This document shows positions 1 through 64,000 of a stretch of 64,000 bases of DNA, one piece after another (within the stretch, counting starts at the first letter, position 1; each line of letters opens with the position of its first letter). Made by a program: the position numbers and the translations under genes. The stretch comes from a virus, in the IMG/VR virus record IMGVR_UViG_3300009157_000021, positions 1 through 64,000 of that record; one strand, written 5' to 3'. The notes under the pieces are model-generated. The model was given only the letters and a program-made list of their open reading frames with translations. It ran no database searches and had not been told where the DNA came from.

Positions 1-1
1 G

Positions 2-91
2 ACGATGGAGGACACCCGCATGAGTAGTGCGATGTTCGCCGGTGGTGCCAATCTCAAGCAGAAGGCGTTCGACCTGCTGACCGTCGCGTAA
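2..91 (+). CDS. 3' end of an unidentified gene (partial)
   Basis: An open frame enters from the left edge and ends with TAA at 89-91. The visible C-terminus reads TMEDTRMSSAMFAGGANLKQ and ends KAFDLLTVA. It is too short to assign a function. A strong hairpin follows 17 bases after the stop, consistent with the end of a transcription unit. The frame has no internal stop and sits just before the terminator, so it is probably the end of a real gene. Confidence 0.55.
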   Translation, partial: TMEDTRMSSAMFAGGANLKQKAFDLLTVA

Positions 92-108
92 CAGAGAGCA
101 CTGGTGCT

Positions 109-153
109 GGACCAGCCGGGCTACTGCCATCGTGGCGACCCGGCTGGTCCTTT
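109..153 (+). terminator. Intrinsic terminator-like hairpin
   Basis: A perfect 12-bp stem (109-120 with 139-150) encloses an 18-base loop and is followed by TTTCACTTCC. The T tract is weak, but the stem is GC rich and lies right after the stop at 91, so it probably ends the upstream + strand unit. Confidence 0.65.
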
Positions 154-164
154 CACTTCCGCGG

Positions 165-170
165 TATAAT
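165..170 (+). promoter_or_regulatory. Candidate -10 element TATAAT
   Basis: TATAAT lies just after the terminator hairpin and seven bases before the ATG at 177. A transcript from it would be nearly leaderless, and the ATG has no Shine-Dalgarno. No good -35 box is seen. Similar strings with a preceding G[AG]G occur at 1399 and 2184 (+) and at 13923 (-, TATAAC). Function is inferred only. Confidence 0.3.
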
Positions 171-176
171 CCAGAC

Positions 177-386
177 ATGAAGATCCAAGCGAATAAATAC
201 TACACGATCACGCCGAACAGAGAGCACACGAAGCTCCAGAAGGGGCGGTATTTTATCACCCGCGTCGAGTGGAGTATAAGCTTGGGCGAAATGTTCCAAG
301 TCGAGGGCGACCAGGTCATTGGTCTTGTCGGCACCGTGATCGACGAGACCGAGCAACTGGTCGATGTCGAGAATGAGGAGGAATAA
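177..386 (+). CDS. Small hypothetical protein, acidic C-terminus
   Basis: A 69-residue protein beginning MKIQANKYYTITPN and ending in an acidic tail (DVENEEE). The frame is open from 132, but the ATG at 177 is the first ATG and starts a compact, beta-rich sequence (YFITRVEWSISLGEMFQVEG). No Shine-Dalgarno precedes it, and a TATAAT lies seven bases upstream. It runs into the next gene with a six-base gap holding GAGGAGGAATAA, a strong ribosome site for the follower. No family was recognised. Confidence 0.6.
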   Translation: MKIQANKYYTITPNREHTKLQKGRYFITRVEWSISLGEMFQVEGDQVIGLVGTVIDETEQLVDVENEEE

Positions 387-392
387 CACCAC

Positions 393-797
393 ATGTCCGC
401 ATCGAAGGCATCGAGAGATCGTTTGGCAAAGAACCGGTTCAAGAACCGTCGCCCGACCAGCCGCGAGCAACTGCTCCCGAAGAAGGTCGCACGCGAGGAG
501 ATGAAGTTCGATTACCAGTACGCCCTGATGAAGCAGCAAATCGAGAAGACGTACCCCGACCCTAAGGAACGGTTGGCCTACATCAATGTCCTGTTGAGGG
601 GCCTCGACGAAGCCAGCCGCGAGATCAGGGCGACCGAGACCGGGCGCTCATCCGCGACCGAACCGAACCCGAGCAACGAGCCCAAGGTCGACACCAGTGA
701 TTACGCCGTCACCGAGCAGACACTGAGCCTCGACGAGCCCGAGCAGGCCCACGACGGCCAGTGCTCATGCGGGTGTCATGAGGAGCAGGAGTCGTGA
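393..797 (+). CDS. Hypothetical protein with Cys-rich C-terminal tail
   Basis: 134 residues. The start is well supported by GAGGAGGAATAAC just upstream. The N-terminal third is basic (RLAKNRFKNRRPTSREQLLP), the centre is predicted helical (MKQQIEKTYPDPKERLAYIN), and the last residues hold CSCGCH, a possible metal-binding patch. The stop overlaps the GTG start of the next gene (GTGA), indicating translational coupling. No known family was recognised. The basic N-terminus might bind nucleic acid, but this is speculation. Confidence 0.75.
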   Translation: MSASKASRDRLAKNRFKNRRPTSREQLLPKKVAREEMKFDYQYALMKQQIEKTYPDPKERLAYINVLLRGLDEASREIRATETGRSSATEPNPSNEPKVDTSDYAVTEQTLSLDEPEQAHDGQCSCGCHEEQES

Positions 798-1099
798 ACA
801 TCAACGGACTCAACAACCAAGACCTGATGCAGGAGATTCGCAGCGTAATGCGACAGCACGACTACCTGCTGATGAACGACAGCCGCATGATCTCGTACAT
901 CGCGTTCGTCGCGGCGGACCAGAGGACTTACGCGAAAGTCTTCATCCGCGAGGATGGTGAGGTCGGCGTCGTGCTGCTGTTTCGCACGAGCAACGGGATT
1001 AACGTTGCGACCGATGAGTTCCAGATCGACTCAATCGACCTGTGGGAGACCGCTCTTAACCAGATCACGTCGGCGCTCGGTCTGATTGGTGGTGTATGA
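794..1099 (+). CDS. Hypothetical protein, first of a tandem paralogous pair
   Basis: 101 residues starting with GTG at 794, coupled to the gene before it and ending in an ATGA overlap with the next. AGGAGCAGGAGTC lies directly upstream as ribosome site. Its pattern RxHxY, N, Y, xFV, then FQID near the C-terminus is shared with the following gene (1096-1413), so the two arose by duplication. It is predicted to be one small alpha/beta domain. Function unknown; the pair lies among other small + strand accessory genes. Confidence 0.75.
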   Translation: MNINGLNNQDLMQEIRSVMRQHDYLLMNDSRMISYIAFVAADQRTYAKVFIREDGEVGVVLLFRTSNGINVATDEFQIDSIDLWETALNQITSALGLIGGV

Positions 1100-1413
1100 T
1101 ATTCGATCTCGGCGAATCCACTGATCACGATGCGTTCGTCAAGATCAGCGACCTGCTGCGACCACACGGGTACGCGATCCTGAATCACAACGCACAGTAC
1201 ACGTGGTTCACCTTCGTCAACCACAGCGACGGGATTCTGGCCGAGGTTCGCGTCAATGGCCACGATCAGGTCGAAGTACGGTTGAAGATCATGTATCGCA
1301 TCATGATCACCGTGCAGACGCCGTGGTTTCAAATCGACCACCCACGATTCAAGAACCTGTTCGAGGCTCGGATAATTGAAGTCATGGGCTTCTCGGAGTA
1401 TAATGGGTCGTAA
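1096..1413 (+). CDS. Hypothetical protein, second of a tandem paralogous pair
   Basis: 105 residues, coupled through ATGA to its paralogue at 794-1099. Shared features are ISDLLRPHGYAILNHN against IRSVMRQHDYLLMNDS, FTFVNH against IAFVAA, and TPWFQIDH against TDEFQIDS. The stop TAA at 1411-1413 overlaps the ATG of a 41-residue downstream frame. A TATAAT string lies inside the 3' end at 1399. Function is not recognised. Confidence 0.75.
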   Translation: MIFDLGESTDHDAFVKISDLLRPHGYAILNHNAQYTWFTFVNHSDGILAEVRVNGHDQVEVRLKIMYRIMITVQTPWFQIDHPRFKNLFEARIIEVMGFSEYNGS

Positions 1414-1538
1414 TGATTCGCTTGCTCGCACTCGAATTTCTGATGGTTGTAAAGCCCACTGAACGGGGCACTCTCTCAACCAACATGAACCGTAAGACAG
1501 CTCGCCACATGTGGCGGGGCGGGTCCGACTTCTGGTAG
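1413..1538 (+). CDS. Probable 41-residue basic peptide
   Basis: A short frame starts with ATG overlapping the previous stop (TAATG, 1411-1415) and ends TAG at 1538. It encodes MIRLLALEFLMVVKP with a basic, Trp-containing C-terminus (RKTARHMWRGGSDFW). The overlap style matches neighbouring genes, but the ribosome site is distant (GGAG 14 bases upstream). It contains a perfect 14-bp palindrome CGCCACATGTGGCG at 1503-1516. It may be a genuine small protein or a structured RNA segment. Confidence 0.45.
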   Translation: MIRLLALEFLMVVKPTERGTLSTNMNRKTARHMWRGGSDFW

Positions 1539-1601
1539 ATTTCTGAGCCCGGTTCAGCGGGCCAGGCCGATCGAAGGGTCGGCAAAGTAGAATAGAAATC
1601 G

Positions 1602-1625
1602 GGTGCCGTCTCCTACGACGGCACC
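1602..1625 (+). terminator. Hairpin between + strand genes
   Basis: A perfect 9-bp stem GGTGCCGTC/GACGGCACC with a six-base loop is followed by TGTTGTAAAGGG. There is no good T tract, so it could be a weak terminator or an intercistronic hairpin shielding the ribosome site AAAGGG of the cupin gene. The rest of 1539-1643 also holds short hairpins (for example CCGATCGAAGGGTCGG) and no gene. Confidence 0.4.
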
Positions 1626-1643
1626 TGTTGTAAAGGGACGTCG

Positions 1644-2042
1644 ATGATGACACACGAGGTTGAGAACAAGGTCTGGGGCACGACATCGAAGATTCACGAC
1701 AACAATCTGTCGAAGACCTCCGTGCTTGAAATCAAGAGGGGCGGCACCTGCTCATGGCATTACCACGAGCACCGATACAACGTGTTCTACGTGGTCAGTG
1801 GCAAGATCGTCGTTCGGTGGTGCCCGAGCAAGCATGGTGAGAAACACGAGCTCTACCTGCTACCAGGCAATTCTCTGATCATTGCACCGGGCGAGTCACA
1901 CGAGTTCATGGCGATGGTCGATTCGATCGTGGTCGAGGTCGATTACGCCGACAATCGACCCGGTGACATCGTACGGCTGCGAGCGGGGTTCGTGCAGAAG
2001 AGAGTCCGAGACAAACGCAAGAAGAACATCAAGCTGAGGTAA
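1644..2042 (+). CDS. Single-domain cupin, mannose-6-phosphate isomerase type II-like
   Basis: 132 residues. A conserved beta-barrel cupin is visible. Motif 1 is GGTCSWHYHEHRYNVFYVVSG, with HxH metal ligands but Asn where Glu usually sits. Motif 2 is PGESHEFMA, with the third His. A basic C-terminal tail (KRVRDKRKKNIKL) follows. Proteins of this type are related to the C-terminal domain of mannose-1-phosphate guanylyltransferase/isomerases and to sugar isomerases; small phage cupins usually have no known substrate. AAAGGG lies six bases before the ATG pair at 1644/1647. A link to the sugar cassette at 7.6-21.5 kb is possible but unproven. Confidence 0.8.
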   Translation: MMTHEVENKVWGTTSKIHDNNLSKTSVLEIKRGGTCSWHYHEHRYNVFYVVSGKIVVRWCPSKHGEKHELYLLPGNSLIIAPGESHEFMAMVDSIVVEVDYADNRPGDIVRLRAGFVQKRVRDKRKKNIKLR

Positions 2043-2045
2043 ATC

Positions 2046-2267
2046 GTGGCTATGAGGATCAAATGTTTCAAATGTGGCAAGCCGGTGAGTACTGAGGTTC
2101 CGGACGGCACGATAGTGAGAGCTTGGATAGAATGTCCCGAGTGTATAGAGTCTCAGCAGTTTCCTTCCAACCCACAACCGCAGTATAATGCGGGTGAACA
2201 CAACCCGGCAACGAATGTTGATGCAGGAATTGACTCAAATACCAATGAAGACAGCGGCACAAATTGA
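2046..2267 (+). CDS. Small zinc-ribbon protein
   Basis: 73 residues from GTG at 2046, chosen because GAGG lies seven bases upstream; ATG at 2052 is the alternative. Two CxxC pairs (CFKCGKP and CPEC) about 30 residues apart form a zinc-ribbon-like knuckle. The C-terminal half is Asn/Asp/Thr-rich and low in complexity (DAGIDSNTNEDSGTN). The 3' end overlaps the start of the HNH gene by about 80 bases, so the end of this protein may have been altered by insertion of that gene. Role unknown. Confidence 0.6.
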   Translation: MAMRIKCFKCGKPVSTEVPDGTIVRAWIECPECIESQQFPSNPQPQYNAGEHNPATNVDAGIDSNTNEDSGTN

Positions 2268-2820
2268 ACGACGCAGACGGCATCACAGAAGACAACGGGC
2301 ACGAAGGAAAGCCACACGCTTGGCCGCACGCTTGGCGGCGATCCCCATCAAGACCAGGATCCGTCGTCGCGTCATCCGATTCCTCAAGAAAACCATTGGT
2401 CGGACCATCAAAAAGTACGGTCGCAAGTTTGACTGTATGCTATTCTCCCGCGGCATGCATCGTCTTCGTTACCGCGTCTGGCGTCGTGATCACCACACGT
2501 GTCAACTGTGCAACTGCCACGTTCACAAGCTGAAATCCGTCAAGGGTGAAGACAAGGCTAAAGCTAAGGCTAAGGTGGACACCGGCGAGGTCCACCACAT
2601 TGAGTCGCAGACCGAGCACCCGCACCTTCGATACCAAATCGACAACTGCGTGCTGCTCTGTCACGAATGTCACAAGCTCGCCGATTGGGTCAACCTCATT
2701 CAGAGACAGGAACAAGAACCGGGCCAGTCAGTCCGTAACCAACCCGGTTTTCGAGAGAGAAAGCTCGTGCGGACAGACACCACCATTGATTTGGCGGCCA
2801 CTGTTGCAGTTGAAGCATAG
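2188..2820 (+). CDS. HNH endonuclease with Arg-rich N-terminus
   Basis: Up to 210 residues. The core is a classical HNH module: CQLC, then VHHIES, then DNCVLLCHECHK, with two zinc CxxC pairs and the HH catalytic signature. A very basic helix (ERRRRHHRRQRARRKATRLA) and an AKAKAK run precede it. The start is uncertain: ATG at 2188 overlaps a TATAAT string and has no ribosome site; ATGs at 2215, 2221 and 2245 are also possible. The last 93 bases overlap, tail to tail, an HNH gene on the other strand (2728-3078), so the C-terminus after the HNH core may be fortuitous. Likely a free-standing homing-type nuclease. Confidence 0.75.
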   Translation: MRVNTTRQRMLMQELTQIPMKTAAQIERRRRHHRRQRARRKATRLAARLAAIPIKTRIRRRVIRFLKKTIGRTIKKYGRKFDCMLFSRGMHRLRYRVWRRDHHTCQLCNCHVHKLKSVKGEDKAKAKAKVDTGEVHHIESQTEHPHLRYQIDNCVLLCHECHKLADWVNLIQRQEQEPGQSVRNQPGFRERKLVRTDTTIDLAATVAVEA

Positions 2821-3078
2821 AACACGTAGACCAGACGGGAAATTATTCTGTTTCAACCAATAGCAGAATCCGAACCCAGAACGACCGACGGACCGTTTAT
2901 GAACATTCCCACCGCCGTGAACGTGGTCTATGGTCAGGAACGCGGGGTTGGTGATCCCGCAAACGGCACACTTGCCACCGTAATGGGACAGAACGAGATT
3001 CCTATGTTTCATTCGGAGTGCCGCGTGATGCTCAGCTTTCTTCTCTGGATGCCTTCTGTAATACTCGGTGCTGTTCAT
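2728..3078 (-). CDS. HNH homing-type endonuclease behind the RNR gene
   Basis: 116 residues from ATG at 3078, which overlaps the RNR stop (ATGA) and is preceded by CAGGAGGG. The frame is open further upstream, but that stretch is antisense-like out-of-frame RNR sequence. Motifs are YGGKCAVCG, LTIDHVHGGG, YWLKQNNFPSGLRVLCFNCN and NGGVCPH. The same family recurs at 8245, 12348 and 45159. Expected to be a nicking or cutting nuclease that spreads its own gene. Its stop lies inside the 3' end of the + strand HNH gene. Confidence 0.85.
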   Translation of the reverse strand: MNSTEYYRRHPEKKAEHHAALRMKHRNLVLSHYGGKCAVCGITNPAFLTIDHVHGGGNVHKRSVGRSGFGFCYWLKQNNFPSGLRVLCFNCNSGRQINGGVCPHELSLSKTGLVTD

Positions 3079-5096
3079 GTGACCCTCCTGGCAGTGAAAT
3101 GATCGGAATGCTCGCCTTCGACCTCGAACCTCAACCCATCCACTTCGAATGATCTGCTCGTCGGCTGTCCCAGGAACACACGCACGCCAGCGGCCTTGCC
3201 GGTGACCACCCCACGATTGAGGTTGCACTTGTCGCCGTCGCACGCAGCATCGACCCCGGTTAGATCCTCGTCTTCTCGCATCTGGGTATAGTCAACGTCC
3301 TTGTACTGGTTGATCATGTGCTCGAACTTGAGAATGTCTTCGTCCGAGGTCACGGCCTGCCGGGGACAGAACGGCACCTTGGCATCGGCGAAGAACGGAA
3401 AGAACGTCGTGCCGCCAATGATGTCGCGATGCTTCCAGACGAAGTCACGGACAGCATTCCACTCGTTGTCCTTGACAGTAACCGTGCACGATATGTTGTT
3501 GCCAACCTTCTCGTTCGCCCGACGACCCTTATCAATCCAGCTACGGTGCACAAGGCAGATCGTCTTGAGAAATTCGATCGTTGGCACCATGTCGAGCGTC
3601 AGGCCGTGCGTTTCGATGGGAAACGTGATGCAGATTCGGGTGTCGTCAATCTGCTCGACCATGTGCAGGTTCGTCCGGGCGAAGAACGCCGCGACCGGAT
3701 CCAGCTTGTTGGCGGTCACCCGGCGGAAATACTTCTTGGCGTGATGCGGGTGAATGCCGCTGGAGACGCACCCGAGTTCGAGGCTGCTGTTGCCGCTGGG
3801 TTTGACGCAGGTGCATCGAACCGACGGCCGAATGCCGATCTGCATGGCGATGTACTCGTTCCAGTCCTTGACGATGCGTGCACCGGTGCCGAGCAGAGTC
3901 TCACTGAGCACCCACGGGCTGTCCATCATCCCGGTGATGCTGACGCCGATCAGCGGGTTCTCGTCCACGATCCTCTCGGTGACGGGCCCAAGATACGGGA
4001 ACTTGTTGTATCCGGCCTGCATCGTCGAGATGATGGCTGCGGCCTTGCACGCTTCCTGAAAATCCAGACCGTTCTGGCACCCGGCTGCATTGATCTCAAC
4101 GAGGTTGCAGAACCCAAAGCCCGTGTTGCCGTCGCGGTCCTTCGGGTAGATCACGGCCTCACCACACGGATTGACGCCGTAATCGGTGTCATCGAGCATG
4201 ACGAACCCCGGATCTCCGTAGTTTCTCTGGTTCAGATCCATGATGCCCGCGAACGTCTCATACTCGGCATGACGGTCCAGCACGACGCTGTTGTTGGCAA
4301 TCGCCCGATGGTTGTTCTTGCCCGCGAAATCGAAATTGCCGCTGTCCTTACAGTGCATCATTTCGTCGTCGTCCGCGGAGAACAGAGCGATGATGCTGGC
4401 GCTGCGAATGCCGCCGACCATGACCGCATGCGACAGATGACAAATGATGTCATGACATTCAAGCGGTGTTAGTGTGCGGTCGACGACCCCACCCAGGATC
4501 TCACGCATCGACTCGATTGCGGCCTTGAGATGAAGATGGCCGGGTGCCTTACCCTTGCTGCTGATGACGGCACCGGCGGGACGGATCCGCGAGTAGTTGA
4601 ACTCGACGTGGAATCCATTGATATGTCCGTTGATCAGAGCGCCGACGGCATCGGCCCAACCCTCAATGCTGTCGTCCACCGTGTGGTGACAGACGAGGTT
4701 GCCATCGATCCGCTTCATCCGCGGGAGCTTCGCGACGTGTCGCTTCTGCACACTGTAGCCGACGCCACACCCGCACATTAGCAGGTACATGATCTCGGCG
4801 AACACCCGCGGCCGGTCAATGTGCGTGAAGCAGCAGTTGTACATTCGTGCGTTATGGTGCAGAATCGGCTGTCCGGCGAACTGCATTGACCGCATCGATG
4901 GCAGGACCATCTTGTGGTGCACGAAGTTGAATGCCCGCTCGATATGAGACGACACCACGGGGTATCGATCGAGGTGCATCTGTTTTACTCTGTCAACCGT
5001 CTCGTCAAATGTCTCCCTACGACCCTGCTCGGGCAGGAATCGGGCATATTTCGTCGTGTGGATGTACGTGGAAATGGCACTATTGATGCTACTCAT
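3075..5096 (-). CDS. nrdJ: Adenosylcobalamin-dependent ribonucleoside-triphosphate reductase (class II, monomeric)
   Basis: 673 residues resembling the Lactobacillus-type monomeric RTPR. Visible are the N-terminal active-site Cys region (MYNCCFTHIDRP), the radical loop YGVNPCGEA with Cys and Glu, the partner Cys in GFGFCNLVE, the substrate loop CVKPSGNSSLELGC, and a C-terminal CDGDKC pair (about residues 619-624) that would re-reduce the active site. About 50 residues follow that pair, which is longer than usual. It converts NTPs to dNTPs using coenzyme B12, so it needs no NrdB subunit but depends on host cobalamin. GAGGAAGGA lies upstream, and a perfect inverted repeat around TATAAA lies 50 bases upstream. 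Followed by a coupled HNH gene. Confidence 0.93.
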   Translation of the reverse strand: MSSINSAISTYIHTTKYARFLPEQGRRETFDETVDRVKQMHLDRYPVVSSHIERAFNFVHHKMVLPSMRSMQFAGQPILHHNARMYNCCFTHIDRPRVFAEIMYLLMCGCGVGYSVQKRHVAKLPRMKRIDGNLVCHHTVDDSIEGWADAVGALINGHINGFHVEFNYSRIRPAGAVISSKGKAPGHLHLKAAIESMREILGGVVDRTLTPLECHDIICHLSHAVMVGGIRSASIIALFSADDDEMMHCKDSGNFDFAGKNNHRAIANNSVVLDRHAEYETFAGIMDLNQRNYGDPGFVMLDDTDYGVNPCGEAVIYPKDRDGNTGFGFCNLVEINAAGCQNGLDFQEACKAAAIISTMQAGYNKFPYLGPVTERIVDENPLIGVSITGMMDSPWVLSETLLGTGARIVKDWNEYIAMQIGIRPSVRCTCVKPSGNSSLELGCVSSGIHPHHAKKYFRRVTANKLDPVAAFFARTNLHMVEQIDDTRICITFPIETHGLTLDMVPTIEFLKTICLVHRSWIDKGRRANEKVGNNISCTVTVKDNEWNAVRDFVWKHRDIIGGTTFFPFFADAKVPFCPRQAVTSDEDILKFEHMINQYKDVDYTQMREDEDLTGVDAACDGDKCNLNRGVVTGKAAGVRVFLGQPTSRSFEVDGLRFEVEGEHSDHFTARRVT

Positions 5097-5146
5097 GATG
5101 ATTCAGGCGATCCTTCCTCACAGTCCTTTGTTTTGATCCAACTCGC

Positions 5147-5169
5147 ACACCTACTTTATACGTAGGTGT
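5147..5169 (-). promoter_or_regulatory. Inverted repeat with TATAAA core upstream of nrdJ
   Basis: Perfect 8-bp arms ACACCTAC/GTAGGTGT flank GTATAAA (as read on the - strand). It sits in the 75-base gap between the gene ending at 5172 and the nrdJ start. No T tract follows, so an operator overlapping a -10 box is a better guess than a terminator. No -35 is evident. Confidence 0.4.
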
Positions 5170-5171
5170 TC

Positions 5172-5639
5172 TCAGTCCAGCTCGTCATCGTCTTCCACAA
5201 TCACGTCTCCCTGAGGCGTCTTGTCCCCATGATGTCCGGGATCGTGATTGAGAGCGTTGGCAAGGCGCTCGCAGACACCGGTGCACTCGAACCGCGTCTT
5301 GCAGTCGTCGCACGGATTGACGCTGTTCGGTGCCTCTTTATGAAGCCGGGTCGGCGGCTGAATGAGTTCCATCTCGGGACCGAGAATGATCACCTTGCAA
5401 TCGAGGTCCTTGAAGACCCCGATTGCATGAGTGAGAATTTCGGCGACGTGCTCGGAGAACTCCTTGACCTGCACGACGTAGGCTCTGCCGGGCTCGATGT
5501 AACCGATGGGCTGCGGTGCGTTCTCAAGCAGGGTCATGGCCCACTTTACCACGTCATGGCCGTACATGCCGCTGTCCTCGAGGGCCGAACGAACCTCACG
5601 CAGCGCTTGTGCATGCGTCATGTTTGGATACTTCTTCAC
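5172..5639 (-). CDS. Hypothetical protein with CxxC/CxxxC cluster
   Basis: 155 residues if started at GTG 5639, chosen because GAGGAG lies seven bases upstream; an ATG 18 bases further in (5621) is also possible. The N-terminal part is helical (MTHAQALREVRSALEDSG). The centre is a probable alpha/beta domain (AYVVQVKEFSEHVAEILTHA, CKVIILGPEMEL), which would suit a nucleotide- or deoxynucleoside-handling fold but is not assignable. Four cysteines (CDDCKTRFECTGVC) follow, then an acidic tail. The 5' end overlaps the upstream gene by about 44 bases. Confidence 0.65.
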   Translation of the reverse strand: MKKYPNMTHAQALREVRSALEDSGMYGHDVVKWAMTLLENAPQPIGYIEPGRAYVVQVKEFSEHVAEILTHAIGVFKDLDCKVIILGPEMELIQPPTRLHKEAPNSVNPCDDCKTRFECTGVCERLANALNHDPGHHGDKTPQGDVIVEDDDELD

Positions 5640-5862
5640 GACTCTGCTCCTCAAGGTCGAATATCTGTTGACGGTTGAACGAGTGGGGCTGTTCGAGCCT
5701 TGCACCCGGCGGCACCGGACAATCGCAGCGTGCCGCCGATCGGTTGACGAAATCGACTATCCTCGTGGTATCCAACAGGTCACATTCGCAGCAAACGGTC
5801 TCACCGCACCTGTGGCACGTCAACTGGCTGTAGGAACCACGCCAATCGTGTTGGTACTTCAT
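5596..5862 (-). CDS. Small Cys-rich protein
   Basis: 88 residues starting in an ATGA overlap with the metallophosphoesterase gene stop (5859). The N-terminal half holds CHRCGETVCCECD, a probable zinc knuckle, then CDCPVPPG. The C-terminal part is polar. Its 3' end overlaps the start of the next gene, and that stretch carries the GAGGAG ribosome site used by that gene. No family recognised. Confidence 0.6.
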   Translation of the reverse strand: MKYQHDWRGSYSQLTCHRCGETVCCECDLLDTTRIVDFVNRSAARCDCPVPPGARLEQPHSFNRQQIFDLEEQSREEVSKHDACTSAA

Positions 5863-6950
5863 TTCTTCACCGAGTTCTTGAGTCCGGGTGCGTCCTTGCC
5901 CGTCATGTACCGATATGCCTCGAACGGAGTAGGGAAGCAGACGTGCTCCATGCGGTCCGGGTGATAGACTACGGTTGGCACGCCGATCCGCCCCTGCCCA
6001 AAGTACCGCTGCGAATAGAGGCAGTCCGTCTTAAAGGTTCCCGTCTTGATGAACCAGATCCGGTCTTCGGGCAGGTTGCCCTCGACGCTGAACGCCGGGT
6101 AATGCGTGTGGGCCGTGATGTACTCAAGTGCGATCGGACGACTCGGCGTGAAGTATTCGGCGTGCATCTGCTCCATGCGTTTGTTGCCGTGCACCGCGTT
6201 CATGAAGCTGTGGAACCGGGTCGCGTGCGTGAACGCCATGGGATAGTTGCTGGTGCCGATGTTCAGATCGATGTAGCCCATACCCCTGAAATAGGGGATC
6301 TTGTGGGCGAACAGCATCTTCATCAGGCTCAGACCAAGGGTCCGCTCGGCAAAATCCTCACTGTGGTTGCCCCAACACATGCTGAGCAGCTTACCCTGGC
6401 CAATCAGGTCGTCGACCATGCTCTCAATCAACTCGACCTGCTTGTTGGGCGACAGGATATCATGCCGAGCGCCGACGCTCTTGTGCACGATCATCAGGTT
6501 GATGTCATCACCGAACAGTTGCAGGTAGAACCGCTCCTCCTGGAGCAGGAACTGCCAGTGCAACAGCAACGCGTCGTACGCAATGTCAAGACCGCCAAGG
6601 TGAAGATCGGCGGCCTTCATAACGGCGATCGGTCGACCCGTTCCAATCGCGATCCGGGCATAGTCCTTCTCGATGCCCTCTTCCTTCTTGGTAGAGTCCG
6701 CGAGCTTCTTGAGGGTCTCGATGACGTTGACCTTGTTGCTCGGGCGCTTGTCGAACTGGGGCTCCGGGTGCTCCTGTGTCCCTTCGCCATCGTCGGGACT
6801 GGTGGTTCCCTTTTGCTCCCCAATCCACTTAATAAGAGTCGTAGGGCTGATGCGTCGATTCTTCGCATACGCGGTCAATGTAAGACCAGAGGTTTCAAAA
6901 TTGGCCACGATTCCGTGCTTTTCCGTCTCACTGTATTTCCGATACGACAT
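5859..6950 (-). CDS. HTH-metallophosphoesterase fusion
   Basis: 363 residues from ATG 6950 (AAGGAG eight bases upstream; GTG 6959 is an alternative). Residues 1-47 look like a transposase-type helix-turn-helix (SETEKHGIVANFETSG, AYAKNRRISPTTLIKW). A charged linker follows. A calcineurin-like phosphoesterase domain then shows all metal motifs: DLH (about 116), GDD (148), GNHSE (195), TH (242) and AHTH (281). The family hydrolyses phosphoesters with two metals, as in Mre11/SbcD nucleases or cyclic nucleotide and dinucleotide phosphodiesterases. The DNA-binding head argues for a nuclease or DNA 3'-end role, but the substrate is unknown. Coupled by ATGA to the small Cys-rich gene after it. Confidence 0.85.
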   Translation of the reverse strand: MSYRKYSETEKHGIVANFETSGLTLTAYAKNRRISPTTLIKWIGEQKGTTSPDDGEGTQEHPEPQFDKRPSNKVNVIETLKKLADSTKKEEGIEKDYARIAIGTGRPIAVMKAADLHLGGLDIAYDALLLHWQFLLQEERFYLQLFGDDINLMIVHKSVGARHDILSPNKQVELIESMVDDLIGQGKLLSMCWGNHSEDFAERTLGLSLMKMLFAHKIPYFRGMGYIDLNIGTSNYPMAFTHATRFHSFMNAVHGNKRMEQMHAEYFTPSRPIALEYITAHTHYPAFSVEGNLPEDRIWFIKTGTFKTDCLYSQRYFGQGRIGVPTVVYHPDRMEHVCFPTPFEAYRYMTGKDAPGLKNSVKK

Positions 6951-6952
6951 TC

Positions 6953-7588
6953 CTACCACTCCTTCGTGTTTTCTTTAACTCTGGTCAGTTCATCGATGAA
7001 CGCCCGGATCTGTCGGAACGTCGATTCATCGACCTTGTTGAACGTTAGAACCGGGATCTGTGCATCATTGGCATAATCGATCTCGACCTTCATCCCCCGG
7101 CTGGTGTCGAACGCGTAGGCAAAGACGCAGTCGCACTCCTTGAGGATCTCGCAGTCGATGCCGAGAATCTGCCCATCGGTGAGCAGCTTATTGGCATACG
7201 TCAGATGAACGAACTTCTCGGCCTCGCCGGGACAGTAGATATCGAGCTCCGGGAACCGCTTACGAAGCTCATTGGTTGCCAACTTTGCACGTTCACTATT
7301 GGTCATCTGCTCGGCCTTGGTCGCGTCATCAACCTTGCTCCCCCGGATCGGGTGACTCATGTACACCTTGATCGTGGGCCGGACGACTCGATGCTTGAAG
7401 TAGTGACGGACACGGATGGTCATCATGTGGTAGCAGATGTACCACGCGAAGCAGAGTGCATTGCATGCGATCACCACTGGCCAATTGGCGGCGAGCCCGA
7501 AGACGGCGGACACCATCGCCAGTTGCAGAATGATCGACAAGCTGCGATAAACAGTCGCGTTGAACACCACCTCTCTGATCTTCTTCAT
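6953..7588 (-). CDS. Membrane-anchored DUF4406/nucleoside deoxyribosyltransferase-like protein
   Basis: 211 residues with ribosome site GAGGAGA. Residues 10-52 contain two probable membrane helices (YRSLSIILQLAMVSAVFGLA and PVVIACNALCFAWYICYHMM). From residue 72 comes a Rossmann-like domain typical of the nucleoside 2-deoxyribosyltransferase superfamily: VYMSHPIRG, a helical CPGEAEKFVH stretch, then GIDCEILKECDCVFAY and GMKVEIDYANDAQIPVL. Soluble relatives salvage or modify nucleosides; a fusion to membrane helices is unusual. Its placement near nrdJ suggests a role in nucleotide or NAD-like metabolite handling at the membrane, which is inference. Confidence 0.75.
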   Translation of the reverse strand: MKKIREVVFNATVYRSLSIILQLAMVSAVFGLAANWPVVIACNALCFAWYICYHMMTIRVRHYFKHRVVRPTIKVYMSHPIRGSKVDDATKAEQMTNSERAKLATNELRKRFPELDIYCPGEAEKFVHLTYANKLLTDGQILGIDCEILKECDCVFAYAFDTSRGMKVEIDYANDAQIPVLTFNKVDESTFRQIRAFIDELTRVKENTKEW

Positions 7589-7603
7589 CTTTCTCTCCTC
7601 GTC

Positions 7604-8245
7604 TCACCTGGGGTGACGGCAAATCGCCATACCCGGCTGACTCTGAACTGTTACGGTCGGTCGGGTGATCACCGTCCTGGTGACCCTCGACGCCTGATTA
7701 TGTACGATGACCTTGCCTTGAACACTGGCCATGTAGTCAAAGATGCAGCAATATCGATCGGGCAGGTTGTGGTATCCGCGTACCGCCAGGACCCGCTGAA
7801 GTGCGGCTTGATCCCACATGTTGGTGTTCGCCTGACACTGAGCGATCCACTCATTCACGATGTTCATGGTCTCGGGATCGTTGCGTAGCCAAACCGTGCC
7901 GCTGAGCAGTTCCGGTTCGATCGTCTTGCGTCGATATTTGCTGTGGTCAAGCAGGTGTGCGGCGACGTGTACCGCGTGATTCTTATCGAGGTCGTCGAAC
8001 AGCGCTGGGTACCGCAGAAACATCGCATCGACATCAACATAGACGAGATTATCGTTGGGGTGCTTCAACAGTTGTCCCTTGAGGAACGCGGGCTTCGCTT
8101 GTGTGTTCTTCTGCCATGTTCCATGGTCTTCGGTGTGAACGATCTCGTAACGAATGCCGTGGGCAAGCATCGACTGTGCTAGCTTCGCAGCCGACTGATG
8201 ATACAAATCGTGACCGCAGAAATAGGCAGTGACCATCCAAGACAT
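7604..8245 (-). CDS. Glycosyltransferase (GT-A, DxD)
   Basis: 213 residues. A nucleotide-diphospho-sugar transferase fold is suggested by an N-terminal alpha/beta stretch, an acceptor- or donor-proximal AKPAFLKGQLLKHP and the metal motif VYVDVDAMF (D71, D73), followed by SGTVWLRNDPETMNIVNEW, as in GT77/GT8-like enzymes. The start codon overlaps the stop of the HNH gene at 8245 (TAATG). It is the last sugar gene of the cassette in transcription order. Acceptor unknown. Confidence 0.75.
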   Translation of the reverse strand: MSWMVTAYFCGHDLYHQSAAKLAQSMLAHGIRYEIVHTEDHGTWQKNTQAKPAFLKGQLLKHPNDNLVYVDVDAMFLRYPALFDDLDKNHAVHVAAHLLDHSKYRRKTIEPELLSGTVWLRNDPETMNIVNEWIAQCQANTNMWDQAALQRVLAVRGYHNLPDRYCCIFDYMASVQGKVIVHNQASRVTRTVITRPTVTVQSQPGMAICRHPR

Positions 8246-8814
8246 TAGATCACATACTCCATCAAATCAGACTGGGCGTGCGGACAGACGCCACCGTTGA
8301 CGGATCTGCCGCAGTTGCAATTGAAGCACAGGACTTGAAATCCAGACGGAAAATCATTCTGGATCAACCAGTGATAAAAGTCCCTGCCATTACCCCTACC
8401 GACCGAATCACGATGTTTGTTTCCACGACCATCGACATGATCGATGGTCAGGAAAGCCAAACGATCCTCACCACAACAATTACATCGTCCGCCGTAGTGA
8501 TCAATGACAAGACGCTTCACATTCATGCTGCGTTGTCGGGCGTTGACGCGAAAGCCGTCCTGGTGATCGGAGTAGTATTTCCGGCCATACTCGTTCAGGC
8601 GTTTCCGGTTGGCTGATTTCCACCGTTTCATTCGCTTCGCGATCTGCTTGCCATGTTCCTCCCTGTAAACGGAACTACGCAAGCTCTCGCAATCCTTACA
8701 TTCCGCACGAAATCGTGTCTTGCCGGACCTCGTCTTATACTTCCTGAAGTGATTCTCGTCGACCGGCATCGGTCGGAAACACCGCGTGCATTCTCTCGTC
8801 TCGACCTGGTTCAA
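8245..8814 (-). CDS. HNH homing-type endonuclease with N-terminal zinc finger
   Basis: 189 residues from TTG 8814, which has GGAG seven bases upstream. N-terminal CTRC...CKDC finger, a basic helical linker, then the nuclease core YGGRCNCCGEDRLAFLTIDH, HWLIQNDFPSGFQVLCFNCN and NGGVCPH. Close in plan to the nucleases at 2728, 12348 and 45159. It lies between two sugar genes and couples to both, as expected for an element that inserts without breaking the operon. Confidence 0.88.
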   Translation of the reverse strand: MNQVETRECTRCFRPMPVDENHFRKYKTRSGKTRFRAECKDCESLRSSVYREEHGKQIAKRMKRWKSANRKRLNEYGRKYYSDHQDGFRVNARQRSMNVKRLVIDHYGGRCNCCGEDRLAFLTIDHVDGRGNKHRDSVGRGNGRDFYHWLIQNDFPSGFQVLCFNCNCGRSVNGGVCPHAQSDLMEYVI

Positions 8815-8815
8815 T

Positions 8816-9661
8816 TTACATCTCCGCGATTTGCTCGTCGAACTCGGGGACCTCGACCAGACGATTCAGATCCTTGATCGTACCGAGTGTGCGGTCGACC
8901 GCGGGATTCGCCGGGGTACCGGTTATCTGCAGACCGAGATTGAACTTACTGTTGAACATCTGCAGCATCTCGAACTTGCTGACCGGGCTCGGCGAGAACA
9001 CGTGGAACAGACCGTACTTGAACCAACCCTCCCACATGATCCGGTCGACGACCTTGGCGTATTGTGTGGTCGTGATTCCGTTCCACAGGTGGTTGGTGAA
9101 TCCGTTGACCGGTTTGCCCTTTTGTGATTTTGCCCACTCGATCAAACTCACGTTGTTGTGGATCTCTTCACCGACGATGCTCGTCCTGATGGTCATACCG
9201 AGGTCCGTCTCTTCGCCGAGTGACTTGCTACGACCATAAAGGTCATCAACGTCGTGCCTATCGGTCTCGACGTACCCACCCTTGGCCCCGGAGTAGACAC
9301 AATCCGTCGTAATATTAATACATCCAACCGATCTGGCATAACAGAGCGCCGCTAACTCGTGCGGAAACACGCTGTTGATCTTGAGCGTGTTGATGATACC
9401 GGCGGCTTTGATGGCGGGCTTGATGACACCGATGCAATTGACGACGTAGTCGAACTCCTTAATTGGCCAGTTGCGGATGTCCTGCGTGCAGGGGTTGAAC
9501 AGCATGACGCTCGGCACGATTCGCAGGCCAGATGCCCAATTAGTCGCGAACCCGAACGATTCGTGTCGGCAGGTCACCGAGACCTTGTACCCGGCGTCGA
9601 TCAGGTGACGTGTCACCGCGGAGCCAAGCATACCAGTACAGCCAAGAACGAGCACTTTCAT
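8816..9661 (-). CDS. RmlD-like NAD(P)-dependent sugar nucleotide reductase/epimerase
   Basis: About 281 residues from ATG 9661 (AGAGAGG six bases upstream; ATG 9667 overlaps that site). Rossmann motif MKVLVLGCTGMLGSAVT, FDYVVNCIGVIKP, INITTDCVYSG and the catalytic YGRSKSLGE (YxxxK). This matches dTDP-4-dehydrorhamnose reductase-like extended SDRs, which finish deoxysugar synthesis. It shares the cassette with a second SDR (13943), an RmlC/WxcM-like epimerase (12348) and WecB, so it probably makes a dedicated NDP-sugar for the nearby transferases. The exact sugar cannot be told. Confidence 0.85.
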   Translation of the reverse strand: MKVLVLGCTGMLGSAVTRHLIDAGYKVSVTCRHESFGFATNWASGLRIVPSVMLFNPCTQDIRNWPIKEFDYVVNCIGVIKPAIKAAGIINTLKINSVFPHELAALCYARSVGCINITTDCVYSGAKGGYVETDRHDVDDLYGRSKSLGEETDLGMTIRTSIVGEEIHNNVSLIEWAKSQKGKPVNGFTNHLWNGITTTQYAKVVDRIMWEGWFKYGLFHVFSPSPVSKFEMLQMFNSKFNLGLQITGTPANPAVDRTLGTIKDLNRLVEVPEFDEQIAEM

Positions 9662-9681
9662 TTTCATCCTCTCTGATGGTA

Positions 9682-10173
9682 TTACAACACCATCGTTCTC
9701 TGATGCCACTCAAAATCCCGGTCGGCGGGACGGTAATCATCAGTCCTGCAATAGTGTCGCGGCCAGTAACCGTACCGAGCCCAGAACAGAAAGTCCGATA
9801 ACGTGCGGACGACGTACCGGCGTAGGTTTGCGATACTCACAGGCTTTCTCCTTTGTCGGGGGAGCCATTCGGCTTTGTTTCCCCCTGCGTCCGGGGGCGT
9901 CAGGCGACCTGCTGCATATAGCCCAGCCTTGAGCTCGTCCGTGAGCTTCGAAAGCTCCCACGGGTGTCTGCCGCCGGAAAGATACTCGGAGTCGATCCAG
10001 ACGCCCCAACAGCCTACGGATGACACGTTCGGCTGCTCGGGATCATTCCTACCGACCTCGTAGGATAGGCCGACGACCTTACACACCTTTCCGGTCAGGT
10101 CGTCGTAGACCTCCTCGTCGACCTCGAATGGTTGTACAAGTATGGTAATTTCCATCGTGATTATCTCATCCAC
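9682..10173 (-). CDS. Hypothetical protein
   Basis: Up to 163 residues. The start is uncertain: GTG 10173 overlaps the upstream stop and ATG 10155 follows GGATGAG. It begins EITILVQPFEVDEEVYDDLT, a small beta-rich segment, contains VGCWGVWIDSEYLSGGRHPW, and has a basic C-terminal third (NLRRYVVRTLSDFLFWARYG). No recognisable family. It lies inside the sugar cassette between a zinc-knuckle protein and the RmlD-like reductase. Confidence 0.65.
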   Translation of the reverse strand: MDEIITMEITILVQPFEVDEEVYDDLTGKVCKVVGLSYEVGRNDPEQPNVSSVGCWGVWIDSEYLSGGRHPWELSKLTDELKAGLYAAGRLTPPDAGGNKAEWLPRQRRKPVSIANLRRYVVRTLSDFLFWARYGYWPRHYCRTDDYRPADRDFEWHQRTMVL

Positions 10174-10409
10174 TCATCGAACGTAATGTGTCGACCACAC
10201 CGACGACACCACAACCTATTTATGTCCTTATTAAAATCCACAGATCGATTATGACCGAATAACCGGCAAATGGGTCTACCGACAACGACATCCTTTAACT
10301 GCATGGCAAGGCACTTTGACCACAGTTTAAGGGTTTCCCACCGAACCAACCATCGTAGTTTCCTATCCCTCCTTAGCTCTTCTTCAATCCGTTTCATGAA
10401 ATCGATCAT
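10161..10409 (-). CDS. Small zinc-knuckle protein (DUF1660-like)
   Basis: 82 residues coupled to wecB by ATGA. An amphipathic basic N-terminal half (MKRIEEELRRDRKLRWLVRW) is followed by ICRLFGHNR...LWCRRCGRH, the spaced Cys/His pattern of small phage DUF1660-type zinc proteins. Role unknown. Confidence 0.7.
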   Translation of the reverse strand: MIDFMKRIEEELRRDRKLRWLVRWETLKLWSKCLAMQLKDVVVGRPICRLFGHNRSVDFNKDINRLWCRRCGRHITFDEWMR

Positions 10410-11494
10410 AACTCCGCCTTCAAGATGTCAACGATCTGCTGCGACGTGGTGCCGTCGCCAAGCCAGGACGCGGACATCGTGTTTATACCGCCGAGTGCAC
10501 CATCGAGCCAGTTGAAACTCCCCTGCCAGTCACTGGCAACGTGTAGCAGGTATGAGCAGTTGGCGCTCATACTCTGGGGTCGCTCGGTGTAATCGCGGGG
10601 CACGATGACCGGGGCGCCAAGGATGGCGGGCTCCTCCTGGGCGGTGCCGCTGTCCGAGATCATGAACAGACTGTTGTACTGGGCGGCCAGGAACTGCTTG
10701 TACGACATGAGCGGCACGATCTCGACCCAGTCCTGCTGCAGCGTGTCCATCATCCGGAACTTCATCATGTATTCGATGGTCCGATTGAACCGCAGGAACT
10801 TGACCGGTACCTTGTACTCACGGCTGCAAGCCGCGGCGTAGCCAAAGATCGAGTGCAGGCGGTTGATATCCTTGAAGTTCTCGGGACGATGAATGTCGAG
10901 CAGGATGTAGTCGCCGGCCTTCTTGGTCTGCAACAGCGAGTCACCGTACTTATGGGCGACCTCGACGATGGTGTTGCCAACCACGTGAATGCCATTGAAG
11001 ATGTTCTCACGACGGAGATTCGCCGCGTAGTCGTCGTGATAGACGAACAGGTGGTCGCTGCAATGGTCGCAGACCGTGCGGTTGATCTCTTCGAGCATGC
11101 GTCTGTCGCCCGACCTCATACCGGCCTCGATATGACCAACGCGGTAGCCCTCCTTCTTGAGGGACACCGAGCACACGACGCTGTTGCTGTCACCCAGGAA
11201 CAGGATGATGTCCGGGTGAATGCCCTGTCTACCGATCACATCATCGAGCAGCTTAACGGTGACCTCACCCGCAACCTGGTAGTGCGTCTTGCCGGGACCA
11301 CCAGCAAGCAGGTTGATGTCAGGCTCGCGAATGTCGAGCTCCTCGAAGAACACGTCGGATAGGTTGCGATCGAAGTGCTGACCACTGCGAACAAGCACGT
11401 GCCGAAAACCGGGCTCGGCGTCGAGCCTGCGGAAAATCTCGCTCATTCTTATCATGTCTGGTCGAATACCAACCACCGTCATCACTGTTGTCAT
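10406..11494 (-). CDS. wecB: UDP-N-acetylglucosamine 2-epimerase (WecB family)
   Basis: 362 residues, close to the usual length. N-terminal VVGIRPDMIRM, FLGDSNSVV, VGHIEAGMRSGDRRMLEEIN, the HRPENF loop and the C-terminal ISDSGTAQEEPAILGAPVI are hallmarks of non-hydrolysing UDP-GlcNAc 2-epimerases, which make UDP-ManNAc. The usual Thr of MTVxGTRPE is changed (MTVVGIRPD), and GDTNT reads GDSNS, so the donor may be a related sugar. Starts in a TAATG overlap with the glycosyltransferase-like gene upstream. Confidence 0.88.
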   Translation of the reverse strand: MTTVMTVVGIRPDMIRMSEIFRRLDAEPGFRHVLVRSGQHFDRNLSDVFFEELDIREPDINLLAGGPGKTHYQVAGEVTVKLLDDVIGRQGIHPDIILFLGDSNSVVCSVSLKKEGYRVGHIEAGMRSGDRRMLEEINRTVCDHCSDHLFVYHDDYAANLRRENIFNGIHVVGNTIVEVAHKYGDSLLQTKKAGDYILLDIHRPENFKDINRLHSIFGYAAACSREYKVPVKFLRFNRTIEYMMKFRMMDTLQQDWVEIVPLMSYKQFLAAQYNSLFMISDSGTAQEEPAILGAPVIVPRDYTERPQSMSANCSYLLHVASDWQGSFNWLDGALGGINTMSASWLGDGTTSQQIVDILKAEL

Positions 11495-12351
11495 TAGAAG
11501 AAGCTCCGTTTCTGGTTGCTCTGCTGCGGCACCAACGCGTGAGGGACAACCGACGGATGAATCATGGATTCATCGTTGTTGCGGAACCGCATGCAGGCAT
11601 TACTGTGCATCTGTTGGAAACTGGCGAACGGCCGGAACATCTTGGTACCAGGCTTGACATAAATGGCGACCTGCTGACTACGGTCATACTGCAGATCGAA
11701 CCACGCATTCGTGAAGCCGATCTCGATACCAATGTCGTGGTAATGCTGCATGCCGTAGTTCATCAGGCTGGTGAAGACCTCGGTCGGTACCATCGCGACC
11801 GGGAAGTTCAGGTAATACTCGTCGCGGATCTTCGGACCCTTGACCATGAACTCCTCACCGCCGATCTCGTGCCAATTCTGCTTGTCGTTAATGAACGCGA
11901 AGCGCTGGGGCCGATCTGCGGATTCGATGAAACCGGGCACGTTGAGCAGGTTCTCCTGATGAACGTGCGTGTTGTAGCAGATCCATCGAACCGGGGTCTG
12001 CGTGAACAGAAAGTCCGAGATGTCCCGCGGCATGATCCGCTCGACGAATACATGATCTTCACAGTAAAGCAGGGTGTCCTCATCGACCAGTGCCAGACCC
12101 CGCTGGATGTTATTGATCATTGCACGGTGCCCGGTACACTCGCCGGTGACCACCTTGAAGCCCAACTCGTGGGCGGCCGGGACCAGAATCGGACGGGCGC
12201 TGTGGCCATTAAGATCCGGCTGCAGATCAATGGATAGAATGTACTTGTCGACCTTGAGCTCGCCCGCTGCGAAGACATCACGCATCGCACGCAGCGTCAT
12301 CTCGGTCCGGTGCGGCAGGTCGGTGGTGATCATCAGACAGGCAGTGCTCAT
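11494..12351 (-). CDS. Glycosyltransferase-like protein
   Basis: 285 residues from ATG 12351 (ATGA overlap with the HNH-epimerase gene). It opens with STACLMITTDLPHRTEMTLR and contains GHRAMINNIQRGLALV and TLLYCEDHVFVE, a layout like GT-A transferases whose acidic residues replace a classic DxD. Then VRWICYNTHVHQENLL and ACMRFRN near the end. Flanked by wecB and the epimerase fusion, so a sugar-transfer role is likely; the family is not certain. Confidence 0.6.
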   Translation of the reverse strand: MSTACLMITTDLPHRTEMTLRAMRDVFAAGELKVDKYILSIDLQPDLNGHSARPILVPAAHELGFKVVTGECTGHRAMINNIQRGLALVDEDTLLYCEDHVFVERIMPRDISDFLFTQTPVRWICYNTHVHQENLLNVPGFIESADRPQRFAFINDKQNWHEIGGEEFMVKGPKIRDEYYLNFPVAMVPTEVFTSLMNYGMQHYHDIGIEIGFTNAWFDLQYDRSQQVAIYVKPGTKMFRPFASFQQMHSNACMRFRNNDESMIHPSVVPHALVPQQSNQKRSFF

Positions 12352-13205
12352 CGGAAGTTGTCCTCCCAAATGTTCCATTTATCCCACGAAAATCTGGTAT
12401 CATCCCCCTTTGATTCTTCCAACGTAGAGGTGGAGAAGAACTGGATGATTCCAGTAGCGGTTAGATTCATGAAACCATTTGCGTACCCACTCGGGACGAA
12501 CAACAATTTTGGTTGCTTATCTGACAACACGAATTTATCGACCTTCTCAGTTTCAAGGTTAACGGCACCAAACAGGAACGTGCCGTCGATAACAAACGCG
12601 AATTTACACTCAACGTTGTGTGCGTGCCACGCCCTAATCATGCCAGGCTTCTCATGATAAACAGTGTAGATTCGTCTGATATTCCTCATGTTGAAGTCAT
12701 TCACGAACGCAATCGAACCACGATCATCGATAAATAGATTGCCATTGATGACTTGAGGAATGTTGGCGGGAATCCTAACAGCCCCGCCAGCGTGCGGACA
12801 TATGCCACCGTTCACTTGTCTTCCGTCGTTACAATTGAAGCACAGAACCTGAAAGTCCGGTGGAAAGTCATTCCGAATCAACCATCTGTATACAGCGTGA
12901 CCACCATGACCAATTTCCTTCCTATGCTTCGTGCCACCACCGTTAATGTGGTCGATGGTTAGGAACTGCAACCGGTCCTCACCACAGCAGGCACATCTAC
13001 CGCCGTAATGAGCCATCACCATAGACTTAGTTTCCTCAGCAACCTTCCTATTTCTCGATCGAATCGAATCTTTGTGATCGTCTCTCCAAGTCTTCCAACA
13101 TGTCTTACATACCGACGCCAGGCCATACTTTCCACCATCCGACTTATGGAAATGGTCGGTGTCAGCCGGTTGTTCTACATTACAACGTGTGCATGTCTTT
13201 ACCAA
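12348..13205 (-). CDS. HNH endonuclease fused in frame to a WxcM/RmlC-like sugar epimerase
   Basis: 285 residues, one uninterrupted frame from TTG 13205 (GAGAGGG nine bases upstream). Residues 1-135 are a complete HNH element: CTRC...CKTC finger, YGGRCACCGEDRLQFLTIDH, WLIRNDFPPDFQVLCFNCN, NGGICPH. From about residue 142 begins a cupin of the dTDP-sugar 3,5-epimerase/WxcM type: NGNLFIDDRGSIAFVND, RAWHAHNVECKFAFVIDGTF, FVPSGYANGFM. No ATG, GTG or TTG with a ribosome site is seen at the junction, so the epimerase seems to depend on the fusion. Ends by ATGA overlap with the next transferase. Confidence 0.82.
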   Translation of the reverse strand: MVKTCTRCNVEQPADTDHFHKSDGGKYGLASVCKTCWKTWRDDHKDSIRSRNRKVAEETKSMVMAHYGGRCACCGEDRLQFLTIDHINGGGTKHRKEIGHGGHAVYRWLIRNDFPPDFQVLCFNCNDGRQVNGGICPHAGGAVRIPANIPQVINGNLFIDDRGSIAFVNDFNMRNIRRIYTVYHEKPGMIRAWHAHNVECKFAFVIDGTFLFGAVNLETEKVDKFVLSDKQPKLLFVPSGYANGFMNLTATGIIQFFSTSTLEESKGDDTRFSWDKWNIWEDNFR

Positions 13206-13209
13206 AGTA

Positions 13210-13644
13210 TTATTCCCTCTCCGGCTTCATCTTGTCCTGTGTGTCACCAATATCAATCGGACCAATGAGATCACAGAAACGAATGGGGTGATCATTTAGA
13301 ATCCGAAACCGGCTTAACGTCGCGAAACCCTTCTGCGAAAGATCCAATGATTGCGTCTCAGGGATAACGATTGGGGTGTATTGAAACGGATTAACATTAG
13401 TTCGCTCCCGAACTCCATTGCTCTCCTCCGCCAACCGATCAATATCCTCCCAGTCTATATGCCGGGTCGTGGTACCATGCAACCACTTCACATCCTTGAT
13501 GACCCATTTGGTGGATATCCAGCGAGTATATACCAACAGTCGAAGAAGATTACGGATCGGTTGATGGTAGAACTGATCGACCGGCCAACCGTTCTTGTCA
13601 AGGAAGTAAAACCGGACCTTCGGTACGTTATGCGGGCACCACAT
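13210..13644 (-). CDS. Hypothetical protein
   Basis: About 144 residues from ATG 13644, nine bases after GGAGG. Begins WCPHNVPKVRFYFLDKNGWP and has Trp-rich stretches (WISTKWVIKDVKWLHGTTTR) plus IDWEDIDRLAEES. No known fold recognised. Sits between a small unknown gene and the HNH-epimerase fusion, inside the sugar cassette. Confidence 0.6.
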   Translation of the reverse strand: MWCPHNVPKVRFYFLDKNGWPVDQFYHQPIRNLLRLLVYTRWISTKWVIKDVKWLHGTTTRHIDWEDIDRLAEESNGVRERTNVNPFQYTPIVIPETQSLDLSQKGFATLSRFRILNDHPIRFCDLIGPIDIGDTQDKMKPERE

Positions 13645-13900
13645 TCTGCACAACCTCCGTCACGTTCAGGTCAACCATCTCTACCTCAAGACTCTTCTGA
13701 TGGACCGAGACCGCTCCGCAGCGAATGTCGGAGCAGTACCGCACGTCCTCACGCAGAACCACGCCGGGCTGTGTGAAGAGCTCGCCCTTGTCCAGGCTCA
13801 ACACCTGGTACACATCCGGCTTGCCAACGAACTTGAACGTACTTCCGGATGCAAGATCACCAAGAGTTCTACGATCACGCTCGAATATCTGTAGTCTCAT
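13628..13900 (-). CDS. Small hypothetical protein
   Basis: 90 residues from ATG 13900, with AAAGG seven bases upstream. Sequence RLQIFERDRRTLGDLASGST, then VYQVLSLDKGELFTQPGVVL, and a C-terminal VDLNVTEVVQNVVPA. It looks like a small beta-barrel or SH3-type domain. The 3' end overlaps the next gene. A TATAAC string lies upstream at 13923-13928. Confidence 0.6.
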   Translation of the reverse strand: MRLQIFERDRRTLGDLASGSTFKFVGKPDVYQVLSLDKGELFTQPGVVLREDVRYCSDIRCGAVSVHQKSLEVEMVDLNVTEVVQNVVPA

Positions 13901-13922
13901 TATTCGACCTTTCATTTCGGCC

Positions 13923-13928
13923 GTTATA
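13923..13928 (-). promoter_or_regulatory. Candidate -10 element TATAAC
   Basis: On the - strand the gap 13901-13942 reads CGCAGTATAACGGCCG before the AAAGG ribosome site. The CAGTATAA core equals that at 2182 (+). There is no convincing -35, so the support is only the shared string and its position in a gap. Confidence 0.25.
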
Positions 13929-13942
13929 CTGCGGGCCGTCGG

Positions 13943-14890
13943 TCAGAACGGCGACTTGTGTCCCCTGAGATATTGCTCGTTGCTGTAGATCGGGTCTTCG
14001 GGGTCTCTGATTCGATCCTGTCTGATGACATCGACGATCTGCTTGATGCCGCGGTCGATGTTCCACCGGGGCTTCCAGCCATGGGCCGCCCACTTGTCCG
14101 TCTTAACCCGGTAGTTGCGAAGATCCTCGAACTTCATATCGACCTTCTCGACCTTGCAACCCGGCACGATTCGCTGAATCGCATCGGCGATCTCGTGAAT
14201 CTGTCTGTTCTCACTGGCCAGGTTGTACAGGCCGGAGATTCCATGGTCAAGACCGTGCTCCATGGCCTTACAGACATCTCTGACGTGCAACAGCGGCCTC
14301 CACTGTTCACCGCCGTTGACCCGCAGCGTCTCACCCTTGGCGGCCTTCTTCGCCAGAATGTTGACAACGAGATCAAGACGGATGCGGCTGTGCTCGTCGC
14401 CCAGACCGTACAGGGTGCCAAGGCGGAACACCAGAGCATCGGGCCGATTGGTTACGATGTACTGCTCGGCGGCAAGCTTGGTCTCGCCGTAGATCGACAG
14501 CGGCCGGGGCTCAGCCGTCTCGTCGATCAGATCGTTGTTGACGCCGTACACCGAGCAGGTGGACGGGAACACGATCCGACCATCGTAGTGATCAACCATC
14601 CACTTGGTGGCGTCCTCGTTGATGGCTCGTGTTATGAACCGATCGGCGGCACACGCACCATCGCCGACGACAGCAGCGAGCCAAACGACGGCCTCGTACT
14701 GTGGCAGGATCTTGGCGAGCTTCTCGTAGTCCCGCACGTCGCCACGAATGAACGACACTTCTTTCAGAAATCGAGCCTCGTACGCGAGAGCATCATAGAC
14801 CGTCACGTCATATTGGAGCGCCCTCAGATAATCGGTCAGGTAACCACCGACGTAACCAGCGCCACCAACGATCAGAACCTTCATTCTCAT
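13943..14890 (-). CDS. NAD-dependent epimerase/dehydratase (extended SDR)
   Basis: 315 residues, coupled by ATGA. Rossmann VLIVGGAGYVGGYL, VSFIRGDVRDYEK, VVWLAAVVGDGACAADRF, VFPSTCSVYG and the catalytic YGETKLAAEQY. The C-terminal half carries RPLLHVRDVCKAM and GLYNLASENRQIHEIADAI. This fits NDP-sugar epimerases/dehydratases, with C4 epimerase or 4,6-dehydratase as the main options. Probably the first dedicated step of a sugar made for the cassette's glycosyltransferases. Confidence 0.87.
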   Translation of the reverse strand: MRMKVLIVGGAGYVGGYLTDYLRALQYDVTVYDALAYEARFLKEVSFIRGDVRDYEKLAKILPQYEAVVWLAAVVGDGACAADRFITRAINEDATKWMVDHYDGRIVFPSTCSVYGVNNDLIDETAEPRPLSIYGETKLAAEQYIVTNRPDALVFRLGTLYGLGDEHSRIRLDLVVNILAKKAAKGETLRVNGGEQWRPLLHVRDVCKAMEHGLDHGISGLYNLASENRQIHEIADAIQRIVPGCKVEKVDMKFEDLRNYRVKTDKWAAHGWKPRWNIDRGIKQIVDVIRQDRIRDPEDPIYSNEQYLRGHKSPF

Positions 14891-15426
14891 TTGACTGCCT
14901 CCACATAAAGCGACGTACCGGCATGGCCAGGGTTGTCACAACCATCAAAGTCCTGGTAGTGAAGTCCAAAGCCCATGCGTTGAATACCACGGAATCCGAC
15001 CCTGCGAAGCAGATCGGCCATCGAATACCAGTTGAAGCCGAAGACGTGATTCATGCAGACATTGCCGTCCTTGTCGAGCGTCGGATTGAACCACCAACCC
15101 ATACAACCGGCAAGACGACCCGGACAACCGTCGCCGCGATGCAGGATGTAGTCGTCGATAGCGATGTCCATGTTCGGCACCACGACCCGGATTCTGGCGT
15201 TTGGCTTCATCACCCGATACATCTCCGAGACTACGAAGTCGTGCCGCCACGGCCAAATGTGCTCGATGACGTGCGAGCAGTAAACGGCGTCGGTGACATT
15301 CTCACCCCATGGCAGGGGCGTCGTCGAGATGTCCTGCTGCACGTCGGCACCGGCGAGAAGATCGACGCACGTCCAGCCGGACGGGAACCGTGTGATTGTC
15401 TGCTGTCCACCGATGTTCAGTTTCAT
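14887..15426 (-). CDS. SAM-dependent methyltransferase
   Basis: 179 residues from ATG 15426, overlapping the previous stop. KLNIGGQQTITRFPSGWTCV and DLLAGADVQQDISTTPLPW lead to AVYCSHVIEHIWPWRHDFVV and MKPNARIRVVVPN, the usual order of a Methyltransf_11-type class I enzyme (SAM site, then HxIEH after beta-4). Such proteins are common in surface polysaccharide clusters. Substrate not determinable. Confidence 0.8.
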   Translation of the reverse strand: MKLNIGGQQTITRFPSGWTCVDLLAGADVQQDISTTPLPWGENVTDAVYCSHVIEHIWPWRHDFVVSEMYRVMKPNARIRVVVPNMDIAIDDYILHRGDGCPGRLAGCMGWWFNPTLDKDGNVCMNHVFGFNWYSMADLLRRVGFRGIQRMGFGLHYQDFDGCDNPGHAGTSLYVEAVK

Positions 15427-15941
15427 ACCCACACCCACCAATCATCGACGCTCTCCGTCGGATTGCGACCGTGTTCGAGCTTCCAACCATAGGTCGCAGC
15501 CGAGTCGATTACGGCCTGCACGACGCCTGGCCACACGTCGCAGAAATCATGACCGGCGAGCAGGCCACCCTTACGGACCTTTGGCAGCCACGTTCTGATG
15601 TCCTCGATCACCGATTCGTACTGATGACACGCATCGATGTACACGAAGTCAAGCTCGTCACTGACCTGTCTGGCGGCCTGAACCGACGGCATGCGAAAGA
15701 CCTCCACGGGATCATCGAACCGGCCAAGCACATACTGATAGTTGGCCTCACAGATGGCCTCGTCCCAGACCGGCTTACCCTCCTGCACGAACGGACGCCA
15801 GATATCGACAAGCGCCAAGTATTCGATGTCCAGCATGTGCAAGATATCGGCGGCGTTGTCACCGCGTTCGACGCCGATCTCTGCTCCGCAGATGGCGTGA
15901 CCAGCCAGACCCTCACGCAGCGTATAGATGAACTGCCTCAT
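15423..15941 (-). CDS. SAM-dependent methyltransferase (Methyltransf_24-like)
   Basis: 172 residues. AEIGVERGDNAADIL is the SAM-binding loop, YLALVDIWRPF carries the acidic ribose ligand, and LDFVYIDACHQYESVIEDI with GGLLAGHDF is the metal-dependent signature (YIDA.H.....D) of the sugar/flavonoid O-methyltransferase-like group. The two neighbouring methyltransferases differ in family, so they likely act on different sugar positions. Confidence 0.85.
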   Translation of the reverse strand: MRQFIYTLREGLAGHAICGAEIGVERGDNAADILHMLDIEYLALVDIWRPFVQEGKPVWDEAICEANYQYVLGRFDDPVEVFRMPSVQAARQVSDELDFVYIDACHQYESVIEDIRTWLPKVRKGGLLAGHDFCDVWPGVVQAVIDSAATYGWKLEHGRNPTESVDDWWVWV

Positions 15942-16786
15942 CCGAGCCTCCTGAATAGGTCCTCAAGGTCGGGAATGTTGCCGATTCTGCAGGTCTTCAC
16001 CCACTCGCGAGCACGGCCAACCATATCCTCGTATCGATCCTTCGGGAAGTTCTCAAGATCCCGCGTCAACCGATCATAGTCTCGACCTGCCTTGAGTGCT
16101 GGCCAGTAAATGCGAAAGTCGATAAATAGGTCGGTCGGTATGTACCGCTCAATGTCGTATGCACCCATATAAATCGGGATGGTACCAGCACGAAAACAGT
16201 TGAGAATCCGCTCGGTCACGAAGCCCCTGGACCAAAACTGATGCCACGAGGACTCCAGGACCACGCAGAACTTGTACTCGCTGATCTTACGCAGGTGGTT
16301 CGGATGGCTGTGGTGGTACGGAGAATCAACCGCACCCTGATACATTTCACCGCCCCATCTGCGAGTACACCACACGTGTCGGGCAAGCGTCCCACCAATG
16401 TTCTGCATGATCTCGTTTCGGAGCCAGTAGATGTCACCAACCTTACCGGTACCGTACAGGTTGTTGAGAATACAGACACCATGAATCTTGTTGTCCCATG
16501 GCACCGGCTCGTCGAGGATTCCAGGTGCATTGCAGCCGAGCACACCATGAACGAGCTTCATGTTCAGAACAGCCCGATAGTTCTCGTAGAAACTCGGGTT
16601 CCACGTAACCACCGTACCATACTGCCTGAGAACGTTGATGTCCCAGTTCTCCTGCATGCCAATCAGGGGCTCGCCCTGGTAAAGATGACGAAAGCCCCTA
16701 TCAGCCGTGTTCATCCCGCCGTTGAAGTTCTTGTAGTTGAACGCTACGTGCGGGTGATCCTGTTGTAATCTTAGCCACTCGTCCAT
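15938..16786 (-). CDS. GT10-family (fucosyltransferase-like) glycosyltransferase
   Basis: 282 residues. The region YKFCVVLESSWHQFWSRGFV followed by TERILNCFRAGTIPIYMGA and ERYIPTDLFIDFR is the diagnostic donor-binding segment of alpha-1,3/4-fucosyltransferase family GT10. The N-terminal acceptor half is divergent. GT10 enzymes use GDP-fucose; a related donor (for example another GDP-6-deoxysugar) is possible. Coupled by ATGA to the methyltransferase. Confidence 0.88.
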   Translation of the reverse strand: MDEWLRLQQDHPHVAFNYKNFNGGMNTADRGFRHLYQGEPLIGMQENWDINVLRQYGTVVTWNPSFYENYRAVLNMKLVHGVLGCNAPGILDEPVPWDNKIHGVCILNNLYGTGKVGDIYWLRNEIMQNIGGTLARHVWCTRRWGGEMYQGAVDSPYHHSHPNHLRKISEYKFCVVLESSWHQFWSRGFVTERILNCFRAGTIPIYMGAYDIERYIPTDLFIDFRIYWPALKAGRDYDRLTRDLENFPKDRYEDMVGRAREWVKTCRIGNIPDLEDLFRRLG

Positions 16787-16787
16787 T

Positions 16788-17480
16788 TTACACCGCGGTG
16801 ACCTCGAAGGCCCGTTGATTCACGTCGTTGAGAGCGACCAGCTTGACCTGCACGGCCGGATTCTGCTTGGACCACTCTTCCCAAGCCAGATGCTCGCCCC
16901 ACTTCGGTGCACCCTTACCAACGTCGATCGGGTCGAGCCAGTCGTCGAAGTAGATGACCGTGCCGACCTGCAACAGCGGCCGGATGAACCGCAGCACTTC
17001 CATCGTCGAACTGTGGATATCCACATCGATGTTGACGAAGATCAGGTCCTTGATGAGTTGCTGCAGATTGCTCGTCAAGCTCTTCTCGAAGAAACCATCG
17101 ACCAGCTTGAACTGCTCGCCGATCACGGCACCGATCTCATCCATGCGGGCCAGAACGTTGGCCTTCGGCGACGAAAAGGCACCCTCCTTGTGGCGCTCCG
17201 GTGCCCAAACACCGGTCGTCTCCTTCGGCAGACCCATCCAGCTATCGAACCCGATCAGCTTGTCGTTCGGGTACCGATTCATGATCTGCAGCACTTGCCA
17301 CATCCACGAGTGACCCCAACAGACCCCGAACTCAAGGCACGTACCACCATTGGGGAACGTCTCGTGAGCGTGCACGAATCCATCCTTCAACGGGGCCGGC
17401 ACACCTAATGTATCGAGCGTTGACAAGTAAGGCACCTTTCCGATGTTGTCCACGATATTCTTTCGGACGTTCAGCGACAT
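16788..17480 (-). CDS. TylF/MycF-like O-methyltransferase
   Basis: 230 residues. CLEFGVCWGHSWMWQ is the SAM loop; KLIGFDSWMGLPKETTG, FVNIDVDIHSSTMEVLRFI and GTVIYFDDWLDP match macrocin-O-methyltransferase (TylF) proteins, with aspartates for a divalent metal. These methylate sugar hydroxyls. Located between a GT10 and a GT2 gene, so a sugar substrate is likely. Confidence 0.87.
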   Translation of the reverse strand: MSLNVRKNIVDNIGKVPYLSTLDTLGVPAPLKDGFVHAHETFPNGGTCLEFGVCWGHSWMWQVLQIMNRYPNDKLIGFDSWMGLPKETTGVWAPERHKEGAFSSPKANVLARMDEIGAVIGEQFKLVDGFFEKSLTSNLQQLIKDLIFVNIDVDIHSSTMEVLRFIRPLLQVGTVIYFDDWLDPIDVGKGAPKWGEHLAWEEWSKQNPAVQVKLVALNDVNQRAFEVTAV

Positions 17481-17483
17481 TCG

Positions 17484-18323
17484 TTACTCTCCTTCACCCC
17501 AACCGCTGTCGTTGCGGCGGGCTACATCTGGATTCTTTGACCTGAAAACATCGCACATAACATTGAGCATCCTCCGATTGACGGTGCTCGGGTGATTCAG
17601 ATGAACAGCGTAACAGTTATAGTCCGGCTGAATCTCGACGCCGAGAGCGCTCAGACGGAGGTACATATCAACGTCCTCCCAACCGTAATACCGGTAACTC
17701 TCGTCGTAACCGTTCATCATTCGCAGCCACTCGGTCTTGACACAGTACGCGTAGTGGTAGTACGAAATGAAGTTGACCTGTCCGTTGCGGCGGAGCAGGT
17801 AATCCTTGACGATCTTTGCGTCCATGCACGGCACCACCGGCTCGATCTCTCGACTGATCTGCTCCAGTGGCACACCCAGCCGACCGTTCAGATAGTTCTC
17901 TGTCTGCAGGCCGTTCAGCGCCACGGCGTAACCGGGCCGCCAGCCGACGTCCATGATTCCGAGACAGTAATCAAGAGCGTTATGAATAAAGTCTCCCTCG
18001 ATACAGACCTCGCCATCCTTCTGCAGAAACAGCCGCGATTGACACCGCTTAATGACGTAATTACGAATGAACGCACCGTTGCGAGGCTGCTTGTCATCGC
18101 GAAGCAGCGTGATCGACGCGACGTTCTGTGTACGAAGGTGGTTCCATTCGTCCTCAACGTTGTCGTTGCCAATCAGGACCATCCAGTGTTTATGCTCAAC
18201 CGCCGTCTGGATCCGTTGAATACTGGCCTCGGTCAGATGCCTGCCGTTGTAATTCGGCATGAAGATGACGAGTTCCTTGTCAGTCGCGGACCAGTCAAAG
18301 TTCTGTTTTACCGTGATACTCAT
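17484..18323 (-). CDS. GT2-family glycosyltransferase with galactosyltransferase-like C-terminus
   Basis: 279 residues. ELVIFMPNYNGRHLTEASIQ is the N-terminal GT2 strand; DKQPRNGAFIRNYVIKRCQS and LFLQKDGEVCIEGDF precede the catalytic-side motif MMNGYDESYRYYGWEDVDMY, as in chondroitin or beta-1,4-galactosyltransferase-type domains (GWEDxD). Cytoplasmic. Coupled by ATGA with the GT32 gene before it. Confidence 0.85.
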   Translation of the reverse strand: MSITVKQNFDWSATDKELVIFMPNYNGRHLTEASIQRIQTAVEHKHWMVLIGNDNVEDEWNHLRTQNVASITLLRDDKQPRNGAFIRNYVIKRCQSRLFLQKDGEVCIEGDFIHNALDYCLGIMDVGWRPGYAVALNGLQTENYLNGRLGVPLEQISREIEPVVPCMDAKIVKDYLLRRNGQVNFISYYHYAYCVKTEWLRMMNGYDESYRYYGWEDVDMYLRLSALGVEIQPDYNCYAVHLNHPSTVNRRMLNVMCDVFRSKNPDVARRNDSGWGEGE

Positions 18324-19183
18324 ACCGGTATGTTCCTATTGACCCGGTCAATCAACCAGGTCACGATGTTTTGGTTCGGGTCAAGCGTTCTCTCGGTGAC
18401 CTTGTTCTGCATCTCGCCAGCCAGCGGATGACCACAGTACCAGTGCCAGCCGATGACGCCGGGACGAAGATGTTCAATATAATGCTGCAGCGGGCCAAGC
18501 AGCATACCCGGCACCGCCCTTGACGGGTAAACGGTTTCCATCGGAATGTTGAAGATGTCCGGCAGCCGATCGATGTTGTCGTCGTTCAGCAGCGTCTTGT
18601 AGTAGGTCGAGCCCACGCTCTGATACTGCGTCGTGTTCAGGACCTTGCCGACGCCGGAGAATAACTGCGTGAAGTGCACATTGCCCGGGGCTCCCATCAT
18701 GAAGCCGATTGAGTGGTACCGCGGCCCGTTCTTCGGTGTGTTCTCCTGGGTTGGACCACCGCGACGGAAGCAGAAGAACGCGTTGTGATCGGTCTGCGGC
18801 AGAACGCTAACAAGCGGCCGGAAGTAGATGATGTCACTGTCCGACCAGAGCCCACCAACGGTCGCAAGCAGGTGCAGCCGAATGATGTCCGATTTCAGGA
18901 CCTCCGGTAACGTGTTAGGAAAGCCGAGTGCCTCCATATCAAACTTGCAGACCTCAACACCAAGATCCCTCAACCGATCGGAATAGTCCTCGGTGTTCAC
19001 GACCTGCTTGTTCTCACAAGTAGTCCACGTCTGAGTCGTCGTCAGTTGGGCCGGTGTATAAAGGACGAGCTTCCAATCGGGGTTGAACTGCTTGAACGAC
19101 TTAAAGCACATGTACCGCACGTACGGCAACATTGGTGCTCCCCAGTAGAAAAACGCCACCTTTGGGATTCGTCTCATAGACAT
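18320..19183 (-). CDS. GT32-type glycosyltransferase (DXD sugar-binding)
   Basis: About 287 residues; ATG 19183 or 19177, the latter in an ATGA overlap. IPKVAFFYWGAPMLPYVRYM opens the domain. LKSDIIRLHLLATVGGLWSD with D115-S-D117 and IYFRPL is the Gly_transf_sug/GT32 DXD motif. A late GWHWYCGHPL motif supplies a metal-binding His. Donor and acceptor unknown. Confidence 0.87.
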   Translation of the reverse strand: MSMRRIPKVAFFYWGAPMLPYVRYMCFKSFKQFNPDWKLVLYTPAQLTTTQTWTTCENKQVVNTEDYSDRLRDLGVEVCKFDMEALGFPNTLPEVLKSDIIRLHLLATVGGLWSDSDIIYFRPLVSVLPQTDHNAFFCFRRGGPTQENTPKNGPRYHSIGFMMGAPGNVHFTQLFSGVGKVLNTTQYQSVGSTYYKTLLNDDNIDRLPDIFNIPMETVYPSRAVPGMLLGPLQHYIEHLRPGVIGWHWYCGHPLAGEMQNKVTERTLDPNQNIVTWLIDRVNRNIPV

Positions 19184-19995
19184 CCAACCTTATAGTTCTG
19201 TGATTTCATTGTCACGTTTTCGTAGAGCCATTTATTGGCGTGCCACTGAGGACACGCACCGCGAAGCGGACCCTTTTCGTGCCACTGATGTACGACAAAC
19301 CCGTGCTCCGGACCAACTATGATCCCTTCCAAACCCTTCTTTAGGATCCGATGAAGTAGCTCATTATCGTCCCAACAGTAGCCATCCGCATACCTTTCGT
19401 CAAAACCACCCAGATCGAGGAGGTTCTCGTGAGTGATGCACGAGCAGAAGTGATAACGAACTGGGTGGAGTTTCGGATGATTGAACCAGACCTCCGGTGG
19501 CTTGTCGGGTCTGACGTTCGTGGTCGTTTCCATATGAAGCCATCGGGTGATAGATCCATCGAGCAGGTCGTTGGGCCAATCCTGATGAAGCATCGCTCGC
19601 AGGCTATTGAACTCGTCCCGGGTCGAACTGTAACAGGAGAACGTCAGGTACCGGTTTGGCGTCGTGTACTCGCGGGCCCACGCGATGACGTTGCCAATAT
19701 GAAGACACTCCGGATTCTGAATCATAACAAGTCGACCGGTCGCGTGCCGGAAGCCCACGTTGTAGGGCACGCACGGGTTGATCCACGTCTTGTCAGCCTT
19801 GGAAATCGTCAGGACCTTTATGTCCATGGAACTGAACTTGCGGGCGACGAGATCGGCAGTCCGGCCTTCGTCACTCGCGTCGTCCACCACAATGATCTCG
19901 ATGTCATCGGTGTACTGACGACGAATCGTTCGCAGCGCCAACTCTAACTGCTCGGTTCGATTGTGATAAGCCATGACAATCGATAGCTCTTTCAT
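19174..19995 (-). CDS. GT2-family glycosyltransferase
   Basis: 273 residues from ATG 19995 (ATGA overlap). MKELSIVMAYHNRTEQLELA, IEIIVVDDASDEGRT and the NVGFRHATGRLVMIQNPE region are classic GT-A family 2. Later LDLGGFDERYADGYCWDDNE with an acidic catalytic motif, then FVVHQWHEKG. Probably extends a glycan chain. Confidence 0.87.
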   Translation of the reverse strand: MKELSIVMAYHNRTEQLELALRTIRRQYTDDIEIIVVDDASDEGRTADLVARKFSSMDIKVLTISKADKTWINPCVPYNVGFRHATGRLVMIQNPECLHIGNVIAWAREYTTPNRYLTFSCYSSTRDEFNSLRAMLHQDWPNDLLDGSITRWLHMETTTNVRPDKPPEVWFNHPKLHPVRYHFCSCITHENLLDLGGFDERYADGYCWDDNELLHRILKKGLEGIIVGPEHGFVVHQWHEKGPLRGACPQWHANKWLYENVTMKSQNYKVGCL

Positions 19996-20756
19996 AGCAC
20001 CTTGCCGATCTCGGCGTATGGTATCCACCGATTGAGTTTGCTGATCTTGCTGCAACTGAGGATCGTCAACCCGGAGGCGTGTGCCTGGGCCAGCATTTCC
20101 GGATACGGAGTAAGGAACTCGTCGAGCTTTGCCTTGAGTTCGTTGCCCCTGCTCCTCGGCGCTTTGGTGTGAAAATGCGTCCTCGTTTCTAGCTTGACCG
20201 CGGTCGTCAGTGGCCTATACATGCCGTGGGTCGTACGGACCGTTGCACCCGGCATCCCTGTGATGGTTGATGTCGCGTCCTCGACCGCGAAATCAAGACC
20301 GAGCAGACAGATTTGCTTGTAGCCCAACGCGGCAGCGAGTTGAATCGCCGCATAACCGCTATCGCTACCCGATCGGAAGTTGTCAAACGTCCCACCGAAG
20401 CCACCGTAACCGCTGGTGTAGATCACCCGATCGAACGGTCTCAGATCGTACTTGACGCCGTGTAGCTTGTCCTCGACCCCATGCTCAATGATGCCAAGAC
20501 GGTCACCACCGAACGAGACCAGGAAGAATCGTCGCATGTTGCGATTGAAGAAAGCCGTGTCCTTCTGGCCCTGAATCTTACCGTACTGAATGTGATGCTT
20601 GAACAGCCACGTATAGTCCATCGTAATGAAGTAGGTAGGAGATGGCGTGCAGAACACGCTGTCATTCACAACAATCGTGTCGTGATTACGCAGCCTGTTA
20701 AAATCGAAGCCGAACAGCGACGGGCCGCCGCCGACCACGAGGACCTTCTCTCTCAT
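19992..20756 (-). CDS. DUF115/MptE-like protein, often annotated norphogenetic
   Basis: 254 residues. Begins EKVLVVGGGPSLFGFDFNRL, then TIVVNDSVF, YFITMDYTW and SDSGYAAIQLAAALGYKQIC followed by LLGLDF. The same scaffold appears in the next gene (20771), so they are paralogues. The fold resembles DUF115/MAF motility accessory factors and sialyltransferase-like Rossmann proteins, which act on nucleotide-activated sugars. The precise reaction is unknown. Confidence 0.72.
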   Translation of the reverse strand: MREKVLVVGGGPSLFGFDFNRLRNHDTIVVNDSVFCTPSPTYFITMDYTWLFKHHIQYGKIQGQKDTAFFNRNMRRFFLVSFGGDRLGIIEHGVEDKLHGVKYDLRPFDRVIYTSGYGGFGGTFDNFRSGSDSGYAAIQLAAALGYKQICLLGLDFAVEDATSTITGMPGATVRTTHGMYRPLTTAVKLETRTHFHTKAPRSRGNELKAKLDEFLTPYPEMLAQAHASGLTILSCSKISKLNRWIPYAEIGKVL

Positions 20757-20770
20757 TGCATTGCCTCGTA

Positions 20771-21550
20771 CTACAACCTGGCAAACTCATCCATGGTTAC
20801 CTTCGGGAAACAGTTCAGAGCACTGCCCCGATAGAGGTTGTATACCTGTATATCGTGTTGTCGTATTGAATCCGCGAACTCTTCGAACTCTTCCCGGAAG
20901 GCATCCAGCTTGACCTGCATTGACCTAAGCTCCTCGTCGATGTCTCGGTGCTGCTGGTGCCAATAACCCTCGTGCCAGTGTGTCCTCTTCTGCTCAGTGT
21001 CAACCTTCATGTCGTAGCCGAGCAGACCTATCTTAGTGCAACCCAATGCTATGGCAAGCATCAGGGCACCAAAACCACTGTTCTTGCCACCATAAATCCC
21101 GACCGTGAGATCGAAACTGATAGCCTTCTGCGTCACGTTCTCGACGAGATAGACACTGGGGCCGAATTTGTCCTGCGGGTCCACCCTCAGGAACACCCTG
21201 ATCCCGGCGAATGCAGCCCACTTCTGGCGAAGATCCGCATTCTTTGGATCCGCCTTCTGCGGATAGGTTATCTCGTCGAAGAATCGCTTGTCCATTGCGT
21301 AGTTGACGTTGACCGGATAATCCTGGAACGCCTTGTTGATGCCGATTTTGAGGCCGATCGGCATTTGATCGAACCTCATTCCCTTCATACTCGGCCCACC
21401 GCCGAGTATCATTACTTTCTGTCCCGACCAGCACCCCGATTGAAGGATCTCCGATACGTTCTTCTCGGTGTGAACCGTCGCGACCGGGATCGAATGACCG
21501 TTGACCCCGGCAATCTTGCTTCTATGTGCGTGATTTATGAGGATGCCCAT
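20771..21550 (-). CDS. DUF115/MptE-like protein, paralogue of 19992
   Basis: 259 residues. QKVMILGGGPSMKGMRFDQM, IGINKAFQDYPVN, YAMDKRFFDE, KNSGFGALMLAIALGCTKIG and LLGYDMKVD align with the neighbour's motifs. A His-rich segment (THWHEGYWHQQHRDID) occupies the position of FHTKAP in the other. First sugar-cassette gene after the fibres in transcription order, so it may link fibre or virion decoration to the pathway; this is inference. Confidence 0.72.
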   Translation of the reverse strand: MGILINHAHRSKIAGVNGHSIPVATVHTEKNVSEILQSGCWSGQKVMILGGGPSMKGMRFDQMPIGLKIGINKAFQDYPVNVNYAMDKRFFDEITYPQKADPKNADLRQKWAAFAGIRVFLRVDPQDKFGPSVYLVENVTQKAISFDLTVGIYGGKNSGFGALMLAIALGCTKIGLLGYDMKVDTEQKRTHWHEGYWHQQHRDIDEELRSMQVKLDAFREEFEEFADSIRQHDIQVYNLYRGSALNCFPKVTMDEFARL

Positions 21551-21551
21551 G

Positions 21552-22835
21552 CTACGAAACGAACTTCACGTTGGTTCCATCAACGATGTCGCCAAGGATG
21601 TTTAGGTATGCCTCTCCACCCTGGTCGGCAAATACCACATCAATCACGTGCTGACCGTTGGTCAGATTGAGAGCGATGTTCAACGGGGCGTTGGTCGTGT
21701 TGAACACGCTGGTACGCTGGAAGACCAGGACGTTGTCCACGTAGACGTATACCCAGTTATCGACGGCGAACAGTTTCAGGTTCTTGGTGTTGGAACCGAC
21801 GCTGTTGACCGTCATCCGAAGCCTGACCGAGTTGTTGTAGAGCCAATAGCTGTCGTAGTAGGCCCACGTGCCGCCGAAGGAACCGAACGACGGAACGCTG
21901 AACGTCACGACGGGGCTGACGAATTGGCCGGGTGTCGTGTAGTTGTTGGCGTCACATACATCAACGTTCCACTTCGGCAGCAGACCCTGTATTCTGGCTT
22001 CGAGCCTACCGGTCGTCGCGTTGAACTGGACCGTCTGGTTGTCCGGTATTACGTTGCGAGAGACGAACGTTCGCACGTCTCGGATTCTCGACTGCGGGAT
22101 GCCGGTATCGCCGTTGATCACGGTGACCTCGGCAATGACCAGGCGACCACCATAACTTGGTGCGGTTGGGGTGACAGCCGGTGTCCCCTGGAGAACCTGC
22201 GGAACGCCGCTGTCGTCAATGTAAATCAGGTCGATGCGGGAGTACGGGGCAACAGGGGCCACAAACGGTCCGACGCTGTACTCCTGGATATTCGTATAGC
22301 CGCTGCCGGTGTGAACACGGCCGGATCGAACGAGCACGTACATGAAGTTTGTACCGTTGCCCTCCTGTCTTGGCCGGAACCACTGGCTCGCAACCGGCAG
22401 GATAGTCCGCTCGCTGTAGTCGAACCCGGTGATCACCGTACCGCTGAACACGACCCTGCCGACGATGATATCGTTGGCCTGGGCAGCGGAGACCGACGAC
22501 AGCATGTGAATTTCCATATAGTTAATCTGGGTCGCGGTGTAAGCCCATCGAAGAGCGATGTACGGTGTTGCCGGCGACAGAGCGCCGGAGTCGACCGTAT
22601 CGTTTCGAATATAGGCGTATGCCGACGTCTCGACCCTCACCTGCACGTTATCATCGCCGATCTCGACGGTGGCAGCGGTCATCTTGACCTCGGTATCGTC
22701 CGTCCTCTCAAGGTAACCGCCGTCGTAGATCCCGCGTGCAATGATGTCCTTCAACCGAACGTTGCGGTTGTTGGCGGTGACCTCTTCGTAATACTTGTGC
22801 GAAACCGTCTGAGTTCCGTGATTTGTCGAGCCCAT
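21552..22835 (-). CDS. Tail fibre/receptor-binding protein with C-terminal carbohydrate-binding-like domain
   Basis: 427 residues. An N-terminal module (about 25-140: GIYDGGYLERTDDTEVKMTA, YIALRWAYTATQINYMEIHM, TGFDYSERT) is shared with the next fibre. A beta-rich stalk follows. The C-terminal 150 residues (SYWLYNNSVRLRMTVNSVG, KLFAVDNWVYVYVDNVLVFQ, GQHVIDVVFADQGG) look like a PA14/CBM-type jelly roll. Likely distal receptor binder. Lies immediately before the glycan cassette. Confidence 0.8.
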   Translation of the reverse strand: MGSTNHGTQTVSHKYYEEVTANNRNVRLKDIIARGIYDGGYLERTDDTEVKMTAATVEIGDDNVQVRVETSAYAYIRNDTVDSGALSPATPYIALRWAYTATQINYMEIHMLSSVSAAQANDIIVGRVVFSGTVITGFDYSERTILPVASQWFRPRQEGNGTNFMYVLVRSGRVHTGSGYTNIQEYSVGPFVAPVAPYSRIDLIYIDDSGVPQVLQGTPAVTPTAPSYGGRLVIAEVTVINGDTGIPQSRIRDVRTFVSRNVIPDNQTVQFNATTGRLEARIQGLLPKWNVDVCDANNYTTPGQFVSPVVTFSVPSFGSFGGTWAYYDSYWLYNNSVRLRMTVNSVGSNTKNLKLFAVDNWVYVYVDNVLVFQRTSVFNTTNAPLNIALNLTNGQHVIDVVFADQGGEAYLNILGDIVDGTNVKFVS

Positions 22836-22843
22836 ATCAAACC

Positions 22844-24088
22844 TTATTCAGCCCAGATGTTGGTTGTAGCGTAAAGAACGTGACCGTACTGACCGGCCGC
22901 GTCCCTGGTCTTGACCTCCAGTTGCACCGTACTCTGAACGGACGGTAGAAACAGGAAGGTCCCGGACAGAGTGACGAGGGCATCCCCGTCCTTGGCCTCC
23001 ACCTTCGTCATCGACTGATTATACTCGTCGTCGGCGAACCACCAGGTGATGTCGCCGGTTAGGACTCTCCATCTGGCCTCAAAAATCGGAGTGCTGGACA
23101 GCGCCCCGAAAACCACCGAGTAGCTGAGCTTGTATAGCTTACTGGCGGGCAACGTGTACACACCGGAGACGACCGGCCCGATACCGGAATATTTGACCGT
23201 TCCCTGTGCCGAGACCTTCGTCCATGTTGAAAGATTGACAAGCTGGCTACCAATCGTTCGGGCCATGTTGTAAACCGGGTCCCTGGTCTTCAAGTTGCCC
23301 GACCCATCGGTTAGTATTGTCACGCCATCCGGGCTCGGGGCGTGACCGGTGACAAAGGGACGCACGTCCTTAATGTCGTCCGTAGTGATCGTTGTCGCAC
23401 CGGCAGCAAGCGTAATCTCAGCGAGAACCAGCTTGCCGGCGTAATCGGGAGCAACCGGATTCACGCCCGGCGTGCCGGTGCTGTCGATTCGCACCGTGCC
23501 ATCGGTATCAACGTAGACCAGGTAGACCTGACTGTTCGCAAGGGGCGGGGTAACAGCGTCACTCTTCTGATCCGGCACCTGAACGGAGGCCGCGGACGTT
23601 TGGTAATAACCACCGCGGATTCTCACCCGCAGTTCGTTATCACCGGTCGGCTCGACCTTCAAGTATTGATCGTGCGTGCTCGGATTCGATCGTTCACTGT
23701 AGTCGAAGCCGTTCAGCGCCCCACCACCGGCGAACGTGCACCTACCGAGAATCAGATCGTTGGCGTTCGGGCTGGCGACGGCCATCAGCTCCATGTAGTC
23801 GGCGGTAGTCCCACCGTAAGCCCATCTCAGGACGAGGTACGGCGTCGAACTGTTGACCGTTATGTTGACCGTGTCGCCGGTCGAGATCCTCACCTGGTAC
23901 GTACCATCGGTGATTTCGCAAACGAGCGCCGAGATTCGTGCGGTCGTCGCGTTGACCACCGTGAGCCACCCACCGGTGTAAATGCCGACCTGACGGACGT
24001 TCAACTGTCTCTTATTCCAGGTGCCGGAGTTGGCCACCGAGTGGAAGAAGACCGATACCGTCTGGTTACCAATGTTCGTGGGCATCAA
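22844..24088 (-). CDS. Tail fibre protein, paralogue of 21552
   Basis: 414 residues. The N-terminal half matches the neighbouring fibre (GIYTGGWLTVVNATTARISA, YLVLRWAYGGTTADYMELMA, LNGFDYSERS, then DYAGKLVLAEITLA against SYGGRLVIAEVTV). The C-terminus differs (WRVLTGDITWWFADDEYNQS, LFLPSVQSTVQLEVKTRDAA), which suggests a second receptor specificity. AGGAGG ribosome site; the preceding gap contains TTTTATG. Confidence 0.82.
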   Translation of the reverse strand: MMPTNIGNQTVSVFFHSVANSGTWNKRQLNVRQVGIYTGGWLTVVNATTARISALVCEITDGTYQVRISTGDTVNITVNSSTPYLVLRWAYGGTTADYMELMAVASPNANDLILGRCTFAGGGALNGFDYSERSNPSTHDQYLKVEPTGDNELRVRIRGGYYQTSAASVQVPDQKSDAVTPPLANSQVYLVYVDTDGTVRIDSTGTPGVNPVAPDYAGKLVLAEITLAAGATTITTDDIKDVRPFVTGHAPSPDGVTILTDGSGNLKTRDPVYNMARTIGSQLVNLSTWTKVSAQGTVKYSGIGPVVSGVYTLPASKLYKLSYSVVFGALSSTPIFEARWRVLTGDITWWFADDEYNQSMTKVEAKDGDALVTLSGTFLFLPSVQSTVQLEVKTRDAAGQYGHVLYATTNIWAE

Positions 24089-24102
24089 AACCTCCTATCG
24101 AA

Positions 24103-24109
24103 CATAAAA
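24103..24109 (-). promoter_or_regulatory. Gap motif TTTTATG
   Basis: In the 21-base gap before the fibre gene 22844 the - strand reads TTTTATGTTCGATAGGAGG. The same string occurs in three other - strand gaps. Could be part of a phage promoter or simply AT-rich spacer. Confidence 0.2.
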
Positions 24110-25354
24110 CTAACCAAGGTCCTTTTTATGGACTTCAAGCACGACCCTTAGTTCCGTGCGTGCGTCTTTCTCAATAGCCGGGAAGGTTGACCCGACCACC
24201 AGTACGTCCGGTGCACCGGGGATGTAGAGACCGACCTCCGTGATCCCAGCCTGGACAACCGCCTTCGGGACGACGAACTCGAACGTGATTATATCGTCTG
24301 ATATCGTGATATCGGAGGTGTCGATTACACCACTCACCACCGGGCTGACGACATCCCAACTCGGCTCGGTGATGTCGCCAACACCGGTTCCAATCGTCCA
24401 TTTGGTAATCGATTGGAGGAACGAGGTCTCCGACTCATCGAGAATCGCCCCATCATCGGTATTCCACATCTCATAACTCGTCGTTTCATCGAGGTACTTA
24501 GTGCTGTACTCCCAATCCCCCGTTACCCTGCACAGAATATTGCCATCGACCTCGACTGTATGACCGAATTCATCGGTCTTCGGATTTAGCAGAAGTATAT
24601 AGTGCGGCACAGTATGGGCTGGTCGCATCTCCTCCACTTTTCTATACAGTTGATCGAGGTAATCTGAGGCCCAAAGGAACGGTGAACCACCACTAATGCC
24701 ACCGGACCCACCAGTATACACCCGATTAAGCAGAACCTCAACGCCAAAGTGTGGCGTCTTATAGTACGACGCGTCAAGACCAGGAGGGTTTTCACCCTCA
24801 TTGCCGGAGAACCAATCAACGAGCACGAAGCTGCTGTAGTCGTCCGACCACATATCGTATATATTCACCGTGAACCGCTGGATCATTGATATAATCTGGA
24901 CGGCCCTGTAGGTGCCCTTGACCTTGTACCAATCTATAGCCAACGAGATGTTCTTCCTCATCTCATCGACCGTAACATCGTCCTCCGGGGGGAACTCAAC
25001 ACCGATCATGGCACCAAGATATCTGAGGTACTTAGTGTCACTGGTCGTGCTGGTGTTAAGGAGCTTTACTATGTCACTGACCTGCGTCAACCAGTTGCAA
25101 AACTGTACGCCAACCTCCCTAAGGTAATCGACCAGGATCTGGGACGACCTAAACTTCTCCGGCATCCACTGCAATAAGTCGATACCACAACCGCCGAGAA
25201 ACGACATAAGTATATCAAACTCGCCGGTCAAATCATCATCGGTCAATGGCCTCGATACGGACCGTTCATCAATCACCATATCGAACTGGCCATCAAGAAC
25301 AGCCACTTCCTCGGCGTCGGAGTAAAGCCCATCGTCGCTATACCAGGTTGCCAT
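24110..25354 (-). CDS. Baseplate/tail protein I-like (P2 gpI family)
   Basis: 414 residues. The region around 80-150 (VQFCNWLTQVSDIVKLLNTS, YLRYLGAMIGVEFPPEDDVT, MRKNISLAIDWYKVKGTYRA) fits the phage tail protein family that joins baseplate wedge to fibres (TIGR02242-like). The C-terminal part (IDTSDITISDDIITFEFVVP, GITEVGLYIPG) resembles fibre-attachment beta modules. Its position between the Kelch protein, wedge J-like gene and fibres supports this. Confidence 0.75.
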   Translation of the reverse strand: MATWYSDDGLYSDAEEVAVLDGQFDMVIDERSVSRPLTDDDLTGEFDILMSFLGGCGIDLLQWMPEKFRSSQILVDYLREVGVQFCNWLTQVSDIVKLLNTSTTSDTKYLRYLGAMIGVEFPPEDDVTVDEMRKNISLAIDWYKVKGTYRAVQIISMIQRFTVNIYDMWSDDYSSFVLVDWFSGNEGENPPGLDASYYKTPHFGVEVLLNRVYTGGSGGISGGSPFLWASDYLDQLYRKVEEMRPAHTVPHYILLLNPKTDEFGHTVEVDGNILCRVTGDWEYSTKYLDETTSYEMWNTDDGAILDESETSFLQSITKWTIGTGVGDITEPSWDVVSPVVSGVIDTSDITISDDIITFEFVVPKAVVQAGITEVGLYIPGAPDVLVVGSTFPAIEKDARTELRVVLEVHKKDLG

Positions 25355-25356
25355 CG

Positions 25357-27027
25357 TTACGCCTCATGACTAAGGTCTGATGGTATATTGAACAGTCTGG
25401 TCACGAAGTGTGAAACCGAATCTACGAACTTGGTAAGCGTCCCACTACCGTCACCAGCCCCCGGTCTTGAGTAGCTATATAAACCACTTAGAAACTCAAA
25501 ACTAGTACCATTATAGTGGTATCCACCGCAGAAATAAACGGTACTATTTTGTTTCGCCATTCCGGCCCCGGTTATACCACCCGCGTCAACGAGAAACGAT
25601 GGTCTTGAGGTTGACCATTTATTAAGGTCAACGTCGTACAGCAATTCCGTATCCAGAAAATCCGTCAGGTCGACCCTGACCCCACCAAGGGTGTACACCA
25701 CGCCATCAACCTCCTCCGCCTCGTGATAAGTTCTCGCAACCGGTACAGACGACAATGCAGACCAATTATCATCGACGGATCTATACTTAAGGACACTTGT
25801 TATTGCCCTTATGTCCCCTGGATACCCGCCCATGTCATCAGTTCCACTTATTATCAACGCCATACCATTGTTGTTGATGGTGACAGAACCATCACCCAGC
25901 GCCCTTGGTGTCAGCCAATCAATCTGGGCCCAACTATCATTGGACGGATCATACACCTGTATATATGGTATCAGGTTATGTCCTGGATTCGTTAGACCAC
26001 CAAATACGTATATCTTTTCATCCATCACCACAGCGTACGCATCCTCGAAAGCAATCGGCGCTGGCGTTTTCTCGGCCCAAACATCGGTATCCGGATCATA
26101 CTCGTAGCAGTTGTCGTATTTCAGGCCGAGGTCACTCCGGTATCCACCTATCAAATACAACTTCCCGTTGACCGATCTTACCACCGGGCTCTGAACCTCG
26201 TGTGGTGCGTCCGCCACGGATTCCCAGGAATCGGAATCGGGGTCGTACGCGTACGTGGTTTTTGAATGAACCGACCCGGTAGTGAGACCACAGACCGCGT
26301 ACAACAGTCCGCCACAACTCTCAAAGCCAAACTGATTCTTTGCCTCCGGACATGGACTAAGTTCACTCCATTCCGGCATTCCGCCCCTGAGGTAGAGCCT
26401 ATCGTGTGTATTCAGGTTCTCTACCAGACCATCAACTGTGGCGGTACCAGTACCACGATTGGAGGTCGCGAATAGGTACCTAAAATCCAACTGATAACCA
26501 ACACCACAGTCCCTGGTTAAGGTATCAATCAAAGTACCGCCGGATGCATAATAATTCCCGGTTGCAATGTACACAGTGTATCTACCGGTCCCATTGACGC
26601 CACCATCATCATCCCGAATAATGGTCAAGTAATACTTGGTTGACCAAGCCAGCGTAACGGAGAAGTCCTGGTTAACAACCGAACCGGCTTCCACCAACCT
26701 TAGAAAGATCAACGGAAGGCCACCGGCGGATCTGTTGAAAAAGCACGCCTGATAGTTCTCACCGGATGATTCAATCAATGATGGCCTCTTCGAAGTCGTG
26801 TTCGTCATCATCCAAAAGTACAGAAAACTACTGATATCAGCCTCGGCCAACGGTGGAGTAGTGAATTGGACCTCGTGAACAAGGTCGCCTGAGAAATAAT
26901 TAACACCGAAATCATAATAAACCACCGCATCGGTGCTACCAGCCATCTCATTAATGGTAATAGCACTAGCCGCCACGGCTATCCTACCGCCTACATCACT
27001 CTCCGTATAAGTAGTAAAATTCTCCAT
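25357..27027 (-). CDS. Kelch beta-propeller tail protein with LamG-like N-terminus
   Basis: 556 residues. Residues 1-215 form a beta-sandwich-like domain (HEVQFTTPPLAEADISSFLY, WSTKYYLTIIRDDDG). From 230 about six Kelch repeats follow, each with hydrophobic-GG and then Y-x-P-xx-xx-W: KLYLIGGYRS/YEYDPDTDVWAE, KIYVFGGLTN/QVYDPSNDSWAQ, VVYTLGGVRV/LLYDVDLNKWST, VYFCGGYHYN. Kelch propellers usually bind protein or sugar. Placed in the baseplate-fibre block, it probably decorates the tail and contacts the cell surface. Codon use is AT-richer than in the glycan genes. Confidence 0.85.
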   Translation of the reverse strand: MENFTTYTESDVGGRIAVAASAITINEMAGSTDAVVYYDFGVNYFSGDLVHEVQFTTPPLAEADISSFLYFWMMTNTTSKRPSLIESSGENYQACFFNRSAGGLPLIFLRLVEAGSVVNQDFSVTLAWSTKYYLTIIRDDDGGVNGTGRYTVYIATGNYYASGGTLIDTLTRDCGVGYQLDFRYLFATSNRGTGTATVDGLVENLNTHDRLYLRGGMPEWSELSPCPEAKNQFGFESCGGLLYAVCGLTTGSVHSKTTYAYDPDSDSWESVADAPHEVQSPVVRSVNGKLYLIGGYRSDLGLKYDNCYEYDPDTDVWAEKTPAPIAFEDAYAVVMDEKIYVFGGLTNPGHNLIPYIQVYDPSNDSWAQIDWLTPRALGDGSVTINNNGMALIISGTDDMGGYPGDIRAITSVLKYRSVDDNWSALSSVPVARTYHEAEEVDGVVYTLGGVRVDLTDFLDTELLYDVDLNKWSTSRPSFLVDAGGITGAGMAKQNSTVYFCGGYHYNGTSFEFLSGLYSYSRPGAGDGSGTLTKFVDSVSHFVTRLFNIPSDLSHEA

Positions 27028-27037
27028 TGTCTACGGC

Positions 27038-27430
27038 CTACAAGGATACAACCAGGTCATTGGGATCAAACTGAACTACGTCGTATATCGAAACTGTGAA
27101 CGGTGCTACCACGCCGTATGCCAACATGTTGCCAGCAGTTTCGTCATCGAATATTGCGAAATACAGTATTTCGCCCCAATTGGAAAGGGCCCTTGGGAAC
27201 CTGATCATAGCCGAATTGTGAATCTCGAACGACGAAACATCGTTCCAATCCGAAGAAGCGGTACCAATCCTACCATAACCACCGCCTGATGGTTCAGTTA
27301 TGCCAAGACCGGTTCCAAGTGGATCGGTAAGTGACAGGGCCACCCAATAGAGGGACGGTGCAGCGTACACCTCTTTCCCGAATCCATGACTGAGAACCTT
27401 ATTTCGCCAATAATTGGACAGGCCAGCCAT
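27038..27430 (-). CDS. Tail fibre-associated protein
   Basis: 130 residues from ATG 27430 (overlapping the previous stop; GTG 27433 is possible). AGLSNYWRNKVLSHGFGKEV, YWVALSLTDPLGTGLGITEP and SGGGYGRI match a widespread small phage tail protein family that sits near fibre genes. The end (VVAPFTVSIYDVVQFDPNDL) is a predicted beta-strand-rich tip. Confidence 0.75.
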   Translation of the reverse strand: MAGLSNYWRNKVLSHGFGKEVYAAPSLYWVALSLTDPLGTGLGITEPSGGGYGRIGTASSDWNDVSSFEIHNSAMIRFPRALSNWGEILYFAIFDDETAGNMLAYGVVAPFTVSIYDVVQFDPNDLVVSL

Positions 27431-27930
27431 CACTTCACCTTTGCCTTCAACTGAACAATCATCGAATCACCGTTTATGATCGTCCGCTGTACACTCGTTG
27501 CCACAACACCGATCAGGACACCGGTATTATCACTGGACGTGCCGAGAAATCCACCATCAACCGGGCCGATTGAACCGCCTGATGCGGTTATGGTTATTTC
27601 CTTTGATACCGCCCGCCAATCCCCGTCGTCGTCTACCTCCATGGTCGGGAACCCGATATTTGACCGTTCTATTACCATTCTCAAATACCCATTACCAGAC
27701 GGTTCTCCTGGAATCGTAGACAAGGCCGTCGCCTTCGAAATCGACCCACGATACAGACCGATGTAAAAGTTGGTAAACGGGAAGTATTGGGCATCGTTAG
27801 CCCGCATGAACACGTCAGTAATCGCCCTGTTTCCCTCGGTGACCAGAAAGTTGTTAACTCTCTCCTGCCATATAACCACACCATTCCTAACGTGTCTGAA
27901 ACCCCAATTACAACTCCAACTCAATCTCAT
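27430..27930 (-). CDS. Tail fibre-associated protein, related layout to 27038
   Basis: 166 residues. Starts RLSWSCNWGFRHVRNGVVIW, then NNFLVTEGNRAITDVFMRA, FYIGLYRGS and GEPSGNGYLRMVIERS. The LYRGS/EPSGNGYxR order parallels the ALSLTD/EPSGGGYGR of the next gene, so both belong to the same broad group of small tail proteins. Coupled by overlap with 27038. Confidence 0.7.
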   Translation of the reverse strand: MRLSWSCNWGFRHVRNGVVIWQERVNNFLVTEGNRAITDVFMRANDAQYFPFTNFYIGLYRGSISKATALSTIPGEPSGNGYLRMVIERSNIGFPTMEVDDDGDWRAVSKEITITASGGSIGPVDGGFLGTSSDNTGVLIGVVATSVQRTIINGDSMIVQLKAKVK

Positions 27931-27939
27931 TTTGGTCCC

Positions 27940-29661
27940 CTATTCTATTGAAACCGACGTGAAATCAACGTCATAAAGCCTGGCAACCTGCCTCATGGTA
28001 GTTGTTATATTTCCATCGTCATCCTGTTGATATCTAACCACCGCATCTGAGGTGGGGGATGGGGAAATATCAACCAATAGGACCCCGGTCGAATAATCAA
28101 TGGATCCGGAGATAGTGTACACGCCAGCGCTTGTGAAACTGCCTGTTCCATCGCCGTTGTCGGAATCGGACGTTACATACACCCCATCAATGAATAGTCG
28201 TACCGATTCCGGCTTAATATCCACGACCCCCAAAGCGGCACCGTAATCGTAGAAGGAGTCATAAGTGGAACTCAACTCATTCCTGATTTCAAGGGTCATG
28301 TTCGCGTATGAGACACCATCAACGGCCGTTATGGCCCCAAGGATGTCACTGTACTTAACTATCTCACCCAACTTAGTGGTCGATCCAAGAGTGAACTGAT
28401 CGGACACGGCGGATTCCACCAGAGTCCTGGTGTTTGACAGCGAATGACCGTTTTGAACCTTCATCGATACGACCGGGATCACGTATACAACATCTGGGTC
28501 TATGAATTCGTATCTGACGGTCATCTCAGCATAGTTATGATACAGGTATTCCGACAGGGTATTCTTAAACGAATCGTCGGGTTCTAGCCATTCCTGCAGG
28601 ACCACACATATTCTAACAATGCCCCTCATGGAGACCAGCGAACTGACACCAAGGAGTGCCGCTTCCTCCGTTTCTCCCCAGACGTTAGCGTTTGCGACCC
28701 CAGGATAGTTATCAAGGATCGTTATGAAATCATCCCTTGTCACAGCCCTCTGACCGGTTCGGAAAACTCTTGGCGCTTCGTATCTGATCTCTTCTATCCC
28801 CTCTTCGTCATCGCCACCAAGAAACGACCCAGAATTCGTTACCGTAACCGTTATTGCCTCTGCATCCTCGTCATACACGACATCATTGACCGTGGTCACT
28901 TGACCGGCGTTGGCAACATTCCCACTAAGACCATCCGATTCAACATAACTGATGCTTATGAACGCACCGTTTATGGGAACAGACCCATTAACACCATCCC
29001 CGAATTTAATCGTAACGGTGCCGTCGGGATTATTTCTTACCGTGTATTCGGGGGAGGTGGATGTACTGTAAATGAACGAATCCACCTTAGTCCATTCAAC
29101 AGAGTCTATCAGCACCCTCAATGTGGGGTTGGTGGAATCAGCGCTATTCTCTACCTTGGTGGAGTTTATTGTGTACTCCTGATTGATAGCACCATTGGCG
29201 GACACCTCCATCCGAACCAGATGGCCCTGTATCGAACTAACAACCACGGAAGTTTGGCCCTTTTCTATGGTCGCTTCCTCATTCGTGATGTACTTGATAC
29301 CACTCGTAGATTGACACTCGGTATACTTTGGAATGAATACTATCTTATCATTTACACCGCCAATGCTGAAAGTGAGACTTCCTACCGCTGAGGACTTCCT
29401 CTTCGGCTGGTAATTCAGAACCGCAACTATGTTCTTTACGCTCGACAGCAGCCTGGCGGTGGGCAGGAACGATTCCGTGGCCCGGCGCTCGGTATAGTAC
29501 AAGCCCATGTTCAACGCGTACGCGATAAGCTCAATCAGCGTCTCACCGGTTCCCGATCTGTAGGTATCCTTCCACGAATCCGATAGCTTGATGCGGTCCT
29601 GAAACTGCCGGACCAGGTCGTTGAAGTCATAGTTGGCATAATTCAGAACCGGCGTGCTCAT
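27940..29661 (-). CDS. Baseplate wedge protein, gp6/J-like
   Basis: 573 residues. N-terminal FNDLVRQFQDRIKLSDSWKD, YRSGTGETLIELIAYALNMG and YYTERRATESFLPTARL are the signature of baseplate J/gp6 wedge proteins. The middle is beta-rich; the C-terminal part (GVSYANMTLEIRN, DIKPESVRLFIDGVYV) continues the fold. It forms the wedge ring holding the baseplate. Adjacent to gp25-like by ATGA overlap, as in other contractile-tail phages. Confidence 0.9.
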   Translation of the reverse strand: MSTPVLNYANYDFNDLVRQFQDRIKLSDSWKDTYRSGTGETLIELIAYALNMGLYYTERRATESFLPTARLLSSVKNIVAVLNYQPKRKSSAVGSLTFSIGGVNDKIVFIPKYTECQSTSGIKYITNEEATIEKGQTSVVVSSIQGHLVRMEVSANGAINQEYTINSTKVENSADSTNPTLRVLIDSVEWTKVDSFIYSTSTSPEYTVRNNPDGTVTIKFGDGVNGSVPINGAFISISYVESDGLSGNVANAGQVTTVNDVVYDEDAEAITVTVTNSGSFLGGDDEEGIEEIRYEAPRVFRTGQRAVTRDDFITILDNYPGVANANVWGETEEAALLGVSSLVSMRGIVRICVVLQEWLEPDDSFKNTLSEYLYHNYAEMTVRYEFIDPDVVYVIPVVSMKVQNGHSLSNTRTLVESAVSDQFTLGSTTKLGEIVKYSDILGAITAVDGVSYANMTLEIRNELSSTYDSFYDYGAALGVVDIKPESVRLFIDGVYVTSDSDNGDGTGSFTSAGVYTISGSIDYSTGVLLVDISPSPTSDAVVRYQQDDDGNITTTMRQVARLYDVDFTSVSIE

Positions 29662-30053
29662 GTGATCTCACCCCTGATATGGGCCACGTACTTATATATC
29701 TTTGGCTGGCCAGCAATGGCAAACAGAACTACAACCGACACCGTATTCAGGTCCGGCTCCTGTAGAAGGGAGACCTCCACAATTTCTACGCGGTCGTCCC
29801 ACAGCTCGATAGAGCTCTTAATCTGACGGGACAAGTGGGTTAAAAGGGCCGAGTTCATATTCTCGAACAACATCGCCCGCAGCGAACAACCGAACTGCGG
29901 CAGCATCACCCTTTCACCCGGCGATGTGCGAAGTATGTTATCAATCGATGTCATCACCGAATCTACATTTACGGCCTTACGAACCTGACCGAGATCGTCC
30001 CGTTCAAGTCTACCGTCAAGATCCGACCAGACTTCACCAACCGATGTGGCCAT
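29658..30053 (-). CDS. Baseplate wedge protein, gp25-like
   Basis: 131 residues. VRKAVNVDSVMTSIDNILRT, SPGERVMLPQFGCSLRAMLF and ENMNSALLTHLSRQIKSSIE are typical of GPW/gp25, including the conserved EPR-like corner replaced here by PGERVMLPQFG. gp25 nucleates sheath polymerisation on the baseplate. Directly upstream of the gp6-like gene. Confidence 0.92.
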   Translation of the reverse strand: MATSVGEVWSDLDGRLERDDLGQVRKAVNVDSVMTSIDNILRTSPGERVMLPQFGCSLRAMLFENMNSALLTHLSRQIKSSIELWDDRVEIVEVSLLQEPDLNTVSVVVLFAIAGQPKIYKYVAHIRGEIT

Positions 30054-30088
30054 ATATTACAAAGCAGCTAAGGCTTTCTCCTCCCGTC

Positions 30089-30095
30089 CATAAAA
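30089..30095 (-). promoter_or_regulatory. Gap motif TTTTATG
   Basis: Between the 30133 gene and gp25-like the - strand reads CTTTTTATGGACGGGAGG. The 79-base gap otherwise holds only a possible frameshifted tail. Confidence 0.2.
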
Positions 30096-30132
30096 AGAAC
30101 CAACGATGGTCGATGTGGCCAATGACGTACCA

Positions 30133-30657
30133 TCAATTGAAATGAAGAATGACCATGGCAAGGACATTCGTTCCGGCATCCACCGACTCAAGACAGTGAC
30201 CGATTTCACGGAAGTGCTCCGAGACAACCAGTGCACCGACACCATCCGGTGCGGTAGTCGCCTGAGCACGTCCGTCTGTATCGGCAGCCTTGACCCAGTA
30301 ACCACGAACCCCGGCGGTCTCGTCCTTCAAAAGGACCTCCGCCACTCCGGCCACAACCACGAAACACAGACCACCATCCGCAACCCCACCCTCGTACACA
30401 ACACCAATGGCATCAAACTCGTTTGATTGAAGGATGAAGGCACCATCAACCTCCGTGCTGGGACTTACGACCGAACCCTTCACGCTCGGGGAGCCACTCT
30501 TATTGATCAGGGCCACCGCGATGCCGCCTATTGGGGTGAGTGCCACCGTATTATTCTTGGAGACGGACGTGACGAGGCCGTGGGACACCGACGCACCGGT
30601 AACGATTCCAGGATTAACATCGTTCAGGCCGATGTTTATCAGATTCTCATTCACCAT
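30133..30657 (-). CDS. Hypothetical structural protein (decoration or baseplate)
   Basis: 174 residues, Val/Gly/Ala-rich with many predicted strands: LINIGLNDVNPGIVTGASVS, TPIGGIAVALINKSGSPSVK, FDAIGVVYEGGVADGGLCFV, GYWVKAADTDGRAQ. It looks like a small beta-rich virion protein of the type seen as capsid decoration or tail spike bases. After its stop, 79 bases in another frame stay open for 28 codons (to 30057), leaving open a frameshifted extension. Confidence 0.6.
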   Translation of the reverse strand: MVNENLINIGLNDVNPGIVTGASVSHGLVTSVSKNNTVALTPIGGIAVALINKSGSPSVKGSVVSPSTEVDGAFILQSNEFDAIGVVYEGGVADGGLCFVVVAGVAEVLLKDETAGVRGYWVKAADTDGRAQATTAPDGVGALVVSEHFREIGHCLESVDAGTNVLAMVILHFN

Positions 30658-30664
30658 CCTGCAC

Positions 30665-31306
30665 CTACAAAATCTGAATGATCAACCCACCCTGAACGAC
30701 GACATTCTTGTCATCCTTGGTCGTGAACGAACCGCTAACACCCGGCACCCCACCAATACTGAACGGATCGGTCGACTGGACCTTCCCATCAGCCTTTATG
30801 TCGCCATTTGCCGTAAGATCACCAGTCGCGGTGACCTCGTCAGCCGATATCGTCACATTTCCACCCGAATCCATCTCAGCGTACTTGCCAGTTGGGTGGG
30901 TGATCCTTATCTTTCGATCGGTGTTATCAAGGTACACGACTATCCCGGACTTAGTCTTCACAACTAGTCTGTTCGGATAGTTGGTGATCCTATCCGACGG
31001 CAGGCCATGAACTTCATCCGGCGCTGACCCAATAACAATTGGCTGGTAAACATCACCGCCCTCGAACATCACGAAGACATTCGAACCAACCTCTGGCACC
31101 GAGAATACCCCGAACCCGTTACCGGCACCGGGGCCAATCGGTTGCATCGGCACCGCCCACGGCAAGTCCGCGGCGGCAATCGATTCAAAGACCCCAAACA
31201 CGTTAACCTTCACCCTACCGAGCTTTGACGGATCGTTATTATCCAGAACCGTCGCCCGATAAATGCCACCGTAGTTGAAGTCCTCTTTCTGTAGGTCCAC
31301 GTTCAT
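30665..31306 (-). CDS. Baseplate spike protein, gp5/gpV-like OB-fold
   Basis: 213 residues from ATG 31306 (ATGA overlap). GGIYRATVLDNNDPSKLGRV, KVNVFGVFESIAAADLPWAV, VGSNVFVMFEGGDVYQPIVI and GSAP form the OB domain of VgrG/gp5/gpV spike proteins. A repetitive C-terminus (DLTANGDIKADGKVQSTDPF) suggests a beta-helix needle. No lysozyme domain is present, unlike T4 gp5. It pierces the outer envelope on contraction. Confidence 0.88.
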   Translation of the reverse strand: MNVDLQKEDFNYGGIYRATVLDNNDPSKLGRVKVNVFGVFESIAAADLPWAVPMQPIGPGAGNGFGVFSVPEVGSNVFVMFEGGDVYQPIVIGSAPDEVHGLPSDRITNYPNRLVVKTKSGIVVYLDNTDRKIRITHPTGKYAEMDSGGNVTISADEVTATGDLTANGDIKADGKVQSTDPFSIGGVPGVSGSFTTKDDKNVVVQGGLIIQIL

Positions 31307-32478
31307 CTTCGTTTCAGGTTCTCTGCTCTCATCAAAGTAGTTTCGAAGTCGGTGTCGATGCCGTTTCTGGTCAGTAGGATGTTCGTCATGTAGCTCGGAC
31401 CGAGCAGATGCACGACCCTTGATACCATCCAATACCCAGACAGGTGATAGAGGAACAGTTGACCGCGAGCCAGGGCCTCACCGAACAGCAGACGGACCAC
31501 GTCGCCGGGACTCACACTTTCCAGCCCCCACGTACTGATCCAGATGTTGACGAAGTTGTTCACCCGCTTGTGATAGCTCGAAGAGATCCTACCGGCGAAG
31601 TCCGACGTGAAATCGTTACTCCGGCCGAGACCCGTCATAAACACGCTGTTGTTGGTGTTGTCGTCGTCGATCAGCGTACGCTCGCCGAGCGCCGGGCAGT
31701 CCGCCGCACTGAAGCTCGGCGTGACAAAAGCACCGGTTGCGTAGTTGAAGTAGCCGTAATCCTGAGTCTTGGCACCAAGATCGACAAGCAGTTGCGAATT
31801 GTCGAAGACCCGGTAATCAACGACCGGATAGAGATCCTTGTACGGCTTCGGTGACACCACAAACCCGTACTGCACGGCACCGGACAGCAACTCATCAAGA
31901 CTCTTGACCACCAGTGTCTGGTTTCCATCGACGTTCTTCACGAAACAATGATACCCGGTCTCGTCGTCGCGGCCGATCAGATTGTCGGCCATCCAGTTCA
32001 ACAGCTTCGCATCGGTCCATCTCGGTTGTAGGATCGTCTTTCGATAATCGAGAGATGCGGCAATGTCCGTGTTCGTGATCTGCAGATCATCATTGGCTAT
32101 GGTCTCAAGGCTCGTCCTGATGCTGCCGGTCAGGGCTCGCTGATAGACGGTGGTCAGCATGTTCGGCACATCGAGCACGCCCTCGATCACGATGCCGCGG
32201 TCGGCGTCCGGCTTGCGTCTCTTGACAGCCATCTTGAACGTGTTGAACTTCTTCGGGTTGTCACTTCTGGCGAACTGTAGCTCAACCACGTTCAGCGTCT
32301 TGTCGTACGGTGCAATCTCGCCAAGAATGCCGGTCGCATCCTTCATCGCGATCTTGAACGTCGGTAACAGACGGTCTATGTCAAGGGTCACTGATATACT
32401 CTGTATCATCTGCGGTGAGACCGGCATTTCGATGTCACCGAATTTGAGACCAAGAGCATAGTTGCCGATGACGAGCAT
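31303..32478 (-). CDS. Baseplate hub protein, gp27/gpD-like
   Basis: 391 residues immediately before the spike gene. SVTLDIDRLLPTFKIAMKDA, FNTFKMAVKRRKPDADRGIV, LDVPNMLTTVYQRALTGSIR, LNWMADNLIGRDDETGYHCF and ESVSPGDVVRLLFGE follow the usual pattern of hub proteins (protein D/gp27) that seat the spike. No strict motif exists for this family, so the call rests on order, size and general pattern. Confidence 0.78.
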   Translation of the reverse strand: MLVIGNYALGLKFGDIEMPVSPQMIQSISVTLDIDRLLPTFKIAMKDATGILGEIAPYDKTLNVVELQFARSDNPKKFNTFKMAVKRRKPDADRGIVIEGVLDVPNMLTTVYQRALTGSIRTSLETIANDDLQITNTDIAASLDYRKTILQPRWTDAKLLNWMADNLIGRDDETGYHCFVKNVDGNQTLVVKSLDELLSGAVQYGFVVSPKPYKDLYPVVDYRVFDNSQLLVDLGAKTQDYGYFNYATGAFVTPSFSAADCPALGERTLIDDDNTNNSVFMTGLGRSNDFTSDFAGRISSSYHKRVNNFVNIWISTWGLESVSPGDVVRLLFGEALARGQLFLYHLSGYWMVSRVVHLLGPSYMTNILLTRNGIDTDFETTLMRAENLKRR

Positions 32479-32783
32479 TACACGATCCTATACTTCTTAG
32501 CGAAGTCGTAGATATCGATCCGATTGGGCACCATGAGGAGCATACCCTCCTCCAGGTTGGTGAACGGATTCTCGATGTCGTTGAGGAACATCAGTAACCA
32601 CCAGAAATCAACGACACCGTAGCACTTGTAACTGATAAGCCACGGTCTCATGAAATCGGCCGCTGTCACCCGATAGTACAACGGCTTGTAGTTCATGGGG
32701 AACGTCGATAGCGGATTTCGCAAGAAATCCCGCTCCTCGACACCATCAACCGTCACCTTCTCGAAGAAGTCGGTCCGGTTCAT
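32478..32783 (-). CDS. Baseplate wedge protein, gp53-like
   Basis: 101 residues. NPLSTFPMNYKPLYYRVTAA, DFMRPWLISYKCYGVVDFWW and LLMFLNDIENPF are the core of gp53 wedge proteins. The C-terminal EEGMLLMVPNRIDIYDFAKK is a LysM-like LPxxxDI element often found in this family. It shares overlaps with both neighbours. Confidence 0.87.
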   Translation of the reverse strand: MNRTDFFEKVTVDGVEERDFLRNPLSTFPMNYKPLYYRVTAADFMRPWLISYKCYGVVDFWWLLMFLNDIENPFTNLEEGMLLMVPNRIDIYDFAKKYRIV

Positions 32784-33697
32784 ACCCTACCCGCCATTAT
32801 GTTCTTGGTGTACATCCTTGCTAGCTCCTCGGTAGTGATCATTTCATACGTCTCGAACTGAATATCGACCACCGCACTTACCGGATCACCCTCCCTAGTC
32901 ATCATGACCGGGATCTCCTCGGAGACTCTACTGACAATCACGTTGTAAAAGGTCAAGAAGCGACCGATCTCAATAATAATAACATCACCACCCTGCAGAC
33001 CCTCTCTGATCTCGTTTTCCTTCGTTCTCTGATTAGTGCTCGCCTCGCCAAGGTCGAGGATACCGTCAACCGTAAACGGCGTCGGCCCGGGCGGGGAGAC
33101 CAGTGGCACCGTACTCAGGAACTTGTTCGCGTTTGCCGCGGCACCGGAGATGTCGAAGCTGAACAGGTCCTTGGCCGCGTCCAACAAATGGCCAACATCC
33201 GCACCCTTGCCGTTGTTCTTCGGCTCGCTCGGCAGAGCAATCGCTTGCAACAGACGCACCGGTTCGACGACCTCTCTCACAGCATTGTTGATGGCCTGGA
33301 ACTTCATCTTGAGGTTCAGTCGGATTGGTGACGAGCCTTGCCAGATACGACGGCTAGATGCACGCGTAATCAACGACGTTTTACCTCGGGTCATAGCCTG
33401 GGCAATAATGTTGCCCTCATTCAGAATCGACGACGGAATGAACGGATCCCAACGGGACTCGACCTCCATACGGATCGGTTCTTGCATTGGAGAAACGATC
33501 GAGCACCGATTTCGAATGCTCGTCACCGTAATTAGGTATTCCTGGGGAATCGGCCTGCCGTCCGGCATCACGTAGCCAACCAGATTCCACTGACCACCAC
33601 TATTCTTCTCGGTGGTCATCTGCGACCGCACGAATGTGGTCTGGTGAACCGGCTCCTTCTGACCAACATCGGTTACGCTCTTCGGAACCAGCGACAT
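32780..33697 (-). CDS. Tail/baseplate structural protein
   Basis: 305 residues from ATG 33697 (GGAGG six bases upstream). YVMPDGRPIPQEYLITVTSI, MEVESRWDPFIPSSILNEGN and TTEELARMYTKNIMAGRV. Located between the tape-measure candidate and the gp53-like gene; by order it could be a tube-initiator or hub cap comparable with T4 gp48/gp54, or a LysM-type peripheral protein. Sequence alone does not decide. Confidence 0.6.
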   Translation of the reverse strand: MSLVPKSVTDVGQKEPVHQTTFVRSQMTTEKNSGGQWNLVGYVMPDGRPIPQEYLITVTSIRNRCSIVSPMQEPIRMEVESRWDPFIPSSILNEGNIIAQAMTRGKTSLITRASSRRIWQGSSPIRLNLKMKFQAINNAVREVVEPVRLLQAIALPSEPKNNGKGADVGHLLDAAKDLFSFDISGAAANANKFLSTVPLVSPPGPTPFTVDGILDLGEASTNQRTKENEIREGLQGGDVIIIEIGRFLTFYNVIVSRVSEEIPVMMTREGDPVSAVVDIQFETYEMITTEELARMYTKNIMAGRV

Positions 33698-35211
33698 CAC
33701 TTACCTCCGATCGTCAGCTTACCGGATGACAGTTGCGTGACCAATGGGTCCGCCGAATCAAACGGGTTGCCGACACTGACAGGTTTTGCATCGTTCTGAT
33801 TGCCGATTCTCTCTGTCAGCTTATCCACGGACTTCGAGGTCTCCTCCATCTTCCTGATAGCGCCCTTCACTATCTCGTCGAGTTGCTTGGTGTCGATCTT
33901 CGGCGGTGTGACAGTAAACTTCCGCTCGTACTGCTTCTGGAGCTCCTCGACCGACTGTACCTTCGGCTTGTTGCCGTACACCTTATTGGCGACCGCCTTA
34001 GCCGCAGCACCGATCGGCGTCAAACGGCCGATTCTGGCAATCGTGGACTCCTGGGCCTTGATACCGGAGTCAATCGTCTTCTGACGAATGTGTTCGCGTT
34101 CCGCAGACTCCTTGATGACCTGCTGCGGCGTCTTCTTGTACTTTGCAGCCGCGGCGTCAAGGCCGATGCTCTGAACCTCGGCGTCCCTCTGAGCGATCAC
34201 CTTACCAAGGTCAGTGCCAGCGATTACCGCCTTTCGACCGGCCTCCTTGGCCTCCCTCGCGGCACCAAACAGATTCACGAACTGCTTAATCGAAATGACG
34301 GCACCGGCAATCAGAGCGGTGTACTTGAGGATGCCGCCACCAATTCGAAGCAACGAACCGTTGTCAATGCTGGCCTGTCCGGCCTTCTTCATGCGGTCAA
34401 GAAGCTCCCTCGTCCACTTGGCCTTATACGCCTTGTTGTTGAAGAACTGAAACAGTGGATCCATTGCGAGCGGCGGCGTCGGCGGCATGGACATCGGCGT
34501 GATGTTTGCTCCGGGGGTCATCGTTGGCGTCGGACTCTGGAAACCAGAACCGGTCATTGTATGAAGACCGAGACTGGTCATCAACCTCGACTCACGACGA
34601 TTTTCACCACGACCCAATCGAGACGCGAGCATCTTGCTAAGGTCCGACACCAGGTCAAACACCGGTGAGAACGGCCCGAGAGCGGCGACCTTGATGCCCT
34701 CACCGATTCGTCTCAATCGATGGCTCGACTCCGGATGCTTATGCCGGAAATCACCACCGATATCCCGCTTCTTGGCCTGCTTGACGCCGGCCTTCAACAT
34801 GTCCTTCGTGATGTTCAGATCACCCGTCGAGATGCCGACGGTCTGCTGGACCTTATCCATCTTTTGCTGTAGGGACTGGTTCTGCTTGACCTCGTCGATG
34901 AATACCTGCTTGCGGTCCTCGATCTTATCGAATAGATCGTACAGTTCGGTGGCCTGGTCACCACTGACCTTGCCGCCAAAGATGGCCGCCTCGATGATCC
35001 CGCGGACTTGATTGATCCAGATGACTTCCTCTCTGATCTCCTTACCACGCTTGCTGCTACCGTACATGGTAGACAACATTGCGAAGAACGGCAGGTACTC
35101 CCTGCTGTATTTCGCGTGAATCATCTGTAGGATCTGCATGTTGCTGCGGTCGATATCGAACTCGCCGCTGCTGAACCTGCCGAAGATGTCTCTATTCGTT
35201 CTTGGTCGCAT
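33697..35211 (-). CDS. Candidate tape-measure protein
   Basis: 504 residues, mostly helical. Features: coiled-coil stretch (about 95-130: DLFDKIEDRKQVFIDEVKQN, LQQKMDKVQQTVG), a Pro/Thr/Met-rich linker (PTPTMTPGANITPMSMPP), one hydrophobic helix (YTALIAGAVISIKQFVNLFG), and a Lys/Gln-rich end. Placed after the tube and gp26-like genes and before hub genes, as tape measures are. If length scales with tail length, the tail would be shorter than that of phages with 1000-residue tape measures. Confidence 0.65.
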   Translation of the reverse strand: MRPRTNRDIFGRFSSGEFDIDRSNMQILQMIHAKYSREYLPFFAMLSTMYGSSKRGKEIREEVIWINQVRGIIEAAIFGGKVSGDQATELYDLFDKIEDRKQVFIDEVKQNQSLQQKMDKVQQTVGISTGDLNITKDMLKAGVKQAKKRDIGGDFRHKHPESSHRLRRIGEGIKVAALGPFSPVFDLVSDLSKMLASRLGRGENRRESRLMTSLGLHTMTGSGFQSPTPTMTPGANITPMSMPPTPPLAMDPLFQFFNNKAYKAKWTRELLDRMKKAGQASIDNGSLLRIGGGILKYTALIAGAVISIKQFVNLFGAAREAKEAGRKAVIAGTDLGKVIAQRDAEVQSIGLDAAAAKYKKTPQQVIKESAEREHIRQKTIDSGIKAQESTIARIGRLTPIGAAAKAVANKVYGNKPKVQSVEELQKQYERKFTVTPPKIDTKQLDEIVKGAIRKMEETSKSVDKLTERIGNQNDAKPVSVGNPFDSADPLVTQLSSGKLTIGGK

Positions 35212-35377
35212 TCTCGATGTCCGTCAGTTGCTTGCTGAGTCTCCCATGGAACCAGTCGATCTTTCGCACGTCCATGGCTCGGATCTCGTCAATCGAGAAG
35301 TGGCCATGAAACTTAAGGTCGAACTCGCGTTCCAAAAGCTCTTGTAAGGGCCGAACCACGCGGGAAAAGGAAGTCAA
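35192..35377 (-). CDS. Small tail-assembly protein (start uncertain)
   Basis: Up to 61 residues, open from TTG 35377; GTG 35359 and TTG near 35338 are alternatives. FHGHFSIDEIRAMDVRKIDW then FHGRLSKQLTDIENA has the look of small T4-type hub-assembly proteins encoded after gp26 (gp51 position). It overlaps the gp26-like gene by up to 65 bases and the tape-measure gene by 20. The frame conservation of polar and aromatic residues argues that it is real. Confidence 0.6.
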   Translation of the reverse strand: MTSFSRVVRPLQELLEREFDLKFHGHFSIDEIRAMDVRKIDWFHGRLSKQLTDIENATKNE

Positions 35378-36047
35378 ATCGAAAGGGAACCTCGATCTCG
35401 TCCTCCTTCCCGCACTTCGGGCAGGCGAACCTGGCGTTCATATCCGGTCCGTGATAGAAGTTCTCATGAAAAGCACGGATCGTCGCAACATCAGCCGCGG
35501 GCAACCGCTTAAGCTGCTCCATCTTCTCGACGATCCCGGCCTCCTCGACCACCGACCGTGCACAACGGTAGATCAGCACCTCGCTGCTCTTCTGGGCGAA
35601 CTCGGCGGCTGCGATCTCGTCGGCAACCGTCAGCAAACGCAAATCGACATCGGTGCCGCTGGGCAGCTTTACATGATACGGCTGCTTGAAGTCCTCCGGA
35701 AGCTGAATCACATCGAGCTCGCTCAGGTCGAACTGGACCTCGATTTCCTTGCCGCAGTTCAGGCATACCAGTTCAAGACCGAGCATCTTCGAGTACGACC
35801 TGATGTATTCCCACAGGATGAAGTATTCACGGTCACCGAGCGTCATCTGCTCCGGATCGAGGCCCCTGATGGCACCCTTCATAACCGGCAGAAACTTCGA
35901 ATCGAGGTTGTCCGGCGTGATCTCGGCAAGATAAATCTCATCCTTGCCAAGGTAAGCACGTGCCATAACTTCCGCCGGATTGACATCGTACGGTAGGCAA
36001 CGGCTCGGCAGCGTGATAACGTGAAAGTTCTCAAGCTCGTCTACCAT
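35313..36047 (-). CDS. Baseplate hub assembly protein, gp26-like (T4_baseplate family)
   Basis: 244 residues. HVITLPSRCLPYDVNPAEVM, EIYLAEITPDNL and PEQMTLGDREYFILWEYIRS match the gp26/T4_baseplate family. Two zinc pairs, CLNCGKEIEV and CPKCGKEDEIEVPFRFDFLF, are typical of its large members. A non-virion chaperone for the hub in T4; here inferred by homology. The ATG lies inside a TATAATG string, probably by chance. Confidence 0.82.
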   Translation of the reverse strand: MVDELENFHVITLPSRCLPYDVNPAEVMARAYLGKDEIYLAEITPDNLDSKFLPVMKGAIRGLDPEQMTLGDREYFILWEYIRSYSKMLGLELVCLNCGKEIEVQFDLSELDVIQLPEDFKQPYHVKLPSGTDVDLRLLTVADEIAAAEFAQKSSEVLIYRCARSVVEEAGIVEKMEQLKRLPAADVATIRAFHENFYHGPDMNARFACPKCGKEDEIEVPFRFDFLFPRGSALTRAFGTRVRP

Positions 36048-36438
36048 TATACTTTTCCAATAGCTCAGTGGTCAAACCGGGTTTGTTGACCTTTGACTCG
36101 TTGCCGGACTCGTCATAATCACCGGCATTGAAACCACGGATCATCCGTTTCATCAAGATCACCAGCCTCTTCACGTCCCTTTGACCAGCGAGCAGCAGTT
36201 TGGATTCCGGCTCGACGGACTCCTTCTTAAAGATTGATAGGAGGCCATTCAAGGTCCGATTGCCTTCATCCCTACTAACTCCATGTGGTAGGATATCCTG
36301 CGACATTGTTTCGAGTAATGCATCAATCAATTCATCGTACCGCCGCTCCGACCATAGGTCTTCCCACGAGTCGTGGCCGAGATATTGCGAAATCTGGGAC
36401 GCCAGGTGCTCAAGACCGACATTCTTCTCATCATTCAT
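36031..36438 (-). CDS. Hypothetical tail-assembly protein
   Basis: 135 residues from ATG 36438 (AAAGGG eight bases upstream). All-helical and charged: LEHLASQISQYLGHDSWEDL, YDELIDALLETMSQDIL, LLAGQRDVKRLVILMKRMIR. Lies between the second tube gene and gp26-like, the usual place of tail-assembly chaperones. No slippery frameshift site was found. Overlaps the next start by 17 bases. Confidence 0.65.
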   Translation of the reverse strand: MNDEKNVGLEHLASQISQYLGHDSWEDLWSERRYDELIDALLETMSQDILPHGVSRDEGNRTLNGLLSIFKKESVEPESKLLLAGQRDVKRLVILMKRMIRGFNAGDYDESGNESKVNKPGLTTELLEKYNGRRA

Positions 36439-36477
36439 CTGATTTACCCTTTCGAAAATAACCATTCCTCATTTCGT

Positions 36478-37101
36478 TTATCCACCAAGCATACCACGCA
36501 CCGACTTACCGAGTGCTGTCACGCCTGGAATCTTACCAATTGCACCAACCACAGCCTGCTCCACACTTCCGATCAGGCTGAACGGCTCAATGTAATCGAC
36601 GCTCAGATCGAGACCCCAACGGTGAACGTCGTCCTTGCCGTAGGAAAACTCCTGCGGGGGACACGTCTTCGGAAAGCAACCATGACACAGATATTGACCG
36701 GACTGAATACCGGTCCTGTCGTATGTCATGATGTAGATGTTCTTAGCATATTCGCGTTTCACGCCGTAATAACCGTTCTTGTCGCGTACGAGATCCTTCC
36801 AGTACCGGAAGAAATCGTATACGCTGTTGTCGGTCGGCATCACGAATTGGAGATCGATGGTGTCGATCTGGTCGACCCCGGCGTAGAAACGCTGGAACGC
36901 ACCGTATCGTACCGATGTCAACTCGTTGATGCTGTAATCCCCGAACTTCACGTCCTGACAATACTGTGACACGAAGATCCCAATGACGCCGTGAACGGTA
37001 AACGGCATCATCAACTGCCAGTTATACGATCTCTGCATTGACCACGTTCGTGTGGTCAGAGTGCCGAGAACGCCGGGGATGTCGAACTTGAGGAGTTGCA
37101 T
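36478..37101 (-). CDS. Second tail-tube-like protein (gp19 family)
   Basis: 207 residues. MQRSYNWQLMMPFTVHGVIG, GDYSINELTSVRYGAFQRFY and DLQFVMPTDNSVYDFFRYWK, then CHGCFPKTCPPQEFSYGKDD and VHRWGLDLSVDYIEPF. This is the gp19 tube fold with a C-terminal extension (AIGKIPGVTALGKSVRG). Possibly the tube-terminal or baseplate-proximal ring, since the shorter relative at 37105 is the likely main tube subunit. Confidence 0.8.
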   Translation of the reverse strand: MQLLKFDIPGVLGTLTTRTWSMQRSYNWQLMMPFTVHGVIGIFVSQYCQDVKFGDYSINELTSVRYGAFQRFYAGVDQIDTIDLQFVMPTDNSVYDFFRYWKDLVRDKNGYYGVKREYAKNIYIMTYDRTGIQSGQYLCHGCFPKTCPPQEFSYGKDDVHRWGLDLSVDYIEPFSLIGSVEQAVVGAIGKIPGVTALGKSVRGMLGG

Positions 37102-37104
37102 CTG

Positions 37105-37617
37105 TTACGCGTTTTCCCACCGGTCATAACTGAACGTCACGGTCCACATGATGGCCGCCTCTTCGTCATAGCTGAGCGGCGTGTCGTCCATCAACTCAGG
37201 ATAAGCGCCGACGAGCTTGATTCGTCTCGTCGCGGCACCCTGTTGATCGAGCAGGCTCAGATAGACGTCCGCCTTGATCACCTGGTCGGGACCACCAATG
37301 CCGAGACGGTCGTGGACGATCAACTGCTTCCAGTTGTATACCGCGTCGAACACCTTGCCATCGGTGCCCTCGACAAAGGTCGTGGTCCACGTGTGGGGCA
37401 TGCTCAGCTTGCCCGGGAACTTCACACCGGGCGTCTGCTTGAACGGCACCAAAATCGACCCGAACGAGGAACCCGGGACCGCGGTCGACTGTGCACGGAG
37501 CATCAATGCATCCGCGTCTCCGCCACCAATGGGATTCGAGAACATGACCTCCCACAGGTATTTCCGGGCCAGATTCGTGAGGTTGGCACCAAGGTTATCA
37601 GCACCCATCTTACTCAT
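37105..37617 (-). CDS. Major tail tube protein (gp19 family)
   Basis: 170 residues. LARKYLWEVMFSNPIGG, ALMLRAQSTAVPGSSFGSIL, PGKLSMPHTWTTTFVEGTDG, VFDAVYNWKQLIVHDRLGIG and IMWTVTFSYDRWENA are standard gp19 features. Directly downstream of the sheath gene, as in T4. Forms the inner tube through which DNA passes. Confidence 0.92.
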   Translation of the reverse strand: MSKMGADNLGANLTNLARKYLWEVMFSNPIGGGDADALMLRAQSTAVPGSSFGSILVPFKQTPGVKFPGKLSMPHTWTTTFVEGTDGKVFDAVYNWKQLIVHDRLGIGGPDQVIKADVYLSLLDQQGAATRRIKLVGAYPELMDDTPLSYDEEAAIMWTVTFSYDRWENA

Positions 37618-37629
37618 GGTCTTCTCCTA

Positions 37630-39258
37630 TTAGTAGCTGACACCGCGTGCGATCAGTTCCTCGAACGAAGCGCCGGTCGAGGTCACAATCGTCTGCAGTC
37701 TGATGTACTCGGCCGCACGGGACGGCTTCACGAAAACGTCCACTCGGAGCTCGTTGTTGTCGATCACCGTGCTGGTGTTGTTCGTCTCGTCGCAGACCAC
37801 GTGGAATCCCTGGTCCTCCCCCTCGGTCTGGAAGGCACCCTGGGCGGACAGGTCGCCAAGATAGGCGTTCAACATGGCCTCGATTCGGAACCGCGTGATC
37901 TCATCGTTCGGCTCGAACACGAATTGACGCAGCGAAATCGCCATTGCCTTTTCGATGACAATGAGCAGACGCCGGACGTTGATGCGGTCGGTGGCCGACC
38001 CCTTCTTCTGCATCGTCTTCTGACCCCACAGACGGGGAGAAGCACCGCTGAAAATCTGCAGCGGATTGATCTGCTTCTGATAGAGGGTATCACGCTCACC
38101 CTCGGTGAACACGATCTTTCCGGTCGGACCGGTCACGCTCAGAATGTCGAGCACACCGCGATTGTCACCAGCGGGGGCGGTCCATGCCTTACCGGCGTAA
38201 TCGTTGTAGGCGTACTGAGCAGCGACGTAGCCCGAACTCGGGACGTCCATCACCTTATCGTTGTACTTGTCGTAAATCTGGGACCACCCGGCGTATAACG
38301 CACAGTAGCTCGAATCGAACAGCGTATCACGGAAGGCCGTCATGGCGGTAGTCGATGCGAGCGAGGCCCACGGGATGTCGATGATTGCCACGCAATCAAG
38401 GCGTGCCTCGGCGACGACCTTCATTTCGGTCTGGACGGCGAGCGCCGTCTCACCACCGTTGATCAGAATGCGGACATCGATCCGATCGGGGTTGATGAAC
38501 TCATCCCAACCGGCGATCAACTGGGCGGACGAAACCGCACTACCATCGGAACCGGAGGCGAACGTCAGGCGATCGGCCTGAGCGGTCGGCAGAACGGTGT
38601 CGGCAAGGGCGCTGTCGAGCACGTGAATGTACTTGCTGACGCCGTTGATCTTGTCCGTCAGGTGCAACTGCTTGCCGAAGCCATCGTACTTGGTCTTGCG
38701 GGAGACCTTCCAGGTCTCGACCTGGGACCAGTTACCATCTGCGTCCTGGGTGAAGACGTTGATCTTGAACGTGTACTGATCGGTAACGATCGGATCATCG
38801 CCGCCCTTCACCTCGGTGATAGTGATACCCACCTTGTTGTTCCACACACCGGGGTTGACGCCCACGATCTGCATGACCGTCTCATTCGTCATACCGGAAT
38901 CCGCGGCGAACGTCTTGCTGGACTTACCGGTCGAGAACGCGGCGTTGACCCCCACCGACGTACTCTTCTGAATGTTGACGCCACCATACAGGGCATTGTT
39001 GGCGACCCGCAGGCAGTAGAGCGTATTGCCCTTGCCAAGGAAGGCCAACGCCGAGTAGTGACCGTAGTGGCCGGATGCCGGATCTGGCTCACCGTATTCA
39101 TCGACGAACTGTTGATCGTTCGTCATCAGCTTGATTTCATCCACGCTTCCCTTAGCGGAATAGAGAACGAGAGCAGCCGACGCGGTGGCAACTCTCGTGA
39201 CAATATCGCTGAGGTCCTTTTCGCTGGAGTAAACACCCGGGCTCAGGTAGATCGACAT
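37630..39258 (-). CDS. Tail sheath protein (gp18 family)
   Basis: 542 residues from ATG 39258, with GGAG six bases upstream (ATG 39264 sits too close). IYLSPGVYSSEKDLSDIVTR, YSALAFLGKGNTLYCLRVAN and the C-terminal handshake region INVRRLLIVIEKAMAISLRQ, FEPNDEITRFRIEAMLNAYL, VVCDETNNTSTVIDNNELRV. The contractile sheath. The 55-base gap upstream contains TTTTATG. Confidence 0.95.
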   Translation of the reverse strand: MSIYLSPGVYSSEKDLSDIVTRVATASAALVLYSAKGSVDEIKLMTNDQQFVDEYGEPDPASGHYGHYSALAFLGKGNTLYCLRVANNALYGGVNIQKSTSVGVNAAFSTGKSSKTFAADSGMTNETVMQIVGVNPGVWNNKVGITITEVKGGDDPIVTDQYTFKINVFTQDADGNWSQVETWKVSRKTKYDGFGKQLHLTDKINGVSKYIHVLDSALADTVLPTAQADRLTFASGSDGSAVSSAQLIAGWDEFINPDRIDVRILINGGETALAVQTEMKVVAEARLDCVAIIDIPWASLASTTAMTAFRDTLFDSSYCALYAGWSQIYDKYNDKVMDVPSSGYVAAQYAYNDYAGKAWTAPAGDNRGVLDILSVTGPTGKIVFTEGERDTLYQKQINPLQIFSGASPRLWGQKTMQKKGSATDRINVRRLLIVIEKAMAISLRQFVFEPNDEITRFRIEAMLNAYLGDLSAQGAFQTEGEDQGFHVVCDETNNTSTVIDNNELRVDVFVKPSRAAEYIRLQTIVTSTGASFEELIARGVSY

Positions 39259-39296
39259 ACCCATCTCCTATATCAAGACGCGAACGTTTCACCTAC

Positions 39297-39303
39297 CATA
39301 AAA
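39297..39303 (-). promoter_or_regulatory. Gap motif TTTTATG with GTAGGTGAA
   Basis: In the 55-base gap before the sheath gene the - strand reads CTCGTTTTATGGTAGGTGAAAC. Matches the site at 60722 (CTCTTTTTATGTGGGTGAAG) better than chance would suggest, but with no transcription evidence. Confidence 0.3.
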
Positions 39304-39319
39304 CGAGTCGGCACCCACA

Positions 39320-39790
39320 TTATCGTGAATGACGCCTCCCACCTTCCTGATAGGGACTGCTCTTGGACAACCGGCCGAGCTTTATCAGGATCTCGGCTAC
39401 CTTATCGACCACTGATTCCAGCTCCTCGTCCTCCTGGTCCATATTGAGATGAGCGATGACCGGGTAATCACGATGCCATTGGTTAATTGCCGTATCGAGC
39501 GCCACAAGCATACCACCTAGGTCGCGACCGCCCATCGCGGCCGTAACCTCACGAAGCCTCTTCCTGTAGTCCTCGATGATCATCTTATCTTCACGGCGGG
39601 TCTTAACGGGCCCCTTATCGTACCAGTGGAGGTAGTCGACGTAATACTCCTGCATCATGTGCAGGGCCGTGAACACGTCCTCAGGACTTGGATCGATGTC
39701 CCGCTCAACGTCGTGGTAAACTCTATATAGAGCGTTGACGCCGGCCGCATCCTCATTGACGTGCAGAAGCTTACCAAGCAGTTCGTTCAT
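39320..39790 (-). CDS. Hypothetical protein with predicted capsid-targeting leader
   Basis: 156 residues. The first 13 residues MNELLGKLLHVNE match the leader of other proteins in the head region ([LFV]-rich amphipathic helix ending in VNE). The mature part is helical and charged (VFTALHMMQEYYVDYLHWYD, EDYRKRLREVTAAMGGRDLG, DKVAEILIKLGRLSKSS). Possibly packaged in the capsid, or a neck/tail-assembly helper whose N-terminus is similar by chance. Confidence 0.6.
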   Translation of the reverse strand: MNELLGKLLHVNEDAAGVNALYRVYHDVERDIDPSPEDVFTALHMMQEYYVDYLHWYDKGPVKTRREDKMIIEDYRKRLREVTAAMGGRDLGGMLVALDTAINQWHRDYPVIAHLNMDQEDEELESVVDKVAEILIKLGRLSKSSPYQEGGRRHSR

Positions 39791-39791
39791 G

Positions 39792-40745
39792 TCAACTCAC
39801 CTTGTACAGAGACCCGTCCGCCGTATTGCTGCTGAGAGCACCGGTAAGACCAAGGACGGTCTTACCACCAACCAACGCGACGGAGTTCACCACGTAGGAT
39901 TCATCGTTGTTAGTAGAGCCCTGGATCCGAACCCGATCACCGACCGAGAAGTCGGAGTGCCTATCGTTTGGCACCACGAGGCTGTTGGTCACAAGATCGA
40001 GTGAATCGATGGCGTACAGGTTACCGGTCGACAGCAGCAACTGTGCGGCAAGCGCCGTGTCCTGGTCAGAATCGGGTACAATGATCTCGGAGTAATTGGT
40101 AACCGAATCCTTGTCGTAGAACGTCAGTCGGATCTTCGTGATCGTCCTGACCTGGTAACCGTCGAGCACCCACGCATCGAGCTTGATCGGCATCCGCCAA
40201 ACGTGCATCACACCCTGATCGAACTCCTGCGGGGTGGTAGACTCATCCTCGATCTGGCCGAAGTGAAGCTCCGGCGAGTAACTGAACGACCGGGTATCGT
40301 CGAACGTGTAGGTCAGGTCGATCTTCGGGTAGTCCTGCTGCCAAAAGATGTACCGCTCAACGCACTGGTAGATTTTGTCGAGGTCCTTGCTCCAGAACCA
40401 CGCGTTGTACACGGTATCAATCGGCTGTGCCTTGACGTTGATTGCGTGCAACCGACCGGCGTCGGTATTCGTAAGCCAGACACCGCGGCGGGCCAGTGGC
40501 GTCCTTTGACGGTCCCAGGCCGGGTTTGTCGCGACACGCCAGAAGCTGATGAACTCAAGGAAGTCCTCACCGCGTTTCTCGGCGATCTTACGGAGCGCCG
40601 TCTCCCGCGGGGATTGAATGACGCTGCGATCGATCTTCGTGGCTTGGTCATCGTCGCCATCGTTCATGCCAAGCAGGTCACCAAATCGGGTGAACAGCAA
40701 CACCTTCAGTGTATCATCAACGTACTTCGTGACGCTTGTGCTCAT
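39792..40745 (-). CDS. Neck/tail-completion structural protein (unassigned)
   Basis: 317 residues. N-terminal helical TKYVDDTLKVLLFTRFGDLL, then ETALRKIAEKRGEDFLEFIS and FWRVATNPAWDRQRTPLARR, with a beta-rich C-terminus (FSVGDRVRIQGSTNNDESYV, VNSVALVGGKTVLGLTGALS). By location between neck-size genes and the sheath it may be a tail terminator or sheath stabiliser (T4 gp3/gp15 role), but no family signature is evident. Confidence 0.6.
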   Translation of the reverse strand: MSTSVTKYVDDTLKVLLFTRFGDLLGMNDGDDDQATKIDRSVIQSPRETALRKIAEKRGEDFLEFISFWRVATNPAWDRQRTPLARRGVWLTNTDAGRLHAINVKAQPIDTVYNAWFWSKDLDKIYQCVERYIFWQQDYPKIDLTYTFDDTRSFSYSPELHFGQIEDESTTPQEFDQGVMHVWRMPIKLDAWVLDGYQVRTITKIRLTFYDKDSVTNYSEIIVPDSDQDTALAAQLLLSTGNLYAIDSLDLVTNSLVVPNDRHSDFSVGDRVRIQGSTNNDESYVVNSVALVGGKTVLGLTGALSSNTADGSLYKVS

Positions 40746-40930
40746 GGCTGAATCAACATCATGAACGTCTCGAACACGTCATCCTTGTATTCCTGCGTCA
40801 GATCCTCCATGTGATGCTCCATCCACTCCTGAACGAAGCCCTCGATCTCGACGCCCCTCTGGGCCTTATAATCATCAGCCATCCTGTTGGCCACCAGATG
40901 AATACCGGCCTTACGAAAGTTGATATCAGC
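40742..40930 (-). CDS. Small acidic hypothetical protein
   Basis: 62 residues from GTG 40930, which lies in the coupled junction GGTGGCTGA and has GGAGAT upstream. ADINFRKAGIHLVANRMADD, then EGFVQEWMEHHMEDLTQEYK. Helical. Ends with ATGA overlap with 39792. Likely a virion-assembly accessory. Confidence 0.6.
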   Translation of the reverse strand, partial: ADINFRKAGIHLVANRMADDYKAQRGVEIEGFVQEWMEHHMEDLTQEYKDDVFETFMMLIQP

Positions 40931-41108
40931 CACCGGTGATCTCCGAAAGATCCTGAATGACGGTGATCTCACGCCGCAGTTCTTCGATGTTGCGGACCTC
41001 GCTGAGATTCATGGCCTTGTGGCCGGGCTTCAACACCCGTTGCGTACCGTCGGCGTGCTCAATGGTAACATCGTGATCCGACGTGTTCTCAATTCTCGTT
41101 ACTCTCAT
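40926..41108 (-). CDS. Small hypothetical protein
   Basis: 60 residues from ATG 41108 (ATGA overlap). RVTRIENTSDHDVTIEHADG, TQRVLKPGHKAMNLSEVRNI: a small beta-barrel-like domain. No family recognised. Flanked by neck-region genes. Confidence 0.6.
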   Translation of the reverse strand: MRVTRIENTSDHDVTIEHADGTQRVLKPGHKAMNLSEVRNIEELRREITVIQDLSEITGG

Positions 41109-41593
41109 GTTTTCTTGACTCTCCTCGGAACGATTGACCAACCCTGTACCAGAATCGCGTCGTGCATGCCCTTCACAGCCGGGTTCACGACCTCGAACGC
41201 CTCACTACCAACGTAGTCGTTCGGAATGAACTCGGGGCTGACCGTGAAGTAGCTACGACGGATTACATCAATGGCAACCTCCGTGCCGATTTCTGAACCT
41301 TCTCTTGCCGTCGCGACGTTCGGAAACCATGCAACGATTGGCAGCATATCCTCGGTGTACAGACCAAGCTGCTTCAACCGATAGACACTGACACCCCACT
41401 CGATGAACACAGAGGCGTCGTACAACGAATAGGAAAGATCACCTGGTACGGCGAATACGTCCTTCCTTTCTGATGTGGAGTATGACGCATTCGTTGGAAT
41501 GTAAAGCACGCACGAGATTCCATAGTTTTCAAGGGAAACATTTACCTGATGTCGCAACGCGTCGATGGTTTCTCTTGGGATCATTCTTGACAT
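41105..41593 (-). CDS. Head-tail joining candidate
   Basis: 162 residues from ATG 41593, eight bases after GGAG (ATG 41584 overlaps the nuclease stop). ETIDALRHQVNVSLENYGIS, CVLYIPTN, GVSVYRLKQLGLYTEDMLPI, VIRRSYFTVSPEFIPNDYVG. The length and N-terminal helix plus beta pattern suit neck or completion proteins between capsid and sheath genes, but this is positional inference. Confidence 0.6.
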   Translation of the reverse strand: MSRMIPRETIDALRHQVNVSLENYGISCVLYIPTNASYSTSERKDVFAVPGDLSYSLYDASVFIEWGVSVYRLKQLGLYTEDMLPIVAWFPNVATAREGSEIGTEVAIDVIRRSYFTVSPEFIPNDYVGSEAFEVVNPAVKGMHDAILVQGWSIVPRRVKKT

Positions 41594-42075
41594 AAGCCGT
41601 TCTCCTTCGCATATTTAACGACCGATTCAAGAAGATCCTCGACAATGCCAAACCCAAGATTACACTTGTGACATAGCAAACCGCGAACCAGACCGGCCCT
41701 ATGGTCGTGATCGACCGACAGCTCAAACGTGGTACCGGTCCTACCATCAATTCTTGTCTCCGGTTTCCCACAGATGGCACAGACACCACCCTGTATCCGC
41801 AGCATCTCGTCGTACTGCTTCCTAGTGATACCATACCGACGCACCAAATCGTTCGCCCTAATTCGCCCTCGTACCCTGATGTTGTACGACTTCTTGTACT
41901 GCCCGATTTGCACCGACCTACTCGCGACGTAATCCTTCCTGCAGTCTTTACAATCCGGTACGAAACCGGTCTTATACCGCTTGTTATGGTAGAAGAAGTC
42001 CGGTGATAATGGTAGAAAGCGACCGCACTTGCCACTACATTTCTGCATCGGAATTTCGGCGGCCAATTGCGTCAT
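41581..42075 (-). CDS. Recombination endonuclease VII-like nuclease
   Basis: 164 residues. N-terminal zinc knuckle (CSGKCGRFLPLSPDFF, CKDC), then the endonuclease VII core: QGGVCAICGKPE, LSVDHDHRAGLVRGLLCHKC, NLGFGIVEDL. T4 gp49 of this family resolves Holliday junctions and debranches DNA before packaging. Small family members also behave as homing nucleases. Its insertion between two structural genes with overlap at its stop resembles the HNH elements, so either role is possible. The start codon is uncertain because AAAGG is only two bases from ATG 42075. Confidence 0.85.
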   Translation of the reverse strand: MTQLAAEIPMQKCSGKCGRFLPLSPDFFYHNKRYKTGFVPDCKDCRKDYVASRSVQIGQYKKSYNIRVRGRIRANDLVRRYGITRKQYDEMLRIQGGVCAICGKPETRIDGRTGTTFELSVDHDHRAGLVRGLLCHKCNLGFGIVEDLLESVVKYAKENGLCQE

Positions 42076-42112
42076 ATCCTTTACTCAGTGTATCCGTCCA
42101 TCAACACTGAAA

Positions 42113-42490
42113 TCAACCCGGCACCAGGTACTCCATTATGATCTCAGCTTCCTGAATCTGACCGTCCTTGGTCGCTACAATGCTGACACTCTGCGGAGCA
42201 TACCGATGACCGGCGACCCACGAGACAGACGCATCGGACAAATGCATCTGAATGGTAATTGGTGCCTTCTCGCCAGCGATCTGGAACTCGATCTCGGTGT
42301 TGCCAAACAGCATCAGATCAACGTCCTTCACGCCCCAATCGCGGCTCTCGAAGTTCAACTCGTACTCGATTACCACGTCGCTGACGCTCTCGATCTCAAC
42401 GCCCTCCACATGCAGATCAACATCCACCTTGGCCCGGTAATGCTTGTCGGACTCGTTTACCGCACGCAGCCTATTGAGTAGGTCTTCCAT
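42113..42490 (-). CDS. Hypothetical protein with predicted capsid-targeting leader
   Basis: 125 residues from ATG 42490 (GTG 42493 possible). Leader MEDLLNRLRAVNE fits the [LF]-rich helix ending in VNE shared by head-region proteins. The mature part is all beta: HYRAKVDVDLHVEGVEIESV, VIEYELNFESRDWGVKDVDL, APITIQMHLSDASVSWVAG. Possibly an internal head protein. Function unknown. Confidence 0.6.
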   Translation of the reverse strand: MEDLLNRLRAVNESDKHYRAKVDVDLHVEGVEIESVSDVVIEYELNFESRDWGVKDVDLMLFGNTEIEFQIAGEKAPITIQMHLSDASVSWVAGHRYAPQSVSIVATKDGQIQEAEIIMEYLVPG

Positions 42491-42719
42491 CACTCTTGCC
42501 CACTTTCTTTAGGTCGATCACCCATTGCAGGACGATCAAAACCAGTGCCAATCCAGCGATCGTTGCCACCTTTGGCCAAGATACTTCTTTCATGTCCGCA
42601 ATGAAGTACATGGCAGCGATTCCAACTCCCATCTTCTTGCTTGATAGGTTACTGATACCGGACGCGAGCTCGTTCATCGCACCCTTTACCTGGCCCTGAT
42701 TACTAGTGACCTCGGCCAT
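42471..42719 (-). CDS. Small membrane protein
   Basis: 82 residues starting in a TAATG overlap. A hydrophobic helix near residues 50-70 (VATIAGLALVLIVLQWVIDL), with a second weaker one before it (GVGIAAMYFIADM), and a basic Lys-rich end. One to two membrane passes; could be holin-like, but placed among structural genes. No family recognised. Confidence 0.6.
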   Translation of the reverse strand: MAEVTSNQGQVKGAMNELASGISNLSSKKMGVGIAAMYFIADMKEVSWPKVATIAGLALVLIVLQWVIDLKKVGKSDGRPTQ

Positions 42720-45154
42720 TACTTACGTCCCTGTTGCTGGCGCTTCTTGATCTGCTCGGCGTACGCTTCGAGCTCGTCGTCGCCAAAAGCATCAACGGCC
42801 TTGGCTGCAGCCGACGTCAACGCCTCACGCTTCTTCCTCTCCTCATCCGTGTACGGCTTCTGTCCGGGCATCATCTTTTCGGGGAACTGCTCATTCACCT
42901 TCGATTCACCGACCGCGGCCAGTGCCTTGACCGGTGCAACGTACTTGAGCCATGCCATACGGAGGTTCATATCGGAACCGAGCTTCTCAGGGTCGACCAT
43001 ATCCTCCTGCTGGCTCAGATCGTCGATCATCTCTTCCTCGGACGGCCACTCGTTTGACATCTGACCGTCCTCGATGGCGGCCATGATGGCGTCCTTCTCG
43101 TCCTGCGGAATCTCCTCCATACTGTTAAGCAGAGCGACGATGCCCTCGGTCAGCTTCTCGATCTTCTTGTCCTCAGGGTCGGCATCGTCGGGCACCTTAC
43201 CCTCACCGACGATGGTAACACCGTGATCCTTGAGCTTGTTCGCCACTATTTGATTGAAATCATTCCACAGATCGACGGTTCGCGTGTGGATGGCCTCCAT
43301 CCTCATATCGCCGGTCCCCCCATCCGGAAGATCCGCGGCGATGATTTGTGCGTATTCCTCGGCCAGTTGGTCAATGGTGGAAGACGGCGACACCGACTCG
43401 TTCTCCGGGATTGTTACATCTCGGCCGAGAATTTGAGACCGATAAAGGCGGGGACGACCGGCCCTATGACGTTCGAACTCCTTTTGCATTCGTTTCTTAT
43501 CTAACTCACCGGTAATCTGATACTCCCACTTACCGCATTTACAGTGAGCCATACCGTCGTGACCAGAATCGACTATCAAATCATGCTCAACCTCGGACTC
43601 GTCGCGGGCACCGGACTCCATCTTACGGAGCTTCTTATAGTACTCGGGATCCTCGGTCAAGTGATCCATAGCAATCTGCTTAGCTTTCTCCCGATCATTG
43701 GTGTGCTCCATTTCCACCTTGGTACCGATTTCGACCTGATCGGCATCGAAATCACCCGGTGTCTTTCCGGCCTTCGCGGCCAGACCCTGATTCTTAACAG
43801 CATCGTCGTATGAAACGTCGGGCCCGTTTACGGGTCTATCAACCCGATAGTTATCCTCGTTTGCCTTAGCCTCACCGACCTTAACGGCCTTCGTCGCTTT
43901 GGCACCACGCTTCATCCGTTCAACCGAGCGCCTGGCATCATCCTCATCGAATGCAGCCACTCTAGTGCTGTTCTTCTGACCGTCCTGTGTGTATTCCACT
44001 TTAAAGATTGGCTTATCCAATCCAACCATGTTGGAATATTCACCCTCGGACAGGTTCTCGGTCCTCTCGTTACCGCACTTACACTTGGCCTCGTTACTGC
44101 GGAACGTCTTGTTACAGGAAGGACAGAACCGCAGACTCTCGCGGATTCGGTAGCCGCGGGGCTTCTGCACCGGCGTCTTTGATTCCTTGGTCTTGGGCGA
44201 TTTGCTCGTCTTCGGGGCGTTTGCCTCCGGTTTCGACTCACCGCTGGTGCCACGCCATTTATTGCACCGGGTGCACCAATAACCGGCCTTGCCGGTTTCC
44301 TCATCCTCAGCGTAGAACGCGTGTTGGGACCCACAGGAACATTCATGCTTGGTCTGGATGTTTGCCTCGTTGACCTTCGATTCCTTGGTCTCGGGCGGCT
44401 TCTGTTCTAGCTCCTTGTCCTGGACCTCACGGGTCTTGAGCTCGTCGTTCTCCTTCGTCTTGTCCTTGAGCTTGTTCGGATCCTCGGTCTCGCTGTAGTC
44501 CTCCATGCTGTTCTTCGCGGCATCAACATCCGGCGTCTCCTGCGGCGGCATCGTACCGGGAACGTCGCACTCAGCAACCTTCGACTCATCCGTATCACGC
44601 TGGCCACCGGCGAACTCGTCAACGAGCAGGTTGTACATGTCCTCCTCGGTGGACTCCTTCTCCGGACCTCGTGCGATTGGACCGGGTGAGAAATCGGATG
44701 TACTCAGAACGGAATACAGGTTGCTATCCTGGCCACCGTGGTAGTTATTGGCGAACCAGTACATGGCGGCCTCGGCGTCACCTTCGAAACCCTCCTCGGT
44801 CCCAAGTTGACCACGAAGGAACTCCAACATCTCTTCCCGAGTGGGGTCCTGAACGTTCTCGTTCATCTTTTTCATGAACGCCTTCGGGTCGGTGAAGTAT
44901 TCGGTGACGGCCTCCTTGATCCACGACCGATTTGGCACGCCGACGATCCGGTTGTCCTCGATCTTTCGCGGCCAGGTCACGAAGGTCTGGCTGTTCGTGT
45001 TCCGATAGAGGATCTTCGGACCCATTGCGGTCTCGACGATGCGGAAGGTGTTCGGCTTGACGGCGGTGCTCCAGCGCTCCTTCCAGTCCTTGACCGGCTG
45101 CGACCCGGCACCGACATCAATCTTCTTCACGCTCTCGAACAAGTCCATATTCAT
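42719..45154 (-). CDS. Large modular protein with zinc knuckles (possible internal head protein)
   Basis: 811 residues from ATG 45154 (GGGGGAT upstream, inside the HNH gene end). N-terminal domain with KDWKERWSTAVKPNTFRIVE and WPRKIEDNRIVGVPNRSWIK. Acidic linkers alternate with small Cys modules: CSCGSQHAFYAEDEETGKAG...CTRC, FCPSCNKTFRSNEAKCKCG and HCKCGKWEYQITGEL. A QDGQKNSTRVAAFDEDDARR segment may be another small module. Recurrent tags ESKVNE, DESKVAE, GEAKANE, GEGKVPDDADPEDKKIEKLTE mark module borders and recur in the protein at 54184. They end like gp21-type cleavage sites. The role is not known. Confidence 0.7.
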   Translation of the reverse strand: MNMDLFESVKKIDVGAGSQPVKDWKERWSTAVKPNTFRIVETAMGPKILYRNTNSQTFVTWPRKIEDNRIVGVPNRSWIKEAVTEYFTDPKAFMKKMNENVQDPTREEMLEFLRGQLGTEEGFEGDAEAAMYWFANNYHGGQDSNLYSVLSTSDFSPGPIARGPEKESTEEDMYNLLVDEFAGGQRDTDESKVAECDVPGTMPPQETPDVDAAKNSMEDYSETEDPNKLKDKTKENDELKTREVQDKELEQKPPETKESKVNEANIQTKHECSCGSQHAFYAEDEETGKAGYWCTRCNKWRGTSGESKPEANAPKTSKSPKTKESKTPVQKPRGYRIRESLRFCPSCNKTFRSNEAKCKCGNERTENLSEGEYSNMVGLDKPIFKVEYTQDGQKNSTRVAAFDEDDARRSVERMKRGAKATKAVKVGEAKANEDNYRVDRPVNGPDVSYDDAVKNQGLAAKAGKTPGDFDADQVEIGTKVEMEHTNDREKAKQIAMDHLTEDPEYYKKLRKMESGARDESEVEHDLIVDSGHDGMAHCKCGKWEYQITGELDKKRMQKEFERHRAGRPRLYRSQILGRDVTIPENESVSPSSTIDQLAEEYAQIIAADLPDGGTGDMRMEAIHTRTVDLWNDFNQIVANKLKDHGVTIVGEGKVPDDADPEDKKIEKLTEGIVALLNSMEEIPQDEKDAIMAAIEDGQMSNEWPSEEEMIDDLSQQEDMVDPEKLGSDMNLRMAWLKYVAPVKALAAVGESKVNEQFPEKMMPGQKPYTDEERKKREALTSAAAKAVDAFGDDELEAYAEQIKKRQQQGRK
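43141..43212 (-). repeat. Dispersed coding repeat: GEGKVPDDADPEDKKIEKL
   Basis: Third copy, in the 42719 protein, more than 11 kb from the others. It shows that separate large proteins share linker DNA. Confidence 0.75.
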
Positions 45155-45158
45155 CTGA

Positions 45159-45770
45159 TTATCCCCCGACCATTTCTCCGCAATTGCAGTTGAAACATAG
45201 AACCCGAAATCCGTTCGGGAAACCGTTGTCACGAAGCCAACGGTAGAAACTTGACCCGGCCTTCCTGCCGATCGACCTGAGATGCCTTCTTCCGCCACCG
45301 TTCACGTGATCGATGGTAAGAACATCGATGTTAGTCTCACCACAGAATTGACACTGGCCACCATATTGATTGATGACGAGACGCTTCACACGGGCGTTAC
45401 ACAACCTCGAAACCTCCGCCTTCCCGCCGATCAATGAGAATGACCGTTCGTTCACGTATTTCAAGCGGTTGTGATTCCAACACAACACCTGGAACCCGCC
45501 CGGGAAGTCATTCTGAATAAGCCAATTATAAAAGTTAACACCGACGCCGGTTACCTTCCGATGTTCATTTCCACTACCACCAATGTGATCGATAGTCAGA
45601 AGGTTATGGTCATCAATACCACAGACGGCACACCCACCGCCGTAATGGGAAAGAACAGCCAACTTAATCCTGACTCGGTACGCCTTTCCACTCTTGGCCA
45701 TTTCAGCCGAATGAAGCCGATAATACCCAGCCTTCTGTTCTGATCTGTTCATGACGACGGTGTTACTCAT
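45159..45770 (-). CDS. Tandem two-domain HNH endonuclease
   Basis: 203 residues from ATG 45770, six bases after GAGG. Two HNH cores in series: YGGGCAVCGIDDHNLLTIDH then YNWLIQNDFPGGFQVLCWNH, and YGGQCQFCGETNIDVLTIDH then YRWLRDNGFPNGFRVLCFNC. In the first copy the last Cys pair is degenerate (CWNHN), so the second is more likely the active one. It probably arose by duplication or by fusion of two elements. Inserted between an overlapped pair of genes. Confidence 0.85.
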   Translation of the reverse strand: MSNTVVMNRSEQKAGYYRLHSAEMAKSGKAYRVRIKLAVLSHYGGGCAVCGIDDHNLLTIDHIGGSGNEHRKVTGVGVNFYNWLIQNDFPGGFQVLCWNHNRLKYVNERSFSLIGGKAEVSRLCNARVKRLVINQYGGQCQFCGETNIDVLTIDHVNGGGRRHLRSIGRKAGSSFYRWLRDNGFPNGFRVLCFNCNCGEMVGG

Positions 45771-46209
45771 CATTTTCCTCAACCGTGTCGGCGACCTCGA
45801 CCTTGTCGCCCTTGATGTCGGTCCAGTTACCCTGCTTGCCGGTGGCGTCCCAGTCGACCAGGTCACGAACTCGATCGGAGACATGACCATCACGAGACCA
45901 CGACGCGACGATTCGCTTCTCGTCCTTCTCGGCCATCGGCTTGAACCCATCCGGCAGATCGGAGAATCGAATGTTCAGCATCTTATGAATGGACGCCGCC
46001 GAGTTGTCGCCGGAGAAAACATGCCGGAGAATCGCCTGTGCATGCCTGTCCTTCGGCAGGATGGCCGTGTTCTTCTTGGCCAGGGTATTAAACAGATTGC
46101 CAACCCCGGTCATCGGAACGTTCGTATCGTACTCACCGAGCATCGCCAGCATTCTACGGAATAGCTGGAGATCCTTGGCCTCAAGCAATCTCTTCGCTCT
46201 GCTTCTCAT
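45763..46209 (-). CDS. Hypothetical protein
   Basis: 148 residues. Basic helical N-terminus (MRSRAKRLLEAKDLQLFRRM) followed by LAMLGEYDTNVPMTGVGNLF, RHAQAILRHVFSGDNSAASI and an acidic end (VEVADTVEENDE). Overlaps the repeat-domain gene before it by 29 bases. Perhaps a head or neck accessory. No family recognised. Confidence 0.6.
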   Translation of the reverse strand: MRSRAKRLLEAKDLQLFRRMLAMLGEYDTNVPMTGVGNLFNTLAKKNTAILPKDRHAQAILRHVFSGDNSAASIHKMLNIRFSDLPDGFKPMAEKDEKRIVASWSRDGHVSDRVRDLVDWDATGKQGNWTDIKGDKVEVADTVEENDE

Positions 46210-47416
46210 GTTCTGGCTCCTGCGAATCCGACATCATGGACTTCAACTGATCGAAAAAGTCCGGGTGAAACTTACCACCCACCGGGTAAATGACGTTCTT
46301 CTTCCTCTTTATAAAGCGACCGAACTCTTCCTCGATTCTGTCAACGAGCTCGTCATCACCAACGTACATCGACTGAGTCGGGTCATAGATGAAATCGACC
46401 TTGGCTTCGAATACCAAATCGATACCCTGGAAGGTGACCTCAACCCGAGTACCGTACAAGTAATCATACTTACTCATACCAGCAAACTGACCAAGGGGCC
46501 GACCCTCCTGCATAGCGGCTATCACCATTTCGAGACTGCCGCGGTCATCACCGTGTTCCCGCAGAATATCACCATAAAGCTTCTGGGCGTCCTTCTGCTG
46601 CCGCTCGACCTTAATAGCGACCCGCTGCGTTCGCGGACGGCCCTCACCGAACGTTGATTGGAAAGAGCGAACCGCGTCTGCGGTGACCTGGAACTCATCT
46701 CGATTCATGAGCTTTACCATCTGCTGCTTGAGTTCCTTACGCAGACGGCTCAGATCCTCCTCAACGGCCTCCTTCACCCCGATCACCGGCGTCCTCTTTT
46801 TTCTCCTACGACCACGACCACGACCACGACCGATTTCAGTCGGCAATGCCGCGATATCGTTCTCGGTAGTCATTCCATCAGCAGCCGGTGCCGGACCACC
46901 GGATGGTGCTGCACCATCCTCCTTCAACTTCTTCTCCTCGATATTTCCGTACCTGATGATGTAGTCAATATGTTCCGGGGACTTGATTAGCCCAAAATGG
47001 GATTTTTCATCCTCCCCCCAGCTATTGCTAATCATACGCTTCATATTCAGTTTGGTCGCAATTTTCGTTATCTGTTCTATCTGGGTATAGTTTGGCATCA
47101 CGTTCCACTGGATTGCCAACTCACCATTATCATCGTTCGCATAACCACGAACCGCACCAGAGTCCATTAAATCACCATGGTTAGTACCGGCCAACCTAGC
47201 GGTCCAGCCATGATCATATTCCACCCAGATGACGGTGCCATCGGTTAGAACCCAGAACTTATAATATTCCTCACCGCCGTAGTTGGATCTGATCATCGAC
47301 ATCGATTGGCCGTATTTATTGATCATCTTCTGTTCATGCCCGGCCAACGTAGCGACTTCCTCGTTTACCGGGCGGATCCTATCGGTCAATCTAGTCGCGA
47401 GATCGTAAAAGTTCAC
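46181..47416 (-). CDS. Repeat-domain protein with leader (one copy), predicted internal head protein
   Basis: 411 residues from GTG 47416 (GTGA overlap). Leader MNFYDLATRLTDRIRPVNE ends in VNE. Then one copy of the shared ~130-residue domain: MINKYGQSMSMIRSN, FWVLTDGTVIWVEYDH, LMDSGAVRGYANDDNGELAI, YTQIEQITKIATKLNMK, IDYIIRYGN. Next a probable cleavage tag KKLKE, a Gly/Ala/Pro linker, an Arg-rich tract GRGRGRGRRRKKRTP and a coiled segment. The C-terminal part has MSKYDYLYGTRVEVTFQGID. Paralogous in part to 47413 and 60914. No known domain recognised. Confidence 0.72.
   Translation of the reverse strand: MNFYDLATRLTDRIRPVNEEVATLAGHEQKMINKYGQSMSMIRSNYGGEEYYKFWVLTDGTVIWVEYDHGWTARLAGTNHGDLMDSGAVRGYANDDNGELAIQWNVMPNYTQIEQITKIATKLNMKRMISNSWGEDEKSHFGLIKSPEHIDYIIRYGNIEEKKLKEDGAAPSGGPAPAADGMTTENDIAALPTEIGRGRGRGRRRKKRTPVIGVKEAVEEDLSRLRKELKQQMVKLMNRDEFQVTADAVRSFQSTFGEGRPRTQRVAIKVERQQKDAQKLYGDILREHGDDRGSLEMVIAAMQEGRPLGQFAGMSKYDYLYGTRVEVTFQGIDLVFEAKVDFIYDPTQSMYVGDDELVDRIEEEFGRFIKRKKNVIYPVGGKFHPDFFDQLKSMMSDSQEPEHEKQSEEIA
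46808..46832 (-). repeat. Six-base tandem repeat encoding Gly-Arg run
   Basis: About four copies of CGACCA/TGGTCG in a coding region translate to GRGRGRG in the protein 46181. Such tracts can expand and contract; here they make a basic, AT-hook-like or RGG-like stretch. Confidence 0.7.
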
Positions 47417-49179
47417 TGGCGACTCTCCAGGAAATCATCTTCGGATGGCCGCTTCCTGCTAAAGAAATCGGCAACACCCTTCATTATCTGCTCAGGGTCA
47501 CCATCACCATCAAAATCGTCACCGGTTGCCGTGGATCCGTTCTCAACCTCAACTGATTCAATATCGTTTGCCATTATCAGCTTGATGAGCCAGGCCGTCT
47601 GCTCCAGACTCGGCTTGCGTATGCCACACAGATCAATCCGCCCAGACGGTGCATCAACCTGTACGGTGAACGCTCCAGTCCTTCTCAGCGCCTGAACGCT
47701 CATATTCACATCCTTAGCCGCGGCTTCGAACGTGACTACCGACACCGCGGTGCCGTCAGTGAACAGCCAATACGACTCCTCATCGAGCTCGTCAGTCCAC
47801 TCTCCATACTGAGCTACCATCTGTTCCTGGTTCACGGTCTCGTACCGGCGTGCGGTACGAAATGACCTTGCCGGTTGGCGGTCCGAGCCCTTATCCGGTC
47901 TCGGTACCTCTTTGATCTCTTTGATCTCTTCGTGCAATCGCGACTCATTCTCCGGAACATCTTCCGGTGTATTTCCCATGTCTTCCGGCTGCGTCTGATC
48001 GGTAGGCTTGGTTTCAGGCTCTTCCCACCCCGGCTTGCGTCGGGAAGGTCTCCGGCGACGTTTTTCGTCGTCCGGCTTCTCAACGTTCGATTTACGTCTG
48101 CTCAGAGCACCGGCAGCCTTCTGCAGCCACCCGAAATCTCGCATTGCTTCCTTCTGGTAACCAGCGATGTCACGAGCGTACACATCACGGAGCCACTTCG
48201 CAATGGTCCCCGTGTAGAATGGGAGCGCCTTCAATACGTTCTGATAGTGCTTGCACACGGCACCGTACTGCTTCGGGTTACGGTGCCTCGGCGGTCTATT
48301 CTCGGGGTCCGTGTACTTAGCGTCATACTTAGGTCTGCCAAGAATGTACGACGAACCATAGTACAGAAACGCCGGGCATGAACAGAATACCTGAACGTTG
48401 ACCTTCTCGATGAACGCGGCTGCGAGCTTACGCAGATCAACCCTCGATCTATCCTCAACCCAAAGCCTACGATCCTTAACGAGACGCTCAAGCTGATCCT
48501 GTATGTCCTTGAAATGCAACGTGCAATCGTACCATACATCTTTCTTGGTGCCGCTGTGAACCTCAAAGTGCCAGTTGTCGTCGTCCATATCCTTCAAACG
48601 AACGCCACCCATCAACTGAACGTTCTTGACGCGGTCATCAAAGGTAGGAAAGAGCATCGACACCGAACGCTGCTTTCGGTGAATGTCACCAAGGGTAGCC
48701 TCTTCCACCGGACCGTACCGAAGGATATGTTCTACTTCATCCGGAGACCTGACGTTGACCTCGTATCCGTTATCCTTCTCACTCCACGTATCATCGACAA
48801 TCAAGAGCCTAATAGTGTGCTTAGCGGACATTCGCTTCAACACACCGATCTGATTATCGGTCAGTTTCTTCCACATTTCGACCGCGAGTAGACTAATTCC
48901 GCGATAATCAGTGACAACCTGACCACGGACGGCACCGGATTTAAGCAGATTCCTAACGTCTACATCGGCGTGATTGGATGTATCGGAGTGTTCCCATGCG
49001 ACCAGAATGATACTTCCATCGTTCATTACCCAGAACTTCTGGTCGACAAAACGATTAGGCCATTTATCAGTCTGATCCCCAAACTTACCGAGCATTTTGA
49101 CCTGTTCCTCAGGCATTGAAACAGCGGGTGCTTCCACTTCTCGTATCCGGAACACACGATCAACAAGCTCATTGAACAC
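47413..49179 (-). CDS. Repeat-domain protein with leader (two copies), predicted internal head protein
   Basis: 588 residues from GTG 49179 (AAGGA eight bases upstream). Leader MFNELVDRVFRIRE. N-terminal copy of the shared domain: MLGKFGDQTDKWPN, FWVMNDGSIILVAWEHSDTS, LLKSGAVRGQVVTDYRGISL, LTDNQIGVLKRMSAKHTIRL, VEHILRYGP. The centre has FDDRVKNVQLMGGVRLKDMD, CSCPAFLYYGSSYILGRPKY, CKHYQNVLKALPFYTG (SWIM-like Cys/His: CxCPAF...CKH). A second, diverged domain copy lies near the C-terminus (YWLFTDGTAVSVVTFEA, LRRTGAFTVQ). The SWIM-like zinc element suggests DNA or protein binding. Shares ends with two overlapping neighbours. Confidence 0.74.
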   Translation of the reverse strand: MFNELVDRVFRIREVEAPAVSMPEEQVKMLGKFGDQTDKWPNRFVDQKFWVMNDGSIILVAWEHSDTSNHADVDVRNLLKSGAVRGQVVTDYRGISLLAVEMWKKLTDNQIGVLKRMSAKHTIRLLIVDDTWSEKDNGYEVNVRSPDEVEHILRYGPVEEATLGDIHRKQRSVSMLFPTFDDRVKNVQLMGGVRLKDMDDDNWHFEVHSGTKKDVWYDCTLHFKDIQDQLERLVKDRRLWVEDRSRVDLRKLAAAFIEKVNVQVFCSCPAFLYYGSSYILGRPKYDAKYTDPENRPPRHRNPKQYGAVCKHYQNVLKALPFYTGTIAKWLRDVYARDIAGYQKEAMRDFGWLQKAAGALSRRKSNVEKPDDEKRRRRPSRRKPGWEEPETKPTDQTQPEDMGNTPEDVPENESRLHEEIKEIKEVPRPDKGSDRQPARSFRTARRYETVNQEQMVAQYGEWTDELDEESYWLFTDGTAVSVVTFEAAAKDVNMSVQALRRTGAFTVQVDAPSGRIDLCGIRKPSLEQTAWLIKLIMANDIESVEVENGSTATGDDFDGDGDPEQIMKGVADFFSRKRPSEDDFLESRQ

Positions 49180-49489
49180 TAAGATCGTCCTTAGTCTTGG
49201 CTCTCTTGGCTCTCTTGACTATCCATCTTCCCGCAACGGCCCCGCCGGCAGCGATTGATGCTGCCCTGATAAACGCATGAAGCAAGCCGTTATGGAAACC
49301 GTCATAGGCCAGCCACACTCCCAAAAAAAGAAGCCCGAACTCCTCTATAAAGATTAAGGCAGACAGCAAGTTCACCTGCCGTCGTTCGAAAGCCAAAAGC
49401 CGGTATAGGGCGAGCGACCAGGACACCGCCCCAGCGACGAATAGCCCCAGCAATCCCAGAGCTTGAATTACAATCTGGTCCAGGGTCAT
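49169..49489 (-). CDS. Small membrane protein with about three helices (holin-like)
   Basis: 106 residues from ATG 49489 (GGGGGT upstream; GTG 49504 possible). Hydrophobic helices IVIQALGLLGLFVAGAVSWS, LLSALIFIEEFGLLFLGVWL and HAFIRAASIAAGGAVAGRWI with a basic C-terminal tail (KRAKRAKTKDD). Size and topology fit a holin, but no lysis gene lies beside it; it could equally be a membrane factor of DNA injection. Confidence 0.65.
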   Translation of the reverse strand: MTLDQIVIQALGLLGLFVAGAVSWSLALYRLLAFERRQVNLLSALIFIEEFGLLFLGVWLAYDGFHNGLLHAFIRAASIAAGGAVAGRWIVKRAKRAKTKDDLSVQ

Positions 49490-49535
49490 CGATTTGACCC
49501 CCACTCACGGTGCTACACATATCAGTCTCCGACCC

Positions 49536-50231
49536 TTAGCATTTCTTGGCAAGCAGAACCCAACGGGAGTTTTTATAGAGCTCCTGCTGTAGGTTATCCA
49601 TCTCCTGCTTCCCCTCGTTGACCATTTCCTGACCATCGTTAGCGACGTTTACAATGCCGGCCTTACGAAGCGTGTTACCCTCGATTTGTTTGAGCTGGGC
49701 CTTGCTGTAACGATACAACCAATCAAGTATTTGCTCCGGCTTCACGTCCTCATCCTCAAGGATCCTCTTGGTGCCCATCACGAACAGGTTCTGGGTACCG
49801 GATGGAACGTTGACACAGTAAAGATAACCGCCGATCGTTGGATCGTCCGACTTGTCGAACACCCACTGAAAATCGGTGCCAACATAAACACGGTAATTAC
49901 GGAATGCCTCCGACATCATGATCAAATCACCGGTCACGTTGTCAAGGACCGTAATCCCCATCAGAGTCCATAGTGGGTGGTCATTCCAGATCCACGTGGT
50001 GGTCTTGTCCGGGTAGATATCTACCACGGTCTTGAACTGTGCGTTAAGCTGAACTCTCTTGGTACCGGTTGCGTAAGGCACCATGGTACCAAGCTTGTAT
50101 CCGCTATTGGTGTTCCAGAACCGAATGCTGTTCTCTACGATCTGCTTGAGGGTGTCCTCCGGGGTAGCCAGCGTCAGTGGCCGGAACTCGTTCCGTAGCC
50201 ACGTCAGGTACTTCGTATAATCTCTGGCCAT
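49536..50231 (-). CDS. Neck/connector candidate downstream of capsid
   Basis: 231 residues. TKYLTWLRNEFRPLTLATPE, DTLKQIVENSIRFWNTNSGY, RVQLNAQFKTVVDIYPDKTT, LYRYSKAQLKQIEGNTLRKA and a C-terminal helical run. In T4-like genomes similarly sized head-completion proteins follow the capsid gene (gp13/gp14 roles). The N-terminal helical bundle plus beta region fits, but this is positional inference. Confidence 0.6.
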   Translation of the reverse strand: MARDYTKYLTWLRNEFRPLTLATPEDTLKQIVENSIRFWNTNSGYKLGTMVPYATGTKRVQLNAQFKTVVDIYPDKTTTWIWNDHPLWTLMGITVLDNVTGDLIMMSEAFRNYRVYVGTDFQWVFDKSDDPTIGGYLYCVNVPSGTQNLFVMGTKRILEDEDVKPEQILDWLYRYSKAQLKQIEGNTLRKAGIVNVANDGQEMVNEGKQEMDNLQQELYKNSRWVLLAKKC

Positions 50232-50533
50232 TAGACACCGCTTGACATGTGCTGGCCAAGGTCAAAACCGGGCAGAAACTGCAGCGGCACCTCGACCTCG
50301 CGTTTCACTACATCATCGGCCATTCGCCTCTCCCCAATTACGGGGATGACCTTGCGTGTTGGTTCGGCGTCCGATGCCAATTCAAGAACGCCCATACCGA
50401 CGAATGACATCATTTGCGGCTCGGTAAGAAAGTTGACGACCGCGACTTCGCCCTTCACCAGTTGCTTCCTATCAACGTTGGTGTCGAGCGTCTGATCCTT
50501 GAGCGACCTTATCTTTCGCGTGATCACGACCAC
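50231..50533 (-). CDS. Small hypothetical protein
   Basis: About 100 residues. GTG 50533 or, better placed after GAGG, GTG 50527. ITRKIRSLKDQTLDTNVDRK, GEVAVVNFLTEPQMMSFVGM, VPLQFLPGFDLGQHMSSGV. It comes right after the terminator of the capsid gene, so its transcription needs read-through or its own start. Function unknown. Confidence 0.6.
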   Translation of the reverse strand: MVVITRKIRSLKDQTLDTNVDRKQLVKGEVAVVNFLTEPQMMSFVGMGVLELASDAEPTRKVIPVIGERRMADDVVKREVEVPLQFLPGFDLGQHMSSGV

Positions 50534-50536
50534 CTC

Positions 50537-50578
50537 ACAATAAAGAAGATGCCGGGGAGCCTGATTCTCCCCGGCATC
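50537..50578 (-). terminator. Rho-independent terminator after the major capsid gene
   Basis: Read on the - strand, GATGCCGGGGAG pairs perfectly with CTCCCCGGCATC (12 bp, 7-base loop) and is followed by TTCTTTATT. It lies 31 bases after the capsid stop. The strongest terminator in the window; it could make capsid mRNA abundant relative to downstream genes. Confidence 0.88.
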
Positions 50579-50609
50579 GGTAACCCTCCTTGGTCGGTCA
50601 ATCGCCCTA

Positions 50610-52130
50610 TTAGGCGGTCGTTCCGAGAGCGGTGATGGTCCCTTGGCAGAAGAGACCGTTGTTGATGACCTTGAACCCGGCGCTCGACAGGAAGCCCTTC
50701 TGAGCGATCAGGTCACTGGTCACCAGCGTCGGGCTCGCGAACAGCGGGATGTACGGAGCGTAGATGAAGCTCGCGTACAGGTAGCTGTCGCCCTTGTAAC
50801 CGAGCGTGTACGTGTTCGAATCCATGAACGGGTTCTGGATCACGACCATGTTGTTGACGCTGGTCACATTGCCGATGTTCAGCGGACCGGTGGGGAGCTG
50901 TTTGCCGAGTGCAGCACTCGCCTTGAAATCCCCGCCCTGGGTGAGCTGCTTCACGACTCGGGCAACGTTGTTGCCACAGATCATGAAGTTCGCAACACCA
51001 CGCTTGGTCTTATCGTAGATGTTGTTCGAGCCCTCGTTCAGACGATCGAGGAACTCGTACTTGTGCCACAGCCAAGCCTGCCCACTGTGAATGGCGGCAT
51101 TCCACTGGGTGGGGGCGGTGGCAGCACCGCTCGCAGAGGACGCGGCAATCATCATATCCAGACCCTTCTGGTCGATGGACCACTTCACCAAGCCGCCAAG
51201 GATCTTAACGAGCTCATCCTCGAGGCTCAGGCCGTGGGCCTTCTGCAGATCGATCTGGGCACCGATGCTGTACTTCGAACGGACCGGGAAATCGATGGCG
51301 GTCACCGTTTCCTGGGTGACGGTCAGATCGACCTCGGGAACGCCATTCTTGTTCCCATTGGCGTCGACCGGCAGATCGTACTGGTAGTAGTACGTCAGCA
51401 ACACGTCATCGGTGCTGTCCAGCCCGCTGACCGTGATGCTGTAGGTGCCGGCCGCATTGATCGTACCGCTGACCGTGATCCCATCACCAACCACGTCGGC
51501 GAGAACACCAGCGCTGGAGCAGGTCGCGATCACGGCGTAAACGCCAGCCGCGGTCTTCTTCTCGACGATGACATCGGCGAGCAGAATCAAACCGGGGTTG
51601 ATGGCGGTCGTACCACTGTGCGTGTCGTTACCGGTACCGACGTCCTCACGCTCGGAGGCCGCCATCGCGTACCGACGAGCACCCTTCTTGGAGTTCGGAC
51701 CGGTCTTGGAACTGAACAGCGTCTCGGCCGCAGCCACGTCGCCCTTCGCCCCACCGGCCTGGAAGTCCATGAAGAACACCGCACCCACACGCCGATCGAG
51801 CGCTTGCACGGTGGCAACGTCGTTCAGCGTCAGGGACGGCAGCAACGCCGAGATCACGGGCAACTGAATGCCAAGGAAGCTGATGTGATCCTCGGTCGTG
51901 GTGTTCTCGAACAGCCGCTGCCCTTGCCGAATCCCGCCCTCCATGATGGCGTTGTCGAGGCACTGGGCGATGTTCCGCTTCTCCATCAGCGTCATCTCGC
52001 GGTTCTGCATCTTCCGGATGTACTGATTCACCTCTTCGAGATACGGCTTGATGGCCGCCTTCTCGCAAAGGAAATCCCGTCTCTGCTCCAACAGGAGCAT
52101 TTCTTGTCTGATTGCTTCGTTAAGATCCAT
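50610..52130 (-). CDS. Major capsid protein (gp23-like)
   Basis: 506 residues from ATG 52130. The frame is open further upstream, but that part overlaps the protease-scaffold gene. DLNEAIRQEMLLLEQRRDFL is a helical N-terminal segment; QNREMTLMEKRNIAQCLDNA, IMEGGIRQGQRLFENTTTED and IQLPVISALLPSLTLNDVAT precede the core; FPVRSKYSIGAQIDLQKAHG, SLEDELVKILGGLVKWSIDQ and KGFLSSAGFKVINNGLFCQG are typical of T4-type HK97-fold capsids. An inserted beta domain (VVGDGITVSGTINAAGTYSI) lies near residue 255. Downstream terminator. If maturation follows T4, the N-terminus is cut by the protease encoded just before. Confidence 0.92.
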   Translation of the reverse strand: MDLNEAIRQEMLLLEQRRDFLCEKAAIKPYLEEVNQYIRKMQNREMTLMEKRNIAQCLDNAIMEGGIRQGQRLFENTTTEDHISFLGIQLPVISALLPSLTLNDVATVQALDRRVGAVFFMDFQAGGAKGDVAAAETLFSSKTGPNSKKGARRYAMAASEREDVGTGNDTHSGTTAINPGLILLADVIVEKKTAAGVYAVIATCSSAGVLADVVGDGITVSGTINAAGTYSITVSGLDSTDDVLLTYYYQYDLPVDANGNKNGVPEVDLTVTQETVTAIDFPVRSKYSIGAQIDLQKAHGLSLEDELVKILGGLVKWSIDQKGLDMMIAASSASGAATAPTQWNAAIHSGQAWLWHKYEFLDRLNEGSNNIYDKTKRGVANFMICGNNVARVVKQLTQGGDFKASAALGKQLPTGPLNIGNVTSVNNMVVIQNPFMDSNTYTLGYKGDSYLYASFIYAPYIPLFASPTLVTSDLIAQKGFLSSAGFKVINNGLFCQGTITALGTTA

Positions 52131-52137
52131 GATCTCT

Positions 52138-54171
52138 TTACCCCATTTGCATGCCTGTAAAGGCATTTCCAATTCTCTTTCGTACGTCTTCGCTACCCGT
52201 CTTTGCCTCGCGGACCGTGACTTCCTTCGGGGCGTTGGAATGGAGTGCATTCTTCCGCATGGATTCACGCGTGTCTTCGAGGACTTCGTCGACTTCTGCA
52301 ATCGTCTTACAGCCTTCGAGAAGTGCCCGAACGTTGTCGTGGACTGATTTGAAGCCCTTGAGCTTCCGCTCCGCGTACTCCATGATGACCGTACGCGTTG
52401 CATCGGCTTGTGCTTTCTTCACTTGTTCATCGAGAGCTTTCTTTCCATCCTTTTCTACGCCCTCGATCTTTTGTTTGTTCTCTTTGAGGATCCGTTCCTT
52501 ACCCACAGTCAGTTCCACGACCTTCTCGGTCAGGGTCTTGATATGGGTGGCGGCCTCTTCGAGCTTCTTGGTCGCATTGGCGGCAGCGGCGGCCCGCTCT
52601 TCGAGCTTCGCACGCAGGGCGGTAACCTCGGCACCCTCGACCTTCTTGGCCTCCTGCAGCTTTCGCATGACGACCTTCAACTGCAGACCGGTGTCACCCG
52701 CGATGTCGACCGCCTCGGCGAGCCTGTCGCGTTCGGCCATCAACGTCGCGTTCTCGATACGCAGCTTGTTCATCTCCTTCAGCGTAGCGCTGGCGGTCTT
52801 CGTCTTCTTTTCGTTGGGAACCTTCTCGGTCGCGGGCTGTGCCCACTGATGTTCGAGGTTCATGAACTCGACCACGGCCTCAACCGTCTCGGGCTCGTTG
52901 GCACTGATCACTGTAGCCGGACCATCGTCGCCCGACACGACATTGACCGAGAACAGTTTGCCGTCGGCCACGCCGACCCACGTCATTTGCGAGTCGGTCT
53001 TGTCGCCGGTCTTGTCGCCATCGGGATAGGTGGGCTCGCCCAGAATCTTGCGGATGGCTTCGAGCTTCCCACCGGTCAAACGCTTGTTGACGCTGAGATT
53101 GGTGGCGTCACGAACCTCAGCTTGATCGGCCTGGAGGATCTCAACCTCCTCGCTGATCTTGCGACGGCCCGCTGTCTTCTTGTTCTCGCCAACTTCATCC
53201 TCGTCCTCGTCCGGCTCGTCGACCTCGGCTTCGGGCTTCGGCTCTTCCGGCACGACCTCGTCGGCCTCGGCTTCCAGTCGATCCGGCGTAGCGAACTCCG
53301 GCGTCCCGGCGACCGGCTGCGGGGTCGGCGGTTGTGTACTGATGGTCACAACGACCGGCGTCTGATTCACGGTGGGATCGGTACTTGCCGGGGTGACGCC
53401 AACGTTGTTCACGTCACCATTGACTTCCGCGGTCTTCGCGTTGGGGTCGGCGATAATCGTCATCGTCGCCTCCTTGATGGCCTTGCAGCAGCCGCACTGT
53501 TCGCACTTGCCGTGCTTCTCATCCTTGCTGTGCTTGCACAACATCGATTCGAGAACGGCACCGGCGAACTGCTTGTCGCCCTTGGTGGCCTTCTCGCAAA
53601 GAGCGGCGGTCTTGATGCTCTCGACCACATTCCGCTTGACCTCGATCGGCATGGTGCCAAACGTCGAGGGGTCGGCGGTGAAGTCGGTCGTGATGTACTT
53701 GTACTTCTCGGCCACCACCCGATGGAACTTCTTCTTGGTGTCCGGATCGACCTCTTCGGTCAGTTCGCCCTCGGCACGGGTCGAGACGCCGACGCCGCAC
53801 TCGGCACGAATCAGACAGTCGACGATCCGCCCGGTCGGGGTGTCGAGCACGTCGAACACCTGGTAGACCGTGTCGGTGTCCTTGTCGACCACCCACTCGC
53901 AAATGACGTGGGAGACGAGCTCCAGGTTGGACTGGGACGTTGTGGGATGCTCGGCATGGCCGAACAACGCACGCTTCGCGATCTGCTCGGACAGGGTCTT
54001 ATCGCCGGTGACCTTCTCGACCACGTCCCAACCGTACTTGCGGTTGTTGGCGTTGAGCTTGTTGACGTTGCAGACGGGCTCCTTCACCCGGCACAGAACG
54101 CCAGAGGGCAGCTTCGTCCGATCGGACTCAACAATCTTCGCCTCGCCGATAATTCTTTCCAATAACAACAT
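52138..54171 (-). CDS. Prohead protease (gp21/S80-like) fused to a scaffold-like coiled coil
   Basis: 677 residues. The protease domain (about 1-200) shows NKLNANNRKYGWDVVEKV, FGHAEHPTT with catalytic His near 72-75, and CGVGVSTRAEG with catalytic Ser130, the T4 prohead protease layout. A Pro/Glu-rich linker (VPEEPKPEAEVDEPDEDEDE) and a small domain (GGKLEAIRKILGEPTYPDGD, VFSVNVVSGDDG-like) follow. From about 470 to 620 a long coiled coil (LRIENATLMAERDRLAEAVD, ALRAKLEERAAAAANATKKL) and a helical tail resemble a scaffold such as gp22. The N-terminus MLLLERIIGEAKIVE may itself be a cleavage leader. Lies directly upstream of the capsid gene. Confidence 0.88.
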   Translation of the reverse strand: MLLLERIIGEAKIVESDRTKLPSGVLCRVKEPVCNVNKLNANNRKYGWDVVEKVTGDKTLSEQIAKRALFGHAEHPTTSQSNLELVSHVICEWVVDKDTDTVYQVFDVLDTPTGRIVDCLIRAECGVGVSTRAEGELTEEVDPDTKKKFHRVVAEKYKYITTDFTADPSTFGTMPIEVKRNVVESIKTAALCEKATKGDKQFAGAVLESMLCKHSKDEKHGKCEQCGCCKAIKEATMTIIADPNAKTAEVNGDVNNVGVTPASTDPTVNQTPVVVTISTQPPTPQPVAGTPEFATPDRLEAEADEVVPEEPKPEAEVDEPDEDEDEVGENKKTAGRRKISEEVEILQADQAEVRDATNLSVNKRLTGGKLEAIRKILGEPTYPDGDKTGDKTDSQMTWVGVADGKLFSVNVVSGDDGPATVISANEPETVEAVVEFMNLEHQWAQPATEKVPNEKKTKTASATLKEMNKLRIENATLMAERDRLAEAVDIAGDTGLQLKVVMRKLQEAKKVEGAEVTALRAKLEERAAAAANATKKLEEAATHIKTLTEKVVELTVGKERILKENKQKIEGVEKDGKKALDEQVKKAQADATRTVIMEYAERKLKGFKSVHDNVRALLEGCKTIAEVDEVLEDTRESMRKNALHSNAPKEVTVREAKTGSEDVRKRIGNAFTGMQMG

Positions 54172-54183
54172 CGTGCTTGCTCC

Positions 54184-57100
54184 TTATTGACCCATGCCCA
54201 GCAGACCCTTAAGCAGGTCGATGCCACTTGTGACCTTCCGCTCCGGCAGCCTCTTGGACTCTTTCACCTTGGCGGCCTTCTTACCCTTCTGACCCTTCTT
54301 GAACATATTCTTCTTGAAGGCGTCGGGCAGCTTCTTCTTGGCTTCGCCAACGTCCGCACCCATATTACCGGACTCCCTATCCAGATCCTCCAGCTCCCTG
54401 ATCTCGTCCTCAAGATTAGCGTCTATTTCATCAGCAGTCAGGTCGCCATCCTTAATCAACTGACTTCTAACCGAGTGGATATAACTCTTCAGCGCCCTCC
54501 TTACCACGTTCTTCGCGTCGTCCTCGGACAGACCGAATCTCTTATCCAGTTCGTCAATGATATCATCGGTAGGAACCTGTTCCGATATTCCATTTAAGGC
54601 GACTTCGAATGCATCGTCCTCTTTGGCCTCGTTCTTCTGCTTGTTCACGGTCGCATGGGCAACCTGCTCGGCCTTCTTCGCGGGCTTGCCAGCGGCCTTT
54701 TCACTCTTCTCGATATGCTTCACCTGACGCTTCTCCTTCTTCGTGCAGGCAGCGCCCTTCTCATTGACCTTGGACTCATCAGCATGGGCTCGTGCCAGAC
54801 GATCTTCCTCGCGGGAGTCGTAGTCCTGATCTGACTTGCGATCACGGGCGGCACGTTCCTCGTCCCGGTCCCGATCCCAGTCGTCTCGTTTGTCACCGGC
54901 GGCGACCAACTGAGCGTATTCATCCTCTTCCATGTTGCTCAGGGCGTCGAGCGCCAGCTCCTGCAAACCGTCGGAGGTCAGATCACCGGTGGCCTCGTCC
55001 CGCCACATGGCGGCGAAGTCCTTCTCGAACCGATATTCCTGACCGTTGATGTCGATGACCACGTCATCCGAGCCATCATCAACCTGGGCGACCTCGAACG
55101 TGTCGTCACCCATCTGAACCTTGGTCTCGATCAGCTTATTGATCTTCGTGTCCTCGGGATCGGCGTCGTCCGGGATCTTTGCCTCGTCCGTCTTACCGAC
55201 GCCAAGCTTCGCGGCGAGATCCTTCACGAGTTGGTCATCCAACCCACCATAGAACTCGTTGTCGAGCGGATCAAGCTGCTCGGCGTTGTGCTCGAACTCC
55301 TCCTCGGACTGATTCTTAATGTTACGATCGGTCACAGCCATCCCATAGAAATCGGACCGCATGGCTTCCTCGGCGAGAGCGGCCATCTTCTCGGCGGCCT
55401 CGGTGCCGATCTTGTGCAGCATGCGAATCGCGAGATGACCCTCTTCCTCGGCGATGCCGTTGTCGATCCACTGTTCGAAGCCACCGTTCCAGACCTCGGC
55501 CATCAGCGTGACCACGGCCTCCCACTTGGAGTCCTTGTCCTCAATGGCCTTCAAGATCCCGTCCCACAGCGCTTCGTCGTGGGTCTCCTTGAGCATCACG
55601 ACCTTGCGGGCGGAACAGCGCTCCGCGATCTTCTTCGATCCGGTCTTGGACTTTCTCTCGAACGGACGCCGCTCTTCCTCCTCACCGGTCGGCAGGGCCT
55701 CGTCGGGCTTACCGGCAGCGGTATCAGCATCCTCGGTCGGCTCCTCGTCGGCGATCTCCTCGGGTTCGGTCTCCTCGTCCTCCCTCGTCAGTTCTGGCAG
55801 GATGTACTTGACGAGCACCGATCTGGTAATCTCGTCGATCTCCAGTTCCTGAATCGCCTGAATGAGGAAATCAGCCGGATTGCTCGGATCGATTTCCTGC
55901 TCACTCGCGGACCAGAGCTTCTTACCTTCCTGGTCGACGATCTGCAGATCCTCGGGCGTATCAGCGCCCTCTTCCTCGGTCGGCGTGCTGCTCGGCGTAC
56001 CAACCATGTAAAAGTGGGTCTCTTCCTTCTTGCCGATGTACTCCTTGGTGATCGTATCCTTCTGCTGCTCCTCACCCTCGGCGGGTGCCGGATTCGCGGG
56101 ATCCCTGGGACGATCGATGTCGGGACCTTCCTCGTCGGGCTTCACGTCGTCACCGATCTTATCCTCGGGATCACGACCGTCCTCGGTCAGCTTGTGTTCA
56201 CCGATAATCTCGGGTGCGATCAACGCAACGTCGCGGTCAATATATCGCTTGAGATCATCGGCAATTTTGTTATCGGGGCCGTCAACCACCACGCTCCACT
56301 TAGCACCGGAGACTTCAACCCGAACGGTGTACTCCTTCTTATCCGCAATGATGACGAATTCATTGGGGCCCTTACCCATAGACACCGATGTCTCACCACC
56401 AAGCAATTCATCAATCGGGTCCGGGGTCATCCTGTACATTTTATACAGGTTAACGACAATCGAGTTAGCGGGATCAAAATCCTCGGTCAACTTCGCAATC
56501 TTCTTGTCCTCGGGGTCGGCGTCATCCGGGACCTTACCCTCATCCGCGGTCCGACCCTTAAGAAGACCATCGGCGTGAATCCTAGCCTCCTTCTCATTGT
56601 CGTAAACAGCCTCAATATCCGCCGCATTCAAACCACCGTGAGCCTGCATTGCCAACTGTGCCGGCGTAGCCTCAAAACAAATATCATCGATCGTGGATTC
56701 CTTAGTCGGGGTAGTCACGACCCAAAAGCTCTTAATGACCCCCTCCCTAATCTTCTTGAGCAGATTAAGTACGCCGGTAACGGTCTTTGATTCAATCGGA
56801 CTTGCCAGCCCATGATCCGCGGTCTCTTTATTAATCCGCTGCTTAGCTGTAGCCAAAACCCTTGCAGCCTCCTTCTCATCCAGCTCCCAGTCGGCGGCCA
56901 GGGTCTTAACAATCTCCTCATCCGGACGGCTCTTGCGAAGCAACTCGGTAACGTGGATTTCCATCTCATCCTGACGATTATCAAAGGCATCGGAAGCATC
57001 CTGCTCAAGACCCTCCTTCACCGGCTCATTCACGATCTCATAGCCATCCTTACGGGTAGCCTCCCAGATGGAATGCGGCTGGATCCTCGTAAGCTTTTGC

Positions 57101-57234
57101 ATGGCACCATCCTGTGTCTGGGCCCGTTCGACGATCCTGCCATTGTGTTTGATGACCCACGGATTGTCCTTCGGATCAAGACCCGCAAGACGATCCCTAT
57201 TATCCATCATGTAGTTAATGAAATCGTTATTCAT
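54184..57234 (-). CDS. Large acidic modular protein with processing-like linkers (possible prohead core protein)
   Basis: 1016 residues. N-terminal NPWVIKHNGRIVERAQTQDG is DUF5678-like. Several small domains follow (VVNLYKMYRMTPDPIDELLG, KKIAERCSARKVVMLKETHD, ALWDGILKAIEDKDSKWEAV, FEVAQVDDGSDDVVIDINGQ), divided by acidic low-complexity linkers. Linkers repeatedly contain DEGKVPDDADPEDKKIAKLTE-type or ESKVNE, GEHKLTE, ESKRLPE tags, which end in [IVL]xE like gp21 sites. The C-terminus is Lys-rich (KKNMFKKGQKGKKAAKVKES). In T4 the core holds internal and scaffold proteins; a comparable role is plausible. No enzymatic motif seen. Confidence 0.72.
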   Translation of the reverse strand: MNNDFINYMMDNRDRLAGLDPKDNPWVIKHNGRIVERAQTQDGAMQKLTRIQPHSIWEATRKDGYEIVNEPVKEGLEQDASDAFDNRQDEMEIHVTELLRKSRPDEEIVKTLAADWELDEKEAARVLATAKQRINKETADHGLASPIESKTVTGVLNLLKKIREGVIKSFWVVTTPTKESTIDDICFEATPAQLAMQAHGGLNAADIEAVYDNEKEARIHADGLLKGRTADEGKVPDDADPEDKKIAKLTEDFDPANSIVVNLYKMYRMTPDPIDELLGGETSVSMGKGPNEFVIIADKKEYTVRVEVSGAKWSVVVDGPDNKIADDLKRYIDRDVALIAPEIIGEHKLTEDGRDPEDKIGDDVKPDEEGPDIDRPRDPANPAPAEGEEQQKDTITKEYIGKKEETHFYMVGTPSSTPTEEEGADTPEDLQIVDQEGKKLWSASEQEIDPSNPADFLIQAIQELEIDEITRSVLVKYILPELTREDEETEPEEIADEEPTEDADTAAGKPDEALPTGEEEERRPFERKSKTGSKKIAERCSARKVVMLKETHDEALWDGILKAIEDKDSKWEAVVTLMAEVWNGGFEQWIDNGIAEEEGHLAIRMLHKIGTEAAEKMAALAEEAMRSDFYGMAVTDRNIKNQSEEEFEHNAEQLDPLDNEFYGGLDDQLVKDLAAKLGVGKTDEAKIPDDADPEDTKINKLIETKVQMGDDTFEVAQVDDGSDDVVIDINGQEYRFEKDFAAMWRDEATGDLTSDGLQELALDALSNMEEDEYAQLVAAGDKRDDWDRDRDEERAARDRKSDQDYDSREEDRLARAHADESKVNEKGAACTKKEKRQVKHIEKSEKAAGKPAKKAEQVAHATVNKQKNEAKEDDAFEVALNGISEQVPTDDIIDELDKRFGLSEDDAKNVVRRALKSYIHSVRSQLIKDGDLTADEIDANLEDEIRELEDLDRESGNMGADVGEAKKKLPDAFKKNMFKKGQKGKKAAKVKESKRLPERKVTSGIDLLKGLLGMGQ
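55126..55190 (-). repeat. Dispersed coding repeat: DEAKIPDDADPEDTKINKL
   Basis: One of three near-identical ~65-70 base segments (others at 56484-56555 and 43141-43212) that encode the linker DE[AG]K[IV]PDDADPED[TK]KI. They sit at module borders of the proteins 54184 and 42719 and may have spread by recombination or duplication. Confidence 0.75.
56484..56555 (-). repeat. Dispersed coding repeat: DEGKVPDDADPEDKKIAKL
   Basis: Second copy in the 54184 protein. It is followed by TEDFD and a new domain. A reduced version GEHKLTEDGRDPEDKIGDD lies near 56150-56205. Confidence 0.75.
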
Positions 57235-57246
57235 AATCCTTTGTCC

Positions 57247-57576
57247 TTAGAAACCGAACACGTCGCCCTTGGTCTCTGTCCATTGCTTCTCTACATCATC
57301 GGTATCGGCCGGGACATCCCCAGCCCGAACGTAAACGATGATGTCGTAGGTGCCAGCCGGCAAATCCCCAAAGATCGTCACCGGGAAGGTGCCGGTGGAA
57401 CCGACTTCCACCAAAACGCAGGCCGAATCGAGCCAGTCAACGCCGAGCTCCATGGCCTTGGTTCTGTAGTTCCATATCTTGCTGTCGCGGTTGCCGACGA
57501 TCCGGTAGTAATACTGGTTCGCCGTGTGACCATGCGAATCGAACACATTCTGACTGACGTAATCCGTTGTCACCAT
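57247..57576 (-). CDS. Hypothetical beta-rich protein
   Basis: 109 residues from ATG 57576. TTDYVSQNVFDSHGHTANQY, YYRIVGNRDSKIWNYRTKAM and TFPVTIFGDLPAGTYDIIVY. A beta-sandwich-like domain, perhaps a small virion component. The end (ADTDDVEKQWTETKGDVFGF) is polar. No family recognised. Confidence 0.65.
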   Translation of the reverse strand: MVTTDYVSQNVFDSHGHTANQYYYRIVGNRDSKIWNYRTKAMELGVDWLDSACVLVEVGSTGTFPVTIFGDLPAGTYDIIVYVRAGDVPADTDDVEKQWTETKGDVFGF

Positions 57577-57577
57577 G

Positions 57578-57796
57578 TTAGAACCCCTTGAAGACCCCAC
57601 TCTTGATGGCCAGCAACACGAGACTCGTCACGAACCCCAGGGCAGCCGTGAACGCGGCACTGAGCGCCGTGATCGTGAACATCCAGTGATGGTGAAGGTG
57701 GTTGCTGAACTGCTTCTCCAGGCCATCCTGCTTGACGTTGAGCTCGATCAAAAGATCGTGGTCGCTCATGCTGTCATACTTGTCATTATGTGCCAT
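57578..57796 (-). CDS. Small membrane-anchored protein, XhlA-like
   Basis: 72 residues from ATG 57796. A polar, helical N-terminus (SDHDLLIELNVKQDGLEKQF) runs into one hydrophobic segment (MFTITALSAAFTAALGFVTS) with a short cytoplasmic tail. This layout resembles XhlA-type proteins associated with host membrane and lysis in other phages. Overlaps the gene before it. Confidence 0.6.
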   Translation of the reverse strand: MAHNDKYDSMSDHDLLIELNVKQDGLEKQFSNHLHHHWMFTITALSAAFTAALGFVTSLVLLAIKSGVFKGF

Positions 57797-58064
57797 GACT
57801 CTCCCCACCTTCCTGTGCCTGATTCGACTTGATGATGTTCACGAGCTTTACCATGTCGCGTCGGCATGCCTCAAGGTCGAACATCGTGTAAACCGCGTTG
57901 AATCTCAGTATGTCCATCATCTCATCGAGATTGCTGAGGTTCATGCCGGTCACGTCGACCTCTTCCTTATTGTACGCACGACCGAGCTCCGGTTGCATGA
58001 TAGCAATGACATCACATATCTTCCAGAAGAGATCGGTCATCTGTTTTTGCTCTGCTTTTGTCAT
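57786..58064 (-). CDS. Small helical hypothetical protein
   Basis: 92 residues. TKAEQKQMTDLFWKICDVIA, EVDVTGMNLSNLDEMMDILR, MFDLEACRRDMVKLVNIIKS. All helical. ATGA overlap with the gene before it and an overlap with the membrane protein after it. Unknown. Confidence 0.65.
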   Translation of the reverse strand: MTKAEQKQMTDLFWKICDVIAIMQPELGRAYNKEEVDVTGMNLSNLDEMMDILRFNAVYTMFDLEACRRDMVKLVNIIKSNQAQEGGESHGT

Positions 58065-58348
58065 GGGTTGATCAGCTTATCACCCGTAGCTCTTCGTCCG
58101 TCGCGTCGAATTTCCAAGTGCTGAATCGTTGTCAGCAATCCGTTCTCGTGGAACGTCACGAGGTAAGTGCCCTCTTTGACGAACCGCAATTCAAGGCAGA
58201 AAAGCCCGTCATCCAAACGCCGGGGATCATCCGCATCGTGAACCGACATGTCCGGCCAGGTAACGCGGGCGGTCGGGTTAACATCAACCCGACCACCGAC
58301 GGTCCTGTAGAACAATCGAACGATTCCTGGCGAGTAGAAGTCTGCCAC
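58061..58348 (-). CDS. Small beta-rich hypothetical protein
   Basis: 95 residues. ADFYSPGIVRLFYRTVGGRV, DVNPTARVTWPDMSVHDADD, YLVTFHENGLLTTIQHLEIR. Ig-like strands. It follows the VDGKV-repeat protein with a tiny gap, so the two may be parts of one structure. Unknown. Confidence 0.65.
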   Translation of the reverse strand: MADFYSPGIVRLFYRTVGGRVDVNPTARVTWPDMSVHDADDPRRLDDGLFCLELRFVKEGTYLVTFHENGLLTTIQHLEIRRDGRRATGDKLINP

Positions 58349-58351
58349 ATT

Positions 58352-58900
58352 TTACGACACCATCGCGGGGGTGTCGAGCCCACCGACCTGTGCACCAATG
58401 TTGTTCACGGCGGTCAAAATCGCGTCGGCCTTGCCGTCCACCGCGGTGACCTTGCCATCGACCGTGGTCACCTTGCCGTCAACGCCCACGACCGCGACAC
58501 CAACCGCGGTCACGTTCGAGTTGACGCCATCAACCTTCCCGTCGACCGTGGTCACCTTACCATCGACGGTGCCGACGGCGGTGTTGACACCATCAACGGC
58601 GGTACCCACCGTATTGAGGTTGTGATTGCCGACGGAGTAGCGCTTGATGACCTTGCCGTTGCCATCGGCCTTGTGCACGATGACGAGCCACTCACCGGTG
58701 ACGTTCGGCGTGAACTGGCCCTTGTAGGTGCCGGTGTTCAAAACCTCACCCATCGCCACGTCCGGGAAGTTCTCCGTATTCTTGACGCCGGTCGGCAGGA
58801 AAATCTCGGCGATCACTCCAGCCAGACCACTCTCCGCATTCGGTGCCTGATAAACGATCGGCAACGCATCACCGACTTTGAACTGTGCCTCACCAGCCAT
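58352..58900 (-). CDS. Beta-domain protein with VDGKV repeat stalk
   Basis: 182 residues. The N-terminal 90 residues form a beta domain (SGLAGVIAEIFLPTGVKNTE, TGTYKGQFTPNVTGEWLVIV). From about 95 come repeated units T[VA]DGKV[TD] (VGTVDGKVTTVDGKVDGVNS, VDGKVTTVDGKVTAVDGKAD), a heptad-like pattern that likely trimerises into a fibre or spike stalk. Probably a virion surface or internal fibre; the partner is unknown. Confidence 0.7.
   Translation of the reverse strand: MAGEAQFKVGDALPIVYQAPNAESGLAGVIAEIFLPTGVKNTENFPDVAMGEVLNTGTYKGQFTPNVTGEWLVIVHKADGNGKVIKRYSVGNHNLNTVGTAVDGVNTAVGTVDGKVTTVDGKVDGVNSNVTAVGVAVVGVDGKVTTVDGKVTAVDGKADAILTAVNNIGAQVGGLDTPAMVS
58430..58620 (-). repeat. Tandem degenerate repeats encoding VDGKV units
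   Basis: About eight imperfect 21-24 base units coding for V-D-G-K-V-T-T/A or V-D-G-V-N. Bases at third positions differ, so selection is likely acting on the protein repeat. Confidence 0.75.
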
Positions 58901-58935
58901 TGGCTTCTCCTCTTCTATGTCGATTTCGACTTCAT

Positions 58936-59130
58936 TCAGCTCGTTCTCGGTTCGGAGACCTTGCCGTTGAGCATGTCTATCTTATGTTCCAGCTCCAAAA
59001 GCTTCGCCCAAATCTGCTGCAGACCGTGTTCCGGATGCTTGACCTCATCCTTGACTCCTTTTATGCCACCGTGCTCGCCCAGCATCAGAAACCCGGATTC
59101 GTCGGAAAGAACCTCGAATCCATCAGACAC
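58936..59130 (-). CDS. Small hypothetical protein with coiled coil
   Basis: 64 residues. SDGFEVLSDESGFLMLGEHG precedes a short amphipathic helix (GLQQIWAKLLELEHKIDMLN). Unknown role; lies in a run of small head-region genes. The frame has good coding character and short intergenic gaps. Confidence 0.6.
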   Translation of the reverse strand: MSDGFEVLSDESGFLMLGEHGGIKGVKDEVKHPEHGLQQIWAKLLELEHKIDMLNGKVSEPRTS

Positions 59131-59144
59131 GTGGCACCGCGATC

Positions 59145-59525
59145 TTACAAGGAGTAGATCCTATTACCCATCTTTTCAAAGATGACCGGGACGAGAATGC
59201 CGTATTCGCGGCGACCCTGTTTCATCTCGATCAGAACGTGAGTGAGCAGGCTGGACAGACCCATCATTGCAACGATCGAATCGTCCGCAGCCTTACCCTC
59301 TCTGATGGCCTTGAGCGTCTTCTCAACGCTCTTGCCCTTGAGTTTCTCTATCAACTTGTCGAGTAGCCGCTCCGCGGTGGGCAGCTTCTTCAATTCGGTC
59401 AACGTAGCATCGGCCAGACCGGCGGACCAGTGCTTCTTGGCTGCCTCACAAACCGTCTTGTATTCGGGACCGGTGAAGTATCGCTCGGCCGCAGCCAGCA
59501 AACGGAGAACTTCGTCGTGTATCAC
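59145..59525 (-). CDS. Helical hypothetical protein
   Basis: 126 residues, ATGA-coupled to the protease gene before it. HDEVLRLLAAAERYFTGPEY, KTVCEAAKKHWSAGLADATL, AERLLDKLIEKLKGKSVEKT, ending VPVIFEKMGNRIYSL. Could be a regulator or partner of the HtrA-like protease, given the coupling. No family recognised. Confidence 0.65.
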   Translation of the reverse strand: MIHDEVLRLLAAAERYFTGPEYKTVCEAAKKHWSAGLADATLTELKKLPTAERLLDKLIEKLKGKSVEKTLKAIREGKAADDSIVAMMGLSSLLTHVLIEMKQGRREYGILVPVIFEKMGNRIYSL

Positions 59526-60295
59526 TGGTTCACCTGCTCAATCAAACCGGGGAGAACCTCGATGATCCGATCTACGCCGACCACGAACCCAATACCGGAG
59601 TTTAAATACGCAGCAAACGCCATTCCGATCACCCGGCCGGAGCGATCAAACACCGGACACCCAGAGTTGCCGGGATTGATGGAAGCATCAACCTGAATCG
59701 TACCAAATTGCGGGTCGAACTCGTACATTCTACTGATAATACCGGCGGAAACCGACCACGACAAACCGTACGGGCACCCGATAGCCCACGCGGCATCGCC
59801 GACCTTCAAACCGCCAGGGGTCACAAAGTCAACTACAAACGGAGTATCGGCATCAACCTTCACTACAGCAAGCTCCGAGCTCGGATCACCAGCCCACGAA
59901 ACGATCAATGATACCACCCCATCATTGAATTTAACGACCGCGGACACCCCGGGGTCATCAAGCTTCGTGACGATGTGCTTCGCGGTAAGAATGACCCCGT
60001 CACCAACTATCATACCGGTACCGCCGTACGACACTGGCTTTCCGGTCCTCAGGTCTATTGTGTTATTCTCCGTAACGGTGATGTTCACCACGCTCTTGCA
60101 CGCCACGGTAAGCATGCCCGTGGGTGGCATGACGTAGCTGGCCAGACCGCAAAAGTTGGCACCAAGCATCGAATCGTACGCGTCGTTTTGTGCTACCCGG
60201 TTCTGCAGATCATAAACCACATTGCCAAGGTAAGCGGAGTTCAGTGCCATTACGGCGAACAGCACACCAATCAGGATTCTTGTTACCTTACTCAT
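59522..60295 (-). CDS. Membrane-anchored HtrA/DegP-like serine protease
   Basis: 257 residues from ATG 60295. One N-terminal membrane helix (VTRILIGVLFAVMALNSAYL). Trypsin-like domain: GGTGMIVGDGVILTAKHIVT (His107), GDPSSELAVVKV where DegP has Asp (here Glu141), and DASINPGNSGCPVFDRSG (Ser211; Cys instead of the second Gly). No PDZ domain. DegP cleaves misfolded envelope proteins. A phage copy might cut host envelope or incoming proteins, or its own. The Asp-to-Glu change could lower activity. Starts in an ATGA overlap with the ATA-start gene. Confidence 0.85.
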   Translation of the reverse strand: MSKVTRILIGVLFAVMALNSAYLGNVVYDLQNRVAQNDAYDSMLGANFCGLASYVMPPTGMLTVACKSVVNITVTENNTIDLRTGKPVSYGGTGMIVGDGVILTAKHIVTKLDDPGVSAVVKFNDGVVSLIVSWAGDPSSELAVVKVDADTPFVVDFVTPGGLKVGDAAWAIGCPYGLSWSVSAGIISRMYEFDPQFGTIQVDASINPGNSGCPVFDRSGRVIGMAFAAYLNSGIGFVVGVDRIIEVLPGLIEQVNQ

Positions 60296-60489
60296 TTCGT
60301 TCCCGCCCTTCGATTGACCGACGTATGTGTGGGCTCCTTGCCGGGAACACGACATCCTTCGATTTCATCAATGTTGTAATAGGTCTTGCCACCATCCCGC
60401 GAGAAGCAGGCTGGCGACCGGGCCGAGGCAGCGAGTCGCTCTTGGATTGATTTGCGTCTTTGCAAGTTGTCGAGGAGATCATCAAATAT
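60292..60489 (-). CDS. Short leader-bearing protein, apparent ATA start
   Basis: 65 residues if ATA 60489 initiates. No ATG, GTG or TTG precedes the conserved start region; an in-frame TTG lies later at 60465. GGAAAAGG lies five bases before the ATA, and the next gene starts in an ATGA overlap with this stop. The N-terminus IFDDLLDNLQRRKSIQE aligns with the leader of the 60914 protein (MFDELFDRLRQRITE), placing ATA exactly where Met sits there. The rest reads RLAASARSPACFSRDGGKTY, then NIDEIEGCRVPGKEPTHT. A strong hairpin lies upstream. Too short to show up as a normal start-to-stop gene. Confidence 0.62.
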   Translation of the reverse strand: MFDDLLDNLQRRKSIQERLAASARSPACFSRDGGKTYYNIDEIEGCRVPGKEPTHTSVNRRAGTK

Positions 60490-60500
60490 CGTAACCTTTT

Positions 60501-60538
60501 CCGGGGTGGGCCGGTTTCAACGCACCGGCCCCACCCGG
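60501..60538 (-). other. Strong GC-rich hairpin before the ATA-start gene
   Basis: CCGGGTGGGGCCGGT and ACCGGCCCACCCCGG pair almost completely around an eight-base loop. It follows a tiny gene and is followed directly by GGAAAAGG, not by T's, so it may control translation or RNA processing, or be a weak terminator. Confidence 0.7.
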
Positions 60539-60557
60539 ATGCACGAACGACGGACCC

Positions 60558-60674
60558 TTACAGTTTGATGTTCTCAGTCTTCGTCACGACCTTGCCGTAG
60601 AGGATCTTGAGCAGCGGCAGGACGCCCTTGAGGAAGACCACGCCGGTAGCCACACCCGCGAGATACGTAACCAT
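60558..60674 (-). CDS. 38-residue membrane peptide
   Basis: ATG 60674 follows AAGGAG five bases away. VTYLAGVATGVVFLKGVLPL then LKILYGKVVTKTENIKL: one hydrophobic helix with a basic tail. Too short for most gene callers, but the ribosome site and its position between a stop and a hairpin support it. It may be a small holin-like or membrane regulator. Confidence 0.7.
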   Translation of the reverse strand: MVTYLAGVATGVVFLKGVLPLLKILYGKVVTKTENIKL

Positions 60675-60721
60675 GACTTGCTCCTTACTCGACCAGTCGA
60701 TAAAATGGAACACTTCACCCA

Positions 60722-60728
60722 CATAAAA
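60722..60728 (-). promoter_or_regulatory. Gap motif TTTTATG with TGGGTGAAG
   Basis: In the 63-base gap between two tiny genes the - strand reads CTCTTTTTATGTGGGTGAAG, then CATTTTATCG. See the similar site at 39297. Candidate late promoter. Confidence 0.3.
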
Positions 60729-60737
60729 AGAGACGGC

Positions 60738-60899
60738 TCAGGATTTATCGATCCGGCCTTTTCTGCTCTGTTCTATGAGTTCCGTGTCGAGTTCATCCAC
60801 GAAATCGAGGATGCCCTCCTTGTCCGGGTCATCCGGTGCCGCCTTTGTGTAAAGACGACCGAGCATTGCCTTTAGTTCACGAATTGCTCTCTCATTCAT
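60738..60899 (-). CDS. 53-residue acidic helical protein
   Basis: ATG 60899 after GAGGG. NERAIRELKAMLGRLYTKAA, PDDPDKEGILDFVDELDTEL, then IEQSRKGRIDKS. Helical. Follows the large repeat-domain gene with a 14-base gap. Unknown, but well supported by ribosome site and spacing. Confidence 0.65.
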   Translation of the reverse strand: MNERAIRELKAMLGRLYTKAAPDDPDKEGILDFVDELDTELIEQSRKGRIDKS

Positions 60900-60913
60900 A
60901 TTCCCTCGACTAT

Positions 60914-62884
60914 CTAGGGATTTGTTTCATTCGCCGAGACCTCTGACTCGACCGGTTCACCAATCAGATCGTTACTGGTCAAGAACGAACGGAGCGAGTT
61001 GAGATCACGACCGGTGTCCGTGTGGTGATCACCGAACCCATCGTAATCCCAATAGAATTCCTCGCCGTTTCTTGATACACTTGCTATGGTCCTAAACTGG
61101 GCCTCGGTCGGCGGAATGTTGATCTCGACGCTCATTGACCCGTTGACGGCCGTGTACCACCTAATGTAACTGGTCTCCTTGATGAACTGCTTGTACTTCT
61201 CGCGGGTGGATGGAGGCTTGTCCGGGTCCATCTTTCCGTTGTCTATCAACCATCGAATGGCGTATACCGGGTGCTGCATCGACGGTTCCTCAAATGTCAA
61301 CAGGCTACCATCGGGTCGGATGAACCCGGCCTCACCCGGAGCAACGGCCTCACGAATCGATTCGGCCATTGCCATTTCCTCGCCGTAGCGAAGAACGGCC
61401 TCCAGTCTCTCGGCCGAGTCGATGCCCGCACCCTTCCTGTTGTTGGCGTACAACCTGCTGGCACCGTATTTCTTGTACAACCGGACGGCGGCGTCGATCT
61501 GCTCGTCGGTGATCTTATCGTCCCAGTACAGGTCCATCTCACCCCTGTTTGGAGCAAACTTGCCCTCGACGGCACCGGTGTCGTAGAAAGCCACTTGTGT
61601 GGCGGCGTGCTTGGGGTTGTGATAGTGGTCCTCATCCTCGGAGAACAGAGGACCGGGAACGAGGTTCCTACCAACGATCGTTCCGCGATGCGACTTCTCG
61701 ACCGGGATCACGCTGCCGTCATTCAGAATCAGGAACTTGAGCCAGTGCTCCTCACCGGACCACGTGCTTGGTGCCAAATCGAGACTGGGCCTGACCCGTT
61801 GCTTCAATTCGGCCTGTACCGGCGGGAGGCTTTCGCAGATTCGTTTGTGAGATCGGCGCTCGCTCATCGCCATCTCTTTGCCGTAACGAAGAATCGCATC
61901 GAGCCTCTCAATCGAGTCGATACGGCTTTCGACGAAATCACCGTCAACGTCAACGTACACGTTATCGCACTCGTACTCCCTGAACAGCTTCTTGAGCTTC
62001 GCGATCTGGGGCTCGGTCAGCTTACCGGCCGAGTTCCCAATGAGAATTGCTTCGTCGGGGATGATGGATAGACGGAACGCACCGCTGGTCATCATCTCCT
62101 CGAACGCGATGGCGGGCAGATTCAGGTCCTCGGCCTCTTCATCGTCCTCTGCTTCGAGCTTGAGGATCTCTGCGGGGACATCCGCATGAACGTAGTCAAC
62201 TGGTATAACCGACCCGTCATTGAGCACCCACCCCTTGCAGCGGTTCTCCTCACCCTCGAAGTTGTTGTACGCGAGATCGTCACTGACCTTGAACGTGTCC
62301 TTTACCTTTTGCTGCAGATCGGGCAGGCTGGCGCTCTTCTCTTTCAGGTGCAGCAGGTGGTCGTGCAGATCCATCTGAAAGCCCTCTGCCGTCGCGTGCT
62401 GCAGCATTTCAGGCCCGTACTCAAGGACCGCGGCGACCCGGTCGATGCTGATTTCCGCACCGTTAACGCGGTCACCGTCTGCATCGAGCGTCAGGTAACG
62501 ACAACGGTGTTCCTTCCACAGACGCAAAACTGTTCGAATCTGGGCGGGCTTTAGCTTGTTCTCATACCACAGGTCCATTTCGCGTGATTGAACGTCGATC
62601 TTGCCCTGGATACCACCGGTGTCCATGAATTCATTAACCAAGAAACCATCGTTTGGCTCCATCGGACCTTTGTGACCGGATATTGTATCCATGTGACTAT
62701 TATCAACCGTGATTACCGTGCCATCAAGCAGCACCAGGAACTTGTACCATTCTTCCTCACCGGACCAGGTGCTCGCAACCAAACCAGTAGACTCGCCATA
62801 CTTATCCTTGATGGCCTGGTGAACCGGGGGCAGGGCGGCCTCGGTGATGCGTTGACGCAGACGATCGAACAATTCATCAAACAT
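60914..62884 (-). CDS. Repeat-domain protein with leader (four copies), predicted internal head polyprotein
   Basis: 656 residues from ATG 62884 (GAGAGG upstream). Leader MFDELFDRLRQRITE. Copies of the shared ~130-residue domain at about 22-165, 188-343, 355-508 and, diverged, 519-640. Repeating features: an ALPPVHQAIKDKYG-type start, SGEEEWYKFLVLLDGTVITV, a [DS]-rich loop, TGGIQGKIDVQSREMDLWYE, LKPAQIRTVLRLWKEH, then SIDRVAAVLEYG. The module ahead of copy 3 repeats the leader style (SHKRICE before SLPPVQ), as does AESIRE before copy 4, suggesting a polyprotein cut after [IV]xE. Not matched to any known domain. Confidence 0.76.
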   Translation of the reverse strand: MFDELFDRLRQRITEAALPPVHQAIKDKYGESTGLVASTWSGEEEWYKFLVLLDGTVITVDNSHMDTISGHKGPMEPNDGFLVNEFMDTGGIQGKIDVQSREMDLWYENKLKPAQIRTVLRLWKEHRCRYLTLDADGDRVNGAEISIDRVAAVLEYGPEMLQHATAEGFQMDLHDHLLHLKEKSASLPDLQQKVKDTFKVSDDLAYNNFEGEENRCKGWVLNDGSVIPVDYVHADVPAEILKLEAEDDEEAEDLNLPAIAFEEMMTSGAFRLSIIPDEAILIGNSAGKLTEPQIAKLKKLFREYECDNVYVDVDGDFVESRIDSIERLDAILRYGKEMAMSERRSHKRICESLPPVQAELKQRVRPSLDLAPSTWSGEEHWLKFLILNDGSVIPVEKSHRGTIVGRNLVPGPLFSEDEDHYHNPKHAATQVAFYDTGAVEGKFAPNRGEMDLYWDDKITDEQIDAAVRLYKKYGASRLYANNRKGAGIDSAERLEAVLRYGEEMAMAESIREAVAPGEAGFIRPDGSLLTFEEPSMQHPVYAIRWLIDNGKMDPDKPPSTREKYKQFIKETSYIRWYTAVNGSMSVEINIPPTEAQFRTIASVSRNGEEFYWDYDGFGDHHTDTGRDLNSLRSFLTSNDLIGEPVESEVSANETNP

Positions 62885-62890
62885 AACCAA

Positions 62891-62969
62891 TTACCTCTCG
62901 TTGAGGTCGTACGGAATCAGACCGACCGACGTTTGGATACCGTTGACTTGACCCCATTCCGGCGGCAGA
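62891..62969 (-). other. Protein-like tail in +1 frame after the 62970 stop
   Basis: Reading one base on at AAA TGA gives DLPPEWGQVNGIQTSVGLIP then YDLNER before a stop at 62891. Codon use resembles nearby genes (many CCG, GGT, GTC, AAC). No ATG, GTG or TTG with a ribosome site opens this frame. A programmed +1 shift, a sequence error or a remnant are all possible. Confidence 0.45.
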
Positions 62970-63275
62970 TCATTTGGGTTCCTTATCTCGCGGAGCCCGG
63001 CAACGGTCGCACCACGTGTGGATACCTTTTGCTTGGCATTCGCCAGAGCAGTAATCCGTCGGACCAAATTCCTCAGAGATGTAAACCTCATGAGGAACCC
63101 AGTGCACACATGGCGTGCCATCAGGGTAATCACACGCACCGGCCTCGTAGAAGTGACACCGCACCCACATTGTTGGGTCGTCGGGGCCGTGGCCGTGAAC
63201 CTGTTTCTGTACTCGCTGTTCATTTGCTTTTCTCTGTCGCTTTCGTTCCCTTTTTCGTCGTGCCCTTGCGGACAT
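62970..63275 (-). CDS. Cys-rich protein, possibly frameshifted at its end
   Basis: 101 residues from ATG 63275 (GGAGA six bases upstream). Basic N-terminus (SARARRKRERKRQRKANEQR), then a Cys/His module CHFYEAGACDYPDGTPCVHW, EFGPTDYCSGECQAKGIHTW and CDRCRAPRDKEPK. It stops at AAA-TGA, where the +1 frame continues for 26 more protein-like codons to 62891. Zinc binding is likely. It lies between the acetyltransferase-like gene and the repeat-domain gene. Confidence 0.65.
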   Translation of the reverse strand: MSARARRKRERKRQRKANEQRVQKQVHGHGPDDPTMWVRCHFYEAGACDYPDGTPCVHWVPHEVYISEEFGPTDYCSGECQAKGIHTWCDRCRAPRDKEPK

Positions 63276-63301
63276 GATGCGTCTCCGACGATAGGTTACC
63301 T

Positions 63302-64000
63302 TTACAACACCTTCTTCCAGAAACACCCACGCTTGGATCGATGGTACTCCTCGAACCCGGCGCTCTTGAACATTCGCACGGATTCATCGTTGCCGAACTC
63401 TATGAACCCAGACAACGATTTCGCACCCTTTAGCTTGACGTGCTCGATGACGAACAGCAACAGTTCCGACCCGTAACCGCTCCCCTTCGGGTTGGCCTCG
63501 ATCCAGTGAATATACGCGTCGTCGCCCTTGTACTCGATGGTAGCCCTGGCCACACTTCGGTGCCCGCTATTTTCATAACCGACAAAGAACGTCCTTTCCG
63601 GACGTTCGTCGACCGTGACGGTCAAGCGACCCCCATTGATGCTCTCCTTCAACTGATTCAACCTCACCCAACCGCCATCGGTCAGAACCTCAAGCAGATC
63701 CGCGTCGACCGGCTTCGTCATGTAGAAATCACCAGTCGACTCCTCCTTCATGTTTGGCACTGATGTCTTCGCGACCCGCACAACGACAGCCTGCGGCCTG
63801 CTGAAATCCACGGTGCCAGCCTCGGAATCGGACCAGTAGGACCGGCGCTGGGTAGATCCATCGGGCCACGTTTGTTGGGGCTCGTCGGTCCAGACCTCGG
63901 AGTCCTGCGGTCGGCCCACAATCAGCTCACCGTCGGCGATGATATCGTACAGTGAGTCCCGGGTCGTCGTGTGATAGAAGTAGTCACCGGCCTCACCACC
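63302..64000 (-). CDS. GNAT-like acetyltransferase with possible ART-like N-terminus (5' part outside window)
   Basis: The frame is open to the right edge; the visible part is about 232 residues. The C-terminal ~90 (ATIEYKGDDAYIHWIEANPK, GSGYGSELLLFVIEHVKLKG, NDESVRMFKSAGFEEYHRSK) is a GNAT-type fold with the GSGYG acetyl-CoA loop and a NDESVRMFKSAGFEE-like end. The N-terminal FYHTTTRDSLYDIIADGELI resembles the first strand-helix of ADP-ribosyltransferase or Tpt1-like folds (HxTxxxxLxxIxxxG), which is tentative. DGGWVRLNQLKESI may be a diverged piece of the repeat domain. Such combinations occur in injected phage effector proteins. Confidence 0.7.
   Translation of the reverse strand, partial: GGEAGDYFYHTTTRDSLYDIIADGELIVGRPQDSEVWTDEPQQTWPDGSTQRRSYWSDSEAGTVDFSRPQAVVVRVAKTSVPNMKEESTGDFYMTKPVDADLLEVLTDGGWVRLNQLKESINGGRLTVTVDERPERTFFVGYENSGHRSVARATIEYKGDDAYIHWIEANPKGSGYGSELLLFVIEHVKLKGAKSLSGFIEFGNDESVRMFKSAGFEEYHRSKRGCFWKKVL

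Follow-up and report, generated by a model that had tools for sequence, protein, structure and literature searches.

The window, a stretch of 64,000 nucleotides from an uncultured T4-like phage, encodes several proteins that begin with a short leader ending in [ILV]xE. The question raised by this locus is whether such proteins are cargo of the phage head, targeted to it by the leader and trimmed by the prohead protease. The initial annotation had listed seven leaders, and all seven peptides were located on the minus strand of the window, six of them at the head of good ORFs (Table 1). The exception, IFDDLLDNLQRRKSIQE, had been placed at 60292 and is found at 60489-60439. As it can start only at ATA, with no ATG, GTG or TTG in its frame, and as no homolog was found in four relatives, it was rejected as a gene. 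The positions first given for the leaders are those at which the ORFs end (3', low coordinates); the true protein starts lie at the high ends. Two leaders had been overlooked, that of p148 and that of a 456-aa protein (MNELLDRLLE, then AGR). The window leaders are 10-19 residues long and show an amphipathic moment of 0.52, against 0.31 for other N-termini. Some leaders and start codons were picked by eye or with a simple script.

Table 1. Position of the leaders, linkers and proteins considered in this work.
Feature	Position	Strand	Remarks
456-aa GNAT protein, C-terminal part	63302..64000	-	start 64672, outside window
Leader MFDELFDRLRQRITE of p658	62840..62884	-	ATG start 62884; ORF 60914-62884
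p658, mature part	60914..62839	-	three shared-domain copies
Leader-like peptide IFDDLLDNLQRRKSIQE	60439..60489	-	ATA start only; gene unsupported
1016-aa polyprotein	54184..57234	-	upstream of protease; DMP19-like domain
Internal linker DESKVNE, 1016-aa protein	54760..54780	-	
gp21/S77 prohead protease	52138..54171	-	fused to coiled-coil, scaffold-like C-terminal part
Leader MLLLERIIGEAKIVE of protease	54127..54171	-	ATG start 54171; TAAGGAG Shine-Dalgarno
gp23-like major capsid protein	50610..52130	-	PF07068
Leader MFNELVDRVFRIRE of p588	49138..49179	-	GTG start 49179
p588, mature part	47413..49137	-	shared domain; VEE/AT core; ENESRLHE linker; second shared-domain copy
Leader MNFYDLATRLTDRIRPVNE of p411	47360..47416	-	GTG start 47416; ORF 46181-47416
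Leader MRSRAKRLLE of p148	46180..46209	-	ORF 45763-46209; next residues AKDL
859-aa polyprotein	42719..45298	-	DUF5661 cassette
Internal linker KESKVNE, 859-aa protein	44366..44386	-	
Internal linker GESKVNE, 859-aa protein	42890..42910	-	G002 counterpart DESKVNE
Leader MEDLLNRLRAVNE of p126	42452..42490	-	ATG start 42490; ORF 42113-42490
Leader MNELLGKLLHVNE of p156	39752..39790	-	ATG start 39790; ORF 39320-39790

The presence of a gp21-like protease, announced earlier, was confirmed: the protein matches phrog_207 and reaches 29.2 bits with PF03420 (curated cut-off, 27). The proteases of relatives scored 28.3 and 32.4 bits with the S77 profile, and the EHP and STRA motifs are invariant in four phages. 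The leader pattern suspected on the protease itself is indeed found at its N-terminus, and the corresponding leaders of relatives end in ILE, LDE, IIE and LNE. The protease gene lies directly upstream of the gp23-like capsid gene, an order that is kept in G001, G002, G009 and G010. The capsid propeptide is predicted to end at QRLFE, before NTTTED, near 51906; this end is LFE or LSE in all five phages, the type of site seen in the leaders. A trypsin-like protease is also encoded in the window (59522-60295), as well as in G010.

Distant relatives were found by a search with a linker peptide of the kind described below; none was found among bacterial and archaeal genome contigs. [ILV]xE with P1 at residues 7-25 was present in 25 of 26 orthologs belonging to six families, against 5/44 in control families (neck, tail and portal proteins). 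When the window phage was left out, the site was still found in 19/20 orthologs, compared with 4/33 controls (Fisher p=1e-9). That these matches arose by chance, [ILV]xE being common near the N-terminus of Glu- and Leu-rich proteins and the matching ones having been selected by the initial annotation, is hardly conceivable. In more distant loci with a protease, taken over all their ORFs, enrichment of the motif towards the N-terminus is no more than mild, but the prediction derived from the window held in the orthologs of other phages, and the internal linkers occur far above their frequency in shuffles.

Across relatives, the leader Glu and the P3 residue are kept and the remaining leader diverges. 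The p126 leader ends in RAVNE in G002 and in RTLNE in G001. N-terminal [IL]xE followed by A(K/R)(D/N)L is seen for p148 in four out of five phages, and G010 has a site of the p148 type (IFE, then AKDM) within a longer chain. The p411 counterpart in G002 carries the leader MNFHDLMTRIFDSTSRINE without the domain that comes next in the window protein, and one protein of L001 shows LND in place of LxE. Ser or Ala follows the Glu in 22/37 cases, compared with 19% for [ILV]xE sites elsewhere. These data bear on an explanation in which the leaders would act as docking tags for the head or portal and the linkers as flexible hinges, with [ILV]xE as part of a helix, either uncut or cut by another protease such as the trypsin-like enzyme, which is encoded nearby and in G010. 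This appears improbable, given that Glu and the P3 residue are conserved in an otherwise divergent leader, that the capsid propeptide ends at a like site and that a small residue after Glu is a feature of a site, not of a helix. Trypsin-like enzymes favour basic residues at P1, which argues against that variant. Because the leaders are short and amphipathic, with a conserved [ILV]xE end and variable mature parts, and because a gp21/S77 protease is co-encoded with a gp23 bearing a like propeptide site, the comparison supports the view that the leaders work like capsid-targeting propeptides of the T4 type.

The mature parts, first described as mostly unrelated, are not all so: one new domain is present in three copies in p658, two in p588 and one in p411. 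In p658, ITE, LKE and ICE stand just before the three copies, and the mature part is probably itself made of several cassettes; no homolog of p658 was matched in cultured or known phages. The core of p588, which starts VEE, then AT, carries a CxC...CxH motif. The predicted structure of the shared domain is a good model (pLDDT 86.8). Since it gave no significant match in the PDB (best E 0.02, gelsolin-like) and weakly matched a single unnamed phage protein, the domain was left without a fold family. In the 456-aa protein, a domain resembling the end of phrog_3147 precedes a GNAT acetyltransferase domain (PF00583, 24.4 bits; cut-off, 20.7). The model of its C-terminal fold, of low confidence (pLDDT 41), was set aside; an ADP-ribosyltransferase is suspected in this part, as a guess.

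Furthermore, the 859-aa and 1016-aa proteins contain internal linkers that the initial annotation had overlooked, of the type E-[SA]-[KR]-[VIL]-N-E and located between the domains. In the 1016-aa protein, which has no match in known phages, ESKVNE, EGKVPDD...KLTE and EAKIPDD...KLIE were observed. By comparison with G002, the 859-aa protein probably starts at 45154. The strict linker occurs 30 times, against 0.07 in shuffles, and its copies are encoded by differing codons. Linkers mark only 14 of 50 cassette boundaries, compared with 5.4 at random (p=0.0004). As the residue following the linker Glu is mostly Glu or Asp, and that following the leader Glu is Ser or Ala, leaders and linkers may not be cut equally. 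ESKVNE as a signal of all gp21-bearing phages was rejected, as it is not repeated in more distant protease loci, and single-motif matches (e.g. L074, L087, L233 and L236) were attributed to chance, in unrelated proteins.

Three domains, those of p156, of DUF5662 and of the middle of the GNAT protein, were found both in leader-bearing genes and, in other phages, as internal cassettes; the p156 domain is the last cassette of p588 in G009, after WKNRLKE. A literature search on DUF5661 and DUF5662 returned no paper. In the nearly identical phages G001 and G007, identity breaks off in the codon that directly follows MTES[KI]NE, and beyond it the cassettes differ; on this alignment, the two phages have swapped cassettes. 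To judge from the sequences, phages with a gp21-like protease carry leaders and internal linkers as conserved signals of domain boundaries. This suggests that these phages trade head cargo as interchangeable cassettes.

Phage proteins with several domains that are packaged in heads are on record: polyvalent proteins, encoded by phages and conjugative elements, combine many mobile domains in each packaged chain, GNAT and further effectors among them (PMC5512222). Similarly, the long proteins might be injected whole, with any processing left to other means inside the host cell. Window-type long chains are multi-domain and shuffled, few of their domains have an assigned function, and a scan for domains of the polyvalent hallmark type, carried out with general Pfam profiles, detected only GNAT and RyR. 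In polyvalent proteins, prohead-protease linkers are undescribed and release is ascribed to in-chain peptidase domains or left open (PMC5512222), whereas the linkers reported here resemble the capsid-type cut site and the domains recur as separate leader-bearing genes. We therefore give very little credit to injection of the intact chains.

Cassettes are also present inside the protease-scaffold fusion and the adjoining 1016-aa protein. This would fit proteins that are cut as proposed but serve as scaffold or core, like T4 gp22, gp67 and gp68, with fragments that mostly exit the head and no delivery to the host. The T4 proteins are acidic coiled-coil core proteins encoded beside the protease gene and cut several times per chain by gp21, into fragments that are mostly removed (PMC9026906). 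Acidic coiled-coil core proteins next to the protease gene and several cuts per chain, which are predicted in the window phage, are features in common. Unlike in T4, the pieces described here are folded domains that also have genes of their own, and the scaffold is fused to the protease in one chain. A core filler has no need of enzyme or binding domains such as GNAT, rubrerythrin-like, DUF5661, DUF5662, pentapeptide and RyR, and the rapid exchange of cassettes suits a payload better than a scaffold, so that this role is rather unlikely.

We consider it likely that the locus encodes a T4-type head-cargo system, extended to modular polyproteins cut by the prohead protease. In this system, the leader helix would carry each protein into the prohead core and, during head maturation, the protease would cut after Glu. 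Single proteins would shed their leader, and polyproteins would yield several small proteins within the head. The mature proteins might then remain associated with the DNA and pass into the host; the GNAT, DUF5661, DUF5662, DMP19-like and CxC...CxH proteins, among others, are tentative candidates for delivery.

A comparable leader/cassette arrangement was observed in cultured cyanophages. The T4-GC119/DUF6321 proteins of Kyanoviridae are located between the terminase small subunit and sheath genes. In Syn1 the domain stands alone behind the leader MKSFKQLRIDINE, followed by SAWTRK, and elsewhere (DSL-LC02, S-SRM01) it ends multi-cassette DUF5661 polyproteins. These proteins differ from those of the window in having no ESKVNE linker; their boundaries are VxE, IxE, LxE or, at an internal site in two cyanophages, QNE instead of [ILV]xE. 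The uncultured phage and its distant relatives appear to pack small proteins into their heads, in a set that changes. For T4-like phages in general, cultured cyanophages included, we lean towards the prohead protease site being a general module boundary, with cargo domains that shift between single leader-tagged genes and polyproteins packaged as one chain, then cut, and a head payload that is multi-protein and fast-changing. If so, many "hypothetical" multi-domain proteins that T4-like phages, including cyanophages, encode between their head genes and tail genes would be protease-cut head cargo. A sequence rule for phage payloads would follow, the mature N-terminus being the residue after the leader or linker Glu, and the cargo of uncultured phages would become predictable. 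Such chains would also offer a natural model for loading capsids with several proteins as a single chain. The cyanophages already in culture make the cargo idea testable.

Among known systems, the inner bodies of phiKZ and SPN3US are also similar: a large set of internal head proteins bears N-terminal propeptides that an S77-type protease cuts, several motifs being found within one propeptide (PMC10052503, PMC9026906). Their motif is S/A-x-E, however, and the extra motifs lie in removed propeptides, not between exchangeable domains. In T4, IPI-III and Alt bear capsid targeting sequences that are cut by gp21 (PMC9026906), so the initial remark that such a cargo set matched nothing recognisable was too strong. 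Compared by description, the likeness consists of N-terminal propeptides of 10-19 residues before unrelated, variable proteins, with an [IL]xE site (PMC9026906); in both systems a gp21/S77 protease is encoded in the head gene block. The window phage has a GNAT protein where T4 has an effector enzyme such as Alt. It differs by more leader-bearing proteins, by a site that tolerates V at P3 and prefers N at P2, by the conservation of leader families even in very distant phages and by polyproteins in which exchangeable cassettes are set between linkers resembling cut sites. It is with these modular polyproteins, which had escaped the first reading, that the window phage goes beyond the T4 precedent.

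The virus record (68.3 kb, of which 64 kb lie in the window) is that of a T4-like phage. The gp21-like protease proposed in the initial annotation was recovered with the Pfam S77 profile (29.2 bits for a cut-off of 27). Furthermore, all seven short amphipathic leader peptides reported there were found in the window sequence, and six open good ORFs at ATG or GTG; the seventh has only ATA, is devoid of a homolog in four relatives and was rejected as a gene start. The mature parts had been described as mostly unrelated. This does not apply to the proteins p658, p588 and p411, which contain three, two and one copies, respectively, of a common domain.

Positions of the head genes and of other features in the window and in other phages
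Feature	Source	Positions	Strand
gp21-like protease fused to coiled-coil, scaffold-like region	window	52138-54171	minus
gp23-like capsid protein	window	50610-52130	minus
Tail sheath	window	37630-39264	minus
Leader-like peptide, rejected as gene start	window	60489-60439	
Trypsin-like protease (PF13365), hydrophobic N-terminus; homolog in G010	window	59522-60295	
Protein with a VDGKVTTVDGK-type repeat (probable fibrous region)	window	58352-58900	
HNH or endonuclease VII-like ORFs within the cargo block	window	41581-42075; 45159-45950	
Capsid gene interrupted by an insert	G001 (L096)	20396-22675	
Rubrerythrin/ferritin-like domain fused ahead of p148	G010 (L258)	9259-10281	
Pentapeptide-repeat protein, leader end SLTE/S	G009 (L257)	9708-11081	
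DUF5661 domain within DUF2213 head protein	Vibrio phage VPs20 (L090)	5338-6606	

Ordinary similarity searches yielded few relatives. Among cultured phages, capsid proteins reached no more than 29.4% identity to that of the window (nearest Listeria LIS04, Streptococcus GXN1 and Bacillus SP-15), and a search with p658 gave no match. One IMG/VR contig, G002/L001, encodes a capsid protein 80% identical to that of the window; its leaders are conserved, and the long proteins of the region consist of blocks (cassettes) split by ESKVNE-like peptides (linkers). Scanning DNA for [DN]ESKVNE and two variants provided the contigs G001 (45 kb), G009 (103 kb) and G010 (84 kb) and the fragments G007 and G008. 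The relatives agree in gene order, which runs protease, capsid, neck protein, p588, p411, p148 and polyprotein, with the sheath further down. The capsid protein of G001 is the most distant of the group (33-39% identity). Besides the interrupted G001 gene, the G010 capsid gene was seen as two pieces, and that of SP-15 is likewise split, its insert being annotated as a putative endonuclease.

The leader pattern was compared across relatives, as the initial annotation had proposed, in six ortholog families (protease, p588, p411, p148, p126 and p156), with twelve families (neck, portal, sheath, tubes, hub, baseplate and others) as controls. [ILV]xE with its Glu at residues 7-25 was present in 25/26 leader-family proteins versus 5/44 controls (Fisher p = 5e-13) and, when the window phage was omitted, in 19/20 versus 4/33 (p = 1.3e-9). 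With a slash marking the predicted cut, the orthologs read RAVNE/S, RAVNE/S and RTLNE/H for p126, LIE/AT, INE/AT, IHE/AT and LDE/MS for p588, and LLE/AKDL, ILE/AKDL, LFE/AKNL and LNE/ARDL for p148. In window p588, VEE/AT is internal because a second leader and the shared domain stand ahead of it; in G010, IFE/AKDM lies within a longer p148 chain. Each of the five phages has a capsid propeptide terminating in LFE/ or LSE/. Leaders also showed a higher amphipathic moment than other N-termini (0.52 versus 0.31), and 22 of 37 have Ser or Ala just after the Glu, compared with 19% at other sites of this kind; as part of these 37 leaders were picked by eye, both tests carry some selection, whereas the ortholog test does not rely on this set. 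Among the cargo, the pentapeptide-repeat protein of G009 may be a DNA mimic.

Some domains that stand alone behind a leader in one phage are found as internal cassettes of longer proteins in a different one. In the G009 p588 protein, the domain of p156 (MNELLGKLLHVNE/) forms the final cassette, preceded by WKNRLKE/, and the DUF5662 protein of G009 (MMFDRLLKRLTE/) recurs in the G002 p588 protein after NERITE/. Similarly, the middle domain of a 456-residue GNAT protein (leader MNELLDRLLE/), which starts beyond the window end, recurs as a G009 cassette after ESINE/.

The strict linker occurs 30 times in eight long proteins, versus 0.07 expected from shuffles, and a looser form 65 times in five predicted-protein sets, versus 4.8. 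Copies of an identical linker peptide use differing codons and thus do not reflect simple DNA repetition. Linkers were found at 14 of 50 BLAST-defined cassette boundaries (5.4 expected, p=0.0004), the strict form being absent from most. The cleanest exchange is that between G001 and G007, which share 99.4% identity as far as MTES[KI]NE and diverge within the first codon past its Glu into different cassettes (1.05 and 0.42 kb, respectively), similarity returning shortly past another linker (ESTLNE or ESINE). The endonuclease-like ORFs of the window cargo block may aid cassette movement, a role that Sullivan et al. propose for the endonuclease adjoining T4-GC119 in cyanophages (PMC3037559).

Among cultured phages, this T4-GC119 domain (DUF6321) forms a 91-residue protein, MKSFKQLRIDINE/SAWTRK, in Prochlorococcus phage Syn1 and the end of a longer protein in S-P4, S-RIM2, S-SRM01, B23 and DSL-LC02. 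In DSL-LC02, GWSDKYK is preceded by VKE/, and the S-SRM01 counterpart GWSEKYK directly follows the initiator Met; the internal site of S-P4 and S-RIM2, QNE, is a weaker fit. DUF5661, carried by the 859-residue window polyprotein, is also present in DSL-LC02 and S-SRM01. It also lies within a head protein of VPs20, a phage outside the T4 group, so that its association with head proteins is a wider one.

In the reading that is best supported, leader helices would carry these proteins to the prohead core and the protease would cleave after Glu, removing leaders and separating cassettes; we infer that the window proteins are cut, packaged and perhaps ejected. According to the main rival, the products serve as core filler and leave the head; T4 core proteins are cleaved to several fragments (PMC9026906). 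To return to leader targeting, one L001 protein has LND at the cut position, for which the T4 case may by analogy be relevant: Asp there blocks cutting and leaves targeting unaffected (PMC9026906). Exchangeable cargo cassettes split by prohead protease sites were not described in the open-licence literature searched, which does not prove their absence elsewhere. Multi-domain packaged proteins are known from work on polyvalent proteins (PMC5512222), and CTS-tagged cargo is already known from T4, whose internal proteins bear capsid targeting sequences of 10-19 residues that are removed by gp21 (PMC9026906).

Follow-up and report, generated by a model that had tools for sequence, protein, structure and literature searches.

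A possible truncated Tad3 gene with a capsid-type tag and ATA at the initiator position in a virus with T4-type head genes

The window, i.e., the whole stretch of DNA that was analysed, covers positions 1 to 64,000 of a virus record with a length of 68,301 bases. The candidate gene (60292..60489, minus strand) consists of 65 codons beginning with ATA (60489) and followed by TGA; it combines a capsid-type tag with a C-terminal tail of Tad3. The first-pass annotation had given these positions correctly, but without the strand: the feature is on the minus strand, and the plus-strand bases contain a stop. Read as minus (60489-60292), the frame runs from ATA to TGA with 65 residues and without a stop, as had been proposed. 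Nine sense codons separate the preceding in-frame stop from ATA, and ATG, GTG and TTG are absent among them. The same annotation had held that none of these codons occurs before the conserved part, which is true from the preceding stop to ATA but not beyond, where TTG 60465, codon 9, is the first canonical start and opens an ORF of 57 aa. Since this ORF includes the whole conserved C-terminal part, a canonical start exists before that part. The candidate frame was the best-scoring of the six, with a codon score of +3.0, which lies between the 1st (1.7) and the 5th (10.4) percentile of 222 coding windows. A start in another frame (TTG 60485 or ATG 60482) was rejected, the codon score being -14.5. 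The stop shares bases with the next ATG (ATGA, 60292-60295), again in agreement with the earlier description; this ATG belongs to a gene for a Trypsin_2 serine protease (59522..60295, minus) with an N-terminal hydrophobic segment, whose own ribosome site pairs with -8.3 kcal/mol.

Elsewhere in the window, inspection by eye showed HNH-type homing endonuclease-like ORFs (2188-2820, 8245-8814, 12348-13205, 41581-42075 and 45159-45950), with a cupin-like part attached to one of them, and a long run of glycosyltransferase-, nucleotide-sugar enzyme- and methyltransferase-like genes on the minus strand (7600-21600).

The ATA codon (60487..60489, minus) stands at the initiator position as set by the register of the tag. 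At a distance of 5 bases from it the Shine-Dalgarno-like site GGAAAAGG (60495..60502, minus) is indeed present, as claimed in the first-pass annotation, though it is weak. Its pairing with the 16S tail amounts to -4.9 kcal/mol, compared with a median of -7.6 for 59 genes, whose energies were the best of several starts per gene, a bias favouring the genes; 43% of 1500 random sites equalled or exceeded the pairing of GGAAAAGG. The strong or extended Shine-Dalgarno pairing expected of a functional AUA start is not found at -4.9 kcal/mol. The ribosome site of one tagged gene of the same record, that starting at 42490, is also weak (-4.7 kcal/mol). Before TTG 60465 the pairing was -5.2 kcal/mol with the CCUCC core unused, and no Shine-Dalgarno site is present there. 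The strong hairpin that had been noticed just upstream of ATA is real; it extends over 40 bases (60500..60539, minus), separates the ATA gene from the short ORF that precedes it, and has no T run after it. The 44-nt fold at this position (-29.9 kcal/mol) was the strongest among the minus-strand windows of the whole record, taken at a step of 7, and the 131-nt hairpin region had a z value of -2.4. A rho-independent terminator was considered and rejected, as there is no T run and a terminator search there found none; a virus-borne tRNA reading ATA was likewise rejected, with 0 tRNA genes in the window.

Read from ATA, the frame opens with the tag IFDDLLDNL (60463..60489, minus), whose ninth codon is TTG (60463-60465), the only early canonical start. 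The alignment with MFDELFDRL, the start of gene 60914-62884, on which the proposal of an ATA start had been built, proved to be real and better than chance. The tag family MFDELFDRL / MNELLDRL opens six other genes of the record. Five of these are on the minus strand and lie wholly or partly in the window: MFDELFDRLRQRITEA (60914..62884, tag at the start), MFNELVDRVFRIREVEA (47413..49179, GTG start), MEDLLNRLRAVNE (42113..42490) and MNELLGKLLHVNE (39320..39790), both with the tag pattern, and MNELLDRLLEAGRRK, of which 63302..64000 is the part in the window and which starts at record position 64672. The sixth, MNELIDRL, starts at record position 65537, beyond the window. In a six-frame pattern search of the whole record seven tag stretches were obtained, and each of the six besides the candidate opened a gene whose start codon is ATG or GTG. 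This pattern had been drafted after the candidate was seen and admits the candidate's letters; therefore, the test was repeated with profiles which left the candidate out. The candidate tag then ranked 8 of 109,890 7-mers and, with a profile from 10 other tags, 10 of 100,849 six-frame 10-mers, with a score of 13.6 bits, which falls inside the leave-one-out range of true tags (10-26 bits). Among 260 ORF N-termini from the record and its relatives, six outscored the 14.0 bits of the candidate, five being tags of this record, which are contained in the profile, and one being in L014. In the relative L013, one ORF, to be set beside gene 60914..62884, starts with MFELFDRLVRRIRE; tag-like starts are present in this relative, by eye also on a HAD-like protein (VNDLLDRL...VDLDGTLAYYD). 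A search by the exact DNA pattern of the tag gave nothing useful. The suggestion from MAFFT that the residues after ATA are an internal helix of Tad3 was rejected, since the helix profile gave 1.4-3.2 bits versus 13.6 bits for the tag.

Shortly after the tag follows IQE (60439..60447, minus), a motif of the form [LIV]xE which resembles the cleavage site of the T4 gp21 type. This form, widened from [LI]xE and picked after the tags had been seen, was present at residues 8-18 in 9 of the 10 other tags and in the candidate, versus 8 of 63 untagged genes (Fisher p about 2e-6). A prohead protease of the Peptidase_S77 or T4 gp21 type (52138..54171, minus) with a long C-terminal part matched PF03420 above the cut-off (E 8e-7) and PHROG 207, head maturation protease (E 2e-22); it is encoded just before the major capsid protein of the Gp23 family (50610..52160, minus; PF07068, E 1.4e-35). 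For T4, PMC9026906 puts the N-terminal signal that sends internal proteins to the prohead core at about ten residues and gives L/I-X-E as the motif after which gp21 cleaves. Because the record has both a capsid protein of the Gp23 family and a prohead protease of the S77 type, the tag probably serves as a T4-type propeptide for capsid targeting, judged by position and form. Short repeats, among them ESKVNE and DDADPEDKKI, were seen in the long head-region proteins 42719-45298 and 54184-57234; these are possibly further sites of the prohead protease. A tag of the kind that stands at gene starts, the cleavage-type motif after it and the register support a protein-coding part that begins at ATA, and on comparison of the sequences the N-terminus of the protein is very probably at 60489. 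Shared N-terminal tags could be a means of fixing true start codons in such viruses.

In the remainder of the predicted protein, sequence comparison identifies the final ~20-25 residues of a Tad3 domain, preceded by a short linker. Tad3 is an inhibitor of type I Thoeris (PF25185; solved chain 9b7d_B), and the candidate keeps the motif RxPxxFSxDGGKTYYxxDE, including the C-terminal FSxDGGKTYY, which represents invariant columns of the Tad3 alignment. The C-terminal motif of the family, RSPACFSRDGGKTYYNIDEI (60361..60420, minus; candidate residues 24-43), has 16/20 residues as in L031 and is 11-16/20 identical across 28 members. Four viral loci matched the candidate as query (tblastn E 3e-7 to 2e-5 within candidate stretches), and an alignment-based search yielded at least 27 Tad3 loci, these being confirmed from 80 pattern stretches, with the other 53 outside the count. 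Matches to PF25185 were obtained for L003 (E 2e-36), L005 (E 3e-32) and L004 (E 3e-11). The candidate alone scored 11.9 bits (E 0.2) against PF25185, below the curated cut-off of 27 bits, and E 0.004 against PHROG 14697; among PDB chains it matched none. The N-terminal part of Tad3 (HAxxEL, GHSGxSA, TDDPxEW) was absent by alignment, and the three patterns that were searched over the full record matched in none of its six frames; altogether five motif patterns, two of them applied at 57000-63500, brought up no other piece of Tad3. The full domain is kept in the 28 other aligned members, save 3 which are cut by contig ends. With no more of the domain than its end, the candidate derives from Tad3, yet it is below the curated threshold for a member of the family.

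Two relatives from one sample (3300032516), L013 (portal, 73%) and L007 (capsid protein, 80%), end on either side of the candidate, and among the records searched no close relative spans it. A search for the candidate in related records gave 0/1 record and, separately, a match in 4/16; three of the latter were the Tad3 loci L002, L004 and L005, and one was weak (E 0.019) with a stop inside. In a further search 1/1 record matched, through the full-length Tad3 protein of the Borrarchaeum contig described below. No close relatives were gained with the protease, the 658-aa protein and the prohead protease as baits; comparison of the candidate with genome contigs gave 410 pattern-matching stretches, none of which was confirmed, and megablast against phages gave nothing useful. 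The portal of L013, the nearest relative by this protein (L013:9986-12241), contains an intein (Intein_splicing, E 1e-16, residues 229-364) inside Portal_T4; the portal of the window is without such an insert.

A contig filed under Candidatus Borrarchaeum weybense encodes a portal 56% identical to that of the window virus and, between the portal and protease genes, a 671-aa protein with a complete Tad3 domain at its end (E 5e-33). This 179 kb contig (L058, L059, L060, L061) has a T4-like portal, protease and Gp23 in an order similar to that of the window. Borrarchaeum is an Asgard archaeon; the contig would be a phage that was binned wrongly or else a virus of archaea. Family searches covered 24 records, namely 23 with a Tad3 locus and L013. 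Gp23 was found in 4/24, and in 4/4 of these, as read from coordinates, the Tad3 gene was in the head-gene region. In L045 a weak HAD-like match (E 0.0026, below the cut-off) was joined to Tad3. Scored as tags, the N-terminal extensions that the Tad3 proteins carry in these four records reached 1.1 (L045), 0.3 (L059), -0.9 (L036) and -0.6 bits (L033), the 95th percentile for 260 ORF starts being 4.0. A general rule of tagged Tad3 proteins is thus unsupported. By eye, long extensions were also noticed where the record has no Gp23 match, on at least 4 proteins of the Tad3 family (L032, L035, L041, L050). One of these, L050:547-2073, is a 509-aa frame with Tad3 (E 2e-31), a 2'-5' RNA ligase-like (2H) domain (E 5e-6) and DUF7701.

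The reading which is tentatively preferred, with a confidence just short of even, is that of a truncated gene for a capsid-tagged Tad3 protein, in which ATG turned into ATA and which is poorly translated, if at all; a control device would not be involved. The candidate would then be a late gene in the head region of a T4-like virus. The propeptide for capsid targeting would take up its first ~17 residues and belong to the family seen in the six other genes, with the targeting role suggested by the head genes, and the common tag, recognised by sequence comparison, would place the initiator at ATA 60489. A larger tagged Tad3 protein may have been shortened by a deletion, and a single transition from ATG to ATA may have left translation weak or absent now. 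If it is translated, the protein would start with fMet, enter the prohead by way of its tag, be trimmed after IQE and be delivered with the DNA. Loss of the start is favoured over a controlled start because of the weak ribosome site, the adjoining hairpin, the poor codon score and the truncated domain. On the other hand, the 65 open codons and the kept ATGA overlap also suit a working gene, the tail of Tad3 is well kept (16/20 residues identical to L031), and the weak ribosome site is not disqualifying, as judged from the tagged gene at 42490 with -4.7 kcal/mol.

Some weight, although the case is judged unlikely, should be given to a working small gene initiated at AUA, from which a tagged peptide against Thoeris would be made in low dose, with the hairpin possibly tuning its level. 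The intact frame, the tag, the cleavage-type motif and the ATGA overlap agree with it, and according to PMC13009471 AUA starts are real in infC, ccpN and citZ of Staphylococcus aureus; such starts can reach about 10-30% of AUG output (about 10% at the non-canonical sites that were assayed, and as much as 30% at ccpN). However, extended Shine-Dalgarno motifs were described there for the non-AUG starts of infC, cvfC1 and ccpN, while the site of the candidate is weak; its domain is truncated, its codon score is poor, and ATG or GTG is used in all six other tagged genes. The same letters are expected from loss of the start, from real initiation at AUA and from a base error. That the virus population has ATG, and that ATA came from an error in the base call or consensus or from a minor variant picked by the assembler, appears less likely still: one G-to-A change in this IMG/VR virus record would be enough, but consensus errors are rare in assembled metagenomes, and the truncation and the codon score need no error. 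Translation from TTG 60465 into 57 aa, with the tag-like stretch as an untranslated remnant, would employ the earliest canonical start, which is in frame with the tail of Tad3; it is regarded as improbable, since a Shine-Dalgarno site is missing, the pairing of -5.2 kcal/mol misses the CCUCC core, and a tag which matches through its ninth residue would be removed. Finally, the low codon score and the lack of significance of the candidate alone for Tad3 in Pfam could mean that there is no gene and that the open frame and both matches arose by chance, but this is hardly credible in view of two matches, independent of each other, which share one frame and have the order and register that would be expected, and of tblastn E values of 3e-7 to 2e-5.

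Taken alone, the start codon is a curiosity; the genomic context matters more. In all four Gp23 records found to have Tad3, this Thoeris inhibitor domain is located among the head genes, and the tail in the window bears an apparent capsid address tag. A precedent is IPI of T4, an injected anti-defence protein (PMC3012670, PMC9026906), which means that proteins packaged in the head can be injected weapons against defence. It is conceivable, but considered quite improbable, that a family of T4-like viruses loads Tad3-type inhibitors and other cargo by an N-terminal tag and injects them with the DNA, blocking the TIR sensor before viral expression; the window would then contain the smallest form, a tag with a C-terminal Tad3 peptide, made in low dose from AUA. 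If Tad3 were such virion cargo, Thoeris would be neutralised at entry.

A comparison with known systems concerns the start codon as well as the protein. The candidate and the S. aureus genes infC and ccpN have AUA at the initiator in common, but the latter possess extended Shine-Dalgarno pairing and the candidate site is weak. The idea in the first-pass annotation of tight control as in infC could not be upheld, given this difference from infC and ccpN, the truncated domain and the poor codon score. A nearer model than the S. aureus starts is the rpoS start mutation of Escherichia coli, a spontaneous ATG>ATA change in the laboratory, for which PMC12864459 gives up to 5-fold less protein, a fifth or more being kept; the same source quotes Hecht 2017 for an ATA efficiency of at most 1%. 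Among the papers that a search on ATA/AUA start codons and phages brought up, titles and the openings of abstracts contained no phage gene with such a start. Unlike Tad3 (about 115 residues), the candidate has only the last ~20-25 residues, with the tag in place of the N-terminus. A parallel is found in IPI, IPII and IPIII of T4, which have a capsid-targeting sequence and are cut by gp21, and where a short common N-terminal peptide on diverse proteins is followed by an aliphatic-x-E site; PMC3012670 describes the internal proteins of T-even phages as diverse defence proteins with only the targeting sequence in common. The candidate, too, has a common N-terminal peptide and a protease-type site, IQE, and the window virus, like T4, has a Gp23 capsid protein and a gp21-type protease.
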